From: a virus
Direction: 5' to 3' (one strand)
IMG/VR virus record: IMGVR_UViG_3300020200_000050
Coordinates: 1-46,602 of that record
DNA: 46,602 nt
Part shown: piece after piece, positions 1-46,602 of the stretch
Numbering within the stretch: position 1 is the stretch's first letter
Layout: the number at the start of each line of letters is the position of its first letter
Position numbers and translations under genes: made by a program
Notes under the pieces: model-generated
Told to the model about the DNA's origin: nothing
Seen by the model: the letters and a program-made list of their open reading frames with translations, nothing else
Databases searched by the model: none

Positions 1-1
1 A

Positions 2-559
2 TGGGATATAACATTAAGCCCATTTAGTGCAACATTCAATAGAGATATAACATTCCCATTTACAGTAGGTAATGGTTTAGGGGTCATCGATAATCAAACA
101 CTTATAACAACAAATGAATCATCCCCTCAATCAGTTTATGAGATGGATATTACAACCACAACTGCGGTTGATACATTTAAATTTAACTTACCACCAACAC
201 ATTTAGTTGCCGGAGATATAATGTTAACAACAACCAATAAACTTTTAGTTACCACCGCGGAAAGTCCAAACATATATCTATTACAATATGATTATTTAAC
301 GGGTGTTTTAGAGTTAACAATAACTCTAAACCCAACTGTTGGTGGTGGTCCTTGGGGTATCTTCGAGGAATTTGGTAATATTTATATCACCGATTCATTG
401 GGGCGTATCTATAATGTGGATACGTCAAGTCCGTATAACATTACTTTAATTAACTCCACAGGTAACTTAATATATGGAGCATCTCAATCACCAGTATGTT
501 TAACGACTGATTTTACAACTCCAACCCCAACCCCAAGTATTACTCCTACCTTAACTTAA
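2..559 (+). CDS. Pro/Thr-tailed beta-propeller-like structural protein (5' truncated)
   Basis: The frame is open from base 2, so the gene begins before the window; 185 codons are seen. The sequence alternates short beta-strand-like stretches (IMLTTTNKLLVTT, GNIYITDSLGRIYNV) with Gly turns, resembling blades of a beta-propeller such as those in Bacteroidota cell-surface proteins. It ends in a Pro/Thr repeat (TPTPTPSITPTLT) like those of the minus-strand fibre proteins at 1287-8541, so a tail-fibre or adhesin role is inferred. It is the only large plus-strand gene of this structural block. The -1 frame remains open beyond the stop (see 511-630), so the true C-terminus may be longer. No enzyme motif is visible. 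Confidence 0.6.
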   Translation, partial: WDITLSPFSATFNRDITFPFTVGNGLGVIDNQTLITTNESSPQSVYEMDITTTTAVDTFKFNLPPTHLVAGDIMLTTTNKLLVTTAESPNIYLLQYDYLTGVLELTITLNPTVGGGPWGIFEEFGNIYITDSLGRIYNVDTSSPYNITLINSTGNLIYGASQSPVCLTTDFTTPTPTPSITPTLT

Positions 560-630
560 ATGTATGGTGTTTCGGTAATCAAATATTAATCAGTAATACT
601 ACTAAATTTTTAGAATTAACTAATAGTTAA
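511..630 (+). other. Open -1 frame running through the Pro/Thr repeat and past the stop
   Basis: In the -1 frame relative to the gene ending at 559, no stop occurs from 511 to the TAA at 628-630. The part beyond the annotated stop reads like protein (NLNVWCFGNQILISNTTKF). It fills the gap up to the terminator at 634. It could be reached by -1 frameshifting in the CCAACC repeat, or could be the remnant of a longer C-terminus lost by a one-base change. No canonical slippery heptamer is present. Confidence 0.4.
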
Positions 631-633
631 AAA

Positions 634-661
634 AAAATATCGTCTAAAAAGACGATATTTT
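634..661. terminator. Bidirectional intrinsic terminator
   Basis: An 11-bp perfect stem (arms 634-644 and 651-661, 6-base loop) with an A run on the left and T-rich right flank. It lies between the plus-strand gene ending at 559 and the minus-strand gene ending at 686, so it can serve both directions. Confidence 0.8.
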
Positions 662-685
662 AAATAATCGGTATTTTGAACGATA

Positions 686-1285
686 TTACCAAATTTTTTC
701 CTGATTCATATAACCTAATACACAACAGTACGCATCGGTCATATCAAAATTCTCTTTTTTTAACGTATTATTTTTAGTATAGACCCAAGTAATTTGAGGT
801 TCTCGTTCTGCAACCAAATCCCATATAATTTGTTTTTTGTCACAATCTTTTGGGTACCCACCGAACAGTACAAATTTACCTTTATCATTTTGTTGAATTA
901 AATTAGGAAAGGCAGATTTTCTAGAATTATAAGTCGAGACGTACTCAGGAATAATACCCAAAATATCGTATATTTCTTTAGTTATTAGGGTATTAAACCT
1001 CATTAAAGTCTGAATGGTATAAACATTATTACTATTCATTAAAGGTTCCTCAATCACAACTTTAGTTATACCTAAATTTTTATATTGAAGTAATTTACTT
1101 CTAAAAATTTCACTTTTTAGAATTAATTCTTTAATTTTATTATCTTGTTTAGGTTTAGGTATAGGTGATACATGGGTTAATTCCAACAACTCTCTTGACT
1201 CGATGTCAAATAATGCCCAACCAATGGTTTTGGTCGACACGTCTAACCCCAATACTTTTGGAGTATTCTCGATAGATTTTTTCAT
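686..1285 (-). CDS. RuvC-like resolvase / RNase H-fold nuclease
   Basis: A 199-residue protein of the RNase H-like fold. The first catalytic Asp is in VLGLDVSTKTIGWALFD (Asp15), a Glu follows the central strand in VVIEEP, and the C-terminal helix has FDMTDAYCCVLGY with the last acidic residues. This is the order seen in RuvC-type Holliday-junction resolvases, which cut branched DNA during recombination or before packaging. The ATG at 1285 follows directly after the stop of the fibre gene (1287); an in-frame TTG at 1297 is a less likely start. Being last in a structural operon fits a late role in trimming branched DNA. The exact subfamily is uncertain. Confidence 0.72.
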   Translation of the reverse strand: MKKSIENTPKVLGLDVSTKTIGWALFDIESRELLELTHVSPIPKPKQDNKIKELILKSEIFRSKLLQYKNLGITKVVIEEPLMNSNNVYTIQTLMRFNTLITKEIYDILGIIPEYVSTYNSRKSAFPNLIQQNDKGKFVLFGGYPKDCDKKQIIWDLVAEREPQITWVYTKNNTLKKENFDMTDAYCCVLGYMNQEKIW

Positions 1286-1286
1286 A

Positions 1287-3815
1287 TTAAATGTCAAATT
1301 TAATCAAAAACTGCTGAATACCTTGTCTTAAAACAGGGGACTGCATTTTTGATATAATCATAAGATTTTTGTTAGAATCGTAAAGTCCAATTTCAGTTAA
1401 ATACGAAGGTTTACCTTGTACCCATGTTGGATTTGATGTTGCTTGAAATTCAGCCTGACTCAAATTTATCTTATATCTCATCTCATAAATTGTTGCTTGA
1501 ATGTCAGTTTCTAATGAACCGTAGAAATAATATTCATCACCAAAATTTAATGATGTACCTGTATAACCAACGGGTGTTAATGGTATATAATTATTTAAGT
1601 TGTATGTTGGAGCGTCCTCATATAATTCATTTGTAATTACAAATGTCGTACTTGTTAACGATTCTTCAGTGATATAACCATTAACCATCATACTTGAGAT
1701 TTGGTCTGTAAAATCAATTATCTTCCACTCAGAAGAGTTTGGTCTTCCTGTACCATCTACTTTTTGACAAATAATTTCAAATTTATCGGCGTAGAATCCT
1801 GATACAACATCACATCCCACAGGACAAGTTGTTGTTGTCGTAGTAAATGGGTCAAAAGTAGTCGTTGTCGTAGTAAATGGGTCAAACGTGGTAGTGGTTG
1901 TTGTTGGACTATATTCAGGTCTCAAACAAGGGAACTCAGCACCAAATCTAACCGCCACATTTTGAGATGGTTGTGGGTTACAATCAATATTAGGGCCTTG
2001 CATTACTGTGTAATAGTTACAATGTAATGAGTTTGTAAATACTGAAGTATTACTTAGTCTATAAGTAACGTGCATATATTGTGTATTACCCGTTAAAACA
2101 CCTGTTAAAGAATTACTATCATTACCACAAGTATTAGGTGTGACTAATGAAGTCTTAGGAGCGGGTAACGTCCAATTCCTATTTGATTTATAAGACATTG
2201 CCGCGATAACTTCCTCATCGTCAATAATGACAAGTTTAGAATCAGGAAATACTTTACCAATTCTATTAGGTAAGTTATTTGTATTTCTATGAGTATCCCA
2301 TAAATGATAGTATCTAATACCTGGGGAATTCATATCACTATTTTTAGTTGATTGTAAGTACTCAACTTTAAATAAATCTAAATCCTCAAATTCAGGTGGG
2401 TCAACCCAAAAAGTTTCACCAAAACAACATTCAGGATTTTTATGCCACATCAACCAAGGAATGTGTAATTTAAAGTTTCTTGCTTGACCCGTAGTATCTG
2501 AAGGGTTTGACACATCAAACGGCTCAAACGCAAATTTTTCACCATAGAAGAAATCTATAGTTTGATTTGTATAATGAATAACCGCAATTGCTTTTTGTTC
2601 TTCAGGAGTTACGATTACTTTATCACCTAATGAATCATAATGGTACACTGAACTAGTGTTAGTTTGACCACTACTTGAAGCATAACCAAAGTATTCTTTA
2701 GTACCAAGATATTGTCTTGAACCAAAGTTGGTATAATCTTTACTAATCGATGAGAAAAGACCTGCAGGGTTTTCAGACCAAGGAATATTCATATTCCAAA
2801 CTTTAACATCAAACTCATCAGTATAACAAACAGATTCATAGTTAATAACATTATCCCTCCAATGAGGACGAGGAGTTATCGAATCATACATGGTTTGCAT
2901 ATTTGGTGGATATACAATCATTCTTGCATAACAATCAGAAGATAAATTTGAAAAATCAGGTGTTGGTCTATCTAATGTAAATTCACCCAAACATATTGAT
3001 GTTATTTTATAAGTTAACATTGAATAACAACTACTAATAGGTGTTAAACAATCTGGCGGTGGTGGTGGGGGACAAGCTCTACTTGGGGTAGGTGTTGGAC
3101 AGAATGTTGCAGATGGAGTTGGGGTAGGTGTAGGTGTCTCACAAGTAAATGACGCTGATGGGGTAGGTGATGGTGTTGGAGTTAGAGTATTATTACTTGC
3201 AGTTATACTTGGAGTAACCGTCATTGTTGGAGTTGGAGATGGTGTTGGGACATTTGAACATGTATTATTATATAAACCATTACCATCATAAAATATCGTA
3301 ACAATGTCACCTACCGCAGGTTCTCTGAATGAAACACCATTAGAAACTAAAATTGGTGTTATAACATTGGTACCGTTTAAACTATTCATTCTTACTGAAT
3401 AGTTTGCGTTGATAGCATATAAATCGTTAGTTATTGCACTCCATGAAGTAGTTTCGGCAGTTGTATTACCTGTGAAGAAACCTCTCATGGCGGCTCTGTT
3501 ATAAACAGGACTAACTATTGAATCCATAAAAGGAACACCATATGTGTTGCCTGTAGAACCATCTACATAATATGGGTATTTAATATTTTCTTTATTTGAT
3601 TGAGGAGACCCGCTAGAATTTTGAGCATTGAAGTTTGGCTCAAGAATCGTGGTATCAAATTGATTATAGGACACTGGTAATGTGTTATACGAAACTTCAC
3701 TATCACCTATTTGAAAATAAGAAATATTAAAATTACCTTGTGATAATTTTTGTCTTCCTGTATCAGTTAATCTTGTATTAATTAACCCCGATGTATTTTT
3801 AATAATGTATCCCAT
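1287..3815 (-). CDS. Large tail-fibre/baseplate-like protein with Pro/Thr linkers
   Basis: An 842-residue protein. Residues 1-185 form a domain beginning MGYIIKNTSGLINTRLT and containing FQIGDSE. Residues 190-258 are a Pro/Thr/Ser/Cys tract with six consecutive prolines. A Cys-rich beta region follows, then two TTTTTTFDPF repeats near residue 640. The last 60 residues include YLTEIGLYDSNKNLMIISKM, which resembles the assembly domain of phage tail-collar fibre proteins (DUF3751-like). No signal peptide is visible, as expected for a virion protein. It has its own TATTTAT box 5 bases before the start. A virion appendage protein is the best reading; receptor binding is inferred. Confidence 0.68.
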   Translation of the reverse strand: MGYIIKNTSGLINTRLTDTGRQKLSQGNFNISYFQIGDSEVSYNTLPVSYNQFDTTILEPNFNAQNSSGSPQSNKENIKYPYYVDGSTGNTYGVPFMDSIVSPVYNRAAMRGFFTGNTTAETTSWSAITNDLYAINANYSVRMNSLNGTNVITPILVSNGVSFREPAVGDIVTIFYDGNGLYNNTCSNVPTPSPTPTMTVTPSITASNNTLTPTPSPTPSASFTCETPTPTPTPSATFCPTPTPSRACPPPPPPDCLTPISSCYSMLTYKITSICLGEFTLDRPTPDFSNLSSDCYARMIVYPPNMQTMYDSITPRPHWRDNVINYESVCYTDEFDVKVWNMNIPWSENPAGLFSSISKDYTNFGSRQYLGTKEYFGYASSSGQTNTSSVYHYDSLGDKVIVTPEEQKAIAVIHYTNQTIDFFYGEKFAFEPFDVSNPSDTTGQARNFKLHIPWLMWHKNPECCFGETFWVDPPEFEDLDLFKVEYLQSTKNSDMNSPGIRYYHLWDTHRNTNNLPNRIGKVFPDSKLVIIDDEEVIAAMSYKSNRNWTLPAPKTSLVTPNTCGNDSNSLTGVLTGNTQYMHVTYRLSNTSVFTNSLHCNYYTVMQGPNIDCNPQPSQNVAVRFGAEFPCLRPEYSPTTTTTTFDPFTTTTTTFDPFTTTTTTCPVGCDVVSGFYADKFEIICQKVDGTGRPNSSEWKIIDFTDQISSMMVNGYITEESLTSTTFVITNELYEDAPTYNLNNYIPLTPVGYTGTSLNFGDEYYFYGSLETDIQATIYEMRYKINLSQAEFQATSNPTWVQGKPSYLTEIGLYDSNKNLMIISKMQSPVLRQGIQQFLIKFDI
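1828..1906 (-). repeat. Tandem repeat encoding TTTTTTFDPF
   Basis: Two near-identical 30-base units encode TTTTTTFDPF twice, followed by a third Thr run. Long Thr runs are flexible linkers and possible O-glycosylation sites. The near-identity suggests a recent duplication. Confidence 0.7.
3042..3248 (-). repeat. Pro/Thr/Ser linker repeat
   Basis: Encodes residues 190-258 of the 842-residue fibre protein: repeated TPTPSPTP units, interrupted by Cys residues and a run of six Pro. The plus strand shows matching imperfect GGTGTTGGAGTT repeats. Similar tracts occur in four other genes of this block and could be sites of recombination between them. Confidence 0.7.
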
Positions 3816-3820
3816 TGATT

Positions 3821-3827
3821 ATAAATA
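3821..3827 (-). promoter_or_regulatory. TATTTAT late-type promoter box
   Basis: On the minus strand TATTTATAATCA precedes the ATG at 3815, with 5 bases between box and start. The same box recurs before many genes in this window. Its role as a promoter is inferred from recurrence and position. Confidence 0.5.
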
Positions 3828-3841
3828 TTCTTATTTAATTT

Positions 3842-5272
3842 TTATGACGTTATAATTGAACAACAACCACAACCGTAAATTTTTAAGTTTGATAAATTAT
3901 ATGTTTCATCACTTGTACCAACATAACAATTAACAAATTCATTTCTATTTACACTTGTTATTGTTCTAATTTTAAAATCACTTGTGTTATCTATAGTAAT
4001 TGAATCCCACACTTCATTTAATGAAGTTAACCAAACATTTTCCGATTGACAACCTGCAACTGTATTAATAATACTATCATCGTTTGTTGAAGATGAGGAC
4101 GGTGGAATTATATTGATACCATCAATAGTTAATGAGGTCTTGGTATTAAAAGTGGCGGAATCTTCATTAGGTGAAGATTTAGATAAGTTTAAATGACTCA
4201 ATTTAAAGTTAATACTTGTACCATCAGGTAAATCAGGTGTTATTGATAATGTTGTCGTGTACTCTTTAGTTAATAATGTACTATTTGCTTGTAGTGTTTT
4301 AGGTAGGGTAACTAATTTAACGTTATAAGTGGTTGGAGGTGATGGAGGATTTAACGTTATATTATTACTAACAGTAAATCCTTCAGAATCACTAACAACA
4401 ACATTGTAGGAACCTGAACATAAATTACTGAACATTGGTATATTTCTATATGTCAAACCACCATTAATCGAATATGAATATGGAGGGTAACCACCACTTG
4501 ATTTAATTGTTAAACCACCATCACATCCACATATTGTTTGGTTTTTAGTAATTAAAACATTCATAGGTTGGACCGAATCTTCTGATTCTGCCGAGAATCT
4601 ACCATTTGGAATCCTTACTATTTGATTACAGTTACCTTCATAAACTATTACAGTACCTGTAGCGCCAATAATAAACCAACTACCATAAATTGGTGGGTAA
4701 GTAGGATTTGAATTAAATATTGTATAAGTTGTTGGAGTTGAAGCCGATAACTTCCATTGTAAAAGAGTTGAGTCCCAATATATTACTTGTGTTGAGTCAT
4801 TAGAAATCCAAGAAGGTTTAGAATTAAATAAACCGTTAGGTGAAAAATTAGTTTGAGTTTCTACATAAGAACCTTGTTTAAGTATATTTGTTGTCATACA
4901 AAGTTGATACTCAATATAAGGAGTTGTAGGTGTTGGGGTCGGTGTGGGGGAAGGTGTTGGTGTTGAACCTGTTAAAATACATTTTGTATTTGCGGTAAAA
5001 TCGCCATAAGAATCAATAACTGTTGCTTCATAAACACCTGCAGTTAAATTGTATATAACGGGTGAAATGTTACCGTTATTCCAGCTTATATAATATGGAG
5101 GAGTTCCTCCCGTTATTGTTAAATAAATCGAACCATCGGATGATGATGGAGAAGGATGAGTAAGATTACACTCAACACCCATAGGGAATAAAGTGATTGG
5201 TTCACATTCATTTGTGAACTCAGGTATTATTGGTTTAGGTGTAGGAGTTGGTCCTAAAAAAGGATAAGTCAT
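3842..5272 (-). CDS. Fibre/adhesin protein with SprB-type repeats
   Basis: A 476-residue protein. Residues 33-100 (DGSIYLTITGGTPPY ... LTAGVYEATVIDSYG) and 240-307 (DGGLTIKSSGGYPPYSYSI ... LCSGSYNVVVSDSEG) match the pattern of SprB repeats, the Ig-like units of gliding adhesins and other surface proteins in Bacteroidota. A TPTPSPTPTPTPT linker separates the first from a Trp-rich module at residues 122-222 that resembles a module in the gene at 6892-8541. The C-terminus is beta-rich and ends in a Cys cluster (GCGCC). A surface-exposed virion protein binding host glycans or adhesins is inferred. Confidence 0.65.
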   Translation of the reverse strand: MTYPFLGPTPTPKPIIPEFTNECEPITLFPMGVECNLTHPSPSSSDGSIYLTITGGTPPYYISWNNGNISPVIYNLTAGVYEATVIDSYGDFTANTKCILTGSTPTPSPTPTPTPTTPYIEYQLCMTTNILKQGSYVETQTNFSPNGLFNSKPSWISNDSTQVIYWDSTLLQWKLSASTPTTYTIFNSNPTYPPIYGSWFIIGATGTVIVYEGNCNQIVRIPNGRFSAESEDSVQPMNVLITKNQTICGCDGGLTIKSSGGYPPYSYSINGGLTYRNIPMFSNLCSGSYNVVVSDSEGFTVSNNITLNPPSPPTTYNVKLVTLPKTLQANSTLLTKEYTTTLSITPDLPDGTSINFKLSHLNLSKSSPNEDSATFNTKTSLTIDGINIIPPSSSSTNDDSIINTVAGCQSENVWLTSLNEVWDSITIDNTSDFKIRTITSVNRNEFVNCYVGTSDETYNLSNLKIYGCGCCSIITS

Positions 5273-5301
5273 GAACTTAAATATTTTCTTTTAGTTTTTT
5301 A

Positions 5302-5308
5302 ATAAATA
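5302..5308 (-). promoter_or_regulatory. TATTTAT late-type promoter box
   Basis: The minus strand reads TGTATTTATTAAAAAAC 29 bases before the ATG at 5272, in the short gap after the glycosyltransferase-like gene. Confidence 0.4.
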
Positions 5309-5311
5309 CAT

Positions 5312-6292
5312 TTATTCCTGAAATTTTATAACCCTTTTCATAATATCAATATATTTTCTTGTGGCACTTGTGGACTCAATGTACTCAAAAAAGTCAATGT
5401 TTGATTTTAACATTTCCAATGGATTAATGTTAATGTAATCACCTTTGAAAAATTTTTTATCTTTTAGGTCGTTGGTCACACCTGCCATATGTAATATTGG
5501 GTGTTTTTCATAAGTACTGATTGAGTCAGTTGCCCAAGAAAAACTTAAATCACTAACTACTTTAGTTTCTAAACCAAAATACCAAAGGTTCCATAACAGA
5601 GACCACATCTCCGCAGTCCAAAATTGTATTTCACCTGGGCTAATTGGATACCTTTTTTGAAAATCTAACATTTGGTCATATAGAGGAGCACAATCGTAGT
5701 ATATTTTAAACCATAGTTCCCATGGAGTGTTTTTAATAATGTATTGACCACCACCTGAATTAGGTTGGTTCTTTTTTACCTCATCAATAGTAATACCTAT
5801 TACATCAACCATTTCTTGTAAAAGTTGATTTTCTCCACAATCAGGATGTTGATTTTCGTATCTATCGCAACAACTAACAATATAATCATAACCTATATAA
5901 CCAATGGTATCTGAAAGATATATTGTGTCATCACTAAGTAATTTATCAAAATCAGGAAGTTCTCTAAAAATAATGTCAGCATCGTGTAAGAAAAAACACC
6001 TACCAAATTCAGGGTTTTGTTCCAACCATTTATAAATTAAAAAAGGTTTTATACTTGGGATATAATGTTTTCTTTGTCTATCATCTAAATAATGGTGGAT
6101 ATTAATACCCAATTCTTTGAGTTTTAAAGAATCTTCAGTAGGTTCTGTATTACCTTGAACCATACCAAATATCACATGAATTTTATTTGGGTCAATACCT
6201 AAATCTATAAAGTTTTGAGTATAAACTCTAACTTGCCAATGAAAATATGGAACGTCAGGTTGTGCCGTTACAAATACTAAGTTTTCTTTCAT
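5312..6292 (-). CDS. GT-A-like glycosyltransferase
   Basis: A 326-residue soluble protein without signal peptide. The N-terminus (NLVFVTAQPDVPYFHWQ) and the CFFLHDADIIF segment, with a DxD-type metal-binding motif at the end of a beta strand, fit the GT-A fold of nucleotide-sugar transferases. Also visible are Trp-rich segments (WTAEMWSLLWNLWYFG) and a late His (PILHMAG), common in GT-A acceptor regions. It is embedded among genes for Thr/Pro-rich fibre proteins, so glycosylation of those linkers is an attractive inference. Sugar and acceptor cannot be read from the sequence. Confidence 0.55.
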   Translation of the reverse strand: MKENLVFVTAQPDVPYFHWQVRVYTQNFIDLGIDPNKIHVIFGMVQGNTEPTEDSLKLKELGINIHHYLDDRQRKHYIPSIKPFLIYKWLEQNPEFGRCFFLHDADIIFRELPDFDKLLSDDTIYLSDTIGYIGYDYIVSCCDRYENQHPDCGENQLLQEMVDVIGITIDEVKKNQPNSGGGQYIIKNTPWELWFKIYYDCAPLYDQMLDFQKRYPISPGEIQFWTAEMWSLLWNLWYFGLETKVVSDLSFSWATDSISTYEKHPILHMAGVTNDLKDKKFFKGDYININPLEMLKSNIDFFEYIESTSATRKYIDIMKRVIKFQE

Positions 6293-6352
6293 AACACTAT
6301 TTGAAATTAAATATAGAAAACAATAATTTGTAATAAATGCTATTTTGGGTAA

Positions 6353-6359
6353 TATTTAT
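6353..6359 (+). promoter_or_regulatory. TATTTAT late-type promoter box
   Basis: AATATTTATTGTAT precedes the ATG at 6365 with 5 bases between, in the divergent gap after the glycosyltransferase start. Confidence 0.45.
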
Positions 6360-6364
6360 TGTAT

Positions 6365-6541
6365 ATGAAGTTACTTAAAACAATATCAAAATTAGTCGTA
6401 GAATCACAACGTGCTTATGATGAAGCATGTGAAAAAGGTGTTAGTGAAAAAGAATTGGATAGACTTGAAAAAAATTTAAGAGAGACTAGACTATTAATGA
6501 AACTATACGATAATGTGGGTAAAACTAACCCTAAAGACTAA
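6365..6541 (+). CDS. Small helical protein with leader-like N-terminus
   Basis: A 58-residue protein, starting at the ATG at 6365 rather than the upstream TTG at 6359. It begins MKLLKTISKLVVESQ, very like the start of the gene at 30957 (MKITSLLSKLIVEQ); both have SKL[I/V]VE after a short basic helix. The rest is a charged helix (SEKELDRLEKNLRETRLLMK). A TATTTAT box lies just upstream. Packaging in the capsid as a small internal protein is inferred from the leader. It is a lone plus-strand gene within the fibre block. Confidence 0.6.
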   Translation: MKLLKTISKLVVESQRAYDEACEKGVSEKELDRLEKNLRETRLLMKLYDNVGKTNPKD

Positions 6542-6655
6542 TCAAATCCCCTTTAACAATAAACCACATTTAGTATTTGTCCTAATGTCGTAAGGACCTG
6601 TACCTGTCGCACCAGTTAAGTAATAAGTGTTGGTGTTGGAGTTATAGGAAGTGAG
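6542..6655 (-). other. Open -1 frame beyond the stop of the small fibre gene
   Basis: On the minus strand the -1 frame is open from 6655 to the TGA at 6544-6542, through the Pro/Thr codons and on for about 24 codons reading YYLTGATGTGPYDIRTNTKC and further. It ends one base from the convergent gene's stop at 6541, which is how real genes pack in this genome. Frameshifting, a one-base mutation or a sequencing error would each join it to the gene at 6616-6885. Confidence 0.45.
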
Positions 6656-6885
6656 TTACATGGTACAGTTTTAAAAGTAATACATCCTTCTGAAAGAGAA
6701 ACCAATTTGATACCTACTTCAGGAATATTATTAAAAATTGAAGGTAATGGTGAAATAACAACAGGAGGCCCCACACTTGTATTTATAGTTGCGACTAATA
6801 CACATTGTCCACCATATGAATTACAAACATAAACTTCATATGGAAAATTAGAACCTATTATAGATGTAATATCGATACCATTCAT
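6616..6885 (-). CDS. Small Cys-containing structural protein, paralogue of 8542-8760
   Basis: An 89-residue protein that aligns with the 72-residue product at 8542-8760: both have an Ile/Asp-rich start, a VY[V/L]C motif, then CV, TIN, a Pro-rich turn and a Cys near the end. It ends PITPTPTLIT at a TAA, but the -1 frame continues as coding-like sequence to 6542, so the C-terminus may be wrong or variable. It follows the large fibre gene at 6892 by six bases and is probably co-transcribed. Function is unknown; a small fibre-associated beta protein is inferred. Confidence 0.55.
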   Translation of the reverse strand: MNGIDITSIIGSNFPYEVYVCNSYGGQCVLVATINTSVGPPVVISPLPSIFNNIPEVGIKLVSLSEGCITFKTVPCNSLPITPTPTLIT

Positions 6886-6891
6886 AAATTA

Positions 6892-8541
6892 CTAATTATA
6901 TGATAAACAAGTTTCACAATCAGTATATAATGTTGGAGTCACAACACTTGAAAAATAGTTACCTGTGTAGTTTATAATATTTGAACCTGGTGGAAGTGAA
7001 GGATAGTTCGGGTAAACCCCATAAAAAGTCCAACAGTTACCATCATTACCATAGAACGTTTTAGATGAATCTAATGAAGGTCCTGGAAAATTTTGAATTA
7101 AGTATTGATTTATTGTTTTTTTTGTATTTTTACCAAGTTCTTTAGAGGATGAAAACTCAACTGTAGTTTTTTTACAATTAAGGTAAACGTAAAATTGTTG
7201 AGGTAATGAAGGAGTTGGTGTCAAAGTAGGAGTTGGTGTTAAAGTAGGAGTTGGTGTCATACTAGGTGTTGGACTCGGTTCAGGATAACATTCAACACAC
7301 TGACCTAAATTGAAGTAACCCACAGGACCTTCAGTTAAAATAATTTCAGTCACACCAATACTTTCAGGATTAACACCTACATATGAAATACATTTAGAAA
7401 CACCATCGACAGTTGCTTTGAATATCATATATTCCTCTAAAGTATCACCTGATGGTGTAGGTACTGACATAGTGGTGTAATACATCATACCATTAATACA
7501 ATCTTGGAATTGTTTACTAACAGGACAAGAAAGGTCACCCTCAATTGTTGTGAAAAAAACATCACCTGTTATGTTACAAGGTCTATTTATTATTCTTGTT
7601 GGTGTTGGAGTGGGTGTTGGTGTTGGTGTTGAGGTTGGAGTAATGCCAACAATAACCGCATCTACATCTATGTTAGCACATGTTAAGTTAGTTGCGGTAG
7701 GGGTAGGGGTAGGTGTTAAAGTTGACGTTGGAGTTGGAGTAGGACTAATAGAAACATCACAATCAAAAATTGCGGTAAAATCAAAAACCTCACAATAAGT
7801 TGTTGTTGTAGTAGTTGGAGGGCAAACACCTGAAGAGAAAAATTCTTCACATAAATCAGGACATTCTGAAAAACAAGGTGACTTACCTGATAGGAGACAC
7901 ATACCACCTAAAGATGTTGATAAACACCATTGTTTGTTACCTATTGAATAGTAAATATAATAGTTGTTTGAACTTCCCGTCCAATATAGTTGTGAATTAT
8001 AAGTACCCGCACTGTAGTAAGTACTGTCAAAAATTGTATCGGTTCCACTTATACAATATATTTCCTCACACACAGGAGGGACTGAACAAGGGAATGAAGT
8101 AATACAAGAGTTACAGTCAAGATATGAAGTACCCAACCTAAAATTATCTGAGGAAAAAATTGTGTAATAAGGTAAAGCTGATGTATAACCTGAATTAACA
8201 ATTCGATAACAACCATTTAATTCATTGTTAGGGTTTGAAGATGATATTATATCTGTAAAATAAAGAGTATCGCCTAACCCAAAATTTACTGAATCCCTTC
8301 GAGAAATTGCAATGGCGAATGTTTCGCCACTACAACAACCCGAAAATTCTAAAACAGGAATTTCTTTTTCTATTAAGGTTACTACAATATCTACTGATGG
8401 TGATGTTATAGTTCCCGCCGCGTTAATGTAATAATATAATGAAGGTTCTAGGTCAAAAACTTTAACCGAAGATAAAATATCTGTGAATGTAAAACCAACA
8501 TAAGTTGATGGTCCCGTATTTTGAATTTGATATATCGGCAT
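6892..8541 (-). CDS. Large Cys-rich fibre/adhesin protein with Pro/Thr linkers
   Basis: A 549-residue protein built of Cys-rich beta modules joined by Pro/Thr tracts (TPTPTPTSTLTPTPTPT, TPTSTPTPTPTPTPT, TPSMTPTPTLTPTPT). One module (YCISG ... GTYNSQLYWTGS ... QWCLSTSLGG ... CPDLCEE) resembles residues 122-222 of the 3842-5272 protein, suggesting module shuffling. There is a run of Thr (PPTTTTTTYC) as in the 842-residue protein. No signal peptide and no enzyme motif are visible. It sits in an operon with two small paralogous proteins on either side. A virion surface fibre is the best inference. Confidence 0.62.
   Translation of the reverse strand: MPIYQIQNTGPSTYVGFTFTDILSSVKVFDLEPSLYYYINAAGTITSPSVDIVVTLIEKEIPVLEFSGCCSGETFAIAISRRDSVNFGLGDTLYFTDIISSSNPNNELNGCYRIVNSGYTSALPYYTIFSSDNFRLGTSYLDCNSCITSFPCSVPPVCEEIYCISGTDTIFDSTYYSAGTYNSQLYWTGSSNNYYIYYSIGNKQWCLSTSLGGMCLLSGKSPCFSECPDLCEEFFSSGVCPPTTTTTTYCEVFDFTAIFDCDVSISPTPTPTSTLTPTPTPTATNLTCANIDVDAVIVGITPTSTPTPTPTPTPTRIINRPCNITGDVFFTTIEGDLSCPVSKQFQDCINGMMYYTTMSVPTPSGDTLEEYMIFKATVDGVSKCISYVGVNPESIGVTEIILTEGPVGYFNLGQCVECYPEPSPTPSMTPTPTLTPTPTLTPTPSLPQQFYVYLNCKKTTVEFSSSKELGKNTKKTINQYLIQNFPGPSLDSSKTFYGNDGNCWTFYGVYPNYPSLPPGSNIINYTGNYFSSVVTPTLYTDCETCLSYN
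7203..7752 (-). repeat. Three Pro/Thr repeat tracts in the 549-residue fibre gene
   Basis: Tracts at about 7203-7278, 7594-7644 and 7694-7752 are imperfect tandem repeats of GGAGTTGGTGT-like units on the plus strand; the first has an 18-base unit repeated nearly exactly. On the coding strand they give alternating Pro-Thr linkers. These repeats are candidate recombination or slippage sites. Confidence 0.65.
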
Positions 8542-8760
8542 TTATAATAAACTTAAATTTTTAATTATTTCACAATTATTATCGTCAACTATTTTTAAAT
8601 TGTAACTAGTTTGACCGTCAACGGATGGTGGTACAAAAAAATCATATGGAAAAGAATTTATCGTATCGATATAAACACACATAGTAATTGGGTTATCACA
8701 TAGATAAACATTACACGGGGTTACCCCTGTCACATCATTTATTGTTATTTGTGTTGGCAT
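8542..8760 (-). CDS. Small Cys-containing structural protein
   Basis: A 72-residue protein (MPTQITINDVTGVTPCNVY) with three further Cys and a Pro-rich centre, paralogous to the product at 6616-6885. Its stop abuts the ATG of the large fibre gene at 8541, so the two are translationally linked. A TATTTAT box lies 10 bases before its start, making it the first gene of the minus-strand fibre operon. Function is unknown. Confidence 0.6.
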   Translation of the reverse strand: MPTQITINDVTGVTPCNVYLCDNPITMCVYIDTINSFPYDFFVPPSVDGQTSYNLKIVDDNNCEIIKNLSLL

Positions 8761-8770
8761 TCTTTTTTAG

Positions 8771-8777
8771 ATAAATA
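8771..8777 (-). promoter_or_regulatory. TATTTAT late-type promoter box for the fibre operon
   Basis: The minus strand reads TATATTTATCTAAAAAAG before the ATG at 8760. It lies in the 78-base divergent gap between the fibre operon and the primase operon; no clear host-type promoter for the primase was found in this gap. Confidence 0.45.
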
Positions 8778-8838
8778 TAATGACCCCTGAAAACTTGTGA
8801 AGATTGATTATTTTAATATTATATCTTATTTTTAAGTG

Positions 8839-9738
8839 ATGTCAGACGATGCAGAAATTTTAGTAGAATTATTACGAGAAGTCCTTGGTGATGAAAAACA
8901 ACATTACGAAAATAAAGGACAGATTGCTTTTGACTGCCCCGTTTGTGATGATGGTAGGAATAAAGGAAATCTTGAAATTAATTATTTTTCACATGTGTAT
9001 AAATGTTGGGCATGTGGAGATGTAAACGATACTCACGGACCTTTAGGTAAGTTGTTCGACACATATGGTAATAAGAAACAAAAAAAAGTTTATAAAGTTC
9101 TACAACCTGAAGAGTTTAAACCTAAAGAAAAGAGAGTTAAAAAATTAACATTACCACCAAATTTCACAACTTTTAAAGATTCCTCCCCTGTATATCCCGT
9201 TAGAAAACAGGCATATAATTATCTTAAAAATAGAGGTATTGACGATGAAATAATTGAAAAATATGGTATTGGATTTTGTGATACGGGAACACATGCTAGT
9301 AGAATAATTGTACCATCCTACAACAAAAACGGGGAGTTAAATTATTACATCGCAAGAAGTTGGATACCAAACACTAAATCAAAATACAAAAACCCTGAAG
9401 CCGAAAAAGACAAAATAATCTTCAACGAGAATTTAATAGATTGGAAAAAAGATATTTACTTAGTTGAAGGTGTTTTTGATGGTTTCTTTTTACCAAATAG
9501 CGTCCCGATGTTAGGTAAACACATGTCACAACTTTTATTTGAAACCATTTATAAAAAATGTAAAAAAAATATAATAATTTCTTTAGATGGTGATGCGTGG
9601 GATGATGCGGTTAAACTATATAACGATTTAAATGGTGGTGAATTATATGGTAGAATTAAAATAGTTAAATTACCAAAAGATAAAGATGTCTGTGATTTAA
9701 GAGGACAAATAAATGAGTATTATTACAATATGAGATGA
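8839..9738 (+). CDS. DNA primase (DnaG/gp61-like)
   Basis: A 299-residue primase. An N-terminal zinc ribbon (CPVC at 33-36, CWAC at 56-59) binds template DNA. A TOPRIM catalytic domain follows: YLVEGVFDGF (Glu210, Asp214), IISLDGDAWD (Asp250, Asp252) and KDKDVCDL as the third acidic motif. It lacks the long C-terminal helicase-interaction region of bacterial DnaG, as in T4-type phages. It makes RNA primers for lagging-strand synthesis. The ATG at 8839 is preferred to the GTG just before it. It overlaps the next gene by four bases (ATGA). Confidence 0.9.
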   Translation: MSDDAEILVELLREVLGDEKQHYENKGQIAFDCPVCDDGRNKGNLEINYFSHVYKCWACGDVNDTHGPLGKLFDTYGNKKQKKVYKVLQPEEFKPKEKRVKKLTLPPNFTTFKDSSPVYPVRKQAYNYLKNRGIDDEIIEKYGIGFCDTGTHASRIIVPSYNKNGELNYYIARSWIPNTKSKYKNPEAEKDKIIFNENLIDWKKDIYLVEGVFDGFFLPNSVPMLGKHMSQLLFETIYKKCKKNIIISLDGDAWDDAVKLYNDLNGGELYGRIKIVKLPKDKDVCDLRGQINEYYYNMR

Positions 9739-10592
9739 ATTTATACGAAATAAGAGATGAAATTAACGAAATAATAAAGAAAAAACAAGAAGAATTACAA
9801 TTAACTTTCGTTGAAGATACCCACACTTATACAATGGCCGATAAGGAAGGGAAATTAAGGTCAGATTGGCCCTCAGTATCAAAAGTTATGAAACTTTTTT
9901 ACACCGAGTTTGATTCAAATGGAATTGCCGAAAAGAAAGCCGATGGAGACCCAATTGAGAAAGAGAGATTATTAAAAGAGTGGGCCGACGCTGGAACATA
10001 CTCGACTAATATGGGGTCAAGAGTTCACTACTTTTTAGAGAAAAAGTCAGTTGAAATGTTTGGTTTAAATAAGGAAGTTAGGGAACCTATATTTGAAGTT
10101 GATTTTACGCAAATATTAAAAGGTGATTCGATGATTTCCGCGGGTAATGAATACCTTGAGTTAATGGAAGAACGAGGAGGAATATTACTTGACACCGAAA
10201 TAGTATTAGGGAGTAATGAATTAGGATATGTAGGTCAACCTGATAAGAAATGGTTATTCTTTAATAAAGAAAAAACTGAAGTTGGGATAGTTGTTACAGA
10301 TTGGAAAACAAATAAAAAGAAGAATTTTGAGGCGAACCACTTTACCAAAAAAATGAAATATCCATTTAATAATTTAGATGATACCGCACTTGGTCACTAT
10401 TTTACACAATTACCTCTTTATGCTAAGTTATTTTTGAATATGTTAAAAGGTAGTAAATATGAAAATATTAAGGTATATGGATGTATTGTTGTACACCTAA
10501 GTGATGAAGGTCAGTATGAAGAGTACCGAGTACCTAAAGAAGTTATGAATACTATTATGAATATGGATATGAGTAAGTATTTGACAAAATAA
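9735..10592 (+). CDS. PD-(D/E)XK superfamily nuclease (RecB/Cas4-like)
   Basis: A 285-residue protein with the order of motifs of RecB-type exonuclease domains: His98 in MGSRVHYFLE, Glu155 in LLDTEIVLG, Asp170 in YVGQPDKKW, Asp189-x-Lys191 in VTDWKTNKK, then QLPLYAKLF, the usual QxxxY helix. It probably degrades or resects DNA ends during replication or recombination, and its coupling to primase by an ATGA overlap supports a replication role. No Cys cluster for an iron-sulfur site is visible. Confidence 0.78.
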   Translation: MNLYEIRDEINEIIKKKQEELQLTFVEDTHTYTMADKEGKLRSDWPSVSKVMKLFYTEFDSNGIAEKKADGDPIEKERLLKEWADAGTYSTNMGSRVHYFLEKKSVEMFGLNKEVREPIFEVDFTQILKGDSMISAGNEYLELMEERGGILLDTEIVLGSNELGYVGQPDKKWLFFNKEKTEVGIVVTDWKTNKKKNFEANHFTKKMKYPFNNLDDTALGHYFTQLPLYAKLFLNMLKGSKYENIKVYGCIVVHLSDEGQYEEYRVPKEVMNTIMNMDMSKYLTK

Positions 10593-10614
10593 ACTAAATA
10601 AATTATATTTTAAC

Positions 10615-10704
10615 ATGGAAAGTAATATAACATTATCGTGGTGGTACAACACAACTTGGGACGACAAAACCATAAAATTTACAGTCAACTACACACTAAA
10701 ATGA
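10615..10704 (+). CDS. Very small protein coupled to the next gene
   Basis: A 29-codon frame starting ATG at 10615 and ending in an ATGA overlap with the gene at 10701. It is rich in aromatic and Thr residues (LSWWYNTTWDD) and fills an otherwise empty gap. The tight overlap, the usual spacing in this genome, supports translation. Function is unknown. Confidence 0.45.
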   Translation: MESNITLSWWYNTTWDDKTIKFTVNYTLK

Positions 10705-10964
10705 AAATCAGATTAGAAAAAACTTATCGTTGTTATGAACTTTATGGTGATATTGAAATCAACACTGAAGAGTATCCCGAATTTGAAGGTAAAAGTGAAG
10801 AAGAGATTTTACAATACCTTAATGAAAATATGTATGAGTTCGAACTTAAAAATGGTTCAGAACCAAACTTAATTGACCAATTTGAATTTACAAGAGAAAT
10901 GAAAAAACAAAATTATTTCGATGAAGATTATAAAATACATAAAATAAATGAATATGGAAGATAA
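10701..10964 (+). CDS. Hypothetical small acidic protein
   Basis: An 87-residue protein (MKIRLEKTYRCYELYGDIEI) with a short beta-rich start and an acidic helical remainder. The ATG at 10701 is chosen because it overlaps the stop of the upstream small frame; a longer frame from 10638 would swallow that gene. No recognised family. It overlaps the zinc-ribbon gene by about 15 bases. Confidence 0.6.
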   Translation: MKIRLEKTYRCYELYGDIEINTEEYPEFEGKSEEEILQYLNENMYEFELKNGSEPNLIDQFEFTREMKKQNYFDEDYKIHKINEYGR

Positions 10965-11172
10965 TATTATTAGGCCTAAAATTGATTTAAAACAACAAGA
11001 AACGATTATTTGTGAGAAATGTGGTAGCAAATTCTTTAGAGAAGTCGTGTTAATTAAAAAAGTACCTAAATTATTGACAGGTAGTTCTGAAGACACATTA
11101 GTGCCTTTCCCAACCTATATGTGTAACGATTGCGGACACGTTAATAAAGACTTTGAATTATTTGATAAATAA
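10948..11172 (+). CDS. Small zinc-ribbon protein
   Basis: A 74-residue protein with CEKC and, after a long loop, CNDC: a four-Cys zinc ribbon with conserved-looking beta strands between. ATGs at 10948 and 10954 are both possible starts. Small zinc ribbons in phage genomes often bind nucleic acid or polymerase, but the target is unknown here. It shares the A of its TAA with the next start codon. Confidence 0.62.
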   Translation: MNMEDNIIRPKIDLKQQETIICEKCGSKFFREVVLIKKVPKLLTGSSEDTLVPFPTYMCNDCGHVNKDFELFDK

Positions 11173-11318
11173 TGGAAATTGGTAAAATGACAATTAGTGA
11201 GGTATATCCTCATCTAAAATCAATAGCGTTATCATACGGATTAAAACTTAATCGGGTTAAAGACTTTAAATTTGCAAGAATCATTTTAGTTAATTTATAT
11301 TCAAGAGAATTAGTATGA
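11172..11318 (+). CDS. Hypothetical 48-residue protein
   Basis: Starts at an ATG sharing a base with the previous stop and ends in an ATGA overlap with the gene at 11315. The sequence (MTISEVYPHLKSIALSYGLK) looks like two short helices with basic residues. Tight coupling on both sides makes it a credible gene. Function is unknown. Confidence 0.6.
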   Translation: MEIGKMTISEVYPHLKSIALSYGLKLNRVKDFKFARIILVNLYSRELV

Positions 11319-11548
11319 CATACAAAGAATTTTATATTTGGTTAGAAGGTTTTATGACTAACAGAAGTTGGACAGTCATCCAACAAAAAGATATTGAAAC
11401 CATTCAAGAAAAAATGAAAAAGGTTAAAGAAGAACCAGATTTTGATATTAATAAATGGAAACGTTTATCTAAAATTTCTTCATTACCTATAACTATAAAT
11501 CCTGATGATAATGACGAACTAGGAATACCACCAAAAATTGTAATGTAA
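11315..11548 (+). CDS. Hypothetical 77-residue protein
   Basis: A soluble charged protein beginning MTYKEFYIWLEGFMTNRSW, with a helical middle and a Pro/Asp-rich end. It is the last gene of the primase operon before a late-type promoter box. No recognised family. Confidence 0.6.
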   Translation: MTYKEFYIWLEGFMTNRSWTVIQQKDIETIQEKMKKVKEEPDFDINKWKRLSKISSLPITINPDDNDELGIPPKIVM

Positions 11549-11571
11549 AATGTGTTTTTTTTTTATTGATA

Positions 11572-11578
11572 TATTTAT
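11572..11578 (+). promoter_or_regulatory. TATTTAT late-type promoter box
   Basis: GATATATTTATTAATA lies 19 bases before the ATG at 11598, in an AT-rich gap of 49 bases between two otherwise tightly packed genes. Confidence 0.5.
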
Positions 11579-11597
11579 TAATAAAAATATAAAAATT

Positions 11598-11915
11598 ATG
11601 AAAAGAATTATAAGATTAACTGAATCAGACCTTGCAAGAATTGTAAAGAGAGTAATTATGGAACAAGACACAACCGTTTATATGATTGATGGTCTATCTT
11701 GGACTCACATTGGTACAGATACGATTGGTCCAGAATATAATTACAATGGAAAATTTGCCGACGTTCAAATGAAAAACGTACCTAAACAAGGTGAAAAAGC
11801 ATTATCTGATAAAACTTGGACTGTTGGGTGTAACGGGAGTGTAGTACCTGCGCCGACATCAGGGAAAGATAAATTACAAAAAATAGCATTAAAAAGCCTT
11901 TCTTGTAAATCATAA
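11598..11915 (+). CDS. Putative virion-cargo protein with LTESD leader
   Basis: A 105-residue protein. The start at 11598 gives an N-terminal amphipathic segment, RLTESDLARIVKRVIMEQ, ending in Ile-Met-Glu before Gln; the longer frame from 11550 adds a hydrophobic stretch that is really promoter DNA. The remainder is beta-rich with two Cys and no recognised family. A nearly identical segment (KLTESEIVNLIENIILEK) lies inside the product of 24946. The leader and the TATTTAT box suggest late expression and capsid targeting. Confidence 0.62.
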   Translation: MKRIIRLTESDLARIVKRVIMEQDTTVYMIDGLSWTHIGTDTIGPEYNYNGKFADVQMKNVPKQGEKALSDKTWTVGCNGSVVPAPTSGKDKLQKIALKSLSCKS

Positions 11916-11920
11916 AGGTT

Positions 11921-12361
11921 CTATTCACAATTTAGAATCTTCATATTTTTTGAAAAATATCCAAAAGTTAATAACTCATCTTTATCATAATAAAAATAGT
12001 TTATCTTTGTTGGTGAATTTTCATTTAAGTAAATTTTGTATTCTGCTGAAGATTGTGTTTCTGTTTTTTTGTCTACATCAAAAACAATAAAATCATAATT
12101 AATTTCTTTTTTTATTATATTATATTTAAACACGCTTCTATTATAATATATTGTTATAGTGTTAAGATTTAAATCTAAATCATAAAGAGTATAGTAGTCA
12201 ATTTCAGAATAAAAAATAACTGAACTGTCCTCAATAGGATTGACGGTATCAAAAAATTTGGGTGACTGATAAAAAGTTACACTATCAATAGAAAATAAAA
12301 TTCTACTCTGAGATAAAAACTCATTACTTAAAATGATAAAAATCAAAAATAAATTTTTCAT
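11921..12361 (-). CDS. Secreted hypothetical protein
   Basis: A 146-residue protein with a signal peptide (MKNLFLIFIILSNEFLSQS) and an aromatic, beta-rich mature part with one C-terminal Cys. It is a lone minus-strand gene between plus-strand operons, ending five bases from the convergent gene. A Bacteroidota-type -7 box (TATATTTG, minus strand 12392-12385) precedes it, without a good TTTG. It may act in the host periplasm. Family unknown. Confidence 0.58.
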   Translation of the reverse strand: MKNLFLIFIILSNEFLSQSRILFSIDSVTFYQSPKFFDTVNPIEDSSVIFYSEIDYYTLYDLDLNLNTITIYYNRSVFKYNIIKKEINYDFIVFDVDKKTETQSSAEYKIYLNENSPTKINYFYYDKDELLTFGYFSKNMKILNCE

Positions 12362-12437
12362 GTGATTAAGTTTTAATATTTCTACAAATATACAACTTTT
12401 ATTTTTAATATTAATTTAAATGTGGGTTTTTTGTTAA

Positions 12438-12470
12438 TTGACATTTTAATAAAATTCGACTATATTTTTG
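12438..12470 (+). promoter_or_regulatory. Host-type promoter before the gp47-like gene
   Basis: TTG at 12438-12440 and TATTTTTG at 12463-12470 (spacing 22) fit the Bacteroidota promoter pattern loosely. The -7 box ends only three bases before the ATG at 12474, so the transcript would be nearly leaderless. Confidence 0.45.
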
Positions 12471-12473
12471 TCT

Positions 12474-13253
12474 ATGATAAAAAAGTTAGTACACTTTTCT
12501 GATTTACACATAAGGTTGTTTAAAGACCACGAACTTTACCGAAGTATCTTAAACAATATGTTTAATCAGTTTAAAGAAATTGCCCCTGATAGAATAGTTT
12601 TTACTGGTGATTTAGTCCATTCTAAAAATCAAATGACTCCTGAACTTATTGAGTTTGTTGCTTGGACATTAACTGAGTGCTCAAAAATTGCTAAAACAGT
12701 TCTTATTATTGGTAATCATGATTTCCTTGAAAATAATATGTCAAGATTGGATGCTTTAACACCAATAATTGATTCATTACAAGATGATAATATAGTTTAT
12801 TTAAAAAACAGGGGAGTATATGAAGACCAAAATATTGATTGGGTTGTTTACTCATTAATGGACCACAACATCCCACCTGATATTGAAAAATCAGATAGGG
12901 TTAAAATAGGGTTATTCCATGGACCTGTACAAGGATTGACAACTGATATAGGTTATAAATTTGATACGGGATTTGAGAGTGACAAGTTTGTGGGATGTGA
13001 TTTGGTTCTTTGTGGTGACATTCATAAAAGACAAGTTTTTAATATCCCTGAAGGTAAGAAAGCTTATATGGTTGGTTCGACAATTCAACAAAACTACGGA
13101 GAGACATTAAAAAAACATGGATATGGAATCTATGACGTATCTAAAGACAAATACGAGTTTGTTGACTTGGAAAACCCAAAACCATTTCTGGCATTTAAAA
13201 TAAAGTCATTTGACGACATAATAAACGGAACTGAAAAACTTGCGAACGCATAA
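12474..13253 (+). CDS. Recombination endonuclease subunit (gp47/SbcD/Mre11-like)
   Basis: A 259-residue calcineurin-type phosphoesterase. Metal-binding motifs appear in order: HFSDLHIR, VFTGDLVHS, IIGNHDF, GLFHGP and CGDIHKRQ. These define the Mre11/SbcD nuclease that works with the SbcC/gp46 ATPase to process DNA ends in recombination-dependent replication. It is shorter than bacterial SbcD, as T4 gp47 is. ATG at 12474 is used rather than a TTG six bases earlier. The partner gp46-like gene is at 16804, separated by seven genes. Confidence 0.9.
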   Translation: MIKKLVHFSDLHIRLFKDHELYRSILNNMFNQFKEIAPDRIVFTGDLVHSKNQMTPELIEFVAWTLTECSKIAKTVLIIGNHDFLENNMSRLDALTPIIDSLQDDNIVYLKNRGVYEDQNIDWVVYSLMDHNIPPDIEKSDRVKIGLFHGPVQGLTTDIGYKFDTGFESDKFVGCDLVLCGDIHKRQVFNIPEGKKAYMVGSTIQQNYGETLKKHGYGIYDVSKDKYEFVDLENPKPFLAFKIKSFDDIINGTEKLANA

Positions 13254-14134
13254 TGAGAACTGAGTTAACCATTGGACAAACATCACTGTTACCATTAAAC
13301 ATAGACGGGTTTACCATATGGGGTAAGGCTGAGTTTATGAACCCATCAGGTTCTGTTAAAGATAGACCAATTTACAACATACTTAAAAGTGGTTTTGATG
13401 ATGGTTTATTAAATAAGGGCGATACTGTTGTTGAGGCAACTAGTGGTAACGCAGGTATTTCATTTGCTATGTTATGTGTTCAGATGGGTCTTAAATGTGT
13501 AATTGTGATGCCATCTAACATGAGTGATGAACGTAAAAAGATTTTAAAGTTTTACGGAGCAGAACTTATTGAAGTTGGACCTGGCGACTTTGATGGAGCG
13601 ATAAAATTAAGAGATGAGTTAGCAATCAAGAATGGATGGTTTAATGGAAACCAATTCGATAACCCTAAAAATTTGGAATCTCACTACATGGGGACGGGTG
13701 TTGAATTGATGTATCAATGTAGGTGTAATGGTATTAACCCATCAGCATTCATTGCTGGTACTGGTACAGGTGGAACTCTTATGGGTGCTGGTAGAATGTT
13801 GTCAGAACAATTTTTTGACTTACAAATAGTTGCGGTGGAGCCAGCAGAATCACCTGTAATGAGCGGTGGAGAACCAAGGTTACACGGAATTCAAGGTATC
13901 GGAGACGGGTCAAAGTTTATGGTTGATTTAAATTTTGTTGACAAGATTATTACGGTGTCAACTCAAGAAGCTACTAATATGGCTTTACGATTAGCCAAAG
14001 AGTTTGGGATTTTTGTCGGGATTAGTGCAGGGGCAAATGTATCAGGTTCTTTAAAGTATTGTCAAGAAACTGGTAGAGATAATGTAATTACAATTCTTTG
14101 TGACAGAGGTGAACGATATCTAACTTGTATGTAA
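13253..14134 (+). CDS. Cysteine synthase (O-acetylserine sulfhydrylase family)
   Basis: A 293-residue PLP enzyme. The PLP-binding Lys36 is in NPSGSVKDRP, followed by the substrate loop TSGNAG (63-68), the phosphate-binding GTGTGGT (169-175) and HGIQGIGDG. All hallmarks of CysK/CysM are present and the length is nearly full. It would convert O-acetylserine (or a phosphorylated analogue) and sulfide to cysteine. It overlaps the gp47 stop (TAATGA) and lies between the gp47 and gp46 genes, so it is co-expressed with recombination genes. Supplying cysteine to the infected cell is the likely role. Confidence 0.88.
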   Translation: MRTELTIGQTSLLPLNIDGFTIWGKAEFMNPSGSVKDRPIYNILKSGFDDGLLNKGDTVVEATSGNAGISFAMLCVQMGLKCVIVMPSNMSDERKKILKFYGAELIEVGPGDFDGAIKLRDELAIKNGWFNGNQFDNPKNLESHYMGTGVELMYQCRCNGINPSAFIAGTGTGGTLMGAGRMLSEQFFDLQIVAVEPAESPVMSGGEPRLHGIQGIGDGSKFMVDLNFVDKIITVSTQEATNMALRLAKEFGIFVGISAGANVSGSLKYCQETGRDNVITILCDRGERYLTCM

Positions 14135-14135
14135 T

Positions 14136-14870
14136 ATGTATTCAATCGAAGTTAAAAACAATAAAGAGATTTATGAGTTCTGTATGCTTAACAGCATTAC
14201 GGATATTAACAAGTTCATTCAAGATTGTTTCAAACAAGGATTTGATGTTAAAAAATATGGTCTTTTAGGAGAAACACTTAATGAGGGTGAAAAAGACTTA
14301 AAAATAGACGGGGAAGAAGAAAAACACATAATAAAAGAAGTTATTGTTGAAAAACGAGTGGAAATACCTATTGAAGTTACTAAAGAGGTTGAAAAAATAA
14401 TTGAGGTTCCTGTTGAAATTATCAAGGAAGTTGTAGTTGAAAAAGAGGTAATTAAGGAAGTTCCTGTTGAGAAAGTTGTCACAAAAATTGAATATATTAG
14501 TGACAAAACAACAGAAGATGAACTTGGTGGAATAATTGCCAAGTTGGAAGAAAATATTTTCCATTTAAAACAAGAATTAGATTCTGAACGGAAAAATTTT
14601 TCCATTAAAACAGAAGAAATGGAAAATATTTTCCAAAATGAAATGTCTAAAAATACTGAAGAGTTAGACAAACTTAGACGTAATTTAGACATTAATGTCG
14701 ATGAAAATAAAGTAAAAATGTTAAGTGAGACTTTACAAAAATTGAAAAAAGAAACAATCGACAAAGATAAAAAAATAGAAGAGTTAACTAACAAACTAAA
14801 CAGTTTGCAGAGTAACATAAATAAAGGTGCGGTTTTTATGAAATCGTCAAATATTAGTCAAAATTTATAA
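14136..14870 (+). CDS. Repetitive coiled-coil protein
   Basis: A 244-residue acidic/basic protein. Residues about 60-118 repeat a Val/Glu/Lys/Pro unit (EVPVEIIKEV, VIKEVPVEKVV), and residues 130-235 form a long coiled coil with regular Leu spacing and no Gly or Pro. It looks like a scaffold or spacer. It starts two bases after the cysteine synthase stop. Several long antisense frames here are by-products of the repeats. Function is unknown. Confidence 0.62.
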   Translation: MYSIEVKNNKEIYEFCMLNSITDINKFIQDCFKQGFDVKKYGLLGETLNEGEKDLKIDGEEEKHIIKEVIVEKRVEIPIEVTKEVEKIIEVPVEIIKEVVVEKEVIKEVPVEKVVTKIEYISDKTTEDELGGIIAKLEENIFHLKQELDSERKNFSIKTEEMENIFQNEMSKNTEELDKLRRNLDINVDENKVKMLSETLQKLKKETIDKDKKIEELTNKLNSLQSNINKGAVFMKSSNISQNL

Positions 14871-14908
14871 ATTTTTTTAGAACATATCATACATTTTTAA
14901 TTTAGAAA

Positions 14909-14915
14909 TATTTAT
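14909..14915 (+). promoter_or_regulatory. TATTTAT promoter box before the HNH gene
   Basis: GAAATATTTATAATA lies 11 bases before the ATG at 14927. The HNH gene thus has its own box inside an early-type operon. Confidence 0.45.
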
Positions 14916-14926
14916 AATAAAAAAAT

Positions 14927-15655
14927 ATGAAAAAATGTAAAAAATGTAATATAATTAAAGATTTATTTGAATTTGGTATTAATAAAAATAAATCAGACGG
15001 TAGGTCAATATATTGTAAGGAATGTGAAAGGTTAAGAGGTGTTGATTATAGAAATAAACACAGAGATAAAGTTAATCAATCATCTAAAAATTATAGAAAA
15101 AATAATCCTGAAAAATATAAAGAAAGTATTAATAAATATTTGGAAAAACATCCTGAGATGTTATCTAAAAACAGATTAATTCTTTATCGTAAAAATGAGG
15201 AATTTAAGAAAAAAGAAAAAATAAAAAGAAAGGAATGGTATTTAAAAAATATTGATAGTATTCGTGAAAAAAGTAAAAAATATTATCATGAAAATAAAAA
15301 AGTTTTAAGAGAAAAAAATAACGTATATAAATCTTTAAAACTAAAAATCGACCCTTTAGAACGCCTCGAAAAGAATCTTAGAGATAGGATTAGAGAATAT
15401 TTAACAGGGGAAAATAAAAGTAAAAGAACTTTTGAAATTATAGGTCTTGATAAAGAAAAATTTAAATCCTATATTGAAAGTAAATTTAAAGAAGGAATGT
15501 CGTGGGAAAATTATGGGGAGTGGCATTTAGACCACATAAAACCATTATACCTTTCTGAAAATGAAGAAGATTTAGTTAAACTAAATCATTACACTAACCT
15601 CCAACCATTATGGGCCGAGGATAATATTAAAAAAAATATAAAATATGACAACTAA
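14927..15655 (+). CDS. HNH endonuclease (free-standing, homing-type)
   Basis: A 242-residue, very basic protein. The N-terminus has a four-Cys zinc site (CKKC, then CKEC), the middle is a Lys-rich helical region with DNA-binding character, and the C-terminus carries the HNH motif WHLDHIKPL followed by NLQPLWAEDNIKKN. Codon use is even more A-rich than its neighbours. It sits between the coiled-coil gene and a membrane gene, splitting the gp47-gp46 operon, and has its own promoter-like box. This is the typical setting of a phage homing endonuclease. Confidence 0.85.
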   Translation: MKKCKKCNIIKDLFEFGINKNKSDGRSIYCKECERLRGVDYRNKHRDKVNQSSKNYRKNNPEKYKESINKYLEKHPEMLSKNRLILYRKNEEFKKKEKIKRKEWYLKNIDSIREKSKKYYHENKKVLREKNNVYKSLKLKIDPLERLEKNLRDRIREYLTGENKSKRTFEIIGLDKEKFKSYIESKFKEGMSWENYGEWHLDHIKPLYLSENEEDLVKLNHYTNLQPLWAEDNIKKNIKYDN

Positions 15656-15998
15656 CATTTTAACATGGTTCATTTTAAGTTACGGATTAATGAACATTAT
15701 GGTATTCTCCTCAATATTTGAAGGGGTTAGAACTTTTTTTAATAAATGGGGGGATAATGAATACGCCCTATTTAGACCTGTTGGGCAATTTATTTCTGAG
15801 ATTTTATCGTGTCCGATGTGTTTTGGGTTTCATGGAGGATGGTTTTTATCACTAACTATTTTTTCACCGACATTTATGTTATATGAAACTCCATTATGGA
15901 TTAGTTGGTTTTTTGACGGAATAATTTCGTCAGGGTCAGTGTGGGCGATAAATGCAATTATAGAATGGTTTGAAGAAAATAGACCAACAAAATTGTAA
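15645..15998 (+). CDS. Small membrane protein (DUF1360-like)
   Basis: A 117-residue protein with about three hydrophobic segments and the motif SCPMCFGFHGGW, reminiscent of DUF1360 proteins that have a CP.C.GFW-type motif in a membrane helix. It overlaps the HNH gene by 11 bases. Function is unknown. Confidence 0.6.
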   Translation: MTTNILTWFILSYGLMNIMVFSSIFEGVRTFFNKWGDNEYALFRPVGQFISEILSCPMCFGFHGGWFLSLTIFSPTFMLYETPLWISWFFDGIISSGSVWAINAIIEWFEENRPTKL

Positions 15999-16002
15999 TA
16001 GT

Positions 16003-16518
16003 ATGCCAAAGTTAATGGATTTTATAGAAAAACAAATTCAGAGTAAAAAAGAGCAAAGATGGGTAATACCTTCTGAAGACCTTTTTGCACTCTTCGAATC
16101 AATGGGTATAATGGATGAGCATGATACTTTAATGGATATACTTGAATACTTGGAAGAAAATAAAATTGATATTAATTTTAAGAGTGAAGCCCAAGACGTT
16201 ACTTTTAGAAAATTCAAATCAATTGAACAATCTTATAAAATAAGAAAAGTGTTAGGTGTTAAGAAAGATGAGATTAAAAAACACATCAACAAAGTAATGA
16301 ATACTAAAGTGTATCTTGACGACGCTTATTTCAAGACGTTTATGACTGATGATGAGGAAGTTATCACAGAACTTAAAAAGGATATACCATCCTTTGATAA
16401 GGATTTAGAAAATTTACAAAGTAAGATTGATAAGGAAAGGACTGACCAAATGATTAGACAAATTGAAAAAAATCCCATTGACCAAAACGTAATTGACATC
16501 ATAAGAAATAATATGTAA
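16003..16518 (+). CDS. Hypothetical helical protein
   Basis: A 171-residue charged, helical protein. The ATG at 16003 (MPKLMDFIEKQIQ) is preferred because it follows the upstream stop by four bases; a start at 15970 would overlap that gene by 29 bases. The centre resembles a small helical bundle and the C-terminus is Asp/Ile rich. No family recognised. It lies in the gp47-gp46 operon. Confidence 0.6.
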   Translation: MPKLMDFIEKQIQSKKEQRWVIPSEDLFALFESMGIMDEHDTLMDILEYLEENKIDINFKSEAQDVTFRKFKSIEQSYKIRKVLGVKKDEIKKHINKVMNTKVYLDDAYFKTFMTDDEEVITELKKDIPSFDKDLENLQSKIDKERTDQMIRQIEKNPIDQNVIDIIRNNM

Positions 16519-16535
16519 ATTTAAATAAAAAATTT

Positions 16536-16802
16536 ATGCCACAATCAAGAAAACGAGGGGGTAAAAAATCCCACAACAAAAGAGTAAAAGATAGAAACCA
16601 AAAATTGGAAATGGAACGTAAAAAAATGAATAAGTTGTATTCTGAAATGATGGAACAAAAATTAAAAGAGTTTACGGATAAATTTTCAGGTTTAACTGAA
16701 AATGAAGAATTAAACGCTGAAAATATTACTGACGTAGTAGTGGAAGAATCAACCCAAGAAGAAAAACCAACTGAAGACCAAATTTCTAAGTTAGAAAAAT
16801 AA
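16536..16802 (+). CDS. Small basic/acidic two-part protein
   Basis: An 88-residue protein with a strongly basic start (SRKRGGKKSHNKRVKDRNQK), a helical middle, and an acidic tail. The basic part could bind DNA or RNA. It ends one base before the gp46-like gene. No family recognised. Confidence 0.6.
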   Translation: MPQSRKRGGKKSHNKRVKDRNQKLEMERKKMNKLYSEMMEQKLKEFTDKFSGLTENEELNAENITDVVVEESTQEEKPTEDQISKLEK

Positions 16803-16803
16803 A

Positions 16804-19176
16804 ATGGATTTATTTAATCCACCTGTAAATTTTAATTACAAAATAATGATAAAAGAATTGGATTTTACCAATTTGGACAACCCATATCTACAAGTGATAT
16901 GGGAAGACCATGCTGAAAATTTCACCCAAGAAAAAATTAAAAGTGTTAGACATTACTTCCAAAAGAAGTACAACACGACAAATGTTAATGTTATAACCAA
17001 AACTAAAGTTTCGGAAGATGTTACTCACAATGTTGATATATCATTTAATATCTTGGATAAAAATTATCAGGTAGAACTTGTTAAATCTTATCTTGAAAAC
17101 AAATCACAAAAAAACATTATTGATGATGTTTCAAACTTGGACAACATTGTTGATAATAAACTATTGGCTAATGAAACTGACGTAACACCATTCAAAAGAT
17201 GGTTCATTAAAAACATAGAGTTTTCAAATTTCCTTTCATACGGAGAAAACCAAAGAATTGATTTTGATAAATGTAACGGTATTTCAGTTGTTGAATCAAA
17301 TCCACCAAATTTTGGAGGAAAAACAGTATTAAGTGTTGACTTACTACTATTCTTATTCTTTAATGAAACAACTAAAACAAGTAAAGCTGAGGAAATATTC
17401 AATAGATTTACAGATAAGAATAAAGTACACGTTAAAGGTGAGATTGTAATTGACGGTGAAGAATATATTATTGTTAGGAACATTGAAAGAAAGAAATCTA
17501 AAAGTGGGGATTGGAATGTAAAAACAGAATTAGACTTCTTCAAAAAGTTATCCGATGGTAGTTTACAAAATTTTACAGGGGAACAACGTAGAGAAACTGA
17601 ATCATTCATTAAAACATCCATAGGTTCTAAAGACGACTTCTTAATGACAATATTAACTACCGCAACTAATTTAGAAGATTTGATTGACTCTAAACCAACT
17701 GCAAGAGGTCAGGTACTTTCTAGGTTCATGGGATTGGATTTCTTAAAAAAGAAAGAAGAAGTTGGTAAAGAAATATATAGTGAATTCTCCAAATCAATGT
17801 TATCAAACGTATATAGTAGTGAAAAACTTAAGACTGATAACGAAACATACTCTGAACAAATTAAAAGTTTTGATGAGAACAACATGACCCAACAAACTAA
17901 TTTAATTGACGTTCAAAATAGGATAATAAAAGGACAGGAATACCGAGACAACCTACTCAAAAGTAAACATACTGATATTGATAAAGAGATTAGTTTGTTA
18001 TCACCTGATAAAGTTTTAGGTGAAATAGAATATTTTAAAACGCAAAAAAAAGGTGTTGAAAATCAATTATCATTGATAAATGTTATTGAACCATCTGAGT
18101 TTTACCATGAGGACAAACACGATGAGGTCAAAGAACAATATAATGAGATTTACAAAAAAATTATTCAAGTTGATACCGAGATTTCATCAATTAATAAGTT
18201 AAAGTCTGAAGTAGAGGGTGGAATCAAGTGTGAACACTGTGGTATTGAGTTAATGAACGCAGCAATCACAAATGCTAAAATTGCGGAACTTGACGGACTT
18301 ATCGTGCAAAAGACCACAAAAACGATTGTTATGCAGGATTTATCCTACAAAGAACAAAGTTTTGTTAAGTTAAAAAAAGAGTTTGATGAGTACGAAAAAA
18401 ATAAGTTAATCAAAGAAAAATATGAACTTAGTATTGAAAGTTTTGACTTGAAAATAAAAGGGCTTGAAGAAAAACTCTCAAAGTATAATGAATTACAGGA
18501 TAAGATTTCTGCAAATGAAAAACTCGAGACACAGATAATAAAAGCGGGTTTAAGAATTGATGAGTTGGAAGCTGAGAAAAATTCTATAACAAGAAAAATT
18601 GATAGTAACAATTATCAAATTTCTTCGTATAAAGAAAAGATAGAACAAAATAATATTAAGATTAAAAAGATTTCTGAAGAATCTGAGAAAGAAAAGATAT
18701 ATAAAACATACCTTGAGATTTATGGTAAAAATGGGATTTCTAAAATGATTATGAAAACCATGATGCCATTAATTAATTCAGAACTACAAAGATTGTTGGA
18801 AGATAGTTCTCACTTTAGATTAGAAATTAGAATCAACGATAAAAATGAAGTAGAATTTATTATGATTGATAATAATACCCAAGTTGAAAAATTAATGTCG
18901 TCAGGTTCAGGATATGAAAGAACAATTGCCTCACTAGCGTTGAGAGCGGTCCTAAGTAAAATATGTTCATTACCTAAACCTAACATTATTGTATTTGATG
19001 AAGTATTTGGTAAAATATCAAACGATAATTTAGAAATGGTTTCAGAATTCTTTATTAAAATTAAAGAATATTTTGAGAAAATTTTTGTTATCACCCATAA
19101 CCCATTGGTATCCAATTGGTCGGATAATGTAATTAAAATACGTAAAGAAAATAATATAAGTTTTGTCACCCAGTAA
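16804..19176 (+). CDS. Recombination nuclease ATPase (gp46/SbcC/Rad50-like)
   Basis: A 790-residue SMC-like ATPase. Residues 1-135 are an extra N-terminal region. The ABC domain begins FIKNIEFSNFLSYGENQ, with a P-loop at 167-174 (PPNFGGKT) lacking the usual first Gly. Long coiled coils flank a zinc hook (CEHC at 476-479). The C-terminal half has the signature-like SSGSGYERT (699-707), Walker B NIIVFDEVFG (727-736) and the switch His in VITHNP. With the gp47-like nuclease it resects DNA ends for recombination-dependent replication. Confidence 0.9.
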   Translation: MDLFNPPVNFNYKIMIKELDFTNLDNPYLQVIWEDHAENFTQEKIKSVRHYFQKKYNTTNVNVITKTKVSEDVTHNVDISFNILDKNYQVELVKSYLENKSQKNIIDDVSNLDNIVDNKLLANETDVTPFKRWFIKNIEFSNFLSYGENQRIDFDKCNGISVVESNPPNFGGKTVLSVDLLLFLFFNETTKTSKAEEIFNRFTDKNKVHVKGEIVIDGEEYIIVRNIERKKSKSGDWNVKTELDFFKKLSDGSLQNFTGEQRRETESFIKTSIGSKDDFLMTILTTATNLEDLIDSKPTARGQVLSRFMGLDFLKKKEEVGKEIYSEFSKSMLSNVYSSEKLKTDNETYSEQIKSFDENNMTQQTNLIDVQNRIIKGQEYRDNLLKSKHTDIDKEISLLSPDKVLGEIEYFKTQKKGVENQLSLINVIEPSEFYHEDKHDEVKEQYNEIYKKIIQVDTEISSINKLKSEVEGGIKCEHCGIELMNAAITNAKIAELDGLIVQKTTKTIVMQDLSYKEQSFVKLKKEFDEYEKNKLIKEKYELSIESFDLKIKGLEEKLSKYNELQDKISANEKLETQIIKAGLRIDELEAEKNSITRKIDSNNYQISSYKEKIEQNNIKIKKISEESEKEKIYKTYLEIYGKNGISKMIMKTMMPLINSELQRLLEDSSHFRLEIRINDKNEVEFIMIDNNTQVEKLMSSGSGYERTIASLALRAVLSKICSLPKPNIIVFDEVFGKISNDNLEMVSEFFIKIKEYFEKIFVITHNPLVSNWSDNVIKIRKENNISFVTQ

Positions 19177-19207
19177 TTTGTAGATTCAAAAAGGTTTATT
19201 AAATTTG
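19177..19207 (+). promoter_or_regulatory. Bacteroidota-type sigma-A promoter for the sigma-factor operon
   Basis: TTTG at 19177-19180, a 19-base spacer, and TAAATTTG at 19200-19207 match the Bacteroidota consensus (TTTG, about 19, TAnnTTTG) exactly. It starts directly after the gp46 stop. Transcription would begin near 19213 and give a leader of about 15 bases before the ATG at 19230. Confidence 0.75.
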
Positions 19208-19229
19208 TAAAACAATTAGTTTATAGTTT

Positions 19230-19766
19230 ATGGAATACATTTTATTCGTTTTCGCAACACACAAAAATCAAGGAGCGTTTGTTAAAGTCTTAGCTGAAGA
19301 TATAGTATCGGTAGTTGGTAAATCAGATATTAAATATTATTACGGACCTGAATCATCAATATTTGTATTTAAAACATTTGATGAGGAACAAAAGATACAC
19401 GACTACTTTTCAATGGTATTGGGAGATTCAGGTATAGTTTATTTCCTTATCAGACATGAACCTGACAAAATGTCATATTGGTTAGACCCAAAAATCGAGA
19501 ATCACTTGTTTAATACTGACAATCCTTCCAAAGAAGACACAAATACTTTAGAAGAACAATTAGAGGTACAAAAATTGTTTTTTGGGGATTTGGAAGAAGA
19601 AACAGACATGGTATTAACCGAATCTGAAGAAGATGATTTATTAAAAATCAAAAAAAATAAGAAAAAAGAAATTACTTTTGATGAATTATTTGATAAAATA
19701 GCGGATTATGGTTATGAATCACTATCATCATACGAAAAAGAATTGTTAAAAAAATATACAAAATAA
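19230..19766 (+). CDS. Acidic protein with DUF6576-like C-terminus
   Basis: A 178-residue protein. Residues 1-100 are an alpha/beta region (EYILFVFATHKNQGAFVKVL). An acidic linker follows. The last 35 residues (FDELFDKIADYGYESLSSYE and on) resemble the short C-terminal domain (DUF6576) of Bacteroidota rhomboid-like proteins, where ILDKI..GY.SL..EEK is typical. It is the first gene behind a strong host-type promoter and lies one base before the sigma gene, so it may affect sigma activity; that is inference. Confidence 0.6.
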   Translation: MEYILFVFATHKNQGAFVKVLAEDIVSVVGKSDIKYYYGPESSIFVFKTFDEEQKIHDYFSMVLGDSGIVYFLIRHEPDKMSYWLDPKIENHLFNTDNPSKEDTNTLEEQLEVQKLFFGDLEEETDMVLTESEEDDLLKIKKNKKKEITFDELFDKIADYGYESLSSYEKELLKKYTK

Positions 19767-19767
19767 T

Positions 19768-20568
19768 ATGAAGGAAAAAAACTCAGGGATTCCTATTAAT
19801 CAGGAAGAAATACAACATTATCTGAAAGATATAAGAAAGATTAAGGTTATGACACCTGAAAGGGAGAGAGAATTAGCTAAACTAATGAAGTCAGGTAATT
19901 TGACATCTCGACAAGTAGAATCTATTCACAAAGAATTACTTGAAGGTAATCTTAGATTTGTGATTACAGTTGCAAAACAGTATCAAAATCAAGGTCTTGA
20001 TTTTCCTGACTTAATTGCTGAAGGTAATCTTGGGTTGATGAAAGCAATCAAAAATTTTGATTGGGGTAAAGACCTTAGATTTATCTCATATGCGGTTTGG
20101 TGGGTAAAACAATCTATTTTACAATCATTGAATGATAATGCAAGGACAATCAGACTCCCTGTAAATGTAATCCAAGATTTACATCGAGCTAAGAAAGAAG
20201 TTGAAAGTAACGGAGGTAGTTTAGACGACAAATTTTTAAATCTACCATCAACCATTGATTTGGATATGAACATCAACGATGAATTCGACACTCTATTGGA
20301 CATAATCAAGAATGATGATGCAGATATGCCTGACGGAGTTTTCAATAGTAAAGATATGTTAAAAACCCAACTTATGGTATTACTTAATAGTTTAGATGAA
20401 AGAGAACGAGTTATTATCGAGGATTACTTTGGTTTTACAGGGACCCCTAGAACTCTTGAAGAAATTGGTGGTGATTTTAAACTTACCAAAGAAAGGGTTA
20501 GACAGATTAAAGAAAAAGCCCTCAGAAAATTGAGGAACGATGGGTCGATATTATTCGACTATATGTAA
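19768..20568 (+). CDS. Sigma-70 family RNA polymerase sigma factor (RpoD-like)
   Basis: A 266-residue sigma factor. Region 1.2 (IQHYLKDIRKIKVMTPERE), region 2 (NLRFVITVAKQYQNQGLDFP, LIAEGNLGLMKAIKNFD, RFISYAVWWVKQSIL), a short region 3 and region 4 with the helix-turn-helix TLEEIGGDFKLTKERVRQIK are all seen. It is much closer to the compact primary sigma of Bacteroidota than to T4 gp55. It should redirect host RNA polymerase. Its operon is read from a host-type promoter and closed by a strong terminator. Confidence 0.92.
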   Translation: MKEKNSGIPINQEEIQHYLKDIRKIKVMTPERERELAKLMKSGNLTSRQVESIHKELLEGNLRFVITVAKQYQNQGLDFPDLIAEGNLGLMKAIKNFDWGKDLRFISYAVWWVKQSILQSLNDNARTIRLPVNVIQDLHRAKKEVESNGGSLDDKFLNLPSTIDLDMNINDEFDTLLDIIKNDDADMPDGVFNSKDMLKTQLMVLLNSLDERERVIIEDYFGFTGTPRTLEEIGGDFKLTKERVRQIKEKALRKLRNDGSILFDYM

Positions 20569-20574
20569 AAAAAG

Positions 20575-20608
20575 AAAAACCTTCTATTTATTATGATAGA
20601 AGGTTTTT
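20575..20608 (+). terminator. Intrinsic terminator after the sigma gene
   Basis: Stem arms about 20575-20587 and 20596-20608 with core ACCTTCTAT/ATAGAAGGT and an 8-base loop, followed by T-rich sequence. It separates the sigma operon from the membrane/lysis genes. Confidence 0.88.
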
Positions 20609-20630
20609 TAATTTTATAAAAAATATTATT

Positions 20631-20960
20631 ATGAAAAAATTTATTGAATTTATTAAAAAATATAGAATACATATTCTATCAACTTTATTATTTATATTCT
20701 TTTTTAGGTCTTGTATAAAATCAGGAGAAGTTAGAAAATTTGAAAAAAATGAGACTAAACAAACAGAAATGGTTGATAGTTTAACTAAAATTATAAATGG
20801 TCAAAAAGACACTATTAAAAATATATCTGAGGTAATTAGGATTGAAAAAATTAAAGTACATACTGAGTACGATAATTATATCTCAAGTAAAGATAGAGGT
20901 GAACAATTAATGCAGTTACATATGGTTGTTAAAAAAAATATTAAAGAATTACAAAAATGA
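20631..20960 (+). CDS. Small membrane-anchored coiled-coil protein
   Basis: A 109-residue protein with a basic start, one membrane segment (IHILSTLLFIFFF, residues 13-25) and a charged coiled coil outside. This is the layout of an inner-membrane spanin, but no outer partner overlaps it. It overlaps the next membrane gene by four bases. Function in lysis or exclusion is only inferred. Confidence 0.55.
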   Translation: MKKFIEFIKKYRIHILSTLLFIFFFRSCIKSGEVRKFEKNETKQTEMVDSLTKIINGQKDTIKNISEVIRIEKIKVHTEYDNYISSKDRGEQLMQLHMVVKKNIKELQK

Positions 20961-21736
20961 AGAAAATTTGGGAATGGATAAAGAATAATCCTAATAGGAC
21001 TATGTTCTTAGTCCCTATAATTTTAGTTGCAGTGATTTCAATTTCCCATGTGGTCTCTTGGTATAATATCGCAAATCCACTAAGTTGGGCAATTTATCTT
21101 TCAATAGCGATTGAAGTAGGGGCAATGACCGCTCTTGTTGCTGCAACTAATAAAATTAGAGGTGGTGTTTGGTTTATGTTTGGATTAGTAACGTTTATTC
21201 AAATGATAGGTAATATATTCTTCTCATATAAAGAGATTGACCCTAATGGGGATTTATTTAAATCTTGGGTGGAATTAACAAGTCCTGTTTGGGAAATGAT
21301 TGGTTCTGACCCTTCAGATATTCCTGCTATGAAAAGATGGTTAGCTTTCTTAGAAGGTGGTTTATTACCAATAATATCATTAACCTCACTACATTTTTTT
21401 GTAAAATATGAAGATGAAACTAAAAAAATATCTGAAGATATTGTAGAAGAATTAGAAGAAGAACCTAAATCTGATTTGAAGAAAGAATCTGAAAAAGTAT
21501 GGAAAAAAGTTAATGAACTTAAAGAAGAAGGTAAACTACCCACAAATCCAACAGAAGAAGAAATCGAGGAAGAACCAAGTGCATTGGCGTTTACACCTTA
21601 CCATGTTGAAGAAGATATTATTGAAGATGATAAAATTTTAAGTGACGATTTAGTCGAGGCTTATTTATTTCCTTCCAAAACCGAAGAAAATAAAGAAGAC
21701 AGAGTTAGAAGATTAACTTACACAAAAAAAGTTTAA
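20957..21736 (+). CDS. Multi-pass membrane protein with acidic cytoplasmic tail
   Basis: A 259-residue protein. Three or four hydrophobic helices in residues 15-155 (MFLVPIILVAVISISHVVSW, WAIYLSIAIEVGAMTALVAA, WFMFGLVTFIQMIGNIFF) are followed by a Glu-rich tail of about 100 residues. The family is not recognised; this arrangement is seen in phage proteins next to lysis genes. A role as holin-like or membrane-remodelling protein is possible but unproven. Confidence 0.55.
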   Translation: MKKIWEWIKNNPNRTMFLVPIILVAVISISHVVSWYNIANPLSWAIYLSIAIEVGAMTALVAATNKIRGGVWFMFGLVTFIQMIGNIFFSYKEIDPNGDLFKSWVELTSPVWEMIGSDPSDIPAMKRWLAFLEGGLLPIISLTSLHFFVKYEDETKKISEDIVEELEEEPKSDLKKESEKVWKKVNELKEEGKLPTNPTEEEIEEEPSALAFTPYHVEEDIIEDDKILSDDLVEAYLFPSKTEENKEDRVRRLTYTKKV

Positions 21737-21763
21737 CCTAATAAACTTCAAATTAGTTATGGA

Positions 21764-22369
21764 ATGTTTGATGTTGAAAAGTATGGAGAGTTTAAATCTT
21801 TAGGAAAAAATAAAAAAAAGTCACAAATAATATTGATACATACATCAAGAAATGTTGAGAATTATTTACAATCCTTAAAATACCGATACAACGGAAAATT
21901 TAAGAAAATCCCAAATTATATAGTAACCAAAAATGGTAAGGTACTACAATTGTTAAATAACAATGAGTACTCAGAAATATTCCCTAAAGAGAGTATTAAC
22001 AAGAACTCTATTGTGATTTCTTTAGAAAATTTAGGTTGGTTACAAAAAGAACCTCTAAAAGATTATTACGTTAACTGGATTGGTGATATTTATAAAGGTA
22101 AAGCTTTTGAAAAAAAGTGGAGAGACTATTTTTTTTGGGACCCGTACACTGAAGAACAGATAACCTCAACTGTTGAATTAATTAAAAAATTGTTTGAGGA
22201 AACAGGGATTAAAAAGAATATTATCGGACATAATACAAAAATAAACGGAGTTGAGAAATACGAAGGAGTGACAACTAGAAGTAATTATGATTCAATTTTT
22301 ACTGACGTTAGTCCCTCATTCAGTTTTGAAAATTTTATAAAAGAAGTTGACAATGAACAATTCACATGA
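21764..22369 (+). CDS. Endolysin, N-acetylmuramoyl-L-alanine amidase (Amidase_2)
   Basis: A 201-residue peptidoglycan amidase. Zn ligands are likely His26 (IILIHTS), His156 (IIGHN) and Asp181 (TDVSPSF). The central PNYIVTKNGKVLQLL and SIVISLENLGWL strands are typical of the T7-lysozyme fold. It would cut the bond between MurNAc and L-Ala for host lysis. No signal peptide is visible, so release through the membrane needs a holin. It overlaps the next gene by 17 bases and stands in a cluster of membrane proteins that looks like a lysis cassette. Confidence 0.8.
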   Translation: MFDVEKYGEFKSLGKNKKKSQIILIHTSRNVENYLQSLKYRYNGKFKKIPNYIVTKNGKVLQLLNNNEYSEIFPKESINKNSIVISLENLGWLQKEPLKDYYVNWIGDIYKGKAFEKKWRDYFFWDPYTEEQITSTVELIKKLFEETGIKKNIIGHNTKINGVEKYEGVTTRSNYDSIFTDVSPSFSFENFIKEVDNEQFT

Positions 22370-22988
22370 TGAAATAAAAAGATTATTAAAAGCGTCAAGA
22401 AATCTATTGGATAACGGTAATTCATTGTTCGAAAATAATGACATAAAGAAACAATATGGAATTATTACAGAACAAGAATATGAGACTGCTGATATAACTA
22501 AGAAAATAAACATAGGTAAATCCATCGAAGATTCTATCGATAAAGATGAGGAGGAGTACGAAACTGCGGATGATGTTGATGGAGATGTGGAAATTGAGAA
22601 AAAAGACGAAAAAAAACAAGCGTACAGAATCTCGGGGGGTATTTTAGTACTTCATGGTAGAGATAAAACAGAACTTGAATTAACAACCGATGAAAAAATT
22701 GCTTTCCAAGAAACTATGGATGAGTTTGTTACTGACGTTTCTGATTTAGTTGATTTTAATAAACTTAACGTATATCAAAATAATGTTGAGTGGTCAGGTA
22801 AGATTATAGATTATGACATTGAATTTATGTATACAATCGGTGAAGATAGTGGAATCTACATAAATGGGGATATGATAAAAACTGACAAGGAATTTATTGA
22901 AATGATTACCAAATTACAAAAATATTACGAAAAATTTAAATCTAAATGGGCTAAGATATTAGCATCAAGAAAAAAAACAAAACAATAA
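22353..22988 (+). CDS. Hypothetical acidic protein next to the endolysin
   Basis: A 211-residue protein, ATG at 22353. An acidic low-complexity region (residues 40-90) precedes a compact alpha/beta domain (YRISGGILVLHGRD ... SGIYINGDMIKTDKEF). The frame overlaps the endolysin end by 17 bases and its stop shares a base with the next start. Not recognised. Confidence 0.6.
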   Translation: MNNSHDEIKRLLKASRNLLDNGNSLFENNDIKKQYGIITEQEYETADITKKINIGKSIEDSIDKDEEEYETADDVDGDVEIEKKDEKKQAYRISGGILVLHGRDKTELELTTDEKIAFQETMDEFVTDVSDLVDFNKLNVYQNNVEWSGKIIDYDIEFMYTIGEDSGIYINGDMIKTDKEFIEMITKLQKYYEKFKSKWAKILASRKKTKQ

Positions 22989-23353
22989 TGAAAGAGTTTT
23001 TAAAAGAATTTTTTATTAGAAATTATAAAAATATTATTTTAACACTATTAGGGGTTTTATTAGTTTATTTATTAGTTAGAACTTTCACACCAACACCAGA
23101 TAACTCAGAATTAATTAAATATAAATTAGAACATTTAAATAAAGAGATTAATTCAATAATGGAACAAAGAAAAAAAATTGATGAATCCATTAATCTTTAT
23201 AATGAGAAAATTAGAAAAATAGACTCAACGATATCTAAAATAAAAATAGAGAAAAGTGTCGTTAATAATTTTTACGAAATAAAAGAAGGTAAACTTAGTA
23301 AATCAACCGCAAGGGAAATCGATAGTTTACTTAGAGCAAGATATAAATATTAA
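22988..23353 (+). CDS. Inner-membrane spanin-like coiled-coil protein
   Basis: A 121-residue protein with one N-terminal membrane helix (IILTLLGVLLVYLLVRTF) and a periplasmic coiled coil. This matches the layout of inner-membrane spanins (Rz-like). The next gene encodes a protein with a signal peptide, as an outer partner would. Spanins fuse inner and outer membranes at the end of lysis. The assignment rests on topology and position only. Confidence 0.5.
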   Translation: MKEFLKEFFIRNYKNIILTLLGVLLVYLLVRTFTPTPDNSELIKYKLEHLNKEINSIMEQRKKIDESINLYNEKIRKIDSTISKIKIEKSVVNNFYEIKEGKLSKSTAREIDSLLRARYKY

Positions 23354-23354
23354 A

Positions 23355-23789
23355 ATGAAAACTTTGTTAATAACACTATTACTTTCTATTTCCACATTTG
23401 GTTTTACACAAACTAATAAAAATAGTACAACACCAAATAATAAGATTGACACAACAAAACTTTGTTTTCCTGTTGAAGTGGGCAGACAGATTTTAATTGA
23501 TTTAAATGATTGTGATAGAACTGAAGAAATTTTAAAATTAACTGAAAAAGAAGTTCTTCAGTTAAATAATAAAATAATCCAAAAAGATAATGTCATTGGG
23601 TCCTTGAATTTAAAGGATAGTTTATCTTCCGTAGTTATGGTTAAGACTGAGGAAAAATTTAAAATTGTTTATGATGAAAATGAGAAATTAAGAAAAGATA
23701 TCAAGACAATGAAAACAAAACACACAATTATTGAATCCGTTACCGCTTTTTTTGCGGCGACATTAGTTTATATAATAGCATTTAAATAA
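23355..23789 (+). CDS. Secreted coiled-coil protein with C-terminal membrane helix
   Basis: A 144-residue protein with a signal peptide (TLLITLLLSISTFGFTQ), a Cys region (LCFPVE, NDCD), a coiled coil, and a C-terminal hydrophobic segment (VTAFFAATLVYIIAF). No lipobox is visible. It starts two bases after the spanin-like gene and probably works with it. A two-membrane bridging role is inferred. Confidence 0.5.
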   Translation: MKTLLITLLLSISTFGFTQTNKNSTTPNNKIDTTKLCFPVEVGRQILIDLNDCDRTEEILKLTEKEVLQLNNKIIQKDNVIGSLNLKDSLSSVVMVKTEEKFKIVYDENEKLRKDIKTMKTKHTIIESVTAFFAATLVYIIAFK

Positions 23790-24034
23790 TGGCATTAAGC
23801 GCGTCAGATAAGAGAGAAATTGAAACTTTAATTAAGAAGGAAGTTAAAGATTTTATTGGTAGTAATACAATGAAACAGTATGAAGATAAAATCATAGACA
23901 TAATGGCTAAGGAACTTAGAAGAGGTAAATTAGAAACTGAGGCTAAAGAACTTGTAATACGAATATTTACGGAGTTCTATGAGTACATGTGGACCCAAAG
24001 AAGTACTTGGTCACCAAGACTAAGAAGAGCATAA
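23789..24034 (+). CDS. Hypothetical small helical protein
   Basis: An 81-residue helical, charged protein ending FYEYMWTQRSTWSPRLRRA, with a Trp/Arg-rich tail. Its start and stop each share a base with the neighbours' codons. It precedes two presumed head/core genes and may belong with them. Not recognised. Confidence 0.6.
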   Translation: MALSASDKREIETLIKKEVKDFIGSNTMKQYEDKIIDIMAKELRRGKLETEAKELVIRIFTEFYEYMWTQRSTWSPRLRRA

Positions 24035-24921
24035 TGATTAACGAAGAAGAATCAAAAATAGGGAAAGCGTTAAGAAACGCTATGGGTAATGAATTTGGTG
24101 CCTTATCGTCACAAATGAGTGGTACCGAGTTTTTAACTTCGGCTAATAGTATGTTAAAAGGAATCCAAGAGGATGACGACATTGAAGAAGAGTGGTCAGA
24201 AAAATACAAGAAAAGTATTGATTGTAACAACCCCAAAGGATTCTCTCAAAAAGCACATTGTCAAGGTAGAAAGAAAAAAAGTGAAAACAAAGAAGCGACT
24301 GGGTCAGGTTCGGCAGGAGGGTTTACCTCACCACTGTTTTCAATTAACAAAAAACAATTAGAGGAGATAGGTAAGGATATATATAATGAAAATTTTGAAG
24401 CTCCAAAATTAACAATGTTCTCCGATGAAGCACCCAAAAAAATAACTAATAAAAAGAATGATATTATCAAAAAAACTTTTAAGAAAAGTGATGTTGATAA
24501 GATTATAAACTCTAAAAAATTAAAAACCCCAATAGGAAAGATAAGTTCAATGAAACCTATAATGGGAGAGAATGAAGAACCTACCGAAGAAATTAAAAAG
24601 GTTGAAGCAACTGAAGCCACAGGTTCAGGTTCTGCAGGGTCGTATGTAACTCCTGCGGCTTGGGCTAAGTCAATGAAAAAGAAAGATTGGAGAGGTAAGT
24701 CAAAAACACAAATACCAGGGGGTAAGTTTGTTCAAGTTAAAAAGAAATGTAAAAAATTCCCATATTGTAATCAAGGTGATATTAAGGCTTTAACATTGAC
24801 AAATGAGAATGAAGACCTACTTGAGGTAATCAAAAACGTTAGTCGTAAACAAGGTATTAATGAAGATATGCTTAAGAATATCATATTTTATGAATACCAA
24901 AAATACAAATCCAATAAATAA
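24034..24921 (+). CDS. Modular virion-type protein with duplicated ATGSGSAG motif
   Basis: A 295-residue basic/acidic protein; the ATG at 24034 overlaps the previous stop (TAATGA). It has a motif around CNNPKGFSQKAHCQGRKKK (residues 69-87) and two copies of EATGSGSAG followed by an aromatic and Pro (about residues 90-102 and 205-216). The second copy runs into WAKSMKKKDWRGKSKTQIPG and CKKFPYC. The linker between copies is Lys-rich and disordered. The repeated short motif suggests a processing or docking site in a head or core protein. Not assigned to a family. Confidence 0.55.
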   Translation: MINEEESKIGKALRNAMGNEFGALSSQMSGTEFLTSANSMLKGIQEDDDIEEEWSEKYKKSIDCNNPKGFSQKAHCQGRKKKSENKEATGSGSAGGFTSPLFSINKKQLEEIGKDIYNENFEAPKLTMFSDEAPKKITNKKNDIIKKTFKKSDVDKIINSKKLKTPIGKISSMKPIMGENEEPTEEIKKVEATEATGSGSAGSYVTPAAWAKSMKKKDWRGKSKTQIPGGKFVQVKKKCKKFPYCNQGDIKALTLTNENEDLLEVIKNVSRKQGINEDMLKNIIFYEYQKYKSNK

Positions 24922-24924
24922 AGA

Positions 24925-24931
24925 TATTTAT
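24925..24931 (+). promoter_or_regulatory. TATTTAT late-type promoter box
   Basis: AGATATTTATTAAATA lies 14 bases before the ATG at 24946, in the gap between two presumed virion genes. Confidence 0.5.
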
Positions 24932-24945
24932 TAAATAAAAAAGAA

Positions 24946-26514
24946 ATGAAAAAAGTTAATAATCAATACATCGATAGATTAGTGAAAAAATTCATTAACG
25001 AGAATATACACGAAAAGGCCGATGATATCATGTCACAAATTAATGAATTAGGTGGTATGGAAGATAACCACCCTAAGTTTGGTAAACTTAATATTGCTAA
25101 GATGTCTGACAAAGAACTTGAATATTTATTAAAACAACCTATGGATGACATTGAGATTGAAAGAGATGACGAAGAAGAATATGATGAAGAACCATTATAT
25201 GAGGTTGAATTGAGTGAATCAGATGTTTGTGAATGTGGTTCAGGAACTATGGTTTCTGAAGGTATGTGTATGGAATGTGGTTTACCTAAAATGGATGAAG
25301 GTATTTATGATGTTGCAGAACCATTTGGTGATGAAGAACAATCTTTCGATTATATTGAGGAATATGACGATATTGATTTTGATTTTGAAGAGGATTTTGA
25401 GGAAGAAAAAGATGATGAAACCATGAGAAGTCGTTTCTTTGATAAAGAAGATGAAGAAAATGAATGGGACTCTGAAGAGGAAGAAGAGGAGAATTCCGCA
25501 TTTTGTAAATATCAAAAACAAATGTTTGGACCTAATGATGAAAGATATAGAGAGAAATGTACAGGTAAGTCAGCAAATAGAGACTTGGCTTCTATGAAGA
25601 TGAATATGAATGAAAAACTTCATGGTAGACAAAGAAACCTTGATAAAAACCATAATGGTAGAATCGATGCTGAAGACTTTAGAATGTTAAGAAAAGGAAA
25701 CAAAAGACACATGGATGAAACTGACATGGAAGAAGGTAATGCTTTCACAGGGGCTTTAGATAATGCAAGAGAGGAAGGAAGAAAATCATTCAAAGTCGGT
25801 GGTAAAACTCTACCTGTTAGAAAAGAATCGGTTAAACTTACTGAGTCAGAAATAGTTAATTTAATTGAAAATATTATATTGGAAAAAGAATCTAAAGGTT
25901 TGAAGAATTTAGCAAAACCTAAAGGAATGGCCGAATATGAAAGAGCTTATAAAGGTTCGGGTAAAGAAAATAAAGATTATCTTGCATCGGTAACTAAAAA
26001 GATGAAAGACTATTTAAAAGATGGTTCGGAAGGAGAATATGAAACAAACCCTAAGAATTTCCCTATGAGTAATGGAGACTTGAAAAAAAGTAAAATTAAA
26101 GGGTTTAACATGAGTGATGAAGGACAAGAGTTTATCGATGATTACCTAAGACCAGGTCAAGAAAACATTAGTTACGATGAAATACACCCAAGTGATGAGT
26201 GGATGGATGAAATCATTGCGGGGTCTTCTAAAACAGGTAACAGTGATGAGTATGCTAATTCAGTTAAAACTGATGTTAATAAAAAAATACTTAAAAAACA
26301 AAAAGCACATAAATTAGATATCTTATCTAAAAAAGCGGCTAATAAATCACCACAACCTATCTTTGCGACAAAAGATAAGAAACCTGGATATTCAGATGGT
26401 GATGGTGTTAGATTGACCACTACCGAAAGTAACAATCCTAAAAAAGAAAAAATATTAAATGAAGAATTTAATAGGATAAGTGAACTTATGAAATATAATC
26501 GTAACACTCAATAA
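24946..26514 (+). CDS. Acidic modular protein: leader, zinc knuckle, EF-hand, LTES motif
   Basis: A 522-residue acidic protein. The start MKKVNNQYIDRLVKKFINEN is a basic helix ending in Ile-Asn-Glu. A four-Cys knuckle (CECGSGTMVSEGMCMECG, residues 90-107) follows, then a very acidic stretch, then an EF-hand calcium loop (DKNHNGRIDAED, about 229-240) and a GNAFTGALDNAREEG motif. A second leader-like segment, KLTESEIVNLIENIILEK, is near residue 303. The C-terminal part is helical and charged. It may be a scaffold/core or packaged protein; no family was recognised. Confidence 0.58.
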   Translation: MKKVNNQYIDRLVKKFINENIHEKADDIMSQINELGGMEDNHPKFGKLNIAKMSDKELEYLLKQPMDDIEIERDDEEEYDEEPLYEVELSESDVCECGSGTMVSEGMCMECGLPKMDEGIYDVAEPFGDEEQSFDYIEEYDDIDFDFEEDFEEEKDDETMRSRFFDKEDEENEWDSEEEEEENSAFCKYQKQMFGPNDERYREKCTGKSANRDLASMKMNMNEKLHGRQRNLDKNHNGRIDAEDFRMLRKGNKRHMDETDMEEGNAFTGALDNAREEGRKSFKVGGKTLPVRKESVKLTESEIVNLIENIILEKESKGLKNLAKPKGMAEYERAYKGSGKENKDYLASVTKKMKDYLKDGSEGEYETNPKNFPMSNGDLKKSKIKGFNMSDEGQEFIDDYLRPGQENISYDEIHPSDEWMDEIIAGSSKTGNSDEYANSVKTDVNKKILKKQKAHKLDILSKKAANKSPQPIFATKDKKPGYSDGDGVRLTTTESNNPKKEKILNEEFNRISELMKYNRNTQ

Positions 26515-26542
26515 TTCACAATTACATATTAGTTATTATATT

Positions 26543-26578
26543 TTCTCCATAAGAAACAATCTTATGGAGAATTTTTTT
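26543..26578 (+). terminator. Terminator-like hairpin overlapping the next start codon
   Basis: A 12-bp perfect stem (26543-26554 with 26560-26571, 5-base loop) followed by seven T. It would end the 24946 transcript, but its right arm contains the ATG at 26564 and its T run encodes Phe-Phe of the next protein. Expression of that gene could therefore depend on opening the hairpin. Confidence 0.75.
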
Positions 26579-27031
26579 AATTACGTAACAAAGCCATTAC
26601 CCCCTGAAGACGTTGACATATGGTTCAAGGGTAATAATATAATTCCTGAAAAATTGGAGTTATATTCAGATTTTAGCCATTCTTTAAATCTTTTAATCAT
26701 TAACACTTATTTGGGTGAACAACCTCAGTCAAATGAAACTAAGATTACATTAACTCAGGAAGACAACATAAAACATTTTGAATGGTGTTGGGACAAACAA
26801 ATCGATAATTTTAAAAAAGAAGGTATTTCGTTTGAGAAACGAGGAGAACACTTTGATTATTTCAAATCGTTTTTTGATGAAATATTTTACAATCAAAAAG
26901 AAGAAAAGATTAGAAAATCTATTGAAGGTTTTTTTAATGATTTATTTGACATGAAAAAACCATTTACAAAATCAGATTTAGATATGGTCTCAACAATTTA
27001 TAAAATGTTGGATAAAAACATGACAATATAA
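26564..27031 (+). CDS. Hypothetical protein with start codon inside a hairpin
   Basis: A 155-residue soluble acidic protein with an aromatic-rich start (MENFFNYVTKPLPPEDVDIW), no membrane segment and no recognised motif. No later Met could serve as start until residue about 129, so the ATG in the hairpin arm must be used. It is followed by an 80-base AT-rich gap with a weak inverted repeat at 27040-27061. Confidence 0.62.
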   Translation: MENFFNYVTKPLPPEDVDIWFKGNNIIPEKLELYSDFSHSLNLLIINTYLGEQPQSNETKITLTQEDNIKHFEWCWDKQIDNFKKEGISFEKRGEHFDYFKSFFDEIFYNQKEEKIRKSIEGFFNDLFDMKKPFTKSDLDMVSTIYKMLDKNMTI

Positions 27032-27111
27032 AAAAAACGGTTCTAGTATTTACATTAGAACAAAAAAAATTAACTTTTATAGTAATAAAATATAAACAAT
27101 TTTTTAAAAAA

Positions 27112-27294
27112 ATGGAAACTTTAGAAAAAATCAAATCATTGAATGAAGAACTATCGGTAGACGTAACAAAATTTTCAAAAGGTAATAAGAGTGCTGGTAC
27201 AAGAGCTAGAAAAGTTGCTCAAGAACTTAAAGGTTTGTTACAAAAGTTGAGAAGTGAAATCTTAGATGGAAGAAAAAAAACTGATAATGAATAA
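27112..27294 (+). CDS. Histone H1-like protein Hc1 family (Bacteroidota type)
   Basis: A 60-residue basic protein with the signature KGNKSAGTRARK in a helical context (LEKIKSLNEELSVDVTKF before, LKGLLQKLRSEIL after). This matches small Hc1-like nucleoid proteins of Bacteroidota, which bind DNA non-specifically and compact it. A phage copy could condense or protect phage DNA or alter host nucleoid structure. It overlaps the next membrane gene by eight bases. Confidence 0.78.
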   Translation: METLEKIKSLNEELSVDVTKFSKGNKSAGTRARKVAQELKGLLQKLRSEILDGRKKTDNE

Positions 27295-27475
27295 TTTAAA
27301 TACAATATTTTTATTCCTTTTTATATTTTCAGTTTTAACCGTTGTTAGAACGGTTTTTAGGTTTGTAAGAGCCCTATCACAAAATCCACCTAAACCCTTG
27401 GAGTTTGGTGATAGGGAGCTTATATTTTTGGGAATTACAGTTTCATACTGTTTAACATATATAATATCCGCATAA
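27287..27475 (+). CDS. Small two-helix membrane protein
   Basis: A 62-residue protein starting at the ATG at 27287, with hydrophobic segments IFLFLFIFSVLTVVRTVF and LIFLGITVSYCLTYIISA separated by a basic, Pro-rich loop. It overlaps the Hc1-like gene. Function is unknown; small proteins of this layout can act as holins or exclusion factors. Confidence 0.58.
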   Translation: MNNLNTIFLFLFIFSVLTVVRTVFRFVRALSQNPPKPLEFGDRELIFLGITVSYCLTYIISA

Positions 27476-27477
27476 CT

Positions 27478-27924
27478 ATGAGTCTATATAAAGAATTTTC
27501 TACTTTATTCCCATATCTACAATCAGTTAGAAAGATAAAAAATTATCTAACTTTCGATGTAAGTTTTCCTAACACATGGAAATTACCTAAACGATTCGTA
27601 GATGAGAGTAAAGTGGTTGAACAACAATCGCAAATACCAAATGAAAGACTATTTTCATTTGTTTCTCAGATAGAAGAAAAAGACATTGAGACATTGAGTC
27701 AAAATATCCAAAGCATTATAAAACATAATTTGGACAGAGAAGAAAAAGAAAAATTATTCCAAACTAAGGTGGAAGAATTAAAAGGTCTCTTTGAAAAGAC
27801 TAATTTGAATTATCTTAAACAATTAAAATTTGACATTAAAACCACTAAAATTCAATTAGAAGACGATGAAGAAGAAGTCAGAACAACAACTGGATTGGTT
27901 AATGAGAGAGATGGCCAAGGATAA
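27478..27924 (+). CDS. Hypothetical phage protein
   Basis: A 148-residue protein: an alpha/beta start (LFPYLQSVRKIKNYLTFDVS) with Trp-Lys-Leu-Pro turn, then a long charged helix. Two downstream genes overlap or follow closely, forming a compact operon. No family recognised. Confidence 0.62.
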   Translation: MSLYKEFSTLFPYLQSVRKIKNYLTFDVSFPNTWKLPKRFVDESKVVEQQSQIPNERLFSFVSQIEEKDIETLSQNIQSIIKHNLDREEKEKLFQTKVEELKGLFEKTNLNYLKQLKFDIKTTKIQLEDDEEEVRTTTGLVNERDGQG

Positions 27925-28057
27925 AATCGAATTGGAGAAAGAAAAAAACGATTTTATTAAAAAAATAAAAAAAATGAATAAGGAAGAATTGCTTCCTAAA
28001 AAACCTGAAAAATTAAGTTTATGGAGACGGCTAAGGATGATGTTAATGGGTTACTAA
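27866..28057 (+). CDS. Small basic helical protein
   Basis: A 63-residue protein, nearly all Lys/Glu helix with a basic end (KLSLWRRLRMMLMGY). Its 5' end overlaps the previous gene by 59 bases in another frame; later ATGs at 27902 or 27911 would shorten the overlap. It overlaps the next gene too. Function is unknown. Confidence 0.5.
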   Translation: MKKKSEQQLDWLMREMAKDKIELEKEKNDFIKKIKKMNKEELLPKKPEKLSLWRRLRMMLMGY

Positions 28058-28272
28058 CCAAGTTTGCGATACTCTCAACATCGTTATCAGAAATATACCC
28101 TAATGGAAAATCTGTTGTAGTTTTTTCATTAAATAAAGAAGACTTTGAATTTACAAAGGCTCAAGTTAGTAACTTCGATAAAAATAATACTCAATTTAAA
28201 GTTGAGATATCAGGGATTGAATTTATTTTTTTAAGGGATGAGTTGTTGAATGTCTCTGAAGATAATTCTTAG
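28021..28272 (+). CDS. Hypothetical small protein
   Basis: An 83-residue protein with a compact beta-rich middle (GKSVVVFSLNKEDFEFT, KVEISGIEFIFLRDE). Its last 50 bases overlap the convergent gene on the minus strand. Not recognised. Confidence 0.55.
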   Translation: METAKDDVNGLLTKFAILSTSLSEIYPNGKSVVVFSLNKEDFEFTKAQVSNFDKNNTQFKVEISGIEFIFLRDELLNVSEDNS

Positions 28273-28888
28273 AAAAACCTTTCCTAACTAAAATATCGTA
28301 TATATATTTCCTTTGATTAGTTGAATAATCTTTAACTAATAAACAATCAATCCTCCTCTCATTTTTAAATTTTTCTGTTAGCGTATCAATAAACCTATCA
28401 GAATCGTCCAAACTCTTAAACGTGAATAATTTAAAATCATCATCAATTTGCAACACAATTTTATTATTCAACTTGGAAATTAATTTATAACCATCTTTTT
28501 TTAGATAGGTTTTAATAAAAGTATCAGTATTTATTTTCTTACCTGTTGAGTAATCCACAAAATTCTCCTCTATTAAATACGGAGACACTTTTGATATTTT
28601 AAAATCAGAATCATCTAAATCTACTTTAATCTGTCGGCCAAATTCATCCTTAGTAAATAAATGTTCCGAAGGACCTTTTTTACGTTCTAAAAGAGCTATT
28701 TCATAAGATGATATATAACCGTTTTCATACCCTATAGGAAATAACACATCATCACTCCTTTTCAATAAATCATTATAAAACTCGTTCGCTTTTTTATATG
28801 TTTTGAATTTATTGATTATTTTCTTTTTTACTTTATTTTTAAAAAGAACTATGATATAGTTTTGTGTGTGTTCCATCACATATAACAT
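28223..28888 (-). CDS. Hypothetical alpha/beta protein
   Basis: A 221-residue lysine-rich protein (start at 28888, or 28876 at the fifth-codon Met). It has a repeated beta-helix pattern (YIIVLFKNKVKKKI; KIVLQIDDDFKLFTF), suggesting two related halves of an alpha/beta domain. A TATTTATTTAT box lies 14-24 bases upstream on the minus strand. It is a single minus-strand gene among plus-strand ones. Not recognised. Confidence 0.58.
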   Translation of the reverse strand: MLYVMEHTQNYIIVLFKNKVKKKIINKFKTYKKANEFYNDLLKRSDDVLFPIGYENGYISSYEIALLERKKGPSEHLFTKDEFGRQIKVDLDDSDFKISKVSPYLIEENFVDYSTGKKINTDTFIKTYLKKDGYKLISKLNNKIVLQIDDDFKLFTFKSLDDSDRFIDTLTEKFKNERRIDCLLVKDYSTNQRKYIYDILVRKGFSKNYLQRHSTTHPLKK

Positions 28889-28902
28889 AATATAATTTGA
28901 TT

Positions 28903-28913
28903 ATAAATAAATA
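28903..28913 (-). promoter_or_regulatory. Divergent promoter region with double TATTTAT box
   Basis: The minus strand has overlapping TATTTATTTAT before the gene starting at 28888. On the plus strand the same bases read TATAAATAAATA, 7 bases before the DnaJ start at 28920, and resemble the T4 late promoter TATAAATA. The 31-base gap must serve both genes. Confidence 0.42.
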
Positions 28914-28919
28914 TTGTAA

Positions 28920-29855
28920 ATGAATCAGGATAATTTCTATCAGACACTTGGAGTTAATGAAAATGCGACACAAGATGAAATAAAAAAGGCATATCGTAAA
29001 TTAGCGGTTGAACATCATCCAGATAAAGGAGGGTCGGAAGAAACTTTTAAAAAAATATCTGAAGCTTATGATACTTTGGGAGACCAAAATAAAAGGACTC
29101 AGTATGATAACAGTAGACGTAATCCTTTTGGTGGGATGGGAGGTTCATCTTTTGATGATTTATTCGGTACGTTTTACACTAATAGAAAAAGAACCGTTCC
29201 TGATAAAATTATCGATATTGAAATAGGGACTTTAGAATCATTTAATTCATCAGATAAAGTAATTAACTACCAAAGGAAACACGCTTGTGATAGTTGTAAT
29301 GGGTCTGGTGGTGATAAGATTACTTGTGGTACTTGTAATGGTATTGGGTTTACGGTTGTTACGATGGGTACAGGTTTATTTACACAACAATTTAGACAAC
29401 CTTGCAACACATGTAGAGGTATGGGAGAAGTGTTTAAAACCAAATGTGGAACTTGTCATGGAGAAGGGACTAAATCAGATTTTGAAAGTTTGAAAATAAA
29501 ATTACCACATGGTGTTGATGATGGACAATTTTTTAAAATGCAAGGTAAGGGAGATTATCACCATGGAATGTATGGTAATTTAGTTATACGAGTTAAAGTT
29601 ATTCCTGAAGAAAATTTCGAAAAAGTTGGAAACGATTTAATTTATAATGCGTTCTTAACTTTAAATGATTTAAATGAAATTGGGTTTAATTTACCTCACC
29701 CTTCAGGTGATTTGTTTATTAAGTTACCCGAAGATTTCGACACGTCTAAACCCTTGAGAGTTAAATCCAAAGGATTTAGAGGTCAAAATGGTAATGGTGA
29801 CCTTTTCATTAAATTATTTGTTAAATATAAAAGAGAATTAAATATTAGCAAATAA
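28920..29855 (+). CDS. dnaJ: DnaJ co-chaperone
   Basis: A 311-residue type I DnaJ. The J domain has HPD at 33-35; a short Gly/Phe region (NPFGGMGG) follows. All four zinc-finger repeats are seen ([32 protein letters not shown]), then two substrate-binding beta domains ([31 protein letters not shown]). It is shorter than bacterial DnaJ (about 375), mainly from trimmed linkers. It stimulates host DnaK; a phage DnaK is not in the window. A role in folding virion proteins or in replication is likely. Confidence 0.9.
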
Positions 29856-29990
29856 TAATTTAAATAATTGAATGGTACCGTAAATTGATGTGAATAGGAT
29901 ATAAAATGATAAAACTACCATTATCCAATGAGTTCCACTCAAACCTTTTTTCTTACATTTTTTACAACCGACTTCGTTTTCCATAGACAT
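29838..29990 (-). CDS. Small CxxC membrane protein
   Basis: A 50-residue minus-strand frame in the gap between dnaJ and the methylase. It begins [19 protein letters not shown], has a CxxC pair near the start and a single hydrophobic helix ([17 protein letters not shown]). Its stop overlaps the dnaJ end by 18 bases. Codon composition and layout look genuine. It could also start at the second Met (29984). Function is unknown. Confidence 0.55.
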
Positions 29991-30083
29991 GTTTTTTTTA
30001 AATATACTCACTATTAAATATAATGTAAAATAAATTACTTGGTGACACTTCCTTTTAAATAAAAAAAATCTTATACTTGAATT

Positions 30084-30926
30084 ATGTTATCTTATATTGG
30101 TGGAAAAAGTAAAATAGGAAAGTGGATAGTCCCTTTCTATGATAAAAATATGGAGACATACCTTGAGACTTTTGGAGGGATGTTTTGGTGTTTTTTCAAT
30201 ATGGATTTGAAGGGATACCCGAATCTAAATAAAGTTGTCTATAATGACTTTAACCCTCTAAATTACAACCTATTCAAGTGTGTTCAAAACCCACAGGAAT
30301 TGTTAAGAGCAATTAACTCAATTGAGTGTCAACAACAAGGTATTGATATTACACCATTACATCTAAAAGAACAATTCATCAGGTTTCAGACTGAAGTTTT
30401 TAATGAAGGTTTCAGCGTAGAACCTGGTGATTATGAAACCGCTGCAAAATATGTTTATATTCTAACACAAGTTTTTAGTGGGTCTAAACCTGAAACATCA
30501 TCATATATAGACCTTAAGGGTAAGTATAAATCAAAATATTTAACATTTAGAGATAAATTATCTAAACCTGATTGGATTGACCACTTCTTAAAAATAACGG
30601 ATGTTGAGAATATGGATTTTGTGGATGTGATTAAAAAGTATGATTCTGAATCGACTTATGTTTATTTAGACCCTCCTTATTGGAAAACTGAGAATTATTA
30701 TTCTAATCATGATTTTGATAGAGACGACCATGAAAGAATAGCAAATACTTTAAAAGAGATTAAAGGTAAATTCTCATTATCTTATTATGATTTCCCTTTA
30801 TTATCCGAATGGTTCCCTAAAAATGAATACATATGGGAAACAAAACAATTTGCAAAAGCCGCGGCTGCAAAGAAAGGTGAAAAACAAAATATGGGAGAGG
30901 AAATATTAATTATGAATTATTTATAA
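30084..30926 (+). CDS. DNA adenine methylase (Dam family, D12 class)
   Basis: A 280-residue adenine-N6 methyltransferase. The AdoMet motif FxGxG-like YIGGKSKIG is at the start, ETFGGMFWCF follows, and the catalytic DPPY is at 196-199 (LDPPYWKTENYY). The order (motif I before IV) is that of the Dam/alpha class. Target is likely GATC-like but cannot be read from sequence. No restriction partner is adjacent, so it probably protects phage DNA or times replication. Confidence 0.88.
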   Translation: MLSYIGGKSKIGKWIVPFYDKNMETYLETFGGMFWCFFNMDLKGYPNLNKVVYNDFNPLNYNLFKCVQNPQELLRAINSIECQQQGIDITPLHLKEQFIRFQTEVFNEGFSVEPGDYETAAKYVYILTQVFSGSKPETSSYIDLKGKYKSKYLTFRDKLSKPDWIDHFLKITDVENMDFVDVIKKYDSESTYVYLDPPYWKTENYYSNHDFDRDDHERIANTLKEIKGKFSLSYYDFPLLSEWFPKNEYIWETKQFAKAAAAKKGEKQNMGEEILIMNYL

Positions 30927-30934
30927 AGACTGAA

Positions 30935-30941
30935 TATTTAT
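30935..30941 (+). promoter_or_regulatory. TATTTAT late-type promoter box
   Basis: GAATATTTATTATAAA lies 15 bases before the ATG at 30957, just after the methylase stop. Confidence 0.5.
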
Positions 30942-30956
30942 TATAAAAACCTAGAA

Positions 30957-32342
30957 ATGAAAATTACTTCACTTTTATCTAAACTTATTGTTGAACAAAC
31001 TAGGTTCCAAGTAGTTTACGACAAATATACCAAGCCAAATCCTAAAGCATTGGAAAAGAATAAGAAGGCTCAAGGTATTATGGATTTTGACACTTTAAAA
31101 AATATTATATTTGCGGACCCAACAACTAAAGCACCTGAAAATTTTAATATTGAAGGAGCATCAGTTAATGATATGGAATCCGTTAAAGTTGGTAAATATG
31201 TACAATGGTTACTCAAAAATTTCGCCAGTCCTAAACAAAATGAATTAGACCTTCCTGAAAATTTACCATTAGATTTTGCAAGTCGTGAGTTTAAAAACGC
31301 TATTGCTGAATATCGAAGATTATATATGGAAGATTTATATAAGACGACTGACGATTTAAAAAAGTTTGAAAGAGCAAAACAATACCTACCTCAAGACCAA
31401 AGAGATATTAACAAGTTCACACCAAGAACTTTGTTTGACACCATTAAAGATTTCCAAATACCTGAAAAGAAAAGAGCTGAATTAGAGAAAAAAGAAGCAA
31501 AAAAATCAAGAGAAGGATTTAATCATGCTGGTGGAGAGATTTTATTTGAAGGACCTAATTGGACTTTAATTAAAGTTGAAGACCGAGGCCAAGTTGGTAG
31601 AGACGCGGCTATTTGGTATGGAGGTTTCCATGAGTATGACCAAGGAGAATCAAGATGGTGTACGTCATCACCAGGTTTAACATATTTCAATGGATATATT
31701 AAAGATGGACCATTATATGTAGTTTTCCCAAATGATGATAAAGGTCAAGTTGGTAAAAAAACAGGTTTACCGTTGGAAAGATATCAATTCCATTTCCCAT
31801 CTAGCCAATTTATGGATAGACATGATAGAGGGATTAATTTGGTTGAGTATCTGAATGGACCGATGTCAGAACTTAAAGAATTCTTTAAACCTGAGTTTGC
31901 AAAAGGTTTAGTAACTAAGGGAACTAATAAAGTTGAAATCAACTATCCTGAAAGTTCTGCTGGTAAATTCGTAGCATTATATGGATTTGATGAGTTATTT
32001 GAAAGTTTACCTGACAATATTGAACACTTATTAATCAATAATAAATCTAAAGAAGACATTGCTTTAGACGTACCTGAATCACTTGGTAGATTTACACAAT
32101 GTACGGCATTACTTTTCCAAAACTTAATTAAGAGTTTACCTGAAAGTATTGGTAAAATGAAAAATCTTAATTTCTTAGCAATACCTGGTAACAAACATTT
32201 AGTGAGTTTACCTGAGTCAATTGCAGATATTGAAGGTTTGGCATTCATTAACTTAAAGGAAAGTAATCCTAACGTAAAAATACCTGAAAGACTACAAGAA
32301 AAGTTAAGTGATGAAGGTAACGGGTTTTATTATGTAGGTTAA
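30957..32342 (+). CDS. Putative virion-cargo protein with WCT domain and leucine-rich repeats
   Basis: A 461-residue protein. It starts MKITSLLSKLIVEQ, a basic/hydrophobic leader ending in Ile-Val-Glu before Gln. Residues about 190-300 form a domain with AIWYGGFHEYDQGESRWCTS and PLYVVFPNDDKG, a WCT pattern seen in phage proteins of unknown role. Residues 349-446 are leucine-rich repeats (SLPESIGKMKNLNFLAIPGN, SLPESIADIEGLAFINL). LRRs usually bind other proteins, so a capsid-delivered effector that binds a host target is possible. Function is unknown. Confidence 0.6.
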   Translation: MKITSLLSKLIVEQTRFQVVYDKYTKPNPKALEKNKKAQGIMDFDTLKNIIFADPTTKAPENFNIEGASVNDMESVKVGKYVQWLLKNFASPKQNELDLPENLPLDFASREFKNAIAEYRRLYMEDLYKTTDDLKKFERAKQYLPQDQRDINKFTPRTLFDTIKDFQIPEKKRAELEKKEAKKSREGFNHAGGEILFEGPNWTLIKVEDRGQVGRDAAIWYGGFHEYDQGESRWCTSSPGLTYFNGYIKDGPLYVVFPNDDKGQVGKKTGLPLERYQFHFPSSQFMDRHDRGINLVEYLNGPMSELKEFFKPEFAKGLVTKGTNKVEINYPESSAGKFVALYGFDELFESLPDNIEHLLINNKSKEDIALDVPESLGRFTQCTALLFQNLIKSLPESIGKMKNLNFLAIPGNKHLVSLPESIADIEGLAFINLKESNPNVKIPERLQEKLSDEGNGFYYVG

Positions 32343-32348
32343 TTTTAT

Positions 32349-32356
32349 TATCTTTG
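32349..32356 (+). promoter_or_regulatory. Host-type -7 box
   Basis: TATCTTTG fits the Bacteroidota -7 element; a TTTT at the -33 position replaces TTTG. It precedes the ATG at 32372 by 15 bases. Confidence 0.45.
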
Positions 32357-32371
32357 TAATAAAGTTAAATT

Positions 32372-32659
32372 ATGAAAAATATTGAAGTTGAATTATATCT
32401 TAATCAATTTGTAAATTTTTTTGATAAAAATCCTAATGACTTAATTGATTTAATTGGTGACTCATTAAAGGAGGATTTTTATAAAAAGGTTGAAGAAACT
32501 TGTTATAAAAACATTGAGAACGGTGATGAGGTTTCTCTAACTCAAAAACAAATAATTGATATTGTTGTCGAATTAAATAAAGAATCTTTTGAAAAGATTG
32601 AATCTAAAGTTATCGGGGTCTTCCAAAAAACAAAATACGGAACATTTTCTCTAAATTAA
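32372..32659 (+). CDS. Hypothetical acidic protein
   Basis: A 95-residue acidic helical protein (LYLNQFVNFFDKNPNDLIDL). It sits between two host-type promoters and may be an early gene. Not recognised. Confidence 0.6.
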   Translation: MKNIEVELYLNQFVNFFDKNPNDLIDLIGDSLKEDFYKKVEETCYKNIENGDEVSLTQKQIIDIVVELNKESFEKIESKVIGVFQKTKYGTFSLN

Positions 32660-32690
32660 TTTGTTTTAATGATTTTTTGTTATATCTTTG
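32660..32690 (+). promoter_or_regulatory. Bacteroidota-type sigma-A promoter before DUF932
   Basis: TTTG at 32660-32663, exactly 19 bases, TATCTTTG at 32683-32690: a full match to the host consensus. It starts one base after the previous stop. Transcription would begin near 32696, giving a leader of about 17 bases. Confidence 0.78.
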
Positions 32691-32712
32691 TAGACACAAA
32701 TAAGATATAACT

Positions 32713-33468
32713 ATGATGACATTAGAACAGATTAAACAAAACACCCCTTCAGTATTCGCAACCTCACCTTCTAACAAGATGTCCAATAAGTACGTTTTCG
32801 TACCAACTTTGGATATTCTTGATAATTTTCAAAGAGAAGGGTGGAATGTATCTTCCGCAAAACAAACAGGAAAAGGAATTCACTCAGTCCATGAACTTAG
32901 ACTTAGAAATGGTGAACTACCTAAAGTTGGTGACTCATTAGTTGAAGCAATCATCAGAAACTCTCATAATGGTTATGCAACACTTTCAGTTAGTGCTGGA
33001 CTACACAGATTGGTATGTAGTAATGGATTGACAGTACCAACATCTTTAGCAGAATCATTTAACGTTAAACACCAAAGATTTGATTTGGACGATGTTAAAC
33101 GATTAACAGAATCTTTCGCGGGTAAATTACCTATCATACAGGATTCAGTTGGTCGAATGATGGGTAAAGAATTATCTGATAAAGAAAGAATTGATTTTAT
33201 TAAACAAGCAATAAATCTTAGATGGAAATCAGGTCACGTACCAACAACTCTTGACGTTATGTCAATCGTTCACCCAAGACGTGAAGAAGACATGGGTAAA
33301 GACGTTTGGACAACGTTCAACGTAATTCAAGAGAACTTCGTAAAAGGAGGTTTGAAATATACTACTGACAAAGGTAGAAAAACTGAACTTAGAGGTTTAA
33401 AAAGTATTATGGCGGTTAGTCAAGTTAATACTAAACTTTGGGAACTCGCAGATACTTACTCATATTAA
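32713..33468 (+). CDS. DUF932 family protein
   Basis: A 251-residue member of the DUF932 (phage/plasmid-like) family: FATSPSNKMSNKYVFVPT near the start, then NSHNGYATLSVSAGLHRLVC and SNGLTVP, the central family signature. Members are common in phages and plasmids; a role in DNA metabolism or anti-defence is suspected but not established. A perfect host-type promoter in front and a GC-rich hairpin behind make it a strongly expressed single-gene unit, likely early. Alternative start at the second Met. Confidence 0.82.
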   Translation: MMTLEQIKQNTPSVFATSPSNKMSNKYVFVPTLDILDNFQREGWNVSSAKQTGKGIHSVHELRLRNGELPKVGDSLVEAIIRNSHNGYATLSVSAGLHRLVCSNGLTVPTSLAESFNVKHQRFDLDDVKRLTESFAGKLPIIQDSVGRMMGKELSDKERIDFIKQAINLRWKSGHVPTTLDVMSIVHPRREEDMGKDVWTTFNVIQENFVKGGLKYTTDKGRKTELRGLKSIMAVSQVNTKLWELADTYSY

Positions 33469-33474
33469 AATAAC

Positions 33475-33493
33475 GGGGGAATCATTTTCCCCC
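33475..33493 (+). terminator. GC-rich hairpin, terminator-like
   Basis: GGGGGAA (33475-33481) pairs with TTCCCCC (33487-33493) across a 5-base loop, unusual in this AT-rich DNA. The following T content is weak, so termination may be partial. Confidence 0.65.
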
Positions 33494-33508
33494 TATTTCA
33501 CATTATTT

Positions 33509-35197
33509 ATGGAGGAATTATTTAAATTTAGACACGACAGATATATTGTAACTGAACATGATTCGTACTGTAAACTTGAGGACGATACCGATGAGATTTT
33601 AGGTATTAAAATAGATAAAAGTACCTACAAGAACTACTTCCAATTCAAGACGGAACATAGTAATGAAGAGTCATATCTTAAAAATTACGCCAATCCTTTA
33701 TGTAGTGTTTACCACACTAGAGTCAGTGTAATTGTTACTAAAACAGATGATAAGACGTGTATAAAATTATTTAGATATCATAGAAATAGAAACGTTGGTA
33801 AAAAGTATTTTAAGGTACAAACTGACGTGACGTACTTAACCTATAATTTTAAAACAAATTCTTTATATTATGGAGGTATAACCAATTACCATTTAAAACG
33901 TAAATTTAGAAAGAAAGTAAGTAGAAATTCATTTAACACTGACCCTGTTAATAGAATGAAGTCATTAATTAACTCTGAATTATCTAACATTCTTAATAGA
34001 AATCCCGAACTGTTGATTAATAAGGGAGAAACCGTTCAAAAAATTTTCAGTACCTTCTTTAATTCTTCACTGGAATTTGAGAACTATTCTAATATGTCAC
34101 ACGAATATATTTTATATAAAATGTATTTGGATAAGAATGACATTAAAACACCTAATAATTGGGGCGTATTCATGTTGTCACATCCTCACCCGAAGAAGAA
34201 AGATTTTGTTAAATATAAAATGAAGTTTATAGATACCTTCATGGGTTTATATGGGCTCAAAGGAGATAAAATAAAAAAAGTATTACACAGGGTTGAAAAA
34301 TTTAATGGGCCAGGGTTTTTAAATAGTACCTTCGACTTATTTGGTAAGGACTTTATAATGTCTCAACCTGAAAAGATTCTTATTAGTATTCTAGAAAGTA
34401 ATTATCACCATAGTGGGTGGAAGGAAGATTTATTCCAAAGTAAAAAAGAAAAATACAACTCATTTGAAGTCTTTAAATTAATGTTAAAGGGTGAGATTGA
34501 CAGTCATACATTTTATGACCATTTAAGTATGATTCGTAATCTAAGAAGATTTGAAAGTGTTCGGTGGGAATCAAATGATTATCAGACATTTATGGACGAA
34601 CACTTCAACGTATCAGAACGTTTAGGGTTTTACAATAATGGAGACTTTACCAGGTTTTATAATGAAGAATTTGTTGATAAAGTTCAAGAAGTTGTGGATG
34701 AAACTTATTACCCTGTAGTTTTAACAACGTCAAGGGAATATAATGTGGAATCCCATCTTCAGTCAAATTGTGTTAAAGGGTATATTAATAGAGCAGGTTC
34801 ATTTATTATCTCACTTAGAAATGGGTCTGACGATTCTAAAGAAAGAGCAACAATTGAATATCAGATTAAGTTAGAAAATGAAAAGGTTAGATTGAAGAGA
34901 GTTCAAACACTCGGAAGATTTAACCACCAACTTGACGAATCATGGAATAGACCGATATTATTATTGGATATCCGAATTGAAAAATTGGTTAATGAAAAAC
35001 TATTTGATTTACCCAAAGTAGAGTTAAAGGTTGGTTATAAAACATTTAACTCAGGTAGTAGATTCACTGAGGAAATCGGGATGATGAACTTCCAATACGG
35101 ACCTTATTTAAAGTGGGACGATGAACGAATTACAAACGTAAGTGCCCGTAATACTATTGAGCCTTTACAATTATTTGGTGAAGAATTAAATTTTTAA
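33509..35197 (+). CDS. PcfJ-like protein
   Basis: A 562-residue protein. The C-terminal part has LQSNCVKGYINRAGSFIISLR followed by RATIEYQIKLE, matching the PcfJ domain (a Cys-Val-x-x-Tyr motif, then a strand with Ser-Leu-Arg). Residues 1-150 are basic and beta-rich; the middle is helical. PcfJ-like proteins occur on conjugative plasmids and phages; their activity is not established. It begins after a hairpin and may be read through from DUF932. Confidence 0.65.
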   Translation: MEELFKFRHDRYIVTEHDSYCKLEDDTDEILGIKIDKSTYKNYFQFKTEHSNEESYLKNYANPLCSVYHTRVSVIVTKTDDKTCIKLFRYHRNRNVGKKYFKVQTDVTYLTYNFKTNSLYYGGITNYHLKRKFRKKVSRNSFNTDPVNRMKSLINSELSNILNRNPELLINKGETVQKIFSTFFNSSLEFENYSNMSHEYILYKMYLDKNDIKTPNNWGVFMLSHPHPKKKDFVKYKMKFIDTFMGLYGLKGDKIKKVLHRVEKFNGPGFLNSTFDLFGKDFIMSQPEKILISILESNYHHSGWKEDLFQSKKEKYNSFEVFKLMLKGEIDSHTFYDHLSMIRNLRRFESVRWESNDYQTFMDEHFNVSERLGFYNNGDFTRFYNEEFVDKVQEVVDETYYPVVLTTSREYNVESHLQSNCVKGYINRAGSFIISLRNGSDDSKERATIEYQIKLENEKVRLKRVQTLGRFNHQLDESWNRPILLLDIRIEKLVNEKLFDLPKVELKVGYKTFNSGSRFTEEIGMMNFQYGPYLKWDDERITNVSARNTIEPLQLFGEELNF

Positions 35198-35198
35198 T

Positions 35199-35537
35199 AT
35201 GGAAAAAATACCCACACATTGTATTGATATTTTTGTTAAAACCTTTGATGAATATCCAAGTGTCATTGAGATACCCATCCCATTAAAAAATGAAGGTATT
35301 ATTAAAAATATCGATAAATTAATTGGTAAATCAGAATTAATTTGGACACACATCCATAAGGCAGTTCCAGTATTTGGTGGGGATAAAATAAACGATGATA
35401 TTACTCAGTTACTTATGTATGATAAATCTGGGATTATGTTATATGTTCATAACAATACTAAGATATTTATATTCACGACAGTAAATAGATTAAATGTTAC
35501 AGAATTTACTGTTAATAATATCTTAAAAACAAAATAA
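35199..35537 (+). CDS. Hypothetical protein
   Basis: A 112-residue alpha/beta protein (CIDIFVKTFDEYPSVIEIPI; GIMLYVHNNTKIFIFTT). It starts one base after the PcfJ-like gene and lies three bases before thioredoxin. Not recognised. Confidence 0.6.
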   Translation: MEKIPTHCIDIFVKTFDEYPSVIEIPIPLKNEGIIKNIDKLIGKSELIWTHIHKAVPVFGGDKINDDITQLLMYDKSGIMLYVHNNTKIFIFTTVNRLNVTEFTVNNILKTK

Positions 35538-35540
35538 ATT

Positions 35541-35849
35541 ATGGAAATTACACAAAAAGAATTAAGAGAAAAAATCGATAACGGTGAAAAAATGATTGTT
35601 GATTTTTGGGCACCTTGGTGCGGACCATGTAAAATGATGAAACCTATATTTGAAAGAGTTGCTGAAACATCAGATGTACCGATGTATACAATAAATGTTG
35701 ATGAGAATAGAGAACTAGCTATTGAGTTAGGAGTTAGAGCAATCCCAACAATCAAGACCTTTAATGAAGGTAATGAAGTGTCAAGTAAAGCAGGACTGTT
35801 ACAAGAGTCTCAATTAAAAGATTTGATTAATACATTAACAAATGGATAA
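35541..35849 (+). CDS. Thioredoxin
   Basis: A 102-residue thioredoxin with FWAPWCGPCKMM (active site WCGPC at 26-30) and cis-Pro in AIPTIKTF. Length and fold are typical. It reduces disulfides and, in phages, often supplies electrons to ribonucleotide reductase or acts as a polymerase factor; neither enzyme is in the window. It overlaps glutaredoxin by eight bases. Confidence 0.93.
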   Translation: MEITQKELREKIDNGEKMIVDFWAPWCGPCKMMKPIFERVAETSDVPMYTINVDENRELAIELGVRAIPTIKTFNEGNEVSSKAGLLQESQLKDLINTLTNG

Positions 35850-36129
35850 TAAATTAGTAGTAGTATACACCATGAAAGGTTGTCCTTGGTGTGAAGTGTT
35901 TAAAACACAATTAAAAGAAAGTAATGTGGAGTTTCACGAAAGAGACATCGATGACTACGAAGAAGAATTTAATTTATTTGCTGAAATAACTGGTAGTGAT
36001 TATGTTCCTGCGTTTATGTTAGTGGAAGATACTGAAGATGAAGAACCTGTTCCGCAATTATATGCACCACAAGTGAATTATGAAAATATAGAAGAAGGTG
36101 TAGGTATCATTAAGGATTTTATTCTTTAA
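35842..36129 (+). CDS. Glutaredoxin
   Basis: A 95-residue glutaredoxin: VVVYTMKGCPWCEVFK with a CPWC active site (14-17), and YVPAFML with the cis-Pro. The C-terminus carries an acidic insert (VEDTEDEEPV). Together with thioredoxin it forms a phage redox unit, probably for nucleotide reduction. Confidence 0.88.
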   Translation: MDNKLVVVYTMKGCPWCEVFKTQLKESNVEFHERDIDDYEEEFNLFAEITGSDYVPAFMLVEDTEDEEPVPQLYAPQVNYENIEEGVGIIKDFIL

Positions 36130-36132
36130 ATA

Positions 36133-36657
36133 ATGAATTTAAGTTTTTCTAAAAAAGGAGTACGACATGAACCAATAAATAATTGGTTACTACCTGATGG
36201 AACTATAATTGCAATATATCAAGGTAGTAGAGGGGGTAATCCTGATTTAGATTTCATTGTTAAATATAAAAATGGTAAGAATAGATTAAGAACCCCATCA
36301 CATACTCATTGGATTGTTGATTTAATTATTAAATCTGAATACGCTCCTTATGAAGTTAAAAATTTTGTTTCTGAATGGTTTGAATTATATGACTTAATAG
36401 AACCGTTTAAAACTAAAGATGAAATGAAGTCTTATAATTTTTTATATTATGAATACTTTGTAGAAAAGTATGAAACAATAACTAATGTAGGTCCACTAAA
36501 AATCGAGTTTTTATGTTCACTTTTAGAATTATTCATAAAATGTGAAAAACAAACTGAAGGGGCCTTTATGTTTAAAAAATTACTTGAATTGGTAATCGAA
36601 TATTGTGACGGGGAAAAAGATTTTTATCAGATAGTGTCACATTCTAAGAGAGTATAA
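36133..36657 (+). CDS. Hypothetical protein
   Basis: A 174-residue soluble protein with NPDLDFIVKYKNGKNRLRTP and HTHWIVDLIIKSE, followed by helical segments. The DFIVKYK stretch has charged residues spaced as in some nucleases, but no convincing catalytic set is seen. It is closed by a bidirectional terminator. Confidence 0.58.
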   Translation: MNLSFSKKGVRHEPINNWLLPDGTIIAIYQGSRGGNPDLDFIVKYKNGKNRLRTPSHTHWIVDLIIKSEYAPYEVKNFVSEWFELYDLIEPFKTKDEMKSYNFLYYEYFVEKYETITNVGPLKIEFLCSLLELFIKCEKQTEGAFMFKKLLELVIEYCDGEKDFYQIVSHSKRV

Positions 36658-36660
36658 ATA

Positions 36661-36690
36661 AAAAAAGGGCTCAAATTGAACCCTTTTTTT
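36661..36690. terminator. Bidirectional intrinsic terminator
   Basis: AAAAAAGGG at 36661-36669 pairs with CCCTTTTTT at 36681-36689. It serves the plus-strand gene ending at 36657 and the minus-strand gene whose stop lies at 36689-36691. Confidence 0.8.
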
Positions 36691-36832
36691 ATTTCTTGTT
36701 GTAATACTTCTCAACAACCTTTTTAATAGATTCTTGAATGTTTGGTGATTTAACTTGTTCTTTAGCAGGTTGAGCACTTTGTGATGGTTGTTGTGCCGCC
36801 TGATTTCCTTTGTTTTTACAACCGCATCCCAT
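36689..36832 (-). CDS. Small basic protein, MGCGCKNK type
   Basis: A 47-residue protein starting at the ATG at 36832: MGCGCKNKGNQ, a Gln/Pro/Ala-rich linker, and a basic helix (ESIKKVVEKYYNKK). The longer frame from 36898 adds a hydrophobic stretch that is better explained as promoter DNA. A TATTTAT box lies 31 bases upstream. The Cys-Gly-Cys start could bind metal or be acylated. Function is unknown. Confidence 0.58.
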   Translation of the reverse strand: MGCGCKNKGNQAAQQPSQSAQPAKEQVKSPNIQESIKKVVEKYYNKK

Positions 36833-36863
36833 ATTTAAGTTTTTTAATAGGTTTATTATACCA

Positions 36864-36870
36864 ATAAATA
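36864..36870 (-). promoter_or_regulatory. TATTTAT late-type promoter box
   Basis: The minus strand reads TGATATTTATTGGTATAATA before the small gene at 36832. It lies 50-57 bases from the plus-strand box at 36920, so the two late genes diverge. Confidence 0.42.
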
Positions 36871-36919
36871 TCACCCAAATTGATTTAATAGTAAACAATA
36901 CCTTATTTATTTTTTAGGG

Positions 36920-36926
36920 TATTTAT
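36920..36926 (+). promoter_or_regulatory. TATTTAT late-type promoter box
   Basis: GGGTATTTATAATT lies 4 bases before the ATG at 36931, so the transcript would be nearly leaderless if this is a -10 element. The gene starting at 45405 has the identical arrangement. Confidence 0.5.
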
Positions 36927-36930
36927 AATT

Positions 36931-38322
36931 ATGAATCGTAGAATTTTTTTATCGGAAAATAAAATGAATAGATTGTTAGGGTTGATAAGAGAACAATCCG
37001 AGGAAGAATATTATAAAATATCCCCTGAAGAATATAAAGAACTTTTAAAACTTTCAGGTTACCATGGACAAGGGATTAGTAGATTACCTAAGTTTCAGGG
37101 TAAACCATTATGGATAACGGGAGATTTAGATGTTTCAAATACACCCATGGACTCATTGGGTAATGTAAAATATGTTGATGGTAGTCTTAGTATTAGTAGG
37201 ACCAAAATCTCTAATATTGATGGTATTACAGTTAGAAAACATGTTTGGGATAGTGATTCCCCAATAGAAGCAAAAAGATTAGCGGCGGAACTTAGAGAAA
37301 AAAGGTCTGAGGGTAATCGTAGACGACTTGGTAATATATGGGACCCTGAAGATACTGACGATGAAGGTATAAAAGCTAACGCACTTTTTAAATTTTTAGT
37401 TGATAACGGAGATGTTGAAGTTTTGAATAATGAAGATAAGGAAAAATTAAAAGAGTTGAATACTGAACTTGAAAGACTTGAAAACGAAGAAGAATATACT
37501 GAGGAAATTGAGGAAAGAATATCTGAAATTGAAGATGAGATATCAGACCTTGGTGAAGATGAAGGAGATGTTTACGATTTAAATCCAATGAGATGGACGC
37601 ATTATGGATTAACAACCTTTGAGGTTTTATTACCAGGGTTTAAAAATAATGAATACACTGTTGGTACTTCGGAAGAGATGGATGACGCAGCTTTAAAATA
37701 TGCTAAAAATTATATTGATGACGTAGGAATGGATGGATTCAGAAACCATTTTGTTGAAAATTATATAGATGAGGATTATCTAAGAGATTATATAAGGGAA
37801 TGGTATGAAGATGATATTTGGCAAAATCCTGAAGTTTATTTTAATGACGATGATTTTGAATTAACTGCAGAACAAGAAAGAAGAATTAGTAAACTTGAAA
37901 ATTATATTTCCGAACTTGAGGATTATATTTCAGACCTTGAAGAAAAACAAAATGAGGCTTACGATGAATTAGAGGACCCTGAAGAATATGACAAAAAGTA
38001 TTACGAAATCCAAAAAATGATTGACGAAGTTGAGGAAAAAAAGGATAAGGCTCAAGATGAGTTAGATAGTATTGAACCAGATGATGAACCAAGTCAAGAT
38101 ATGGTAGATGATAAATTGGAAGGTATTGTAAATAGATACATGAGAGACCCTATGAATTTTATTAAAGTACATAGTTTAAATTTGGAAAATTTTGTGGATG
38201 AGGATGAATTAGCTCAAGGATTGGTTGACGAGGATGGATGGGGAGTTATGAATGGAAATGATGGTACTTATGATGAAGTAGAATTTGATGGGGAAATTTA
38301 CTATATTATGAAAGTGAGTTAA
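36931..38322 (+). CDS. Putative virion-cargo protein with LRR-like segment, acidic
   Basis: A 463-residue acidic protein. The leader IFLSENKMNRLLGLIREQ ends in Ile-Arg-Glu before Gln, as in the 30957 and 11598 products. Residues about 45-95 have an LRR-like ladder (LWITGDLDVSNTPMDSLGNV, YVDGSLSISRTKISNIDG). Long acidic coiled coils follow (ERLENEEEYTEEIEERISEI; LENYISELEDYISDLEEK). The C-terminus is acidic and ends EIYYIMKVS. A capsid-delivered protein with a host-binding LRR is inferred. Confidence 0.58.
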   Translation: MNRRIFLSENKMNRLLGLIREQSEEEYYKISPEEYKELLKLSGYHGQGISRLPKFQGKPLWITGDLDVSNTPMDSLGNVKYVDGSLSISRTKISNIDGITVRKHVWDSDSPIEAKRLAAELREKRSEGNRRRLGNIWDPEDTDDEGIKANALFKFLVDNGDVEVLNNEDKEKLKELNTELERLENEEEYTEEIEERISEIEDEISDLGEDEGDVYDLNPMRWTHYGLTTFEVLLPGFKNNEYTVGTSEEMDDAALKYAKNYIDDVGMDGFRNHFVENYIDEDYLRDYIREWYEDDIWQNPEVYFNDDDFELTAEQERRISKLENYISELEDYISDLEEKQNEAYDELEDPEEYDKKYYEIQKMIDEVEEKKDKAQDELDSIEPDDEPSQDMVDDKLEGIVNRYMRDPMNFIKVHSLNLENFVDEDELAQGLVDEDGWGVMNGNDGTYDEVEFDGEIYYIMKVS

Positions 38323-38368
38323 CCACCTATTCATTTTTAAAAAAACTTTATCTATATTTTAAGTAGTT

Positions 38369-39151
38369 ATGACAAGGAAAAATAAAATAAAGTTTGTAAT
38401 GGATACCGATTGGTTGTTCAACGGAATTATAGACTCAGAACAAAAACAATATATTTTATTGGATTACTTTCAAAAGTTAAATAAAGATTTAGAACAAATG
38501 AAAGTTTATCCGATGTTTACAGAACTTTCATTACATTTAGGTAACATCCAAACACTTATTAATCAAGATAAAATTTTATACTCTGAAAAAAAGTTATCAT
38601 CATTTGATGATGAATATATTTTATCTGATTTAAAATTAAAAGACATACCTGTACTTGCGGATGATGAATACGATGAGTACCGAAAAATACTTAAATTCAG
38701 TCACCCAAGACTACAAGACTATTTTGGTATTACAAAATCAGTGTGGTCAATAGTTTATGATTCCATCACCGTAAATTTAAAGAAAAACAAATCTAATATA
38801 GATTCCAAAATGGGATTCTTTTATTATCAAGCTAAAGAAAAATTATATATTTGGAGATATAATATTAGAAAACAAAAAAAAGAAGATACCCAACCAAAAA
38901 CATTTTTAAAATTAATCTATGAAAGTGACAATTCGGATTTGACACCTACTGATATTATTCTTAACTTTTTAAGTAAAGATATTAAAGTTAAAAGTCACAA
39001 GTATCCTGTATTTGAAGTGTTATGTAATGAAATTTTTCCTCTTGAAGAAACTCTAATACCAATCTTTAAAAGAAAAATAATGAGTTACATAACCCAAACA
39101 ATTAAAAAAGAAAGTAACAAAGTAAAAAAATTATTACCTAATGGGGTTTAA
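38369..39151 (+). CDS. Hypothetical protein
   Basis: A 260-residue protein with an aromatic, Lys-rich composition (MDTDWLFNGIIDSEQKQYIL; GFFYYQAKEKLYIWRYNIRK). It is helical with a basic C-terminus. It is the first gene of a run of plus-strand genes leading to glutamine synthetase and overlaps the next by 11 bases. Not recognised. Confidence 0.6.
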   Translation: MTRKNKIKFVMDTDWLFNGIIDSEQKQYILLDYFQKLNKDLEQMKVYPMFTELSLHLGNIQTLINQDKILYSEKKLSSFDDEYILSDLKLKDIPVLADDEYDEYRKILKFSHPRLQDYFGITKSVWSIVYDSITVNLKKNKSNIDSKMGFFYYQAKEKLYIWRYNIRKQKKEDTQPKTFLKLIYESDNSDLTPTDIILNFLSKDIKVKSHKYPVFEVLCNEIFPLEETLIPIFKRKIMSYITQTIKKESNKVKKLLPNGV

Positions 39152-39344
39152 TAAAAGGTTTATAAAATTTGAAAATATTTTAAATAGGTTAGAAAATAAC
39201 GAACCTTTAAGTAATTACTTTTCCGCAGATGCTTTATTCTTAACTGACAAAAAATCTAAAAAAATACTTGACCTACACAATCAAGGTGTAGAAGATTCTA
39301 TTATATTAAAAATTATAAAAAATGGAGAACTCGACAAAAATTAA
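39141..39344 (+). CDS. Hypothetical small protein
   Basis: A 67-residue helical protein (FIKFENILNRLENNEPLSNY) overlapping both neighbours. Not recognised. Confidence 0.52.
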   Translation: MGFNKRFIKFENILNRLENNEPLSNYFSADALFLTDKKSKKILDLHNQGVEDSIILKIIKNGELDKN

Positions 39345-39513
39345 AAAAATGTTGTCTAAATTAAGACAACCATTGGGTATTGATTATATATCCAAAAATC
39401 TTTTAAATGTGAGTGAGAATGTGGCGAAAAATATTTTAGATGAATTAGTTGAAGACGATATATTAATTAAAGTCGATAATGAATATCGAGTAAAAGGAAG
39501 TAAAAAATTATAA
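39322..39513 (+). CDS. Small winged-helix-like DNA-binding protein
   Basis: A 63-residue protein with helix, helix, recognition-like helix and a short wing (LGIDYISKNLLNVSENVAKN, ILIKVDNEYRVKGS), the pattern of a minimal winged helix-turn-helix. It precedes glutamine synthetase by two bases and could regulate phage or host genes; the fold call is by pattern only. Confidence 0.5.
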   Translation: MENSTKIKKMLSKLRQPLGIDYISKNLLNVSENVAKNILDELVEDDILIKVDNEYRVKGSKKL

Positions 39514-39515
39514 AT

Positions 39516-40631
39516 ATGACAAAAATAGAGTATATTTGGCTTGATGGTTATACACCAGAACCAAATTTGAGAAGTAAAATTAAAGTAAGTAATATTGACG
39601 TTACAGATTTCACATCAATCCCTGAATGGAATTTTGACGGTTCTTCTACCTTACAGGCTGAAGGTGATAAATCAGATTGTATTCTAAAACCTGTGAGAAT
39701 GTATCGTGAAGTAGGTTGTGTTGATAGGGTTTATGTATTATGTGAAGTAATGAATTCTGACGGAACACCGCATGAAACAAATCAAAGAGCTAAATTGGGT
39801 GAGGAAGATAGAGACATGTGGTTTGGGTTTGAACAAGAGTACTTTATACGAGAATTGGGAGGACAAATATTAGGACATACTAAAGGTTTTATTGAACCAC
39901 AAGGTAAATATTATTGTGGTGTTGGACATAATGTAATAGGTAGAAATATTGTTGAAGAACATATGGATTTATGTTTAAGTATGGGTATAAATATAACAGG
40001 TGTAAATGCTGAAGTTGCTTTAGGTCAATGGGAATACCAAGTATTCTCACAAGGTAAATTGAAAGCTGGGGACGACCTATGGATGTCAAGATATTTAATG
40101 GAAAAACTTTCAGAAAAATACGGTTATTGGATTGAATATCACCCTAAACCATTGAGAATCGGAGAATGGAACGGGTCAGGGCTCCACACTAATTTTTCAA
40201 CACACAAAATGAGAAATGAGGGTGGGGAAAAGTATTTCAATTCTTTATTTAATGCTTTAGAATCACGAAGAGATACTCACATTGAAGTTTATGGTTCCGA
40301 TAATGATTTAAGGTTAACAGGTAAATATGAAACACAATCAATTAATAAATTTAGTTGGGGTGTAAGTGATAGAGGAGCCTCAATACGAGTACCATTATCA
40401 ACCGCTAAAGAATGGAAAGGTTATATTGAAGATAGAAGACCTGCATCAAATGCAAATCCTTACGAAATTATAAAAGTTATTTCTGACACCATTGATATGG
40501 CAAATGAACTTGATGAAACAGTTCAAAATATGTTTAGTAATGTAAGTGTTAAAAATTTTGATGAGGTTGCAAAGAAATATAATGGTATTCTTACAAGTGA
40601 GGAATTATTGAACGAATATAAAGAAGATTAA
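39516..40631 (+). CDS. Glutamine synthetase, type II (eukaryotic-like)
   Basis: A 371-residue GSII enzyme. The beta-Grasp part has EWNFDGSST (37-45); the catalytic part has FEQEYF (metal Glu106 and Glu108), GVNAEVALGQWEYQVF (162-177), GSGLHTNFST (220-229), SDRGASIRVP and EDRRPASNANPY (305-316). All key residues appear intact and the length suits GSII. It would make glutamine from glutamate, ammonia and ATP, feeding nucleotide synthesis in the infected cell. The type II form is uncommon in phages. It is followed two bases later by a DUF3310 gene. Confidence 0.9.
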   Translation: MTKIEYIWLDGYTPEPNLRSKIKVSNIDVTDFTSIPEWNFDGSSTLQAEGDKSDCILKPVRMYREVGCVDRVYVLCEVMNSDGTPHETNQRAKLGEEDRDMWFGFEQEYFIRELGGQILGHTKGFIEPQGKYYCGVGHNVIGRNIVEEHMDLCLSMGINITGVNAEVALGQWEYQVFSQGKLKAGDDLWMSRYLMEKLSEKYGYWIEYHPKPLRIGEWNGSGLHTNFSTHKMRNEGGEKYFNSLFNALESRRDTHIEVYGSDNDLRLTGKYETQSINKFSWGVSDRGASIRVPLSTAKEWKGYIEDRRPASNANPYEIIKVISDTIDMANELDETVQNMFSNVSVKNFDEVAKKYNGILTSEELLNEYKED

Positions 40632-40632
40632 A

Positions 40633-40851
40633 ATGAGTGAACAAGTAAATCATCCAGAACATTATGGAGGAGAATCAAACCCATATGAAGCCATTAAAGT
40701 GATTGATGCTTGGGACTTGGGGTTCAGTTTGGGAAATACCGTAAAGTATATCTCAAGAGCGGGGAAAAAAGATTCTGATAAAGAACTTCAGGACCTTAAA
40801 AAAGCTCTTTGGTATTTAAATCATCATATTGAAACATTGGAAAATAAATGA
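40633..40851 (+). CDS. DUF3310 family protein
   Basis: A 72-residue protein with the DUF3310 signature: NHPEHYGG, then EAIKVIDAWDLGFSLGNTVK and YISRAGKK, ending in a helix (LKKALWYLNHHIETL). Such proteins are common in phages, often near nucleotide-metabolism genes; some related longer proteins are called nucleotide kinases, but this short form lacks a P-loop. Its stop overlaps the next start (ATGA). Confidence 0.88.
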   Translation: MSEQVNHPEHYGGESNPYEAIKVIDAWDLGFSLGNTVKYISRAGKKDSDKELQDLKKALWYLNHHIETLENK

Positions 40852-41498
40852 AAATTATTTATTTTTTATTAATCTTATTTTTAACTTCTTGTGTTGAATT
40901 AATTGATGATTTAAAAATAAATTTAGATGGGTCTGGGACTTTTAAATATACATTAAATCTAAGCTCAAGTAAGACTAAAGTAAGTTCGATATTAGCTTTA
41001 GATAGTTTAAATGGTAAAAAAGTTTTAAGTAAAACAGACATACAAGAAAAAATCTTAAATTTTAAAAAGTCGTTAATACAACAAGAAGGAATAACCAATG
41101 TGGTAATAACGGAAGATTATGAGAATTATATATTCAAAATACTGATAGATTTTAAAAATGTTGAGGATTTAGAAAAAGGATTGAAAACATCAATTAATAA
41201 ATTGTATGAGTTCAAACAATATAATCACGATTGGATATCATTTAAAGATAAAACTTTAGTAAGGGATTTGCCTAATTTTTATGATGTTATAACAACTGAT
41301 TTTATAGGGTTAGACATTGATAAATTAAAAACAGGTAGTTATACTTCTATAACAAGATTTAATACAACTATTAATAATTTTGAAAACAAAAATTGTATAA
41401 AATCTAAGACAAATACCGCTTTAATGATAAAAGTAACCCCTGATATTGTTTTTAATAATACTAAAATTTTTAATAACAGTATAACTTTAGATAAATGA
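40848..41498 (+). CDS. Lipoprotein
   Basis: A 216-residue protein with a lipoprotein signal (FLLILFLTSC, Cys at 15) and a beta-rich mature part starting LDGSGTFKYTLNLSSSKTK. Phage lipoproteins at the cell envelope can block superinfection by masking receptors; no family supports this directly. It is coupled to DUF3310 by an ATGA overlap. Confidence 0.68.
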   Translation: MKIIYFLLILFLTSCVELIDDLKINLDGSGTFKYTLNLSSSKTKVSSILALDSLNGKKVLSKTDIQEKILNFKKSLIQQEGITNVVITEDYENYIFKILIDFKNVEDLEKGLKTSINKLYEFKQYNHDWISFKDKTLVRDLPNFYDVITTDFIGLDIDKLKTGSYTSITRFNTTINNFENKNCIKSKTNTALMIKVTPDIVFNNTKIFNNSITLDK

Positions 41499-41590
41499 AA
41501 AAAATATTAAAAAAAATTAATGATTATTTTTCTTATATAAGAAAAGAAAAAATTAATGCAATGGTTCATTGCGGACGGGGATTTAATTAA
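41495..41590 (+). CDS. Very small basic protein ending HCGRGFN
   Basis: A 31-codon frame in an ATGA overlap with the lipoprotein gene: a Lys-rich helix followed by KINAMVHCGRGFN and stop. It fills the gap before the methylase start at 41595. The tight coupling argues that it is translated. Function is unknown. Confidence 0.45.
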   Translation: MKKILKKINDYFSYIRKEKINAMVHCGRGFN

Positions 41591-41594
41591 GAAT

Positions 41595-42446
41595 ATGATA
41601 GAAACTGAAAAAATAATAAATGGTGACTGTGTTGAGGTTATGAAAACATTACCAGAATCATCAGTCGACCTTGTTGTTACTAGTTGTCCTTATGGTGTTG
41701 GTATTGATTATGATGTTCATAATGATGATGTTGAATTTGAAGATTATAAAATCTTTAGTCGTGATTGGTTATCTCAGGTATATCGGGTATTAAAAGACGA
41801 TGGAAGAATTGCGTTAAACATTCCCTACGAAATTAACAGACAAAAGAAAGGTGGGAGAATATTTTTCGTATCTGAGATGTGGCAAATTATGAAAGAGATT
41901 GGATATGGTTTCTTCGGTATTGTTGACCTTGAAGAAGAGTCCCCACATAGAAGTAAAACCACTGCATGGGGTTCATGGATGTCACCATCAAGTCCTTATA
42001 TTTATAACCCAAAAGAATGTGTTATTTTAGCTTATAAAAAATACCACATTAAAAAAGTTAAAGGTGAACCACAATGGAAAGGTCAAATAACCGATGTTGA
42101 ACAACCTGACGGAACTACAAAAAAGAAAGTTATATATGAAGAAACAGATAAAAAAGAATTTATTCAACTTGTGTATGGTCAGTGGAATTATTTTGCTGAC
42201 ACTAGGTCACTCACCAAGGCTAGTTTCTCCATGGACATACCAACCAAAGCGATTAAAATATTGTCCTACAAGAACGATATAGTTTTGGACCCGTTTGTTG
42301 GTAGTGGAACTAGTTTAGTAGCTGCTCAAATACTTGATAGAAGATGGTTAGGTATTGAATTGTCACCCGACTATTGTAAAGTAGCTGAATCAAGAGTTAA
42401 TTTATTTAAGACGTTAGAACAAATAAAAGAAATCCCACAATTATAA
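41595..42446 (+). CDS. DNA methyltransferase (N6-adenine/N4-cytosine, beta-class)
   Basis: A 283-residue methyltransferase. The catalytic motif is TSCPYG (29-34) near the N-terminus and the AdoMet motif DPFVGSGTSLVAAQ is near the C-terminus, the beta-class order. RWLGIELSPDYC follows, as is typical. ATG at 41595 (MIETEKIINGD) is chosen; the longer frame from 41556 overlaps the small upstream frame. No restriction gene is near. The terminator hairpin overlaps its last codons. Confidence 0.88.
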   Translation: MIETEKIINGDCVEVMKTLPESSVDLVVTSCPYGVGIDYDVHNDDVEFEDYKIFSRDWLSQVYRVLKDDGRIALNIPYEINRQKKGGRIFFVSEMWQIMKEIGYGFFGIVDLEEESPHRSKTTAWGSWMSPSSPYIYNPKECVILAYKKYHIKKVKGEPQWKGQITDVEQPDGTTKKKVIYEETDKKEFIQLVYGQWNYFADTRSLTKASFSMDIPTKAIKILSYKNDIVLDPFVGSGTSLVAAQILDRRWLGIELSPDYCKVAESRVNLFKTLEQIKEIPQL

Positions 42447-42457
42447 GTGGGATTTTT
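42431..42457 (+). terminator. Intrinsic terminator containing the methylase stop codon
   Basis: AATCCCAC (42431-42438) pairs with GTGGGATT (42447-42454), followed by T. The TAA stop (42444-42446) sits in the loop, so the left arm is coding sequence. Confidence 0.82.
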
Positions 42458-42469
42458 GATTTATGTAGG

Positions 42470-42476
42470 TATTTAT
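42470..42476 (+). promoter_or_regulatory. TATTTAT late-type promoter box
   Basis: AGGTATTTATATTAAA lies 17 bases before the ATG at 42494, directly after the methylase terminator, which makes a new transcript start here likely. Confidence 0.52.
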
Positions 42477-42493
42477 ATTAAAAACATTTTCTA

Positions 42494-43663
42494 ATGAATA
42501 ATGCTTATATAAATGAATCTGAATTTAGAGAGAAGTTAGTCCAAATTTATAAAGAGGAACAACTTAACTATATTAATGAAAAATGGGAAAAATTATCAGG
42601 TAAAGATAGAACTTTTGTTATTGAAACTTTAAAGTCTCTTTTTCCTGAAAAATCATATCTTTTGAAAGAATCAAGATGGTATAACACTGTAGGTGATATT
42701 GTCGGTATTTTCGACCCTACAGGTATAGTGGACCTTGTAAACGGTATAAGTTATTGGAGACAAGGGGATAAATTATTCGCAATATTATCTTGGATATCGG
42801 TTTTACCTGTGTTAGGTGATTTAATAGCTAAACCAGTTGTTGGTTCTTTAAAACTTGGGGGTGATGCGGTTAAAGCATTTAGAACTGCGTCAGCAGTTGG
42901 AGACGCGGCTAAAGTTGCAGAAACTGCAAAAGCTGCGGGAGGACCAATATCAAAATTAGTATCCTCAACACCTAAATGGGGTACTACTTTATTAAGTAAA
43001 CTTGGTACAAGTGGGAAAGCGTCGGGCTCAATGATGAAAGGAGTCACAGATTACGTTAAAGTTTTTGACGACGCTGGTAAGTTAATGAAAAACAAGCAAA
43101 AAGTTAAAAGTGCGGTCGAATTTAGCAAGGACGCGATAAAACTTGGTAAAGGATTTAAAGATGCTAGTAAGATAGGAAAAGGAGTTTCAGGGGCTAAAAC
43201 ATTGGCAGCAGCTGAAAAGGCACAGTTAGGTGTTTTAACAAAACAAAACCCTGTTAGAATATTCAGAGATTATGGTACGGGTAAAAATAGTTGGTTATCG
43301 TTTATGAAATCTGATGCTAGTTTATGGTCTAAATTACAAGCGGGAGTACCAAGAATTTTCGGAGGAAATCCCGCTACCAGGTCACTTATGAGAAGAACTA
43401 AGTTTTATGCTGGTTTTTTAGATTGGTTAGGGGTTGGTAATTTTGTAGGGCCTGAAGAAATTGAAAATGCCGTGGGAGGTGCTGACGAAGCAAATAAATT
43501 ATATTCAGAATACGCTCAATTACCCCAAGCCCAAAGACTTTGGGCTGATGATATGGGAGGTAATGTGGCTCCTCCACCATCAACTATCATGTCACCACCA
43601 ACACAATCATCAAGCGGAGGAGGTATTGACCCCGTGTCTATATTAACAAAATTATTTATTTAA
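42494..43663 (+). CDS. Hydrophobic DPTG protein, candidate virion-delivered membrane protein
   Basis: A 389-residue protein. The charged N-terminal helix (NESEFREKLVQIYKEEQ) resembles the leader class. Residues 65-120 hold a hydrophobic hairpin (VGDIVGIFDPTGIVDLVNGI, LFAILSWISVLPVLGDLIAK), a pattern like the pre-toxin regions of secreted toxins. An Ala/Lys/Gly-rich stretch follows (AAKVAETAKAAGGP), then a basic region and a Pro/Ser-rich end. It may be ejected and insert in membranes; this is inference. It is followed by the DHH gene after seven bases. Confidence 0.55.
   Translation: MNNAYINESEFREKLVQIYKEEQLNYINEKWEKLSGKDRTFVIETLKSLFPEKSYLLKESRWYNTVGDIVGIFDPTGIVDLVNGISYWRQGDKLFAILSWISVLPVLGDLIAKPVVGSLKLGGDAVKAFRTASAVGDAAKVAETAKAAGGPISKLVSSTPKWGTTLLSKLGTSGKASGSMMKGVTDYVKVFDDAGKLMKNKQKVKSAVEFSKDAIKLGKGFKDASKIGKGVSGAKTLAAAEKAQLGVLTKQNPVRIFRDYGTGKNSWLSFMKSDASLWSKLQAGVPRIFGGNPATRSLMRRTKFYAGFLDWLGVGNFVGPEEIENAVGGADEANKLYSEYAQLPQAQRLWADDMGGNVAPPPSTIMSPPTQSSSGGGIDPVSILTKLFI
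43653..43659 (+). promoter_or_regulatory. TATTTAT box within the end of the upstream gene
   Basis: AATTATTTATTTAAC overlaps the last codons of the preceding gene and lies 11 bases before the GTG at 43671. A chance match in Leu-Phe-Ile codons cannot be excluded. Confidence 0.3.
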
Positions 43664-43670
43664 CTATATA

Positions 43671-45077
43671 GTGAAAAGACTTATCAAAGAGAGTGGTTTA
43701 AGGGACATTAGAAAATTAGCTAGAAGATACCCTAAAGCCGAAATATACTTTCACCAAGATTTAGATGGAGTTGCCACGGCAATCGCTATGAAACATTACT
43801 TAGAAAGTAATGGTATTAATGTTATTGATACTCACGTAATCCAATATGGGGATAAAGAATTTGCCGTAAAAAAAAATGATGCGACTGGTGATGTGATGCC
43901 TGTTTTAGTGGATTTCGCCCATGGTAAACCAATGTTTGTTATACATACAGACCACCATGATAGACAAGCAGGTGCTGAAGACACCAAGTCAACATCTTTT
44001 AGACAATCAAGGTCAAATGTTGAAACCATTTCACAAGTAGTTTCACCAAAAGAAATCTTCTCAAGTGACGACTTATTGTTAATATCTACTGTGGATTCGG
44101 CAAATTATGCGGCTAATAAAATAAGTGTTGACGAGGTTATCAATTATCTTTTCAGATTAGATAAAGAAAAAGGATTACAAAAAAATAAAATGGCTTTAGG
44201 GTTAGTTGCAAATAAATTATTATTGGCGTTTAAAAACAAACCAGGTTTCCTTGAAGAACTTGTAATGACCACAACACCATCAATCATGAACCTACTTCAA
44301 AACATAAAAAGAATTATGGTTGAAAAGGGTTACGTAGGGCAAGAACAGTTACAAAAAAACAAAGAAGGATATATCCAACAGATGAAATCACACCCTAATG
44401 TTAAAGTTATGGGTAATGTTATCGTACAATACGGTGGTGGTAGTACAATGGTACCAGGTTCTTATGATAGGTACACACCATTTAAAAATAATCCTGAAGC
44501 TGATTTTTTAGTTATCGCTTGGCCTTTAGGTTTAGTACAAGCGTCTTGCAACCCATTTAAGGAAGATAGAGAATTGAAAGGTGTTAATTTAGGTGAGATG
44601 GGTCAAGAAGTTTTATCTAAATGGGAGTCACAACTTAAAAGAAGAGATATACCATTATCAACTATAAAATGGGTTTCTGAATTTTCTAAAGAATTTGGTG
44701 GACATTCCGTTGGTTTTACTTTTAAAGATTTTGTTGCTATCTACGGAAATGATTTTAAAACCATGGAAAATGGTAAACAAAAATTAAAGGATATTGGAGA
44801 AATGATGAACCAACCATTTACATCTTTAAGTGAAGAAGAAAAAGAGATGTTGGATAATATTACTGTAACCGCTTGGGATGTTATTCAGGCCAATAGTGGA
44901 GGACACAAGTGTATTACGAATATTTCAGGTTTAAATTATATGGGTAGAAGTAAAAGACCACCTGCCAACAAATACAAATATAACCCTGATTCTGACGACG
45001 CTCCATATGTAAAATTTACCAAAATGGTTCAGAGTGAATTTGTTAGAGTTTTGGAGGATAAAATTAAAAATGGATAG
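43671..45077 (+). CDS. DHH-family phosphoesterase
   Basis: A 468-residue protein. The DHH-domain motifs are present: FHQDLDGVATA (Asp30, Asp32), VLVDFAHG (Asp81) and HTDHHDR (94-96). A GGHSVGF motif and a late GGHKCITNISG resemble the DHHA1 nucleic-acid-binding part. Related enzymes are RecJ exonuclease and oligoribonucleases. It starts with GTG (43671), since the next Met is at residue 40; its first residues (MKRLIKESG) end a short basic segment at Ile-Lys-Glu. Degradation of nucleic acids early after entry is possible. Confidence 0.78.
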   Translation: MKRLIKESGLRDIRKLARRYPKAEIYFHQDLDGVATAIAMKHYLESNGINVIDTHVIQYGDKEFAVKKNDATGDVMPVLVDFAHGKPMFVIHTDHHDRQAGAEDTKSTSFRQSRSNVETISQVVSPKEIFSSDDLLLISTVDSANYAANKISVDEVINYLFRLDKEKGLQKNKMALGLVANKLLLAFKNKPGFLEELVMTTTPSIMNLLQNIKRIMVEKGYVGQEQLQKNKEGYIQQMKSHPNVKVMGNVIVQYGGGSTMVPGSYDRYTPFKNNPEADFLVIAWPLGLVQASCNPFKEDRELKGVNLGEMGQEVLSKWESQLKRRDIPLSTIKWVSEFSKEFGGHSVGFTFKDFVAIYGNDFKTMENGKQKLKDIGEMMNQPFTSLSEEEKEMLDNITVTAWDVIQANSGGHKCITNISGLNYMGRSKRPPANKYKYNPDSDDAPYVKFTKMVQSEFVRVLEDKIKNG

Positions 45078-45405
45078 TATCACCAATATTGATATATAGA
45101 CTTTTACAAGTACCTCCCTTAACCTCCAATATCGTATCACCCTCACCACAAAAATTATCACATTCTTCAGTTTTACATGGAGGACAATTATGATGTATTT
45201 CGGTTATTTTATTACCATTAATAAAAATGATATCTAAAGGTATAATACAGTTCTTCATCCAAAAACAATGTTGACCTTCATTCATTAAGAACAACATACC
45301 ATTAAATGTTGAATTAAATTTACGACCCATCATCCCTTTTTGAGTGTCTTTTTGTGAAAAGACTGTTTTGATTTTAAATGTATTATTTTTTATCTTTAAT
45401 CTCAT
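45064..45405 (-). CDS. DUF192 family protein
   Basis: A 113-residue protein with the DUF192 pattern: KGMMGRKF, GMLFLMNEGQHCFWMKNCII, PLDIIFINGNKI and ILEVKGGT. It has extra Cys (CPPCKTEEC, CGEG). DUF192 proteins are usually secreted; no signal peptide is seen here. Its end overlaps the convergent DHH gene by 14 bases. The role of phage copies is unknown. Confidence 0.82.
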   Translation of the reverse strand: MRLKIKNNTFKIKTVFSQKDTQKGMMGRKFNSTFNGMLFLMNEGQHCFWMKNCIIPLDIIFINGNKITEIHHNCPPCKTEECDNFCGEGDTILEVKGGTCKSLYINIGDTIHF

Positions 45406-45409
45406 AATT

Positions 45410-45416
45410 ATAAATA
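45410..45416 (-). promoter_or_regulatory. TATTTAT late-type promoter box
   Basis: The minus strand reads GTATATTTATAATT directly before the ATG at 45405, box-to-start distance 4 bases, the same as at 36920. It lies in the 25-base divergent gap with the NUDIX gene. Confidence 0.5.
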
Positions 45417-45430
45417 TACCAACTATTGTA

Positions 45431-45847
45431 ATGAATCAACCTAAGAGATATGCAGGGATAATTGTTAAATGCGGGGACGAAGTTCTCATGTGTCAACGTA
45501 ATTATGAAGGTGATATGTCAGGACAATGGTCTATACCTTGTGGGAATGTTGAAGATAGTGAAAATGCAATGGTCGGTGCTAAAAGAGAGTTTTTTGAAGA
45601 GACAGGTCATAAACTTAAAGACAAAATCAAACTTGTTGGGTTTATGAATGGTAAGACTAAAGGTAAAAATGATTCTGAAGGGTTATTTTACGTTTTTCTT
45701 TATAATTCTGACAAAAAATTAATACCTGATTTAGAAAATGCTCAAGATGGGGACGAACACATCGATTACGGGTATTTCAAGTTAGATAAACTCCCAATCA
45801 AATCAAATACCCAGTTACATGGTATTATTGAAAAAATTTTAAAATAA
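45431..45847 (+). CDS. NUDIX hydrolase
   Basis: A 138-residue protein with a full Nudix box at 38-60 (G x5 E x7 REFFEETGH). ATG at 45431 (MNQPKRYAGIIV) is the right start; the longer frame from 45344 overlaps the divergent DUF192 gene. It would hydrolyse a nucleoside diphosphate linked to another group; the substrate (damaged nucleotide, ADP-ribose, NAD or capped RNA) cannot be told. Confidence 0.88.
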   Translation: MNQPKRYAGIIVKCGDEVLMCQRNYEGDMSGQWSIPCGNVEDSENAMVGAKREFFEETGHKLKDKIKLVGFMNGKTKGKNDSEGLFYVFLYNSDKKLIPDLENAQDGDEHIDYGYFKLDKLPIKSNTQLHGIIEKILK

Positions 45848-45885
45848 ATTATATTTTTTAATAATATTGATATATTTATATCTTA

Positions 45886-45961
45886 CATAGCCCCAACAAC
45901 CCCTTTCTTTAAGTTGGTAGTAATTAACCCTAACAAATTTAGCCATTTGTTAGGGTTTTTT
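45886..45961 (+). ncRNA. Candidate small RNA between NUDIX and SmpB genes
   Basis: No good frame exists in this 139-base gap. It has a TATTTAT box (45873-45879), then a first hairpin (CCAAC 45893-45897 with GTTGG 45913-45917) and a strong terminator at its end. The product would be about 75 bases. It lies just upstream of smpB but is far too short for tmRNA and has no tRNA-like shape. A leader or attenuator is an alternative. Confidence 0.4.
45928..45961 (+). terminator. Strong intrinsic terminator
   Basis: An 11-bp perfect stem (45928-45938 with 45945-45955), 6-base loop, then six T. It isolates smpB from the NUDIX gene, so smpB must have its own promoter. Confidence 0.92.
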
Positions 45962-45973
45962 GTTTTTATTTCG

Positions 45974-45981
45974 TATATTTG
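45974..45981 (+). promoter_or_regulatory. Host-type -7 box for smpB
   Basis: TATATTTG matches the Bacteroidota -7 element; TTTG at 45946-45949 is a possible -33 element, 24 bases upstream. The box ends five bases before the ATG, so the smpB transcript is predicted to be leaderless or nearly so. Confidence 0.6.
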
Positions 45982-45986
45982 CTCCT

Positions 45987-46418
45987 ATGGGTAAAGTTTA
46001 TATTGAAAATAGGAAAGTAAGATTTGAATATCACATATTAGAAACTTATACTGCTGGTATCGTTCTACAAGGGACCGAGATAAAGTCCATTAGAAACGGT
46101 AAGATATCCATGAACGACTCATTCTGTTATTTTAATAATGGGGAATTATTTGTTAAAAATATCCTCATATCTGAAACTAAAGATGCTTTTACTCACAATG
46201 CAAAAAGAGATAGAAAACTTTTGTTAAAAAAGAAAGAATTAAATCGATTGAGTAATAATTTGGTGAAAGGTTTTACTATTTTACCATATAAAGTTTTTAT
46301 GAATGATAAAGGTTTGGTTAAAGTTGAAATAGTGTTAGGTAGAGGTAAAAAACTATACGATAAAAGAGAAACAATTAAAGAAAGAGATATATATAGAGAA
46401 CTTAAAAAAGAATATTAA
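45987..46418 (+). CDS. smpB: SmpB, tmRNA-binding protein
   Basis: A 143-residue SmpB. NRKVRFEYHILETYTAGIVL, QGTEIKSIRNGKISMNDSF, NGELFVKNILISE, AKRDRKLLLKKKEL and GRGKKLYDKRETIKERD follow the family's order with all signature residues, including the basic C-terminal tail. ATG at 45987 is preferred to the frame from 45960, which lies in the terminator. SmpB delivers tmRNA to stalled ribosomes. No tmRNA gene is in the window, so it may work with the host tmRNA or a phage one elsewhere. Confidence 0.93.
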   Translation: MGKVYIENRKVRFEYHILETYTAGIVLQGTEIKSIRNGKISMNDSFCYFNNGELFVKNILISETKDAFTHNAKRDRKLLLKKKELNRLSNNLVKGFTILPYKVFMNDKGLVKVEIVLGRGKKLYDKRETIKERDIYRELKKEY

Positions 46419-46419
46419 T

Positions 46420-46602
46420 ATGGAAAAACAAATTAGTGCCGTAGAATGGTTATTTGCTAACCTAAATATTTCAAAATCCACCCGCTATATCAATATTGAA
46501 GTATTTGAACAAGCCAAAGCAAAAGAGAGAGTTCAAAAGGCAGAGGAATACCTAAAAGGATTCAAAGATGGTAAAGAATATCAGATAAAATTAGATGAAT
46601 TA
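46420..46602 (+). CDS. Hypothetical phage protein (3' truncated)
   Basis: Starts one base after the smpB stop and runs off the window; 61 codons seen. The start (MEKQISAVEWLFANLNISKS) and a later FEQAKAKERVQKAEEY resemble short phage proteins of unknown role that have AVEWLF and EQAK motifs. Likely in the smpB operon. Confidence 0.55.
   Translation, partial: MEKQISAVEWLFANLNISKSTRYINIEVFEQAKAKERVQKAEEYLKGFKDGKEYQIKLDEL

Follow-up and report, generated by a model that had tools for sequence, protein, structure and literature searches.

The locus considered here raises the question of what is marked by a short N-terminal leader, ending in hydrophobic-x-Glu, on seven gene products of the window (the whole 46,602-nucleotide stretch of viral DNA analysed). 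Injected phage proteins disarm host defences, and detecting them is difficult since no sequence is common to their bodies; with a leader that marks them, finding them would become a text search. Such a leader would also be the first clue to many phage genes without an assigned role, might serve as a tag to load foreign proteins into the heads of Bacteroidetes phages, and poses the evolutionary question of how leader, core and protease change jointly between lineages.

Leaders, candidate cut sites and putative cargo

All the leaders listed in the first-pass annotation, a set initially chosen by eye, were found in the window sequence and none was missing (Table 1). They are 7-22 residues long, with I, L, F or V at P3 across orthologues.

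Table 1. Leaders and upstream boxes of the seven window genes
Feature	Position	Strand	Leader	Next residue	Product
TATTTAT box (late-promoter-like) before 6365	6353..6359	+
6365 leader	6365..6403	+	MKLLKTISKLVVE	S	58 aa, 6365-6541
TATTTAT box before 11598	11572..11578	+
11598 leader (canonical long)	11598..11663	+	MKRIIRLTESDLARIVKRVIME	Q	105 aa, 11598-11915
TATTTAT box before 24946	24925..24931	+
24946 leader	24946..25002	+	MKKVNNQYIDRLVKKFINE	N	522 aa, acidic, 24946-26514
Internal leader copy in 24946 product (29.3 bits)	25825..25890	+	KLTESEIVNLIENIILEK		residues 294-315 as scored; KLTESEIVNLIENIILEK at residues 297-314
Two TATTTAT boxes before 30957	30918..30941 (30918-30924, 30935-30941)	+
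30957 leader	30957..30995	+	MKITSLLSKLIVE	Q	461 aa, LRR-like, 30957-32342
Two TATTTAT boxes before 36931	36904..36926 (36904-36910, 36920-36926)	+
36931 leader	36931..36993	+	MNRRIFLSENKMNRLLGLIRE	Q	463 aa, 36931-38322
TATTTAT box before 42494	42470..42476	+
42494 leader	42494..42517	+	MNNAYINE		389 aa, 42494-43663
TATTTAT box before 43671	43653..43659	+
43671 leader (GTG start)	43671..43691	+	MKRLIKE	S	468 aa, DHH-like, 43671-45077

Conservation of the candidate cut site was read from orthologue rows, which include near-identical genomes in the four largest counts (83, 52, 42 and 25). In the DHH-like family of 43671, P1 is Glu in 83/83 rows and P3 is Ile or Leu in 83/83, with six different residues at P2 and leader lengths of 6, 7, 8 or 12. 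The LRR-like family of 30957 has P3 Ile and P1 Glu in 52/52 rows (51 matched by pattern and one assigned by eye) and L, V or T at P2, and its model has a pLDDT below 50 for residues 1-13. The 42494 leader, which had been taken for a weaker member, turned out to be a strong one, with [LIFV]-x-E/[STN] (slash, candidate cut) at residue 7 or 8 in 42/42 rows. Ahead of the conserved body of the 36931 family, hydrophobic-x-E sits at a distance of 4-7 residues in 25/25 anchored rows, a count that leaves out seven further relatives; for the window gene itself, those orthologues that have long leaders speak for a start at 36931, with 36964, picked by the gene caller, as an alternative. I/L/V-x-E is retained in 6/6 genomes of the 24946 family, in which leader length and sequence vary, and for 6365 the two orthologues recovered read VSE and VTE at the cut position. 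The long leader of 11598, which scores 55.9 bits with a matrix made from contig G032 alone and belongs to an N-terminal cluster of 29 families, contains two candidate cut sites, LTE/S and I-x-E/Q.

The leaders are also exchanged in front of their bodies. Orthologues of 36931 have other leader types swapped in front of one body, G032_130110 and G002_2082 combine the same body with different leaders, and the DHH-like protein of LR756502.1 begins with MLRKYGQFINE/E, the window version with MKRLIKE/S. Leaders such as MENFDLKKFLVENKL and MKKSQLRQIIK are found in Flavobacterium phage immuto, a cultivated relative that grows on Flavobacterium sp. LMO8 and encodes its own S77 protease.

Regarding the bodies, mean column identity is 85% for the DHH-like and 65% for the LRR-like protein. 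A fold search with the DHH-like model (mean pLDDT 66) recovered the DHH proteins RecJ, GdpP, PggH and PAP-phosphatase with a best E of 1.8e-5, and a profile made from the DHH alignment matched nothing in the PDB. Only superfamily likeness is claimed, because TM-scores are about 0.2-0.4 and the Pfam DHH and LRR scores of the window products are under their cut-offs. G032 and G033 have twenty products with the canonical leader; ten of these were compared with Pfam, and none exceeded a cut-off. At a guess, the putative cargo would consist of host-takeover or counter-defence proteins, among them the DHH-like phosphoesterase, the LRR-like protein and many small proteins without an assigned role.

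Shared N-termini and the TATTTAT box against chance

The motif by itself is no proof because hydrophobic-x-Glu with its Glu at residues 7-24 also occurs in 18/59 other window genes, and it was dropped as stand-alone evidence. N-termini (residues 2-25) of 860 clade proteins were compared instead: 83/357,847 pairs between unrelated families score at least 46, versus 0/249,159 pairs for residues 61-84, 9/357,847 for C-termini, and 1, 1, 0 and 0 pairs in four composition-preserving shuffles. At a score of at least 40, one cluster comprises 48 proteins of 29 families. With homologous families removed, cluster matches at a score of at least 42 were obtained for 17/328 genes of G032, 16/248 of G033, 8/114 of G035 (a contig of the window phage) and 2/66 of the window, the respective controls being 2, 1, 0 and 0 for shuffled and 1, 0, 0 and 0 for interior sequences; if each protein's own orthologues were included, G032 would reach 31/328 and G033 26/248. 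A matrix built from eight leaders of G032 alone recovered 21 N-terminal copies on other contigs (11 in G033) as well as 5 distinct copies elsewhere, against 1/299,253 shuffled positions. A blind column test gave a modest excess (12/2584 vs 32/33,541), in which at least three of the 12 columns (DnaJ, glutaredoxin and the G001_158215 family) are not leaders. When T4 served as control for shared N-termini, IPII/IPIII were recovered with a score of 54 and IPI was absent among the 12 pairs listed; homing endonucleases outscored IPII/IPIII because homologous families were kept in that run. A 24-aa leader searched directly against annotated phages gave no match. In the 642-kb phage LR756502.1, 125 proteins (of 926) from 115 families fall in one N-terminal cluster.

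Among the seven window leaders, only 11598 (84) and 42494 (59) reach a score of 46 outside their own family, and the match of 42494 is a 61-aa protein, possibly a piece of its own family. The other five have no strong N-terminal match beyond their own family, with a score of 35 for 24946 and 29 for 43671. Two pairs had been called alike at first pass; the copy inside the 24946 product was recovered, and the 6365-30957 pair scores 36, under the bar of 46. Judged from these comparisons, a short N-terminal tag on otherwise unrelated proteins is a property of the clade, and for single window leaders such sharing appears clear only for 11598 and, with doubt, for 42494.

The association with an upstream box was borne out. 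All seven leader genes, including 42494, have TATTTAT within 50 bp upstream, compared with 7/59 other window genes (p 4e-6), and throughout the contigs the box precedes 42/68 pattern-defined leader genes vs 314/1381 others (p 2.6e-11). By contig, the excess is significant only in G032 and G033 and borderline in the window (p 0.049). TATTTAT is not enriched window-wide (42 found vs 42.25 expected) and was dropped as a rare signal. In the clade it also lies upstream of portal, protease, scaffold, neck, sheath, tube and tape-measure genes, and no box was found ahead of the MCP, TerL or gp6-like genes.

Head genes, prohead protease and readings of the leader

The window contig, a fragment, has no head genes. 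Near relatives have a T4-type head cluster, and the prohead protease sought after the first-pass annotation was found in relatives, not on the window contig: an S77 (gp21-family) protease exceeds the Pfam cut-off in G017, G018, G032 and G033 (for G017 against Peptidase S77, PF03420, 9.8e-25 and 87.6 bits, cut-off 27), and in G032 and G033 the contig that encodes it also carries leader genes. The partial contigs G001-G015, G034 and G035 gave no S77 match, a repeated protease search on ten of G001-G015 with T4 as working control gave none, and no Gp23 match was obtained in G001-G010. Extending G002 beyond its left end led to the clade capsid gene; the route via a megaphage alignment was rejected, the 80 loci kept being 64-78% like the megaphage protein. 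N-termini of the clade capsid and protease contain sites of the same type, e.g. ASHLINE/A, placed by motif only.

With a probability of about 0.73, we read the leaders as T4-type capsid-targeting propeptides whose proteins, once processed, would be retained in the head and delivered into the next cell. Late in infection, proteins would be synthesised with an N-terminal segment that is short, mostly basic and prone to form a helix, which would dock them onto the prohead core; the S77 prohead protease would then cleave after hydrophobic-x-Glu, and the matured proteins would remain inside the head alongside the DNA and pass into the next cell. At the level of sequence, this reading is supported by leaders that are shared and swappable within the clade, by the constancy of P3 and P1, by near relatives that encode a protease of the matching family, and by a box that several head genes also have. 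Packaging into the head, as first annotated, is consistent with most of what was predicted (S77 in the clade, kept P3/P1, unrelated carriers, a box common with several head genes) and fits poorly with the lack of a protease match on the window contig and G001-G015, the lack of a box at MCP and TerL, and the low likeness to the T4 tag.

The 24946 product, which is acidic (24% D/E) and has an internal leader copy that is also present in its orthologues G001_128599 and G002_167680, may belong to the core or resemble a scaffold instead of being cargo; it further contains 14 [IVL]-x-E sites. Extended to all leader proteins, which would then be prohead core or scaffold parts, tagged, cut and mostly degraded or expelled instead of injected, this explanation is improbable, as the DHH-like and LRR-like bodies are well-conserved folded domains, unlike scaffold, and the leaders occur on 29 families. 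Leader copies inside proteins of the 24946 family and, partially, at the C-terminus of G018_25394 mean that the element may be an uncleaved amphipathic docking helix acting at the replication site, RNA polymerase or membrane and unrelated to the head, in keeping with a low-confidence helix prediction for the leader and with the MCP and TerL genes devoid of a box. This is somewhat less probable still: P1 Glu and hydrophobic P3 are constant despite changing P2, leader length and leader type, which therefore fits a protease site, and the box is common to other head genes. Shared 5' gene ends arising at DNA level, from a translation-start element or a recent duplication of promoter and first codons, are very improbable, for although leader genes adjoin one another in runs (e.g. 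G033 14-27 kb) behind a common box, this idea is weakened by pS 0.61 vs pN 0.27 in 28 long-leader copies (pN/pS 0.44 over leader codons) and by an average identity of 42% in the 40 nt upstream.

There is about an even chance that large T4-kind phages have a general swappable zip-code, with a lineage-specific leader, fitted to the core and protease of the phage itself, on a large share of the small variable proteins, whereby the capsid delivers dozens of effectors and the injected arsenal can be listed from sequence. At least 5-6% of the genes in G032 and G033 bear a leader.

Comparison with known systems

For phiKZ-type phages and SPN3US, PMC5694885 describes numerous proteins inside the head, some of which carry propeptides that the prohead protease removes at A-x-E or S-x-E; several of these propeptides exceed 100 residues and the motif is another one, whereas the window leaders have 7-22 residues and none combines a propeptide over about 100 residues with A/S-x-E. 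The bS21-encoding freshwater Bacteroidetes phages (PMC9723584) are like the clade in having a head cluster with opposite-strand bS21, TerL, portal, protease and MCP, and the main text of that paper contains none of the terms leader, internal protein and injected. For capsid targeting, the Bacteroidetes item among the literature matches listed, with subscription journals mostly outside coverage, is a Bacteroides prophage toxin (MuF), and the remaining titles listed concern neither Bacteroidetes phages nor metagenomic ones; capsid targeting together with huge phage gave no match in the same coverage. The MuF domain of prophage toxins is proposed, in the part of PMC11699363 concerned, to direct an antibacterial protein to the capsid, which is a likeness, but as described it is a folded capsid-component domain and not a short cleaved leader, a distinction made without sequence comparison.

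The nearest counterpart is T4, in which IPI, IPII, IPIII (MKTYQEFIAE/A) and Alt likewise have a short N-terminal propeptide on unrelated proteins, of 10-19 residues (7 in Alt) and ending in hydrophobic-x-Glu, in a phage that has an S77 protease, as do the relatives G017, G018, G032 and G033. T4 gp24 and gp22 are cleaved at MAKINELLRE/S and MLKEQLIAE/A; by eye, these N-termini resemble the short leaders MKNLITKILKE/S and MKRLIKE/S, and unlike cargo both are structural or scaffold head proteins. Likeness to the tag MKTYQEFIAE, a T4 trait and perhaps not a defining one, is low: the leaders here are RLTESDLxRIVKRVIxE or short and K-rich, and those of the window score just 8-18. A T4-tag score of at least 22 is reached by 2/328 genes in G032 (shuffled 0), 0/248 in G033 (shuffled 1) and 26/920 in LR756502.1 (shuffled 3). 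According to PMC9026906, processing in T4 is controlled by IPIII tag residues 8 and 10, which are P3 and P1, the positions conserved here. The same source names four carriers in T4, as against 17/328 genes in G032 and 16/248 in G033, with different cargo as well. The best reading is thus of a system of the T4 kind that would differ from T4 by a lineage-specific leader sequence and more carriers.

Shared N-termini in unrelated families

All seven leaders (short N-terminal segments ending in hydrophobic-x-Glu) claimed by the first-pass annotation for the genes starting at 6365, 11598, 24946, 30957, 36931, 42494 and 43671 were found as written in the window sequence (one complete IMG/VR record, 46,602 bases, 30% GC). 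The motif alone was rejected as evidence, being present in 18 of the 59 other window genes with Glu at residues 7-24, and two tests that make no use of it were chosen. For the first, 860 proteins from the window and related contigs G001, G002, G003, G017 and G018 were sorted into 425 families by their sequence from residue 26 onwards, gene starts other than the window's own list coming from a simple gene caller. Residues 2-25 gave 83 of 357,847 between-family pairs scoring at least 46 versus 1, 1, 0 and 0 in four shuffles, which bears out, for the clade as a whole, the shared N-termini proposed earlier; the controls gave 0 of 249,159 (interior, residues 61-84) and 9 of 357,847 (last 24 residues). 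The biggest cluster at a score of at least 40 held 48 proteins of 29 families and the second, with looser members, 13 proteins of 10 families. Two of the window's seven passed the bar of 46, namely 11598 (84) and 42494 (59), the latter with a 61-aa partner that is maybe a fragment of its own family; below it were 6365 with 30957 (36), 24946 (35) and 43671 (29), and the 36931 leader was left out of all pair scoring, its start having been placed by the caller at 36964.

For the second test, a weight matrix built from eight leaders of contig G032 alone was scanned over other contigs at a threshold of at least 16 bits. It gave 21 N-terminal matches (window 1, G002 1, G003 3, G017 2, G018 3, G033 11), 5 distinct matches at other places and 1 in 299,253 shuffled positions. 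No N-terminal match reached 16 bits in G001 or G035, and 0 of 926 genes matched in the 642-kb megaphage LR756502.1 and 0 of 207 in immuto, a cultivated Flavobacterium phage. Contig G035 (65,729 bases) belongs to the same phage as the window (31 of 31 anchored one-kb blocks, minimum identity 99.7%) and extends about 35 kb beyond its right end; in this extension 7 more N-termini match leaders of non-homologous families (score at least 42), e.g. MKYIITESKLKDIV and MRNLIKNILKEE, one of them (41987) looking like a chance match. A leader-like half was found at the end of G018_25394.

Coordinates of features noted in the window and in related genomes
Feature	Sequence	Location	Observation
Acidic product	window	24946-26514	leader copy inside; two relatives have one too, at other positions
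Sigma-70-family factor, primary type (by eye)	window	19768-20568	candidate reader of TATTTAT box
DnaJ-like product (by eye)	window	28920-29855	homologue in LR756502.1, 31% identity
Glutamine synthetase (by eye)	window	39516-40631	homologue in LR756502.1, 44% identity
SmpB-like product (by eye)	window	45987-46418	homologue in LR756502.1, 47% identity
DHH-like gene	L078	2633-4027	reads with a single stop codon at these coordinates
N-terminal cluster	LR756502.1	loci L125-L157	MKHLKxYKxFE type
Megaphage prohead protease	L136	5272-7371	~700 aa; contains a run of YSEYIAENLDKNI-like repeats, every one with an I/L-A-E site; resembles a built-in scaffold
Megaphage prohead protease	LR745206.1	198546-200669	as for L136

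Conservation of the proposed cut site

Among orthologue rows, which are non-independent because near copies of one genome are included, the DHH-like protein (43671) keeps P1 Glu and P3 Ile or Leu in 83 of 83, with P2 varying among K, S, N, T, V and A and a leader of 6, 7, 8 or 12 residues. The LRR-like protein (30957) has P3 Ile and P1 Glu in 52 of 52 rows (51 matched by the pattern and one judged by eye), P2 being L, V or T; this count leaves out a 53rd locus that spans the C-terminal part only. The 42494 product, previously rated a weaker member, is better read as MNNAYINE/S (slash, proposed cut), a site kept in 42 of 42 rows with L, I, F or V at P3. For 36931, 30 rows were found, 4 incomplete ones were dropped and 25 of the remaining 26 were anchored; all 25 carry hydrophobic-x-Glu 4-7 residues ahead of the conserved body, under differing leader types. 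Orthologues numbered 2 for 6365, 5 for 24946 and a few for 11598. A blind search of 133 families for columns in which the Glu and a hydrophobic P3 never vary and P2 takes three or more different residues returned 12 of 2584 columns at N-termini versus 32 of 33,541 outside them (p 4e-5), at least 3 of the 12 being ordinary domain features. Since codon changes among 28 long leaders gave pS 0.61 versus pN 0.27, selection acts on the leader peptide. In structure models pLDDT is below 50 at residues 1-10 (DHH-like) and 1-13 (LRR-like), these N-termini reaching the proposed cut or just beyond; further stretches of the models also have low values.

Upstream box and head genes of the clade

Of 68 pattern-leader genes, 42 have TATTTAT no more than 50 bp from the start, versus 314 of 1381 others (p 2.6e-11), in agreement with the association first proposed; by contig the excess is significant in G032 and G033, borderline in the window (p 0.049) and without significance in each of the five others. 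The box also precedes portal, protease, scaffold, neck, sheath, tube and tape-measure genes, and is absent before TerL, MCP and gp6-like genes and before those for ssb, UvsX, helicase, NrdA, SbcC and glutamine synthetase. We infer that it looks like a late promoter.

The prohead protease expected from the first-pass reading was found as an S77 protease in G017, G032 and G033, the window itself holding no head genes in its 46,602 bases. G032 (322,372 bases, 1.5e-25) and G033 (240,759 bases, 1.7e-27) each combine it, on a single contig, with leader genes and orthologues of window genes. The DHH-like gene, the LRR-like gene and further families are common to the window and G002, which G017 overlaps with mostly 87-99% protein identity in shared genes; G018 takes in part of this region as well. 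G017 and G018 both encode TerL, portal, bS21 (other strand), protease, a scaffold-like protein and capsid protein (Pfam in G017: portal 1.6e-75, S77 9.8e-25, Gp23 6.3e-74, bS21 4.6e-7). With sites placed by motif and position only, clade proteases begin with GLLVE, GILVE or GILIE and capsid proteins with MGALLE/SGLVGN, the latter holding ASHLINE/A inside where T4 gp23 has its cut site, SFLTE/A. Because a matching head-gene arrangement is described, in passages of PMC9723584, for bS21-encoding Bacteroidetes phages of lakes, the host is likely a Bacteroidetes. The two megaphages gave an S77 match under the Pfam cut-off, and LR756502.1 matched the head maturation protease of PHROGs (6.1e-28).

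Putative cargo, leader swapping and comparison with T4

Judged by sequence, the leaders probably (about 0.7) fit the T4 model of capsid-targeting propeptides. According to passages of PMC9026906, T4 propeptides, 10-19 residues long and 7 in the case of Alt, direct proteins to the core and are cut off by gp21, many matured proteins being ejected along with DNA, and IPIII processing is governed by residues 8 and 10, the P3 and P1 positions. As for the putative cargo, the LRR and DHH labels held as a fold and Pfam likeness, with Pfam scores below cut-off: LRR matches (best fold E 4.9e-4) cover only part of the 30957 product, and the DHH-like product, whose motif residues are kept in 16 of 16 rows, scored 20.4 bits against a cut-off of 28.1 for Pfam DHH, with weak fold matches. 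The latter is likely a nuclease or nucleotide phosphodiesterase and, as a guess, acts against nucleotide-signal defences; the 24946 product might instead be part of the core.

Bodies and leaders are combined differently across lineages. The body SDRYMFFSNLEQMRRQ is common to G032_130110 and G002_2082 under two leader types, the DHH homologue of LR756502.1 (39% identity) begins MLRKYGQFINE/E, and a HAD-like protein (by eye) begins MDILRFDQFIRE/S there and MLKNKITE/G, MRVKSINE/G or MRKKYILE/G in the window clade. Immuto has two small N-terminal clusters of its own (4 and 3 proteins). In LR756502.1, one cluster (single-linkage, score at least 42) took in 125 of 926 called proteins from 115 families, 45 of the 125 members being listed, with 431 of 422,595 N-terminal pairs versus 9 of 282,235 interior ones; if these proteins are packaged, more than 10% of what the phage encodes would be virion cargo. 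Against the T4 tag, at a score of at least 22, 2 of 328 genes of G032 (0 shuffled) and 0 of 248 of G033 (1 shuffled) were retrieved, and the LR756502.1 leaders (MKHLKTYKLFE/S) resemble the tag, with 26 of 920 genes versus 3 shuffled.
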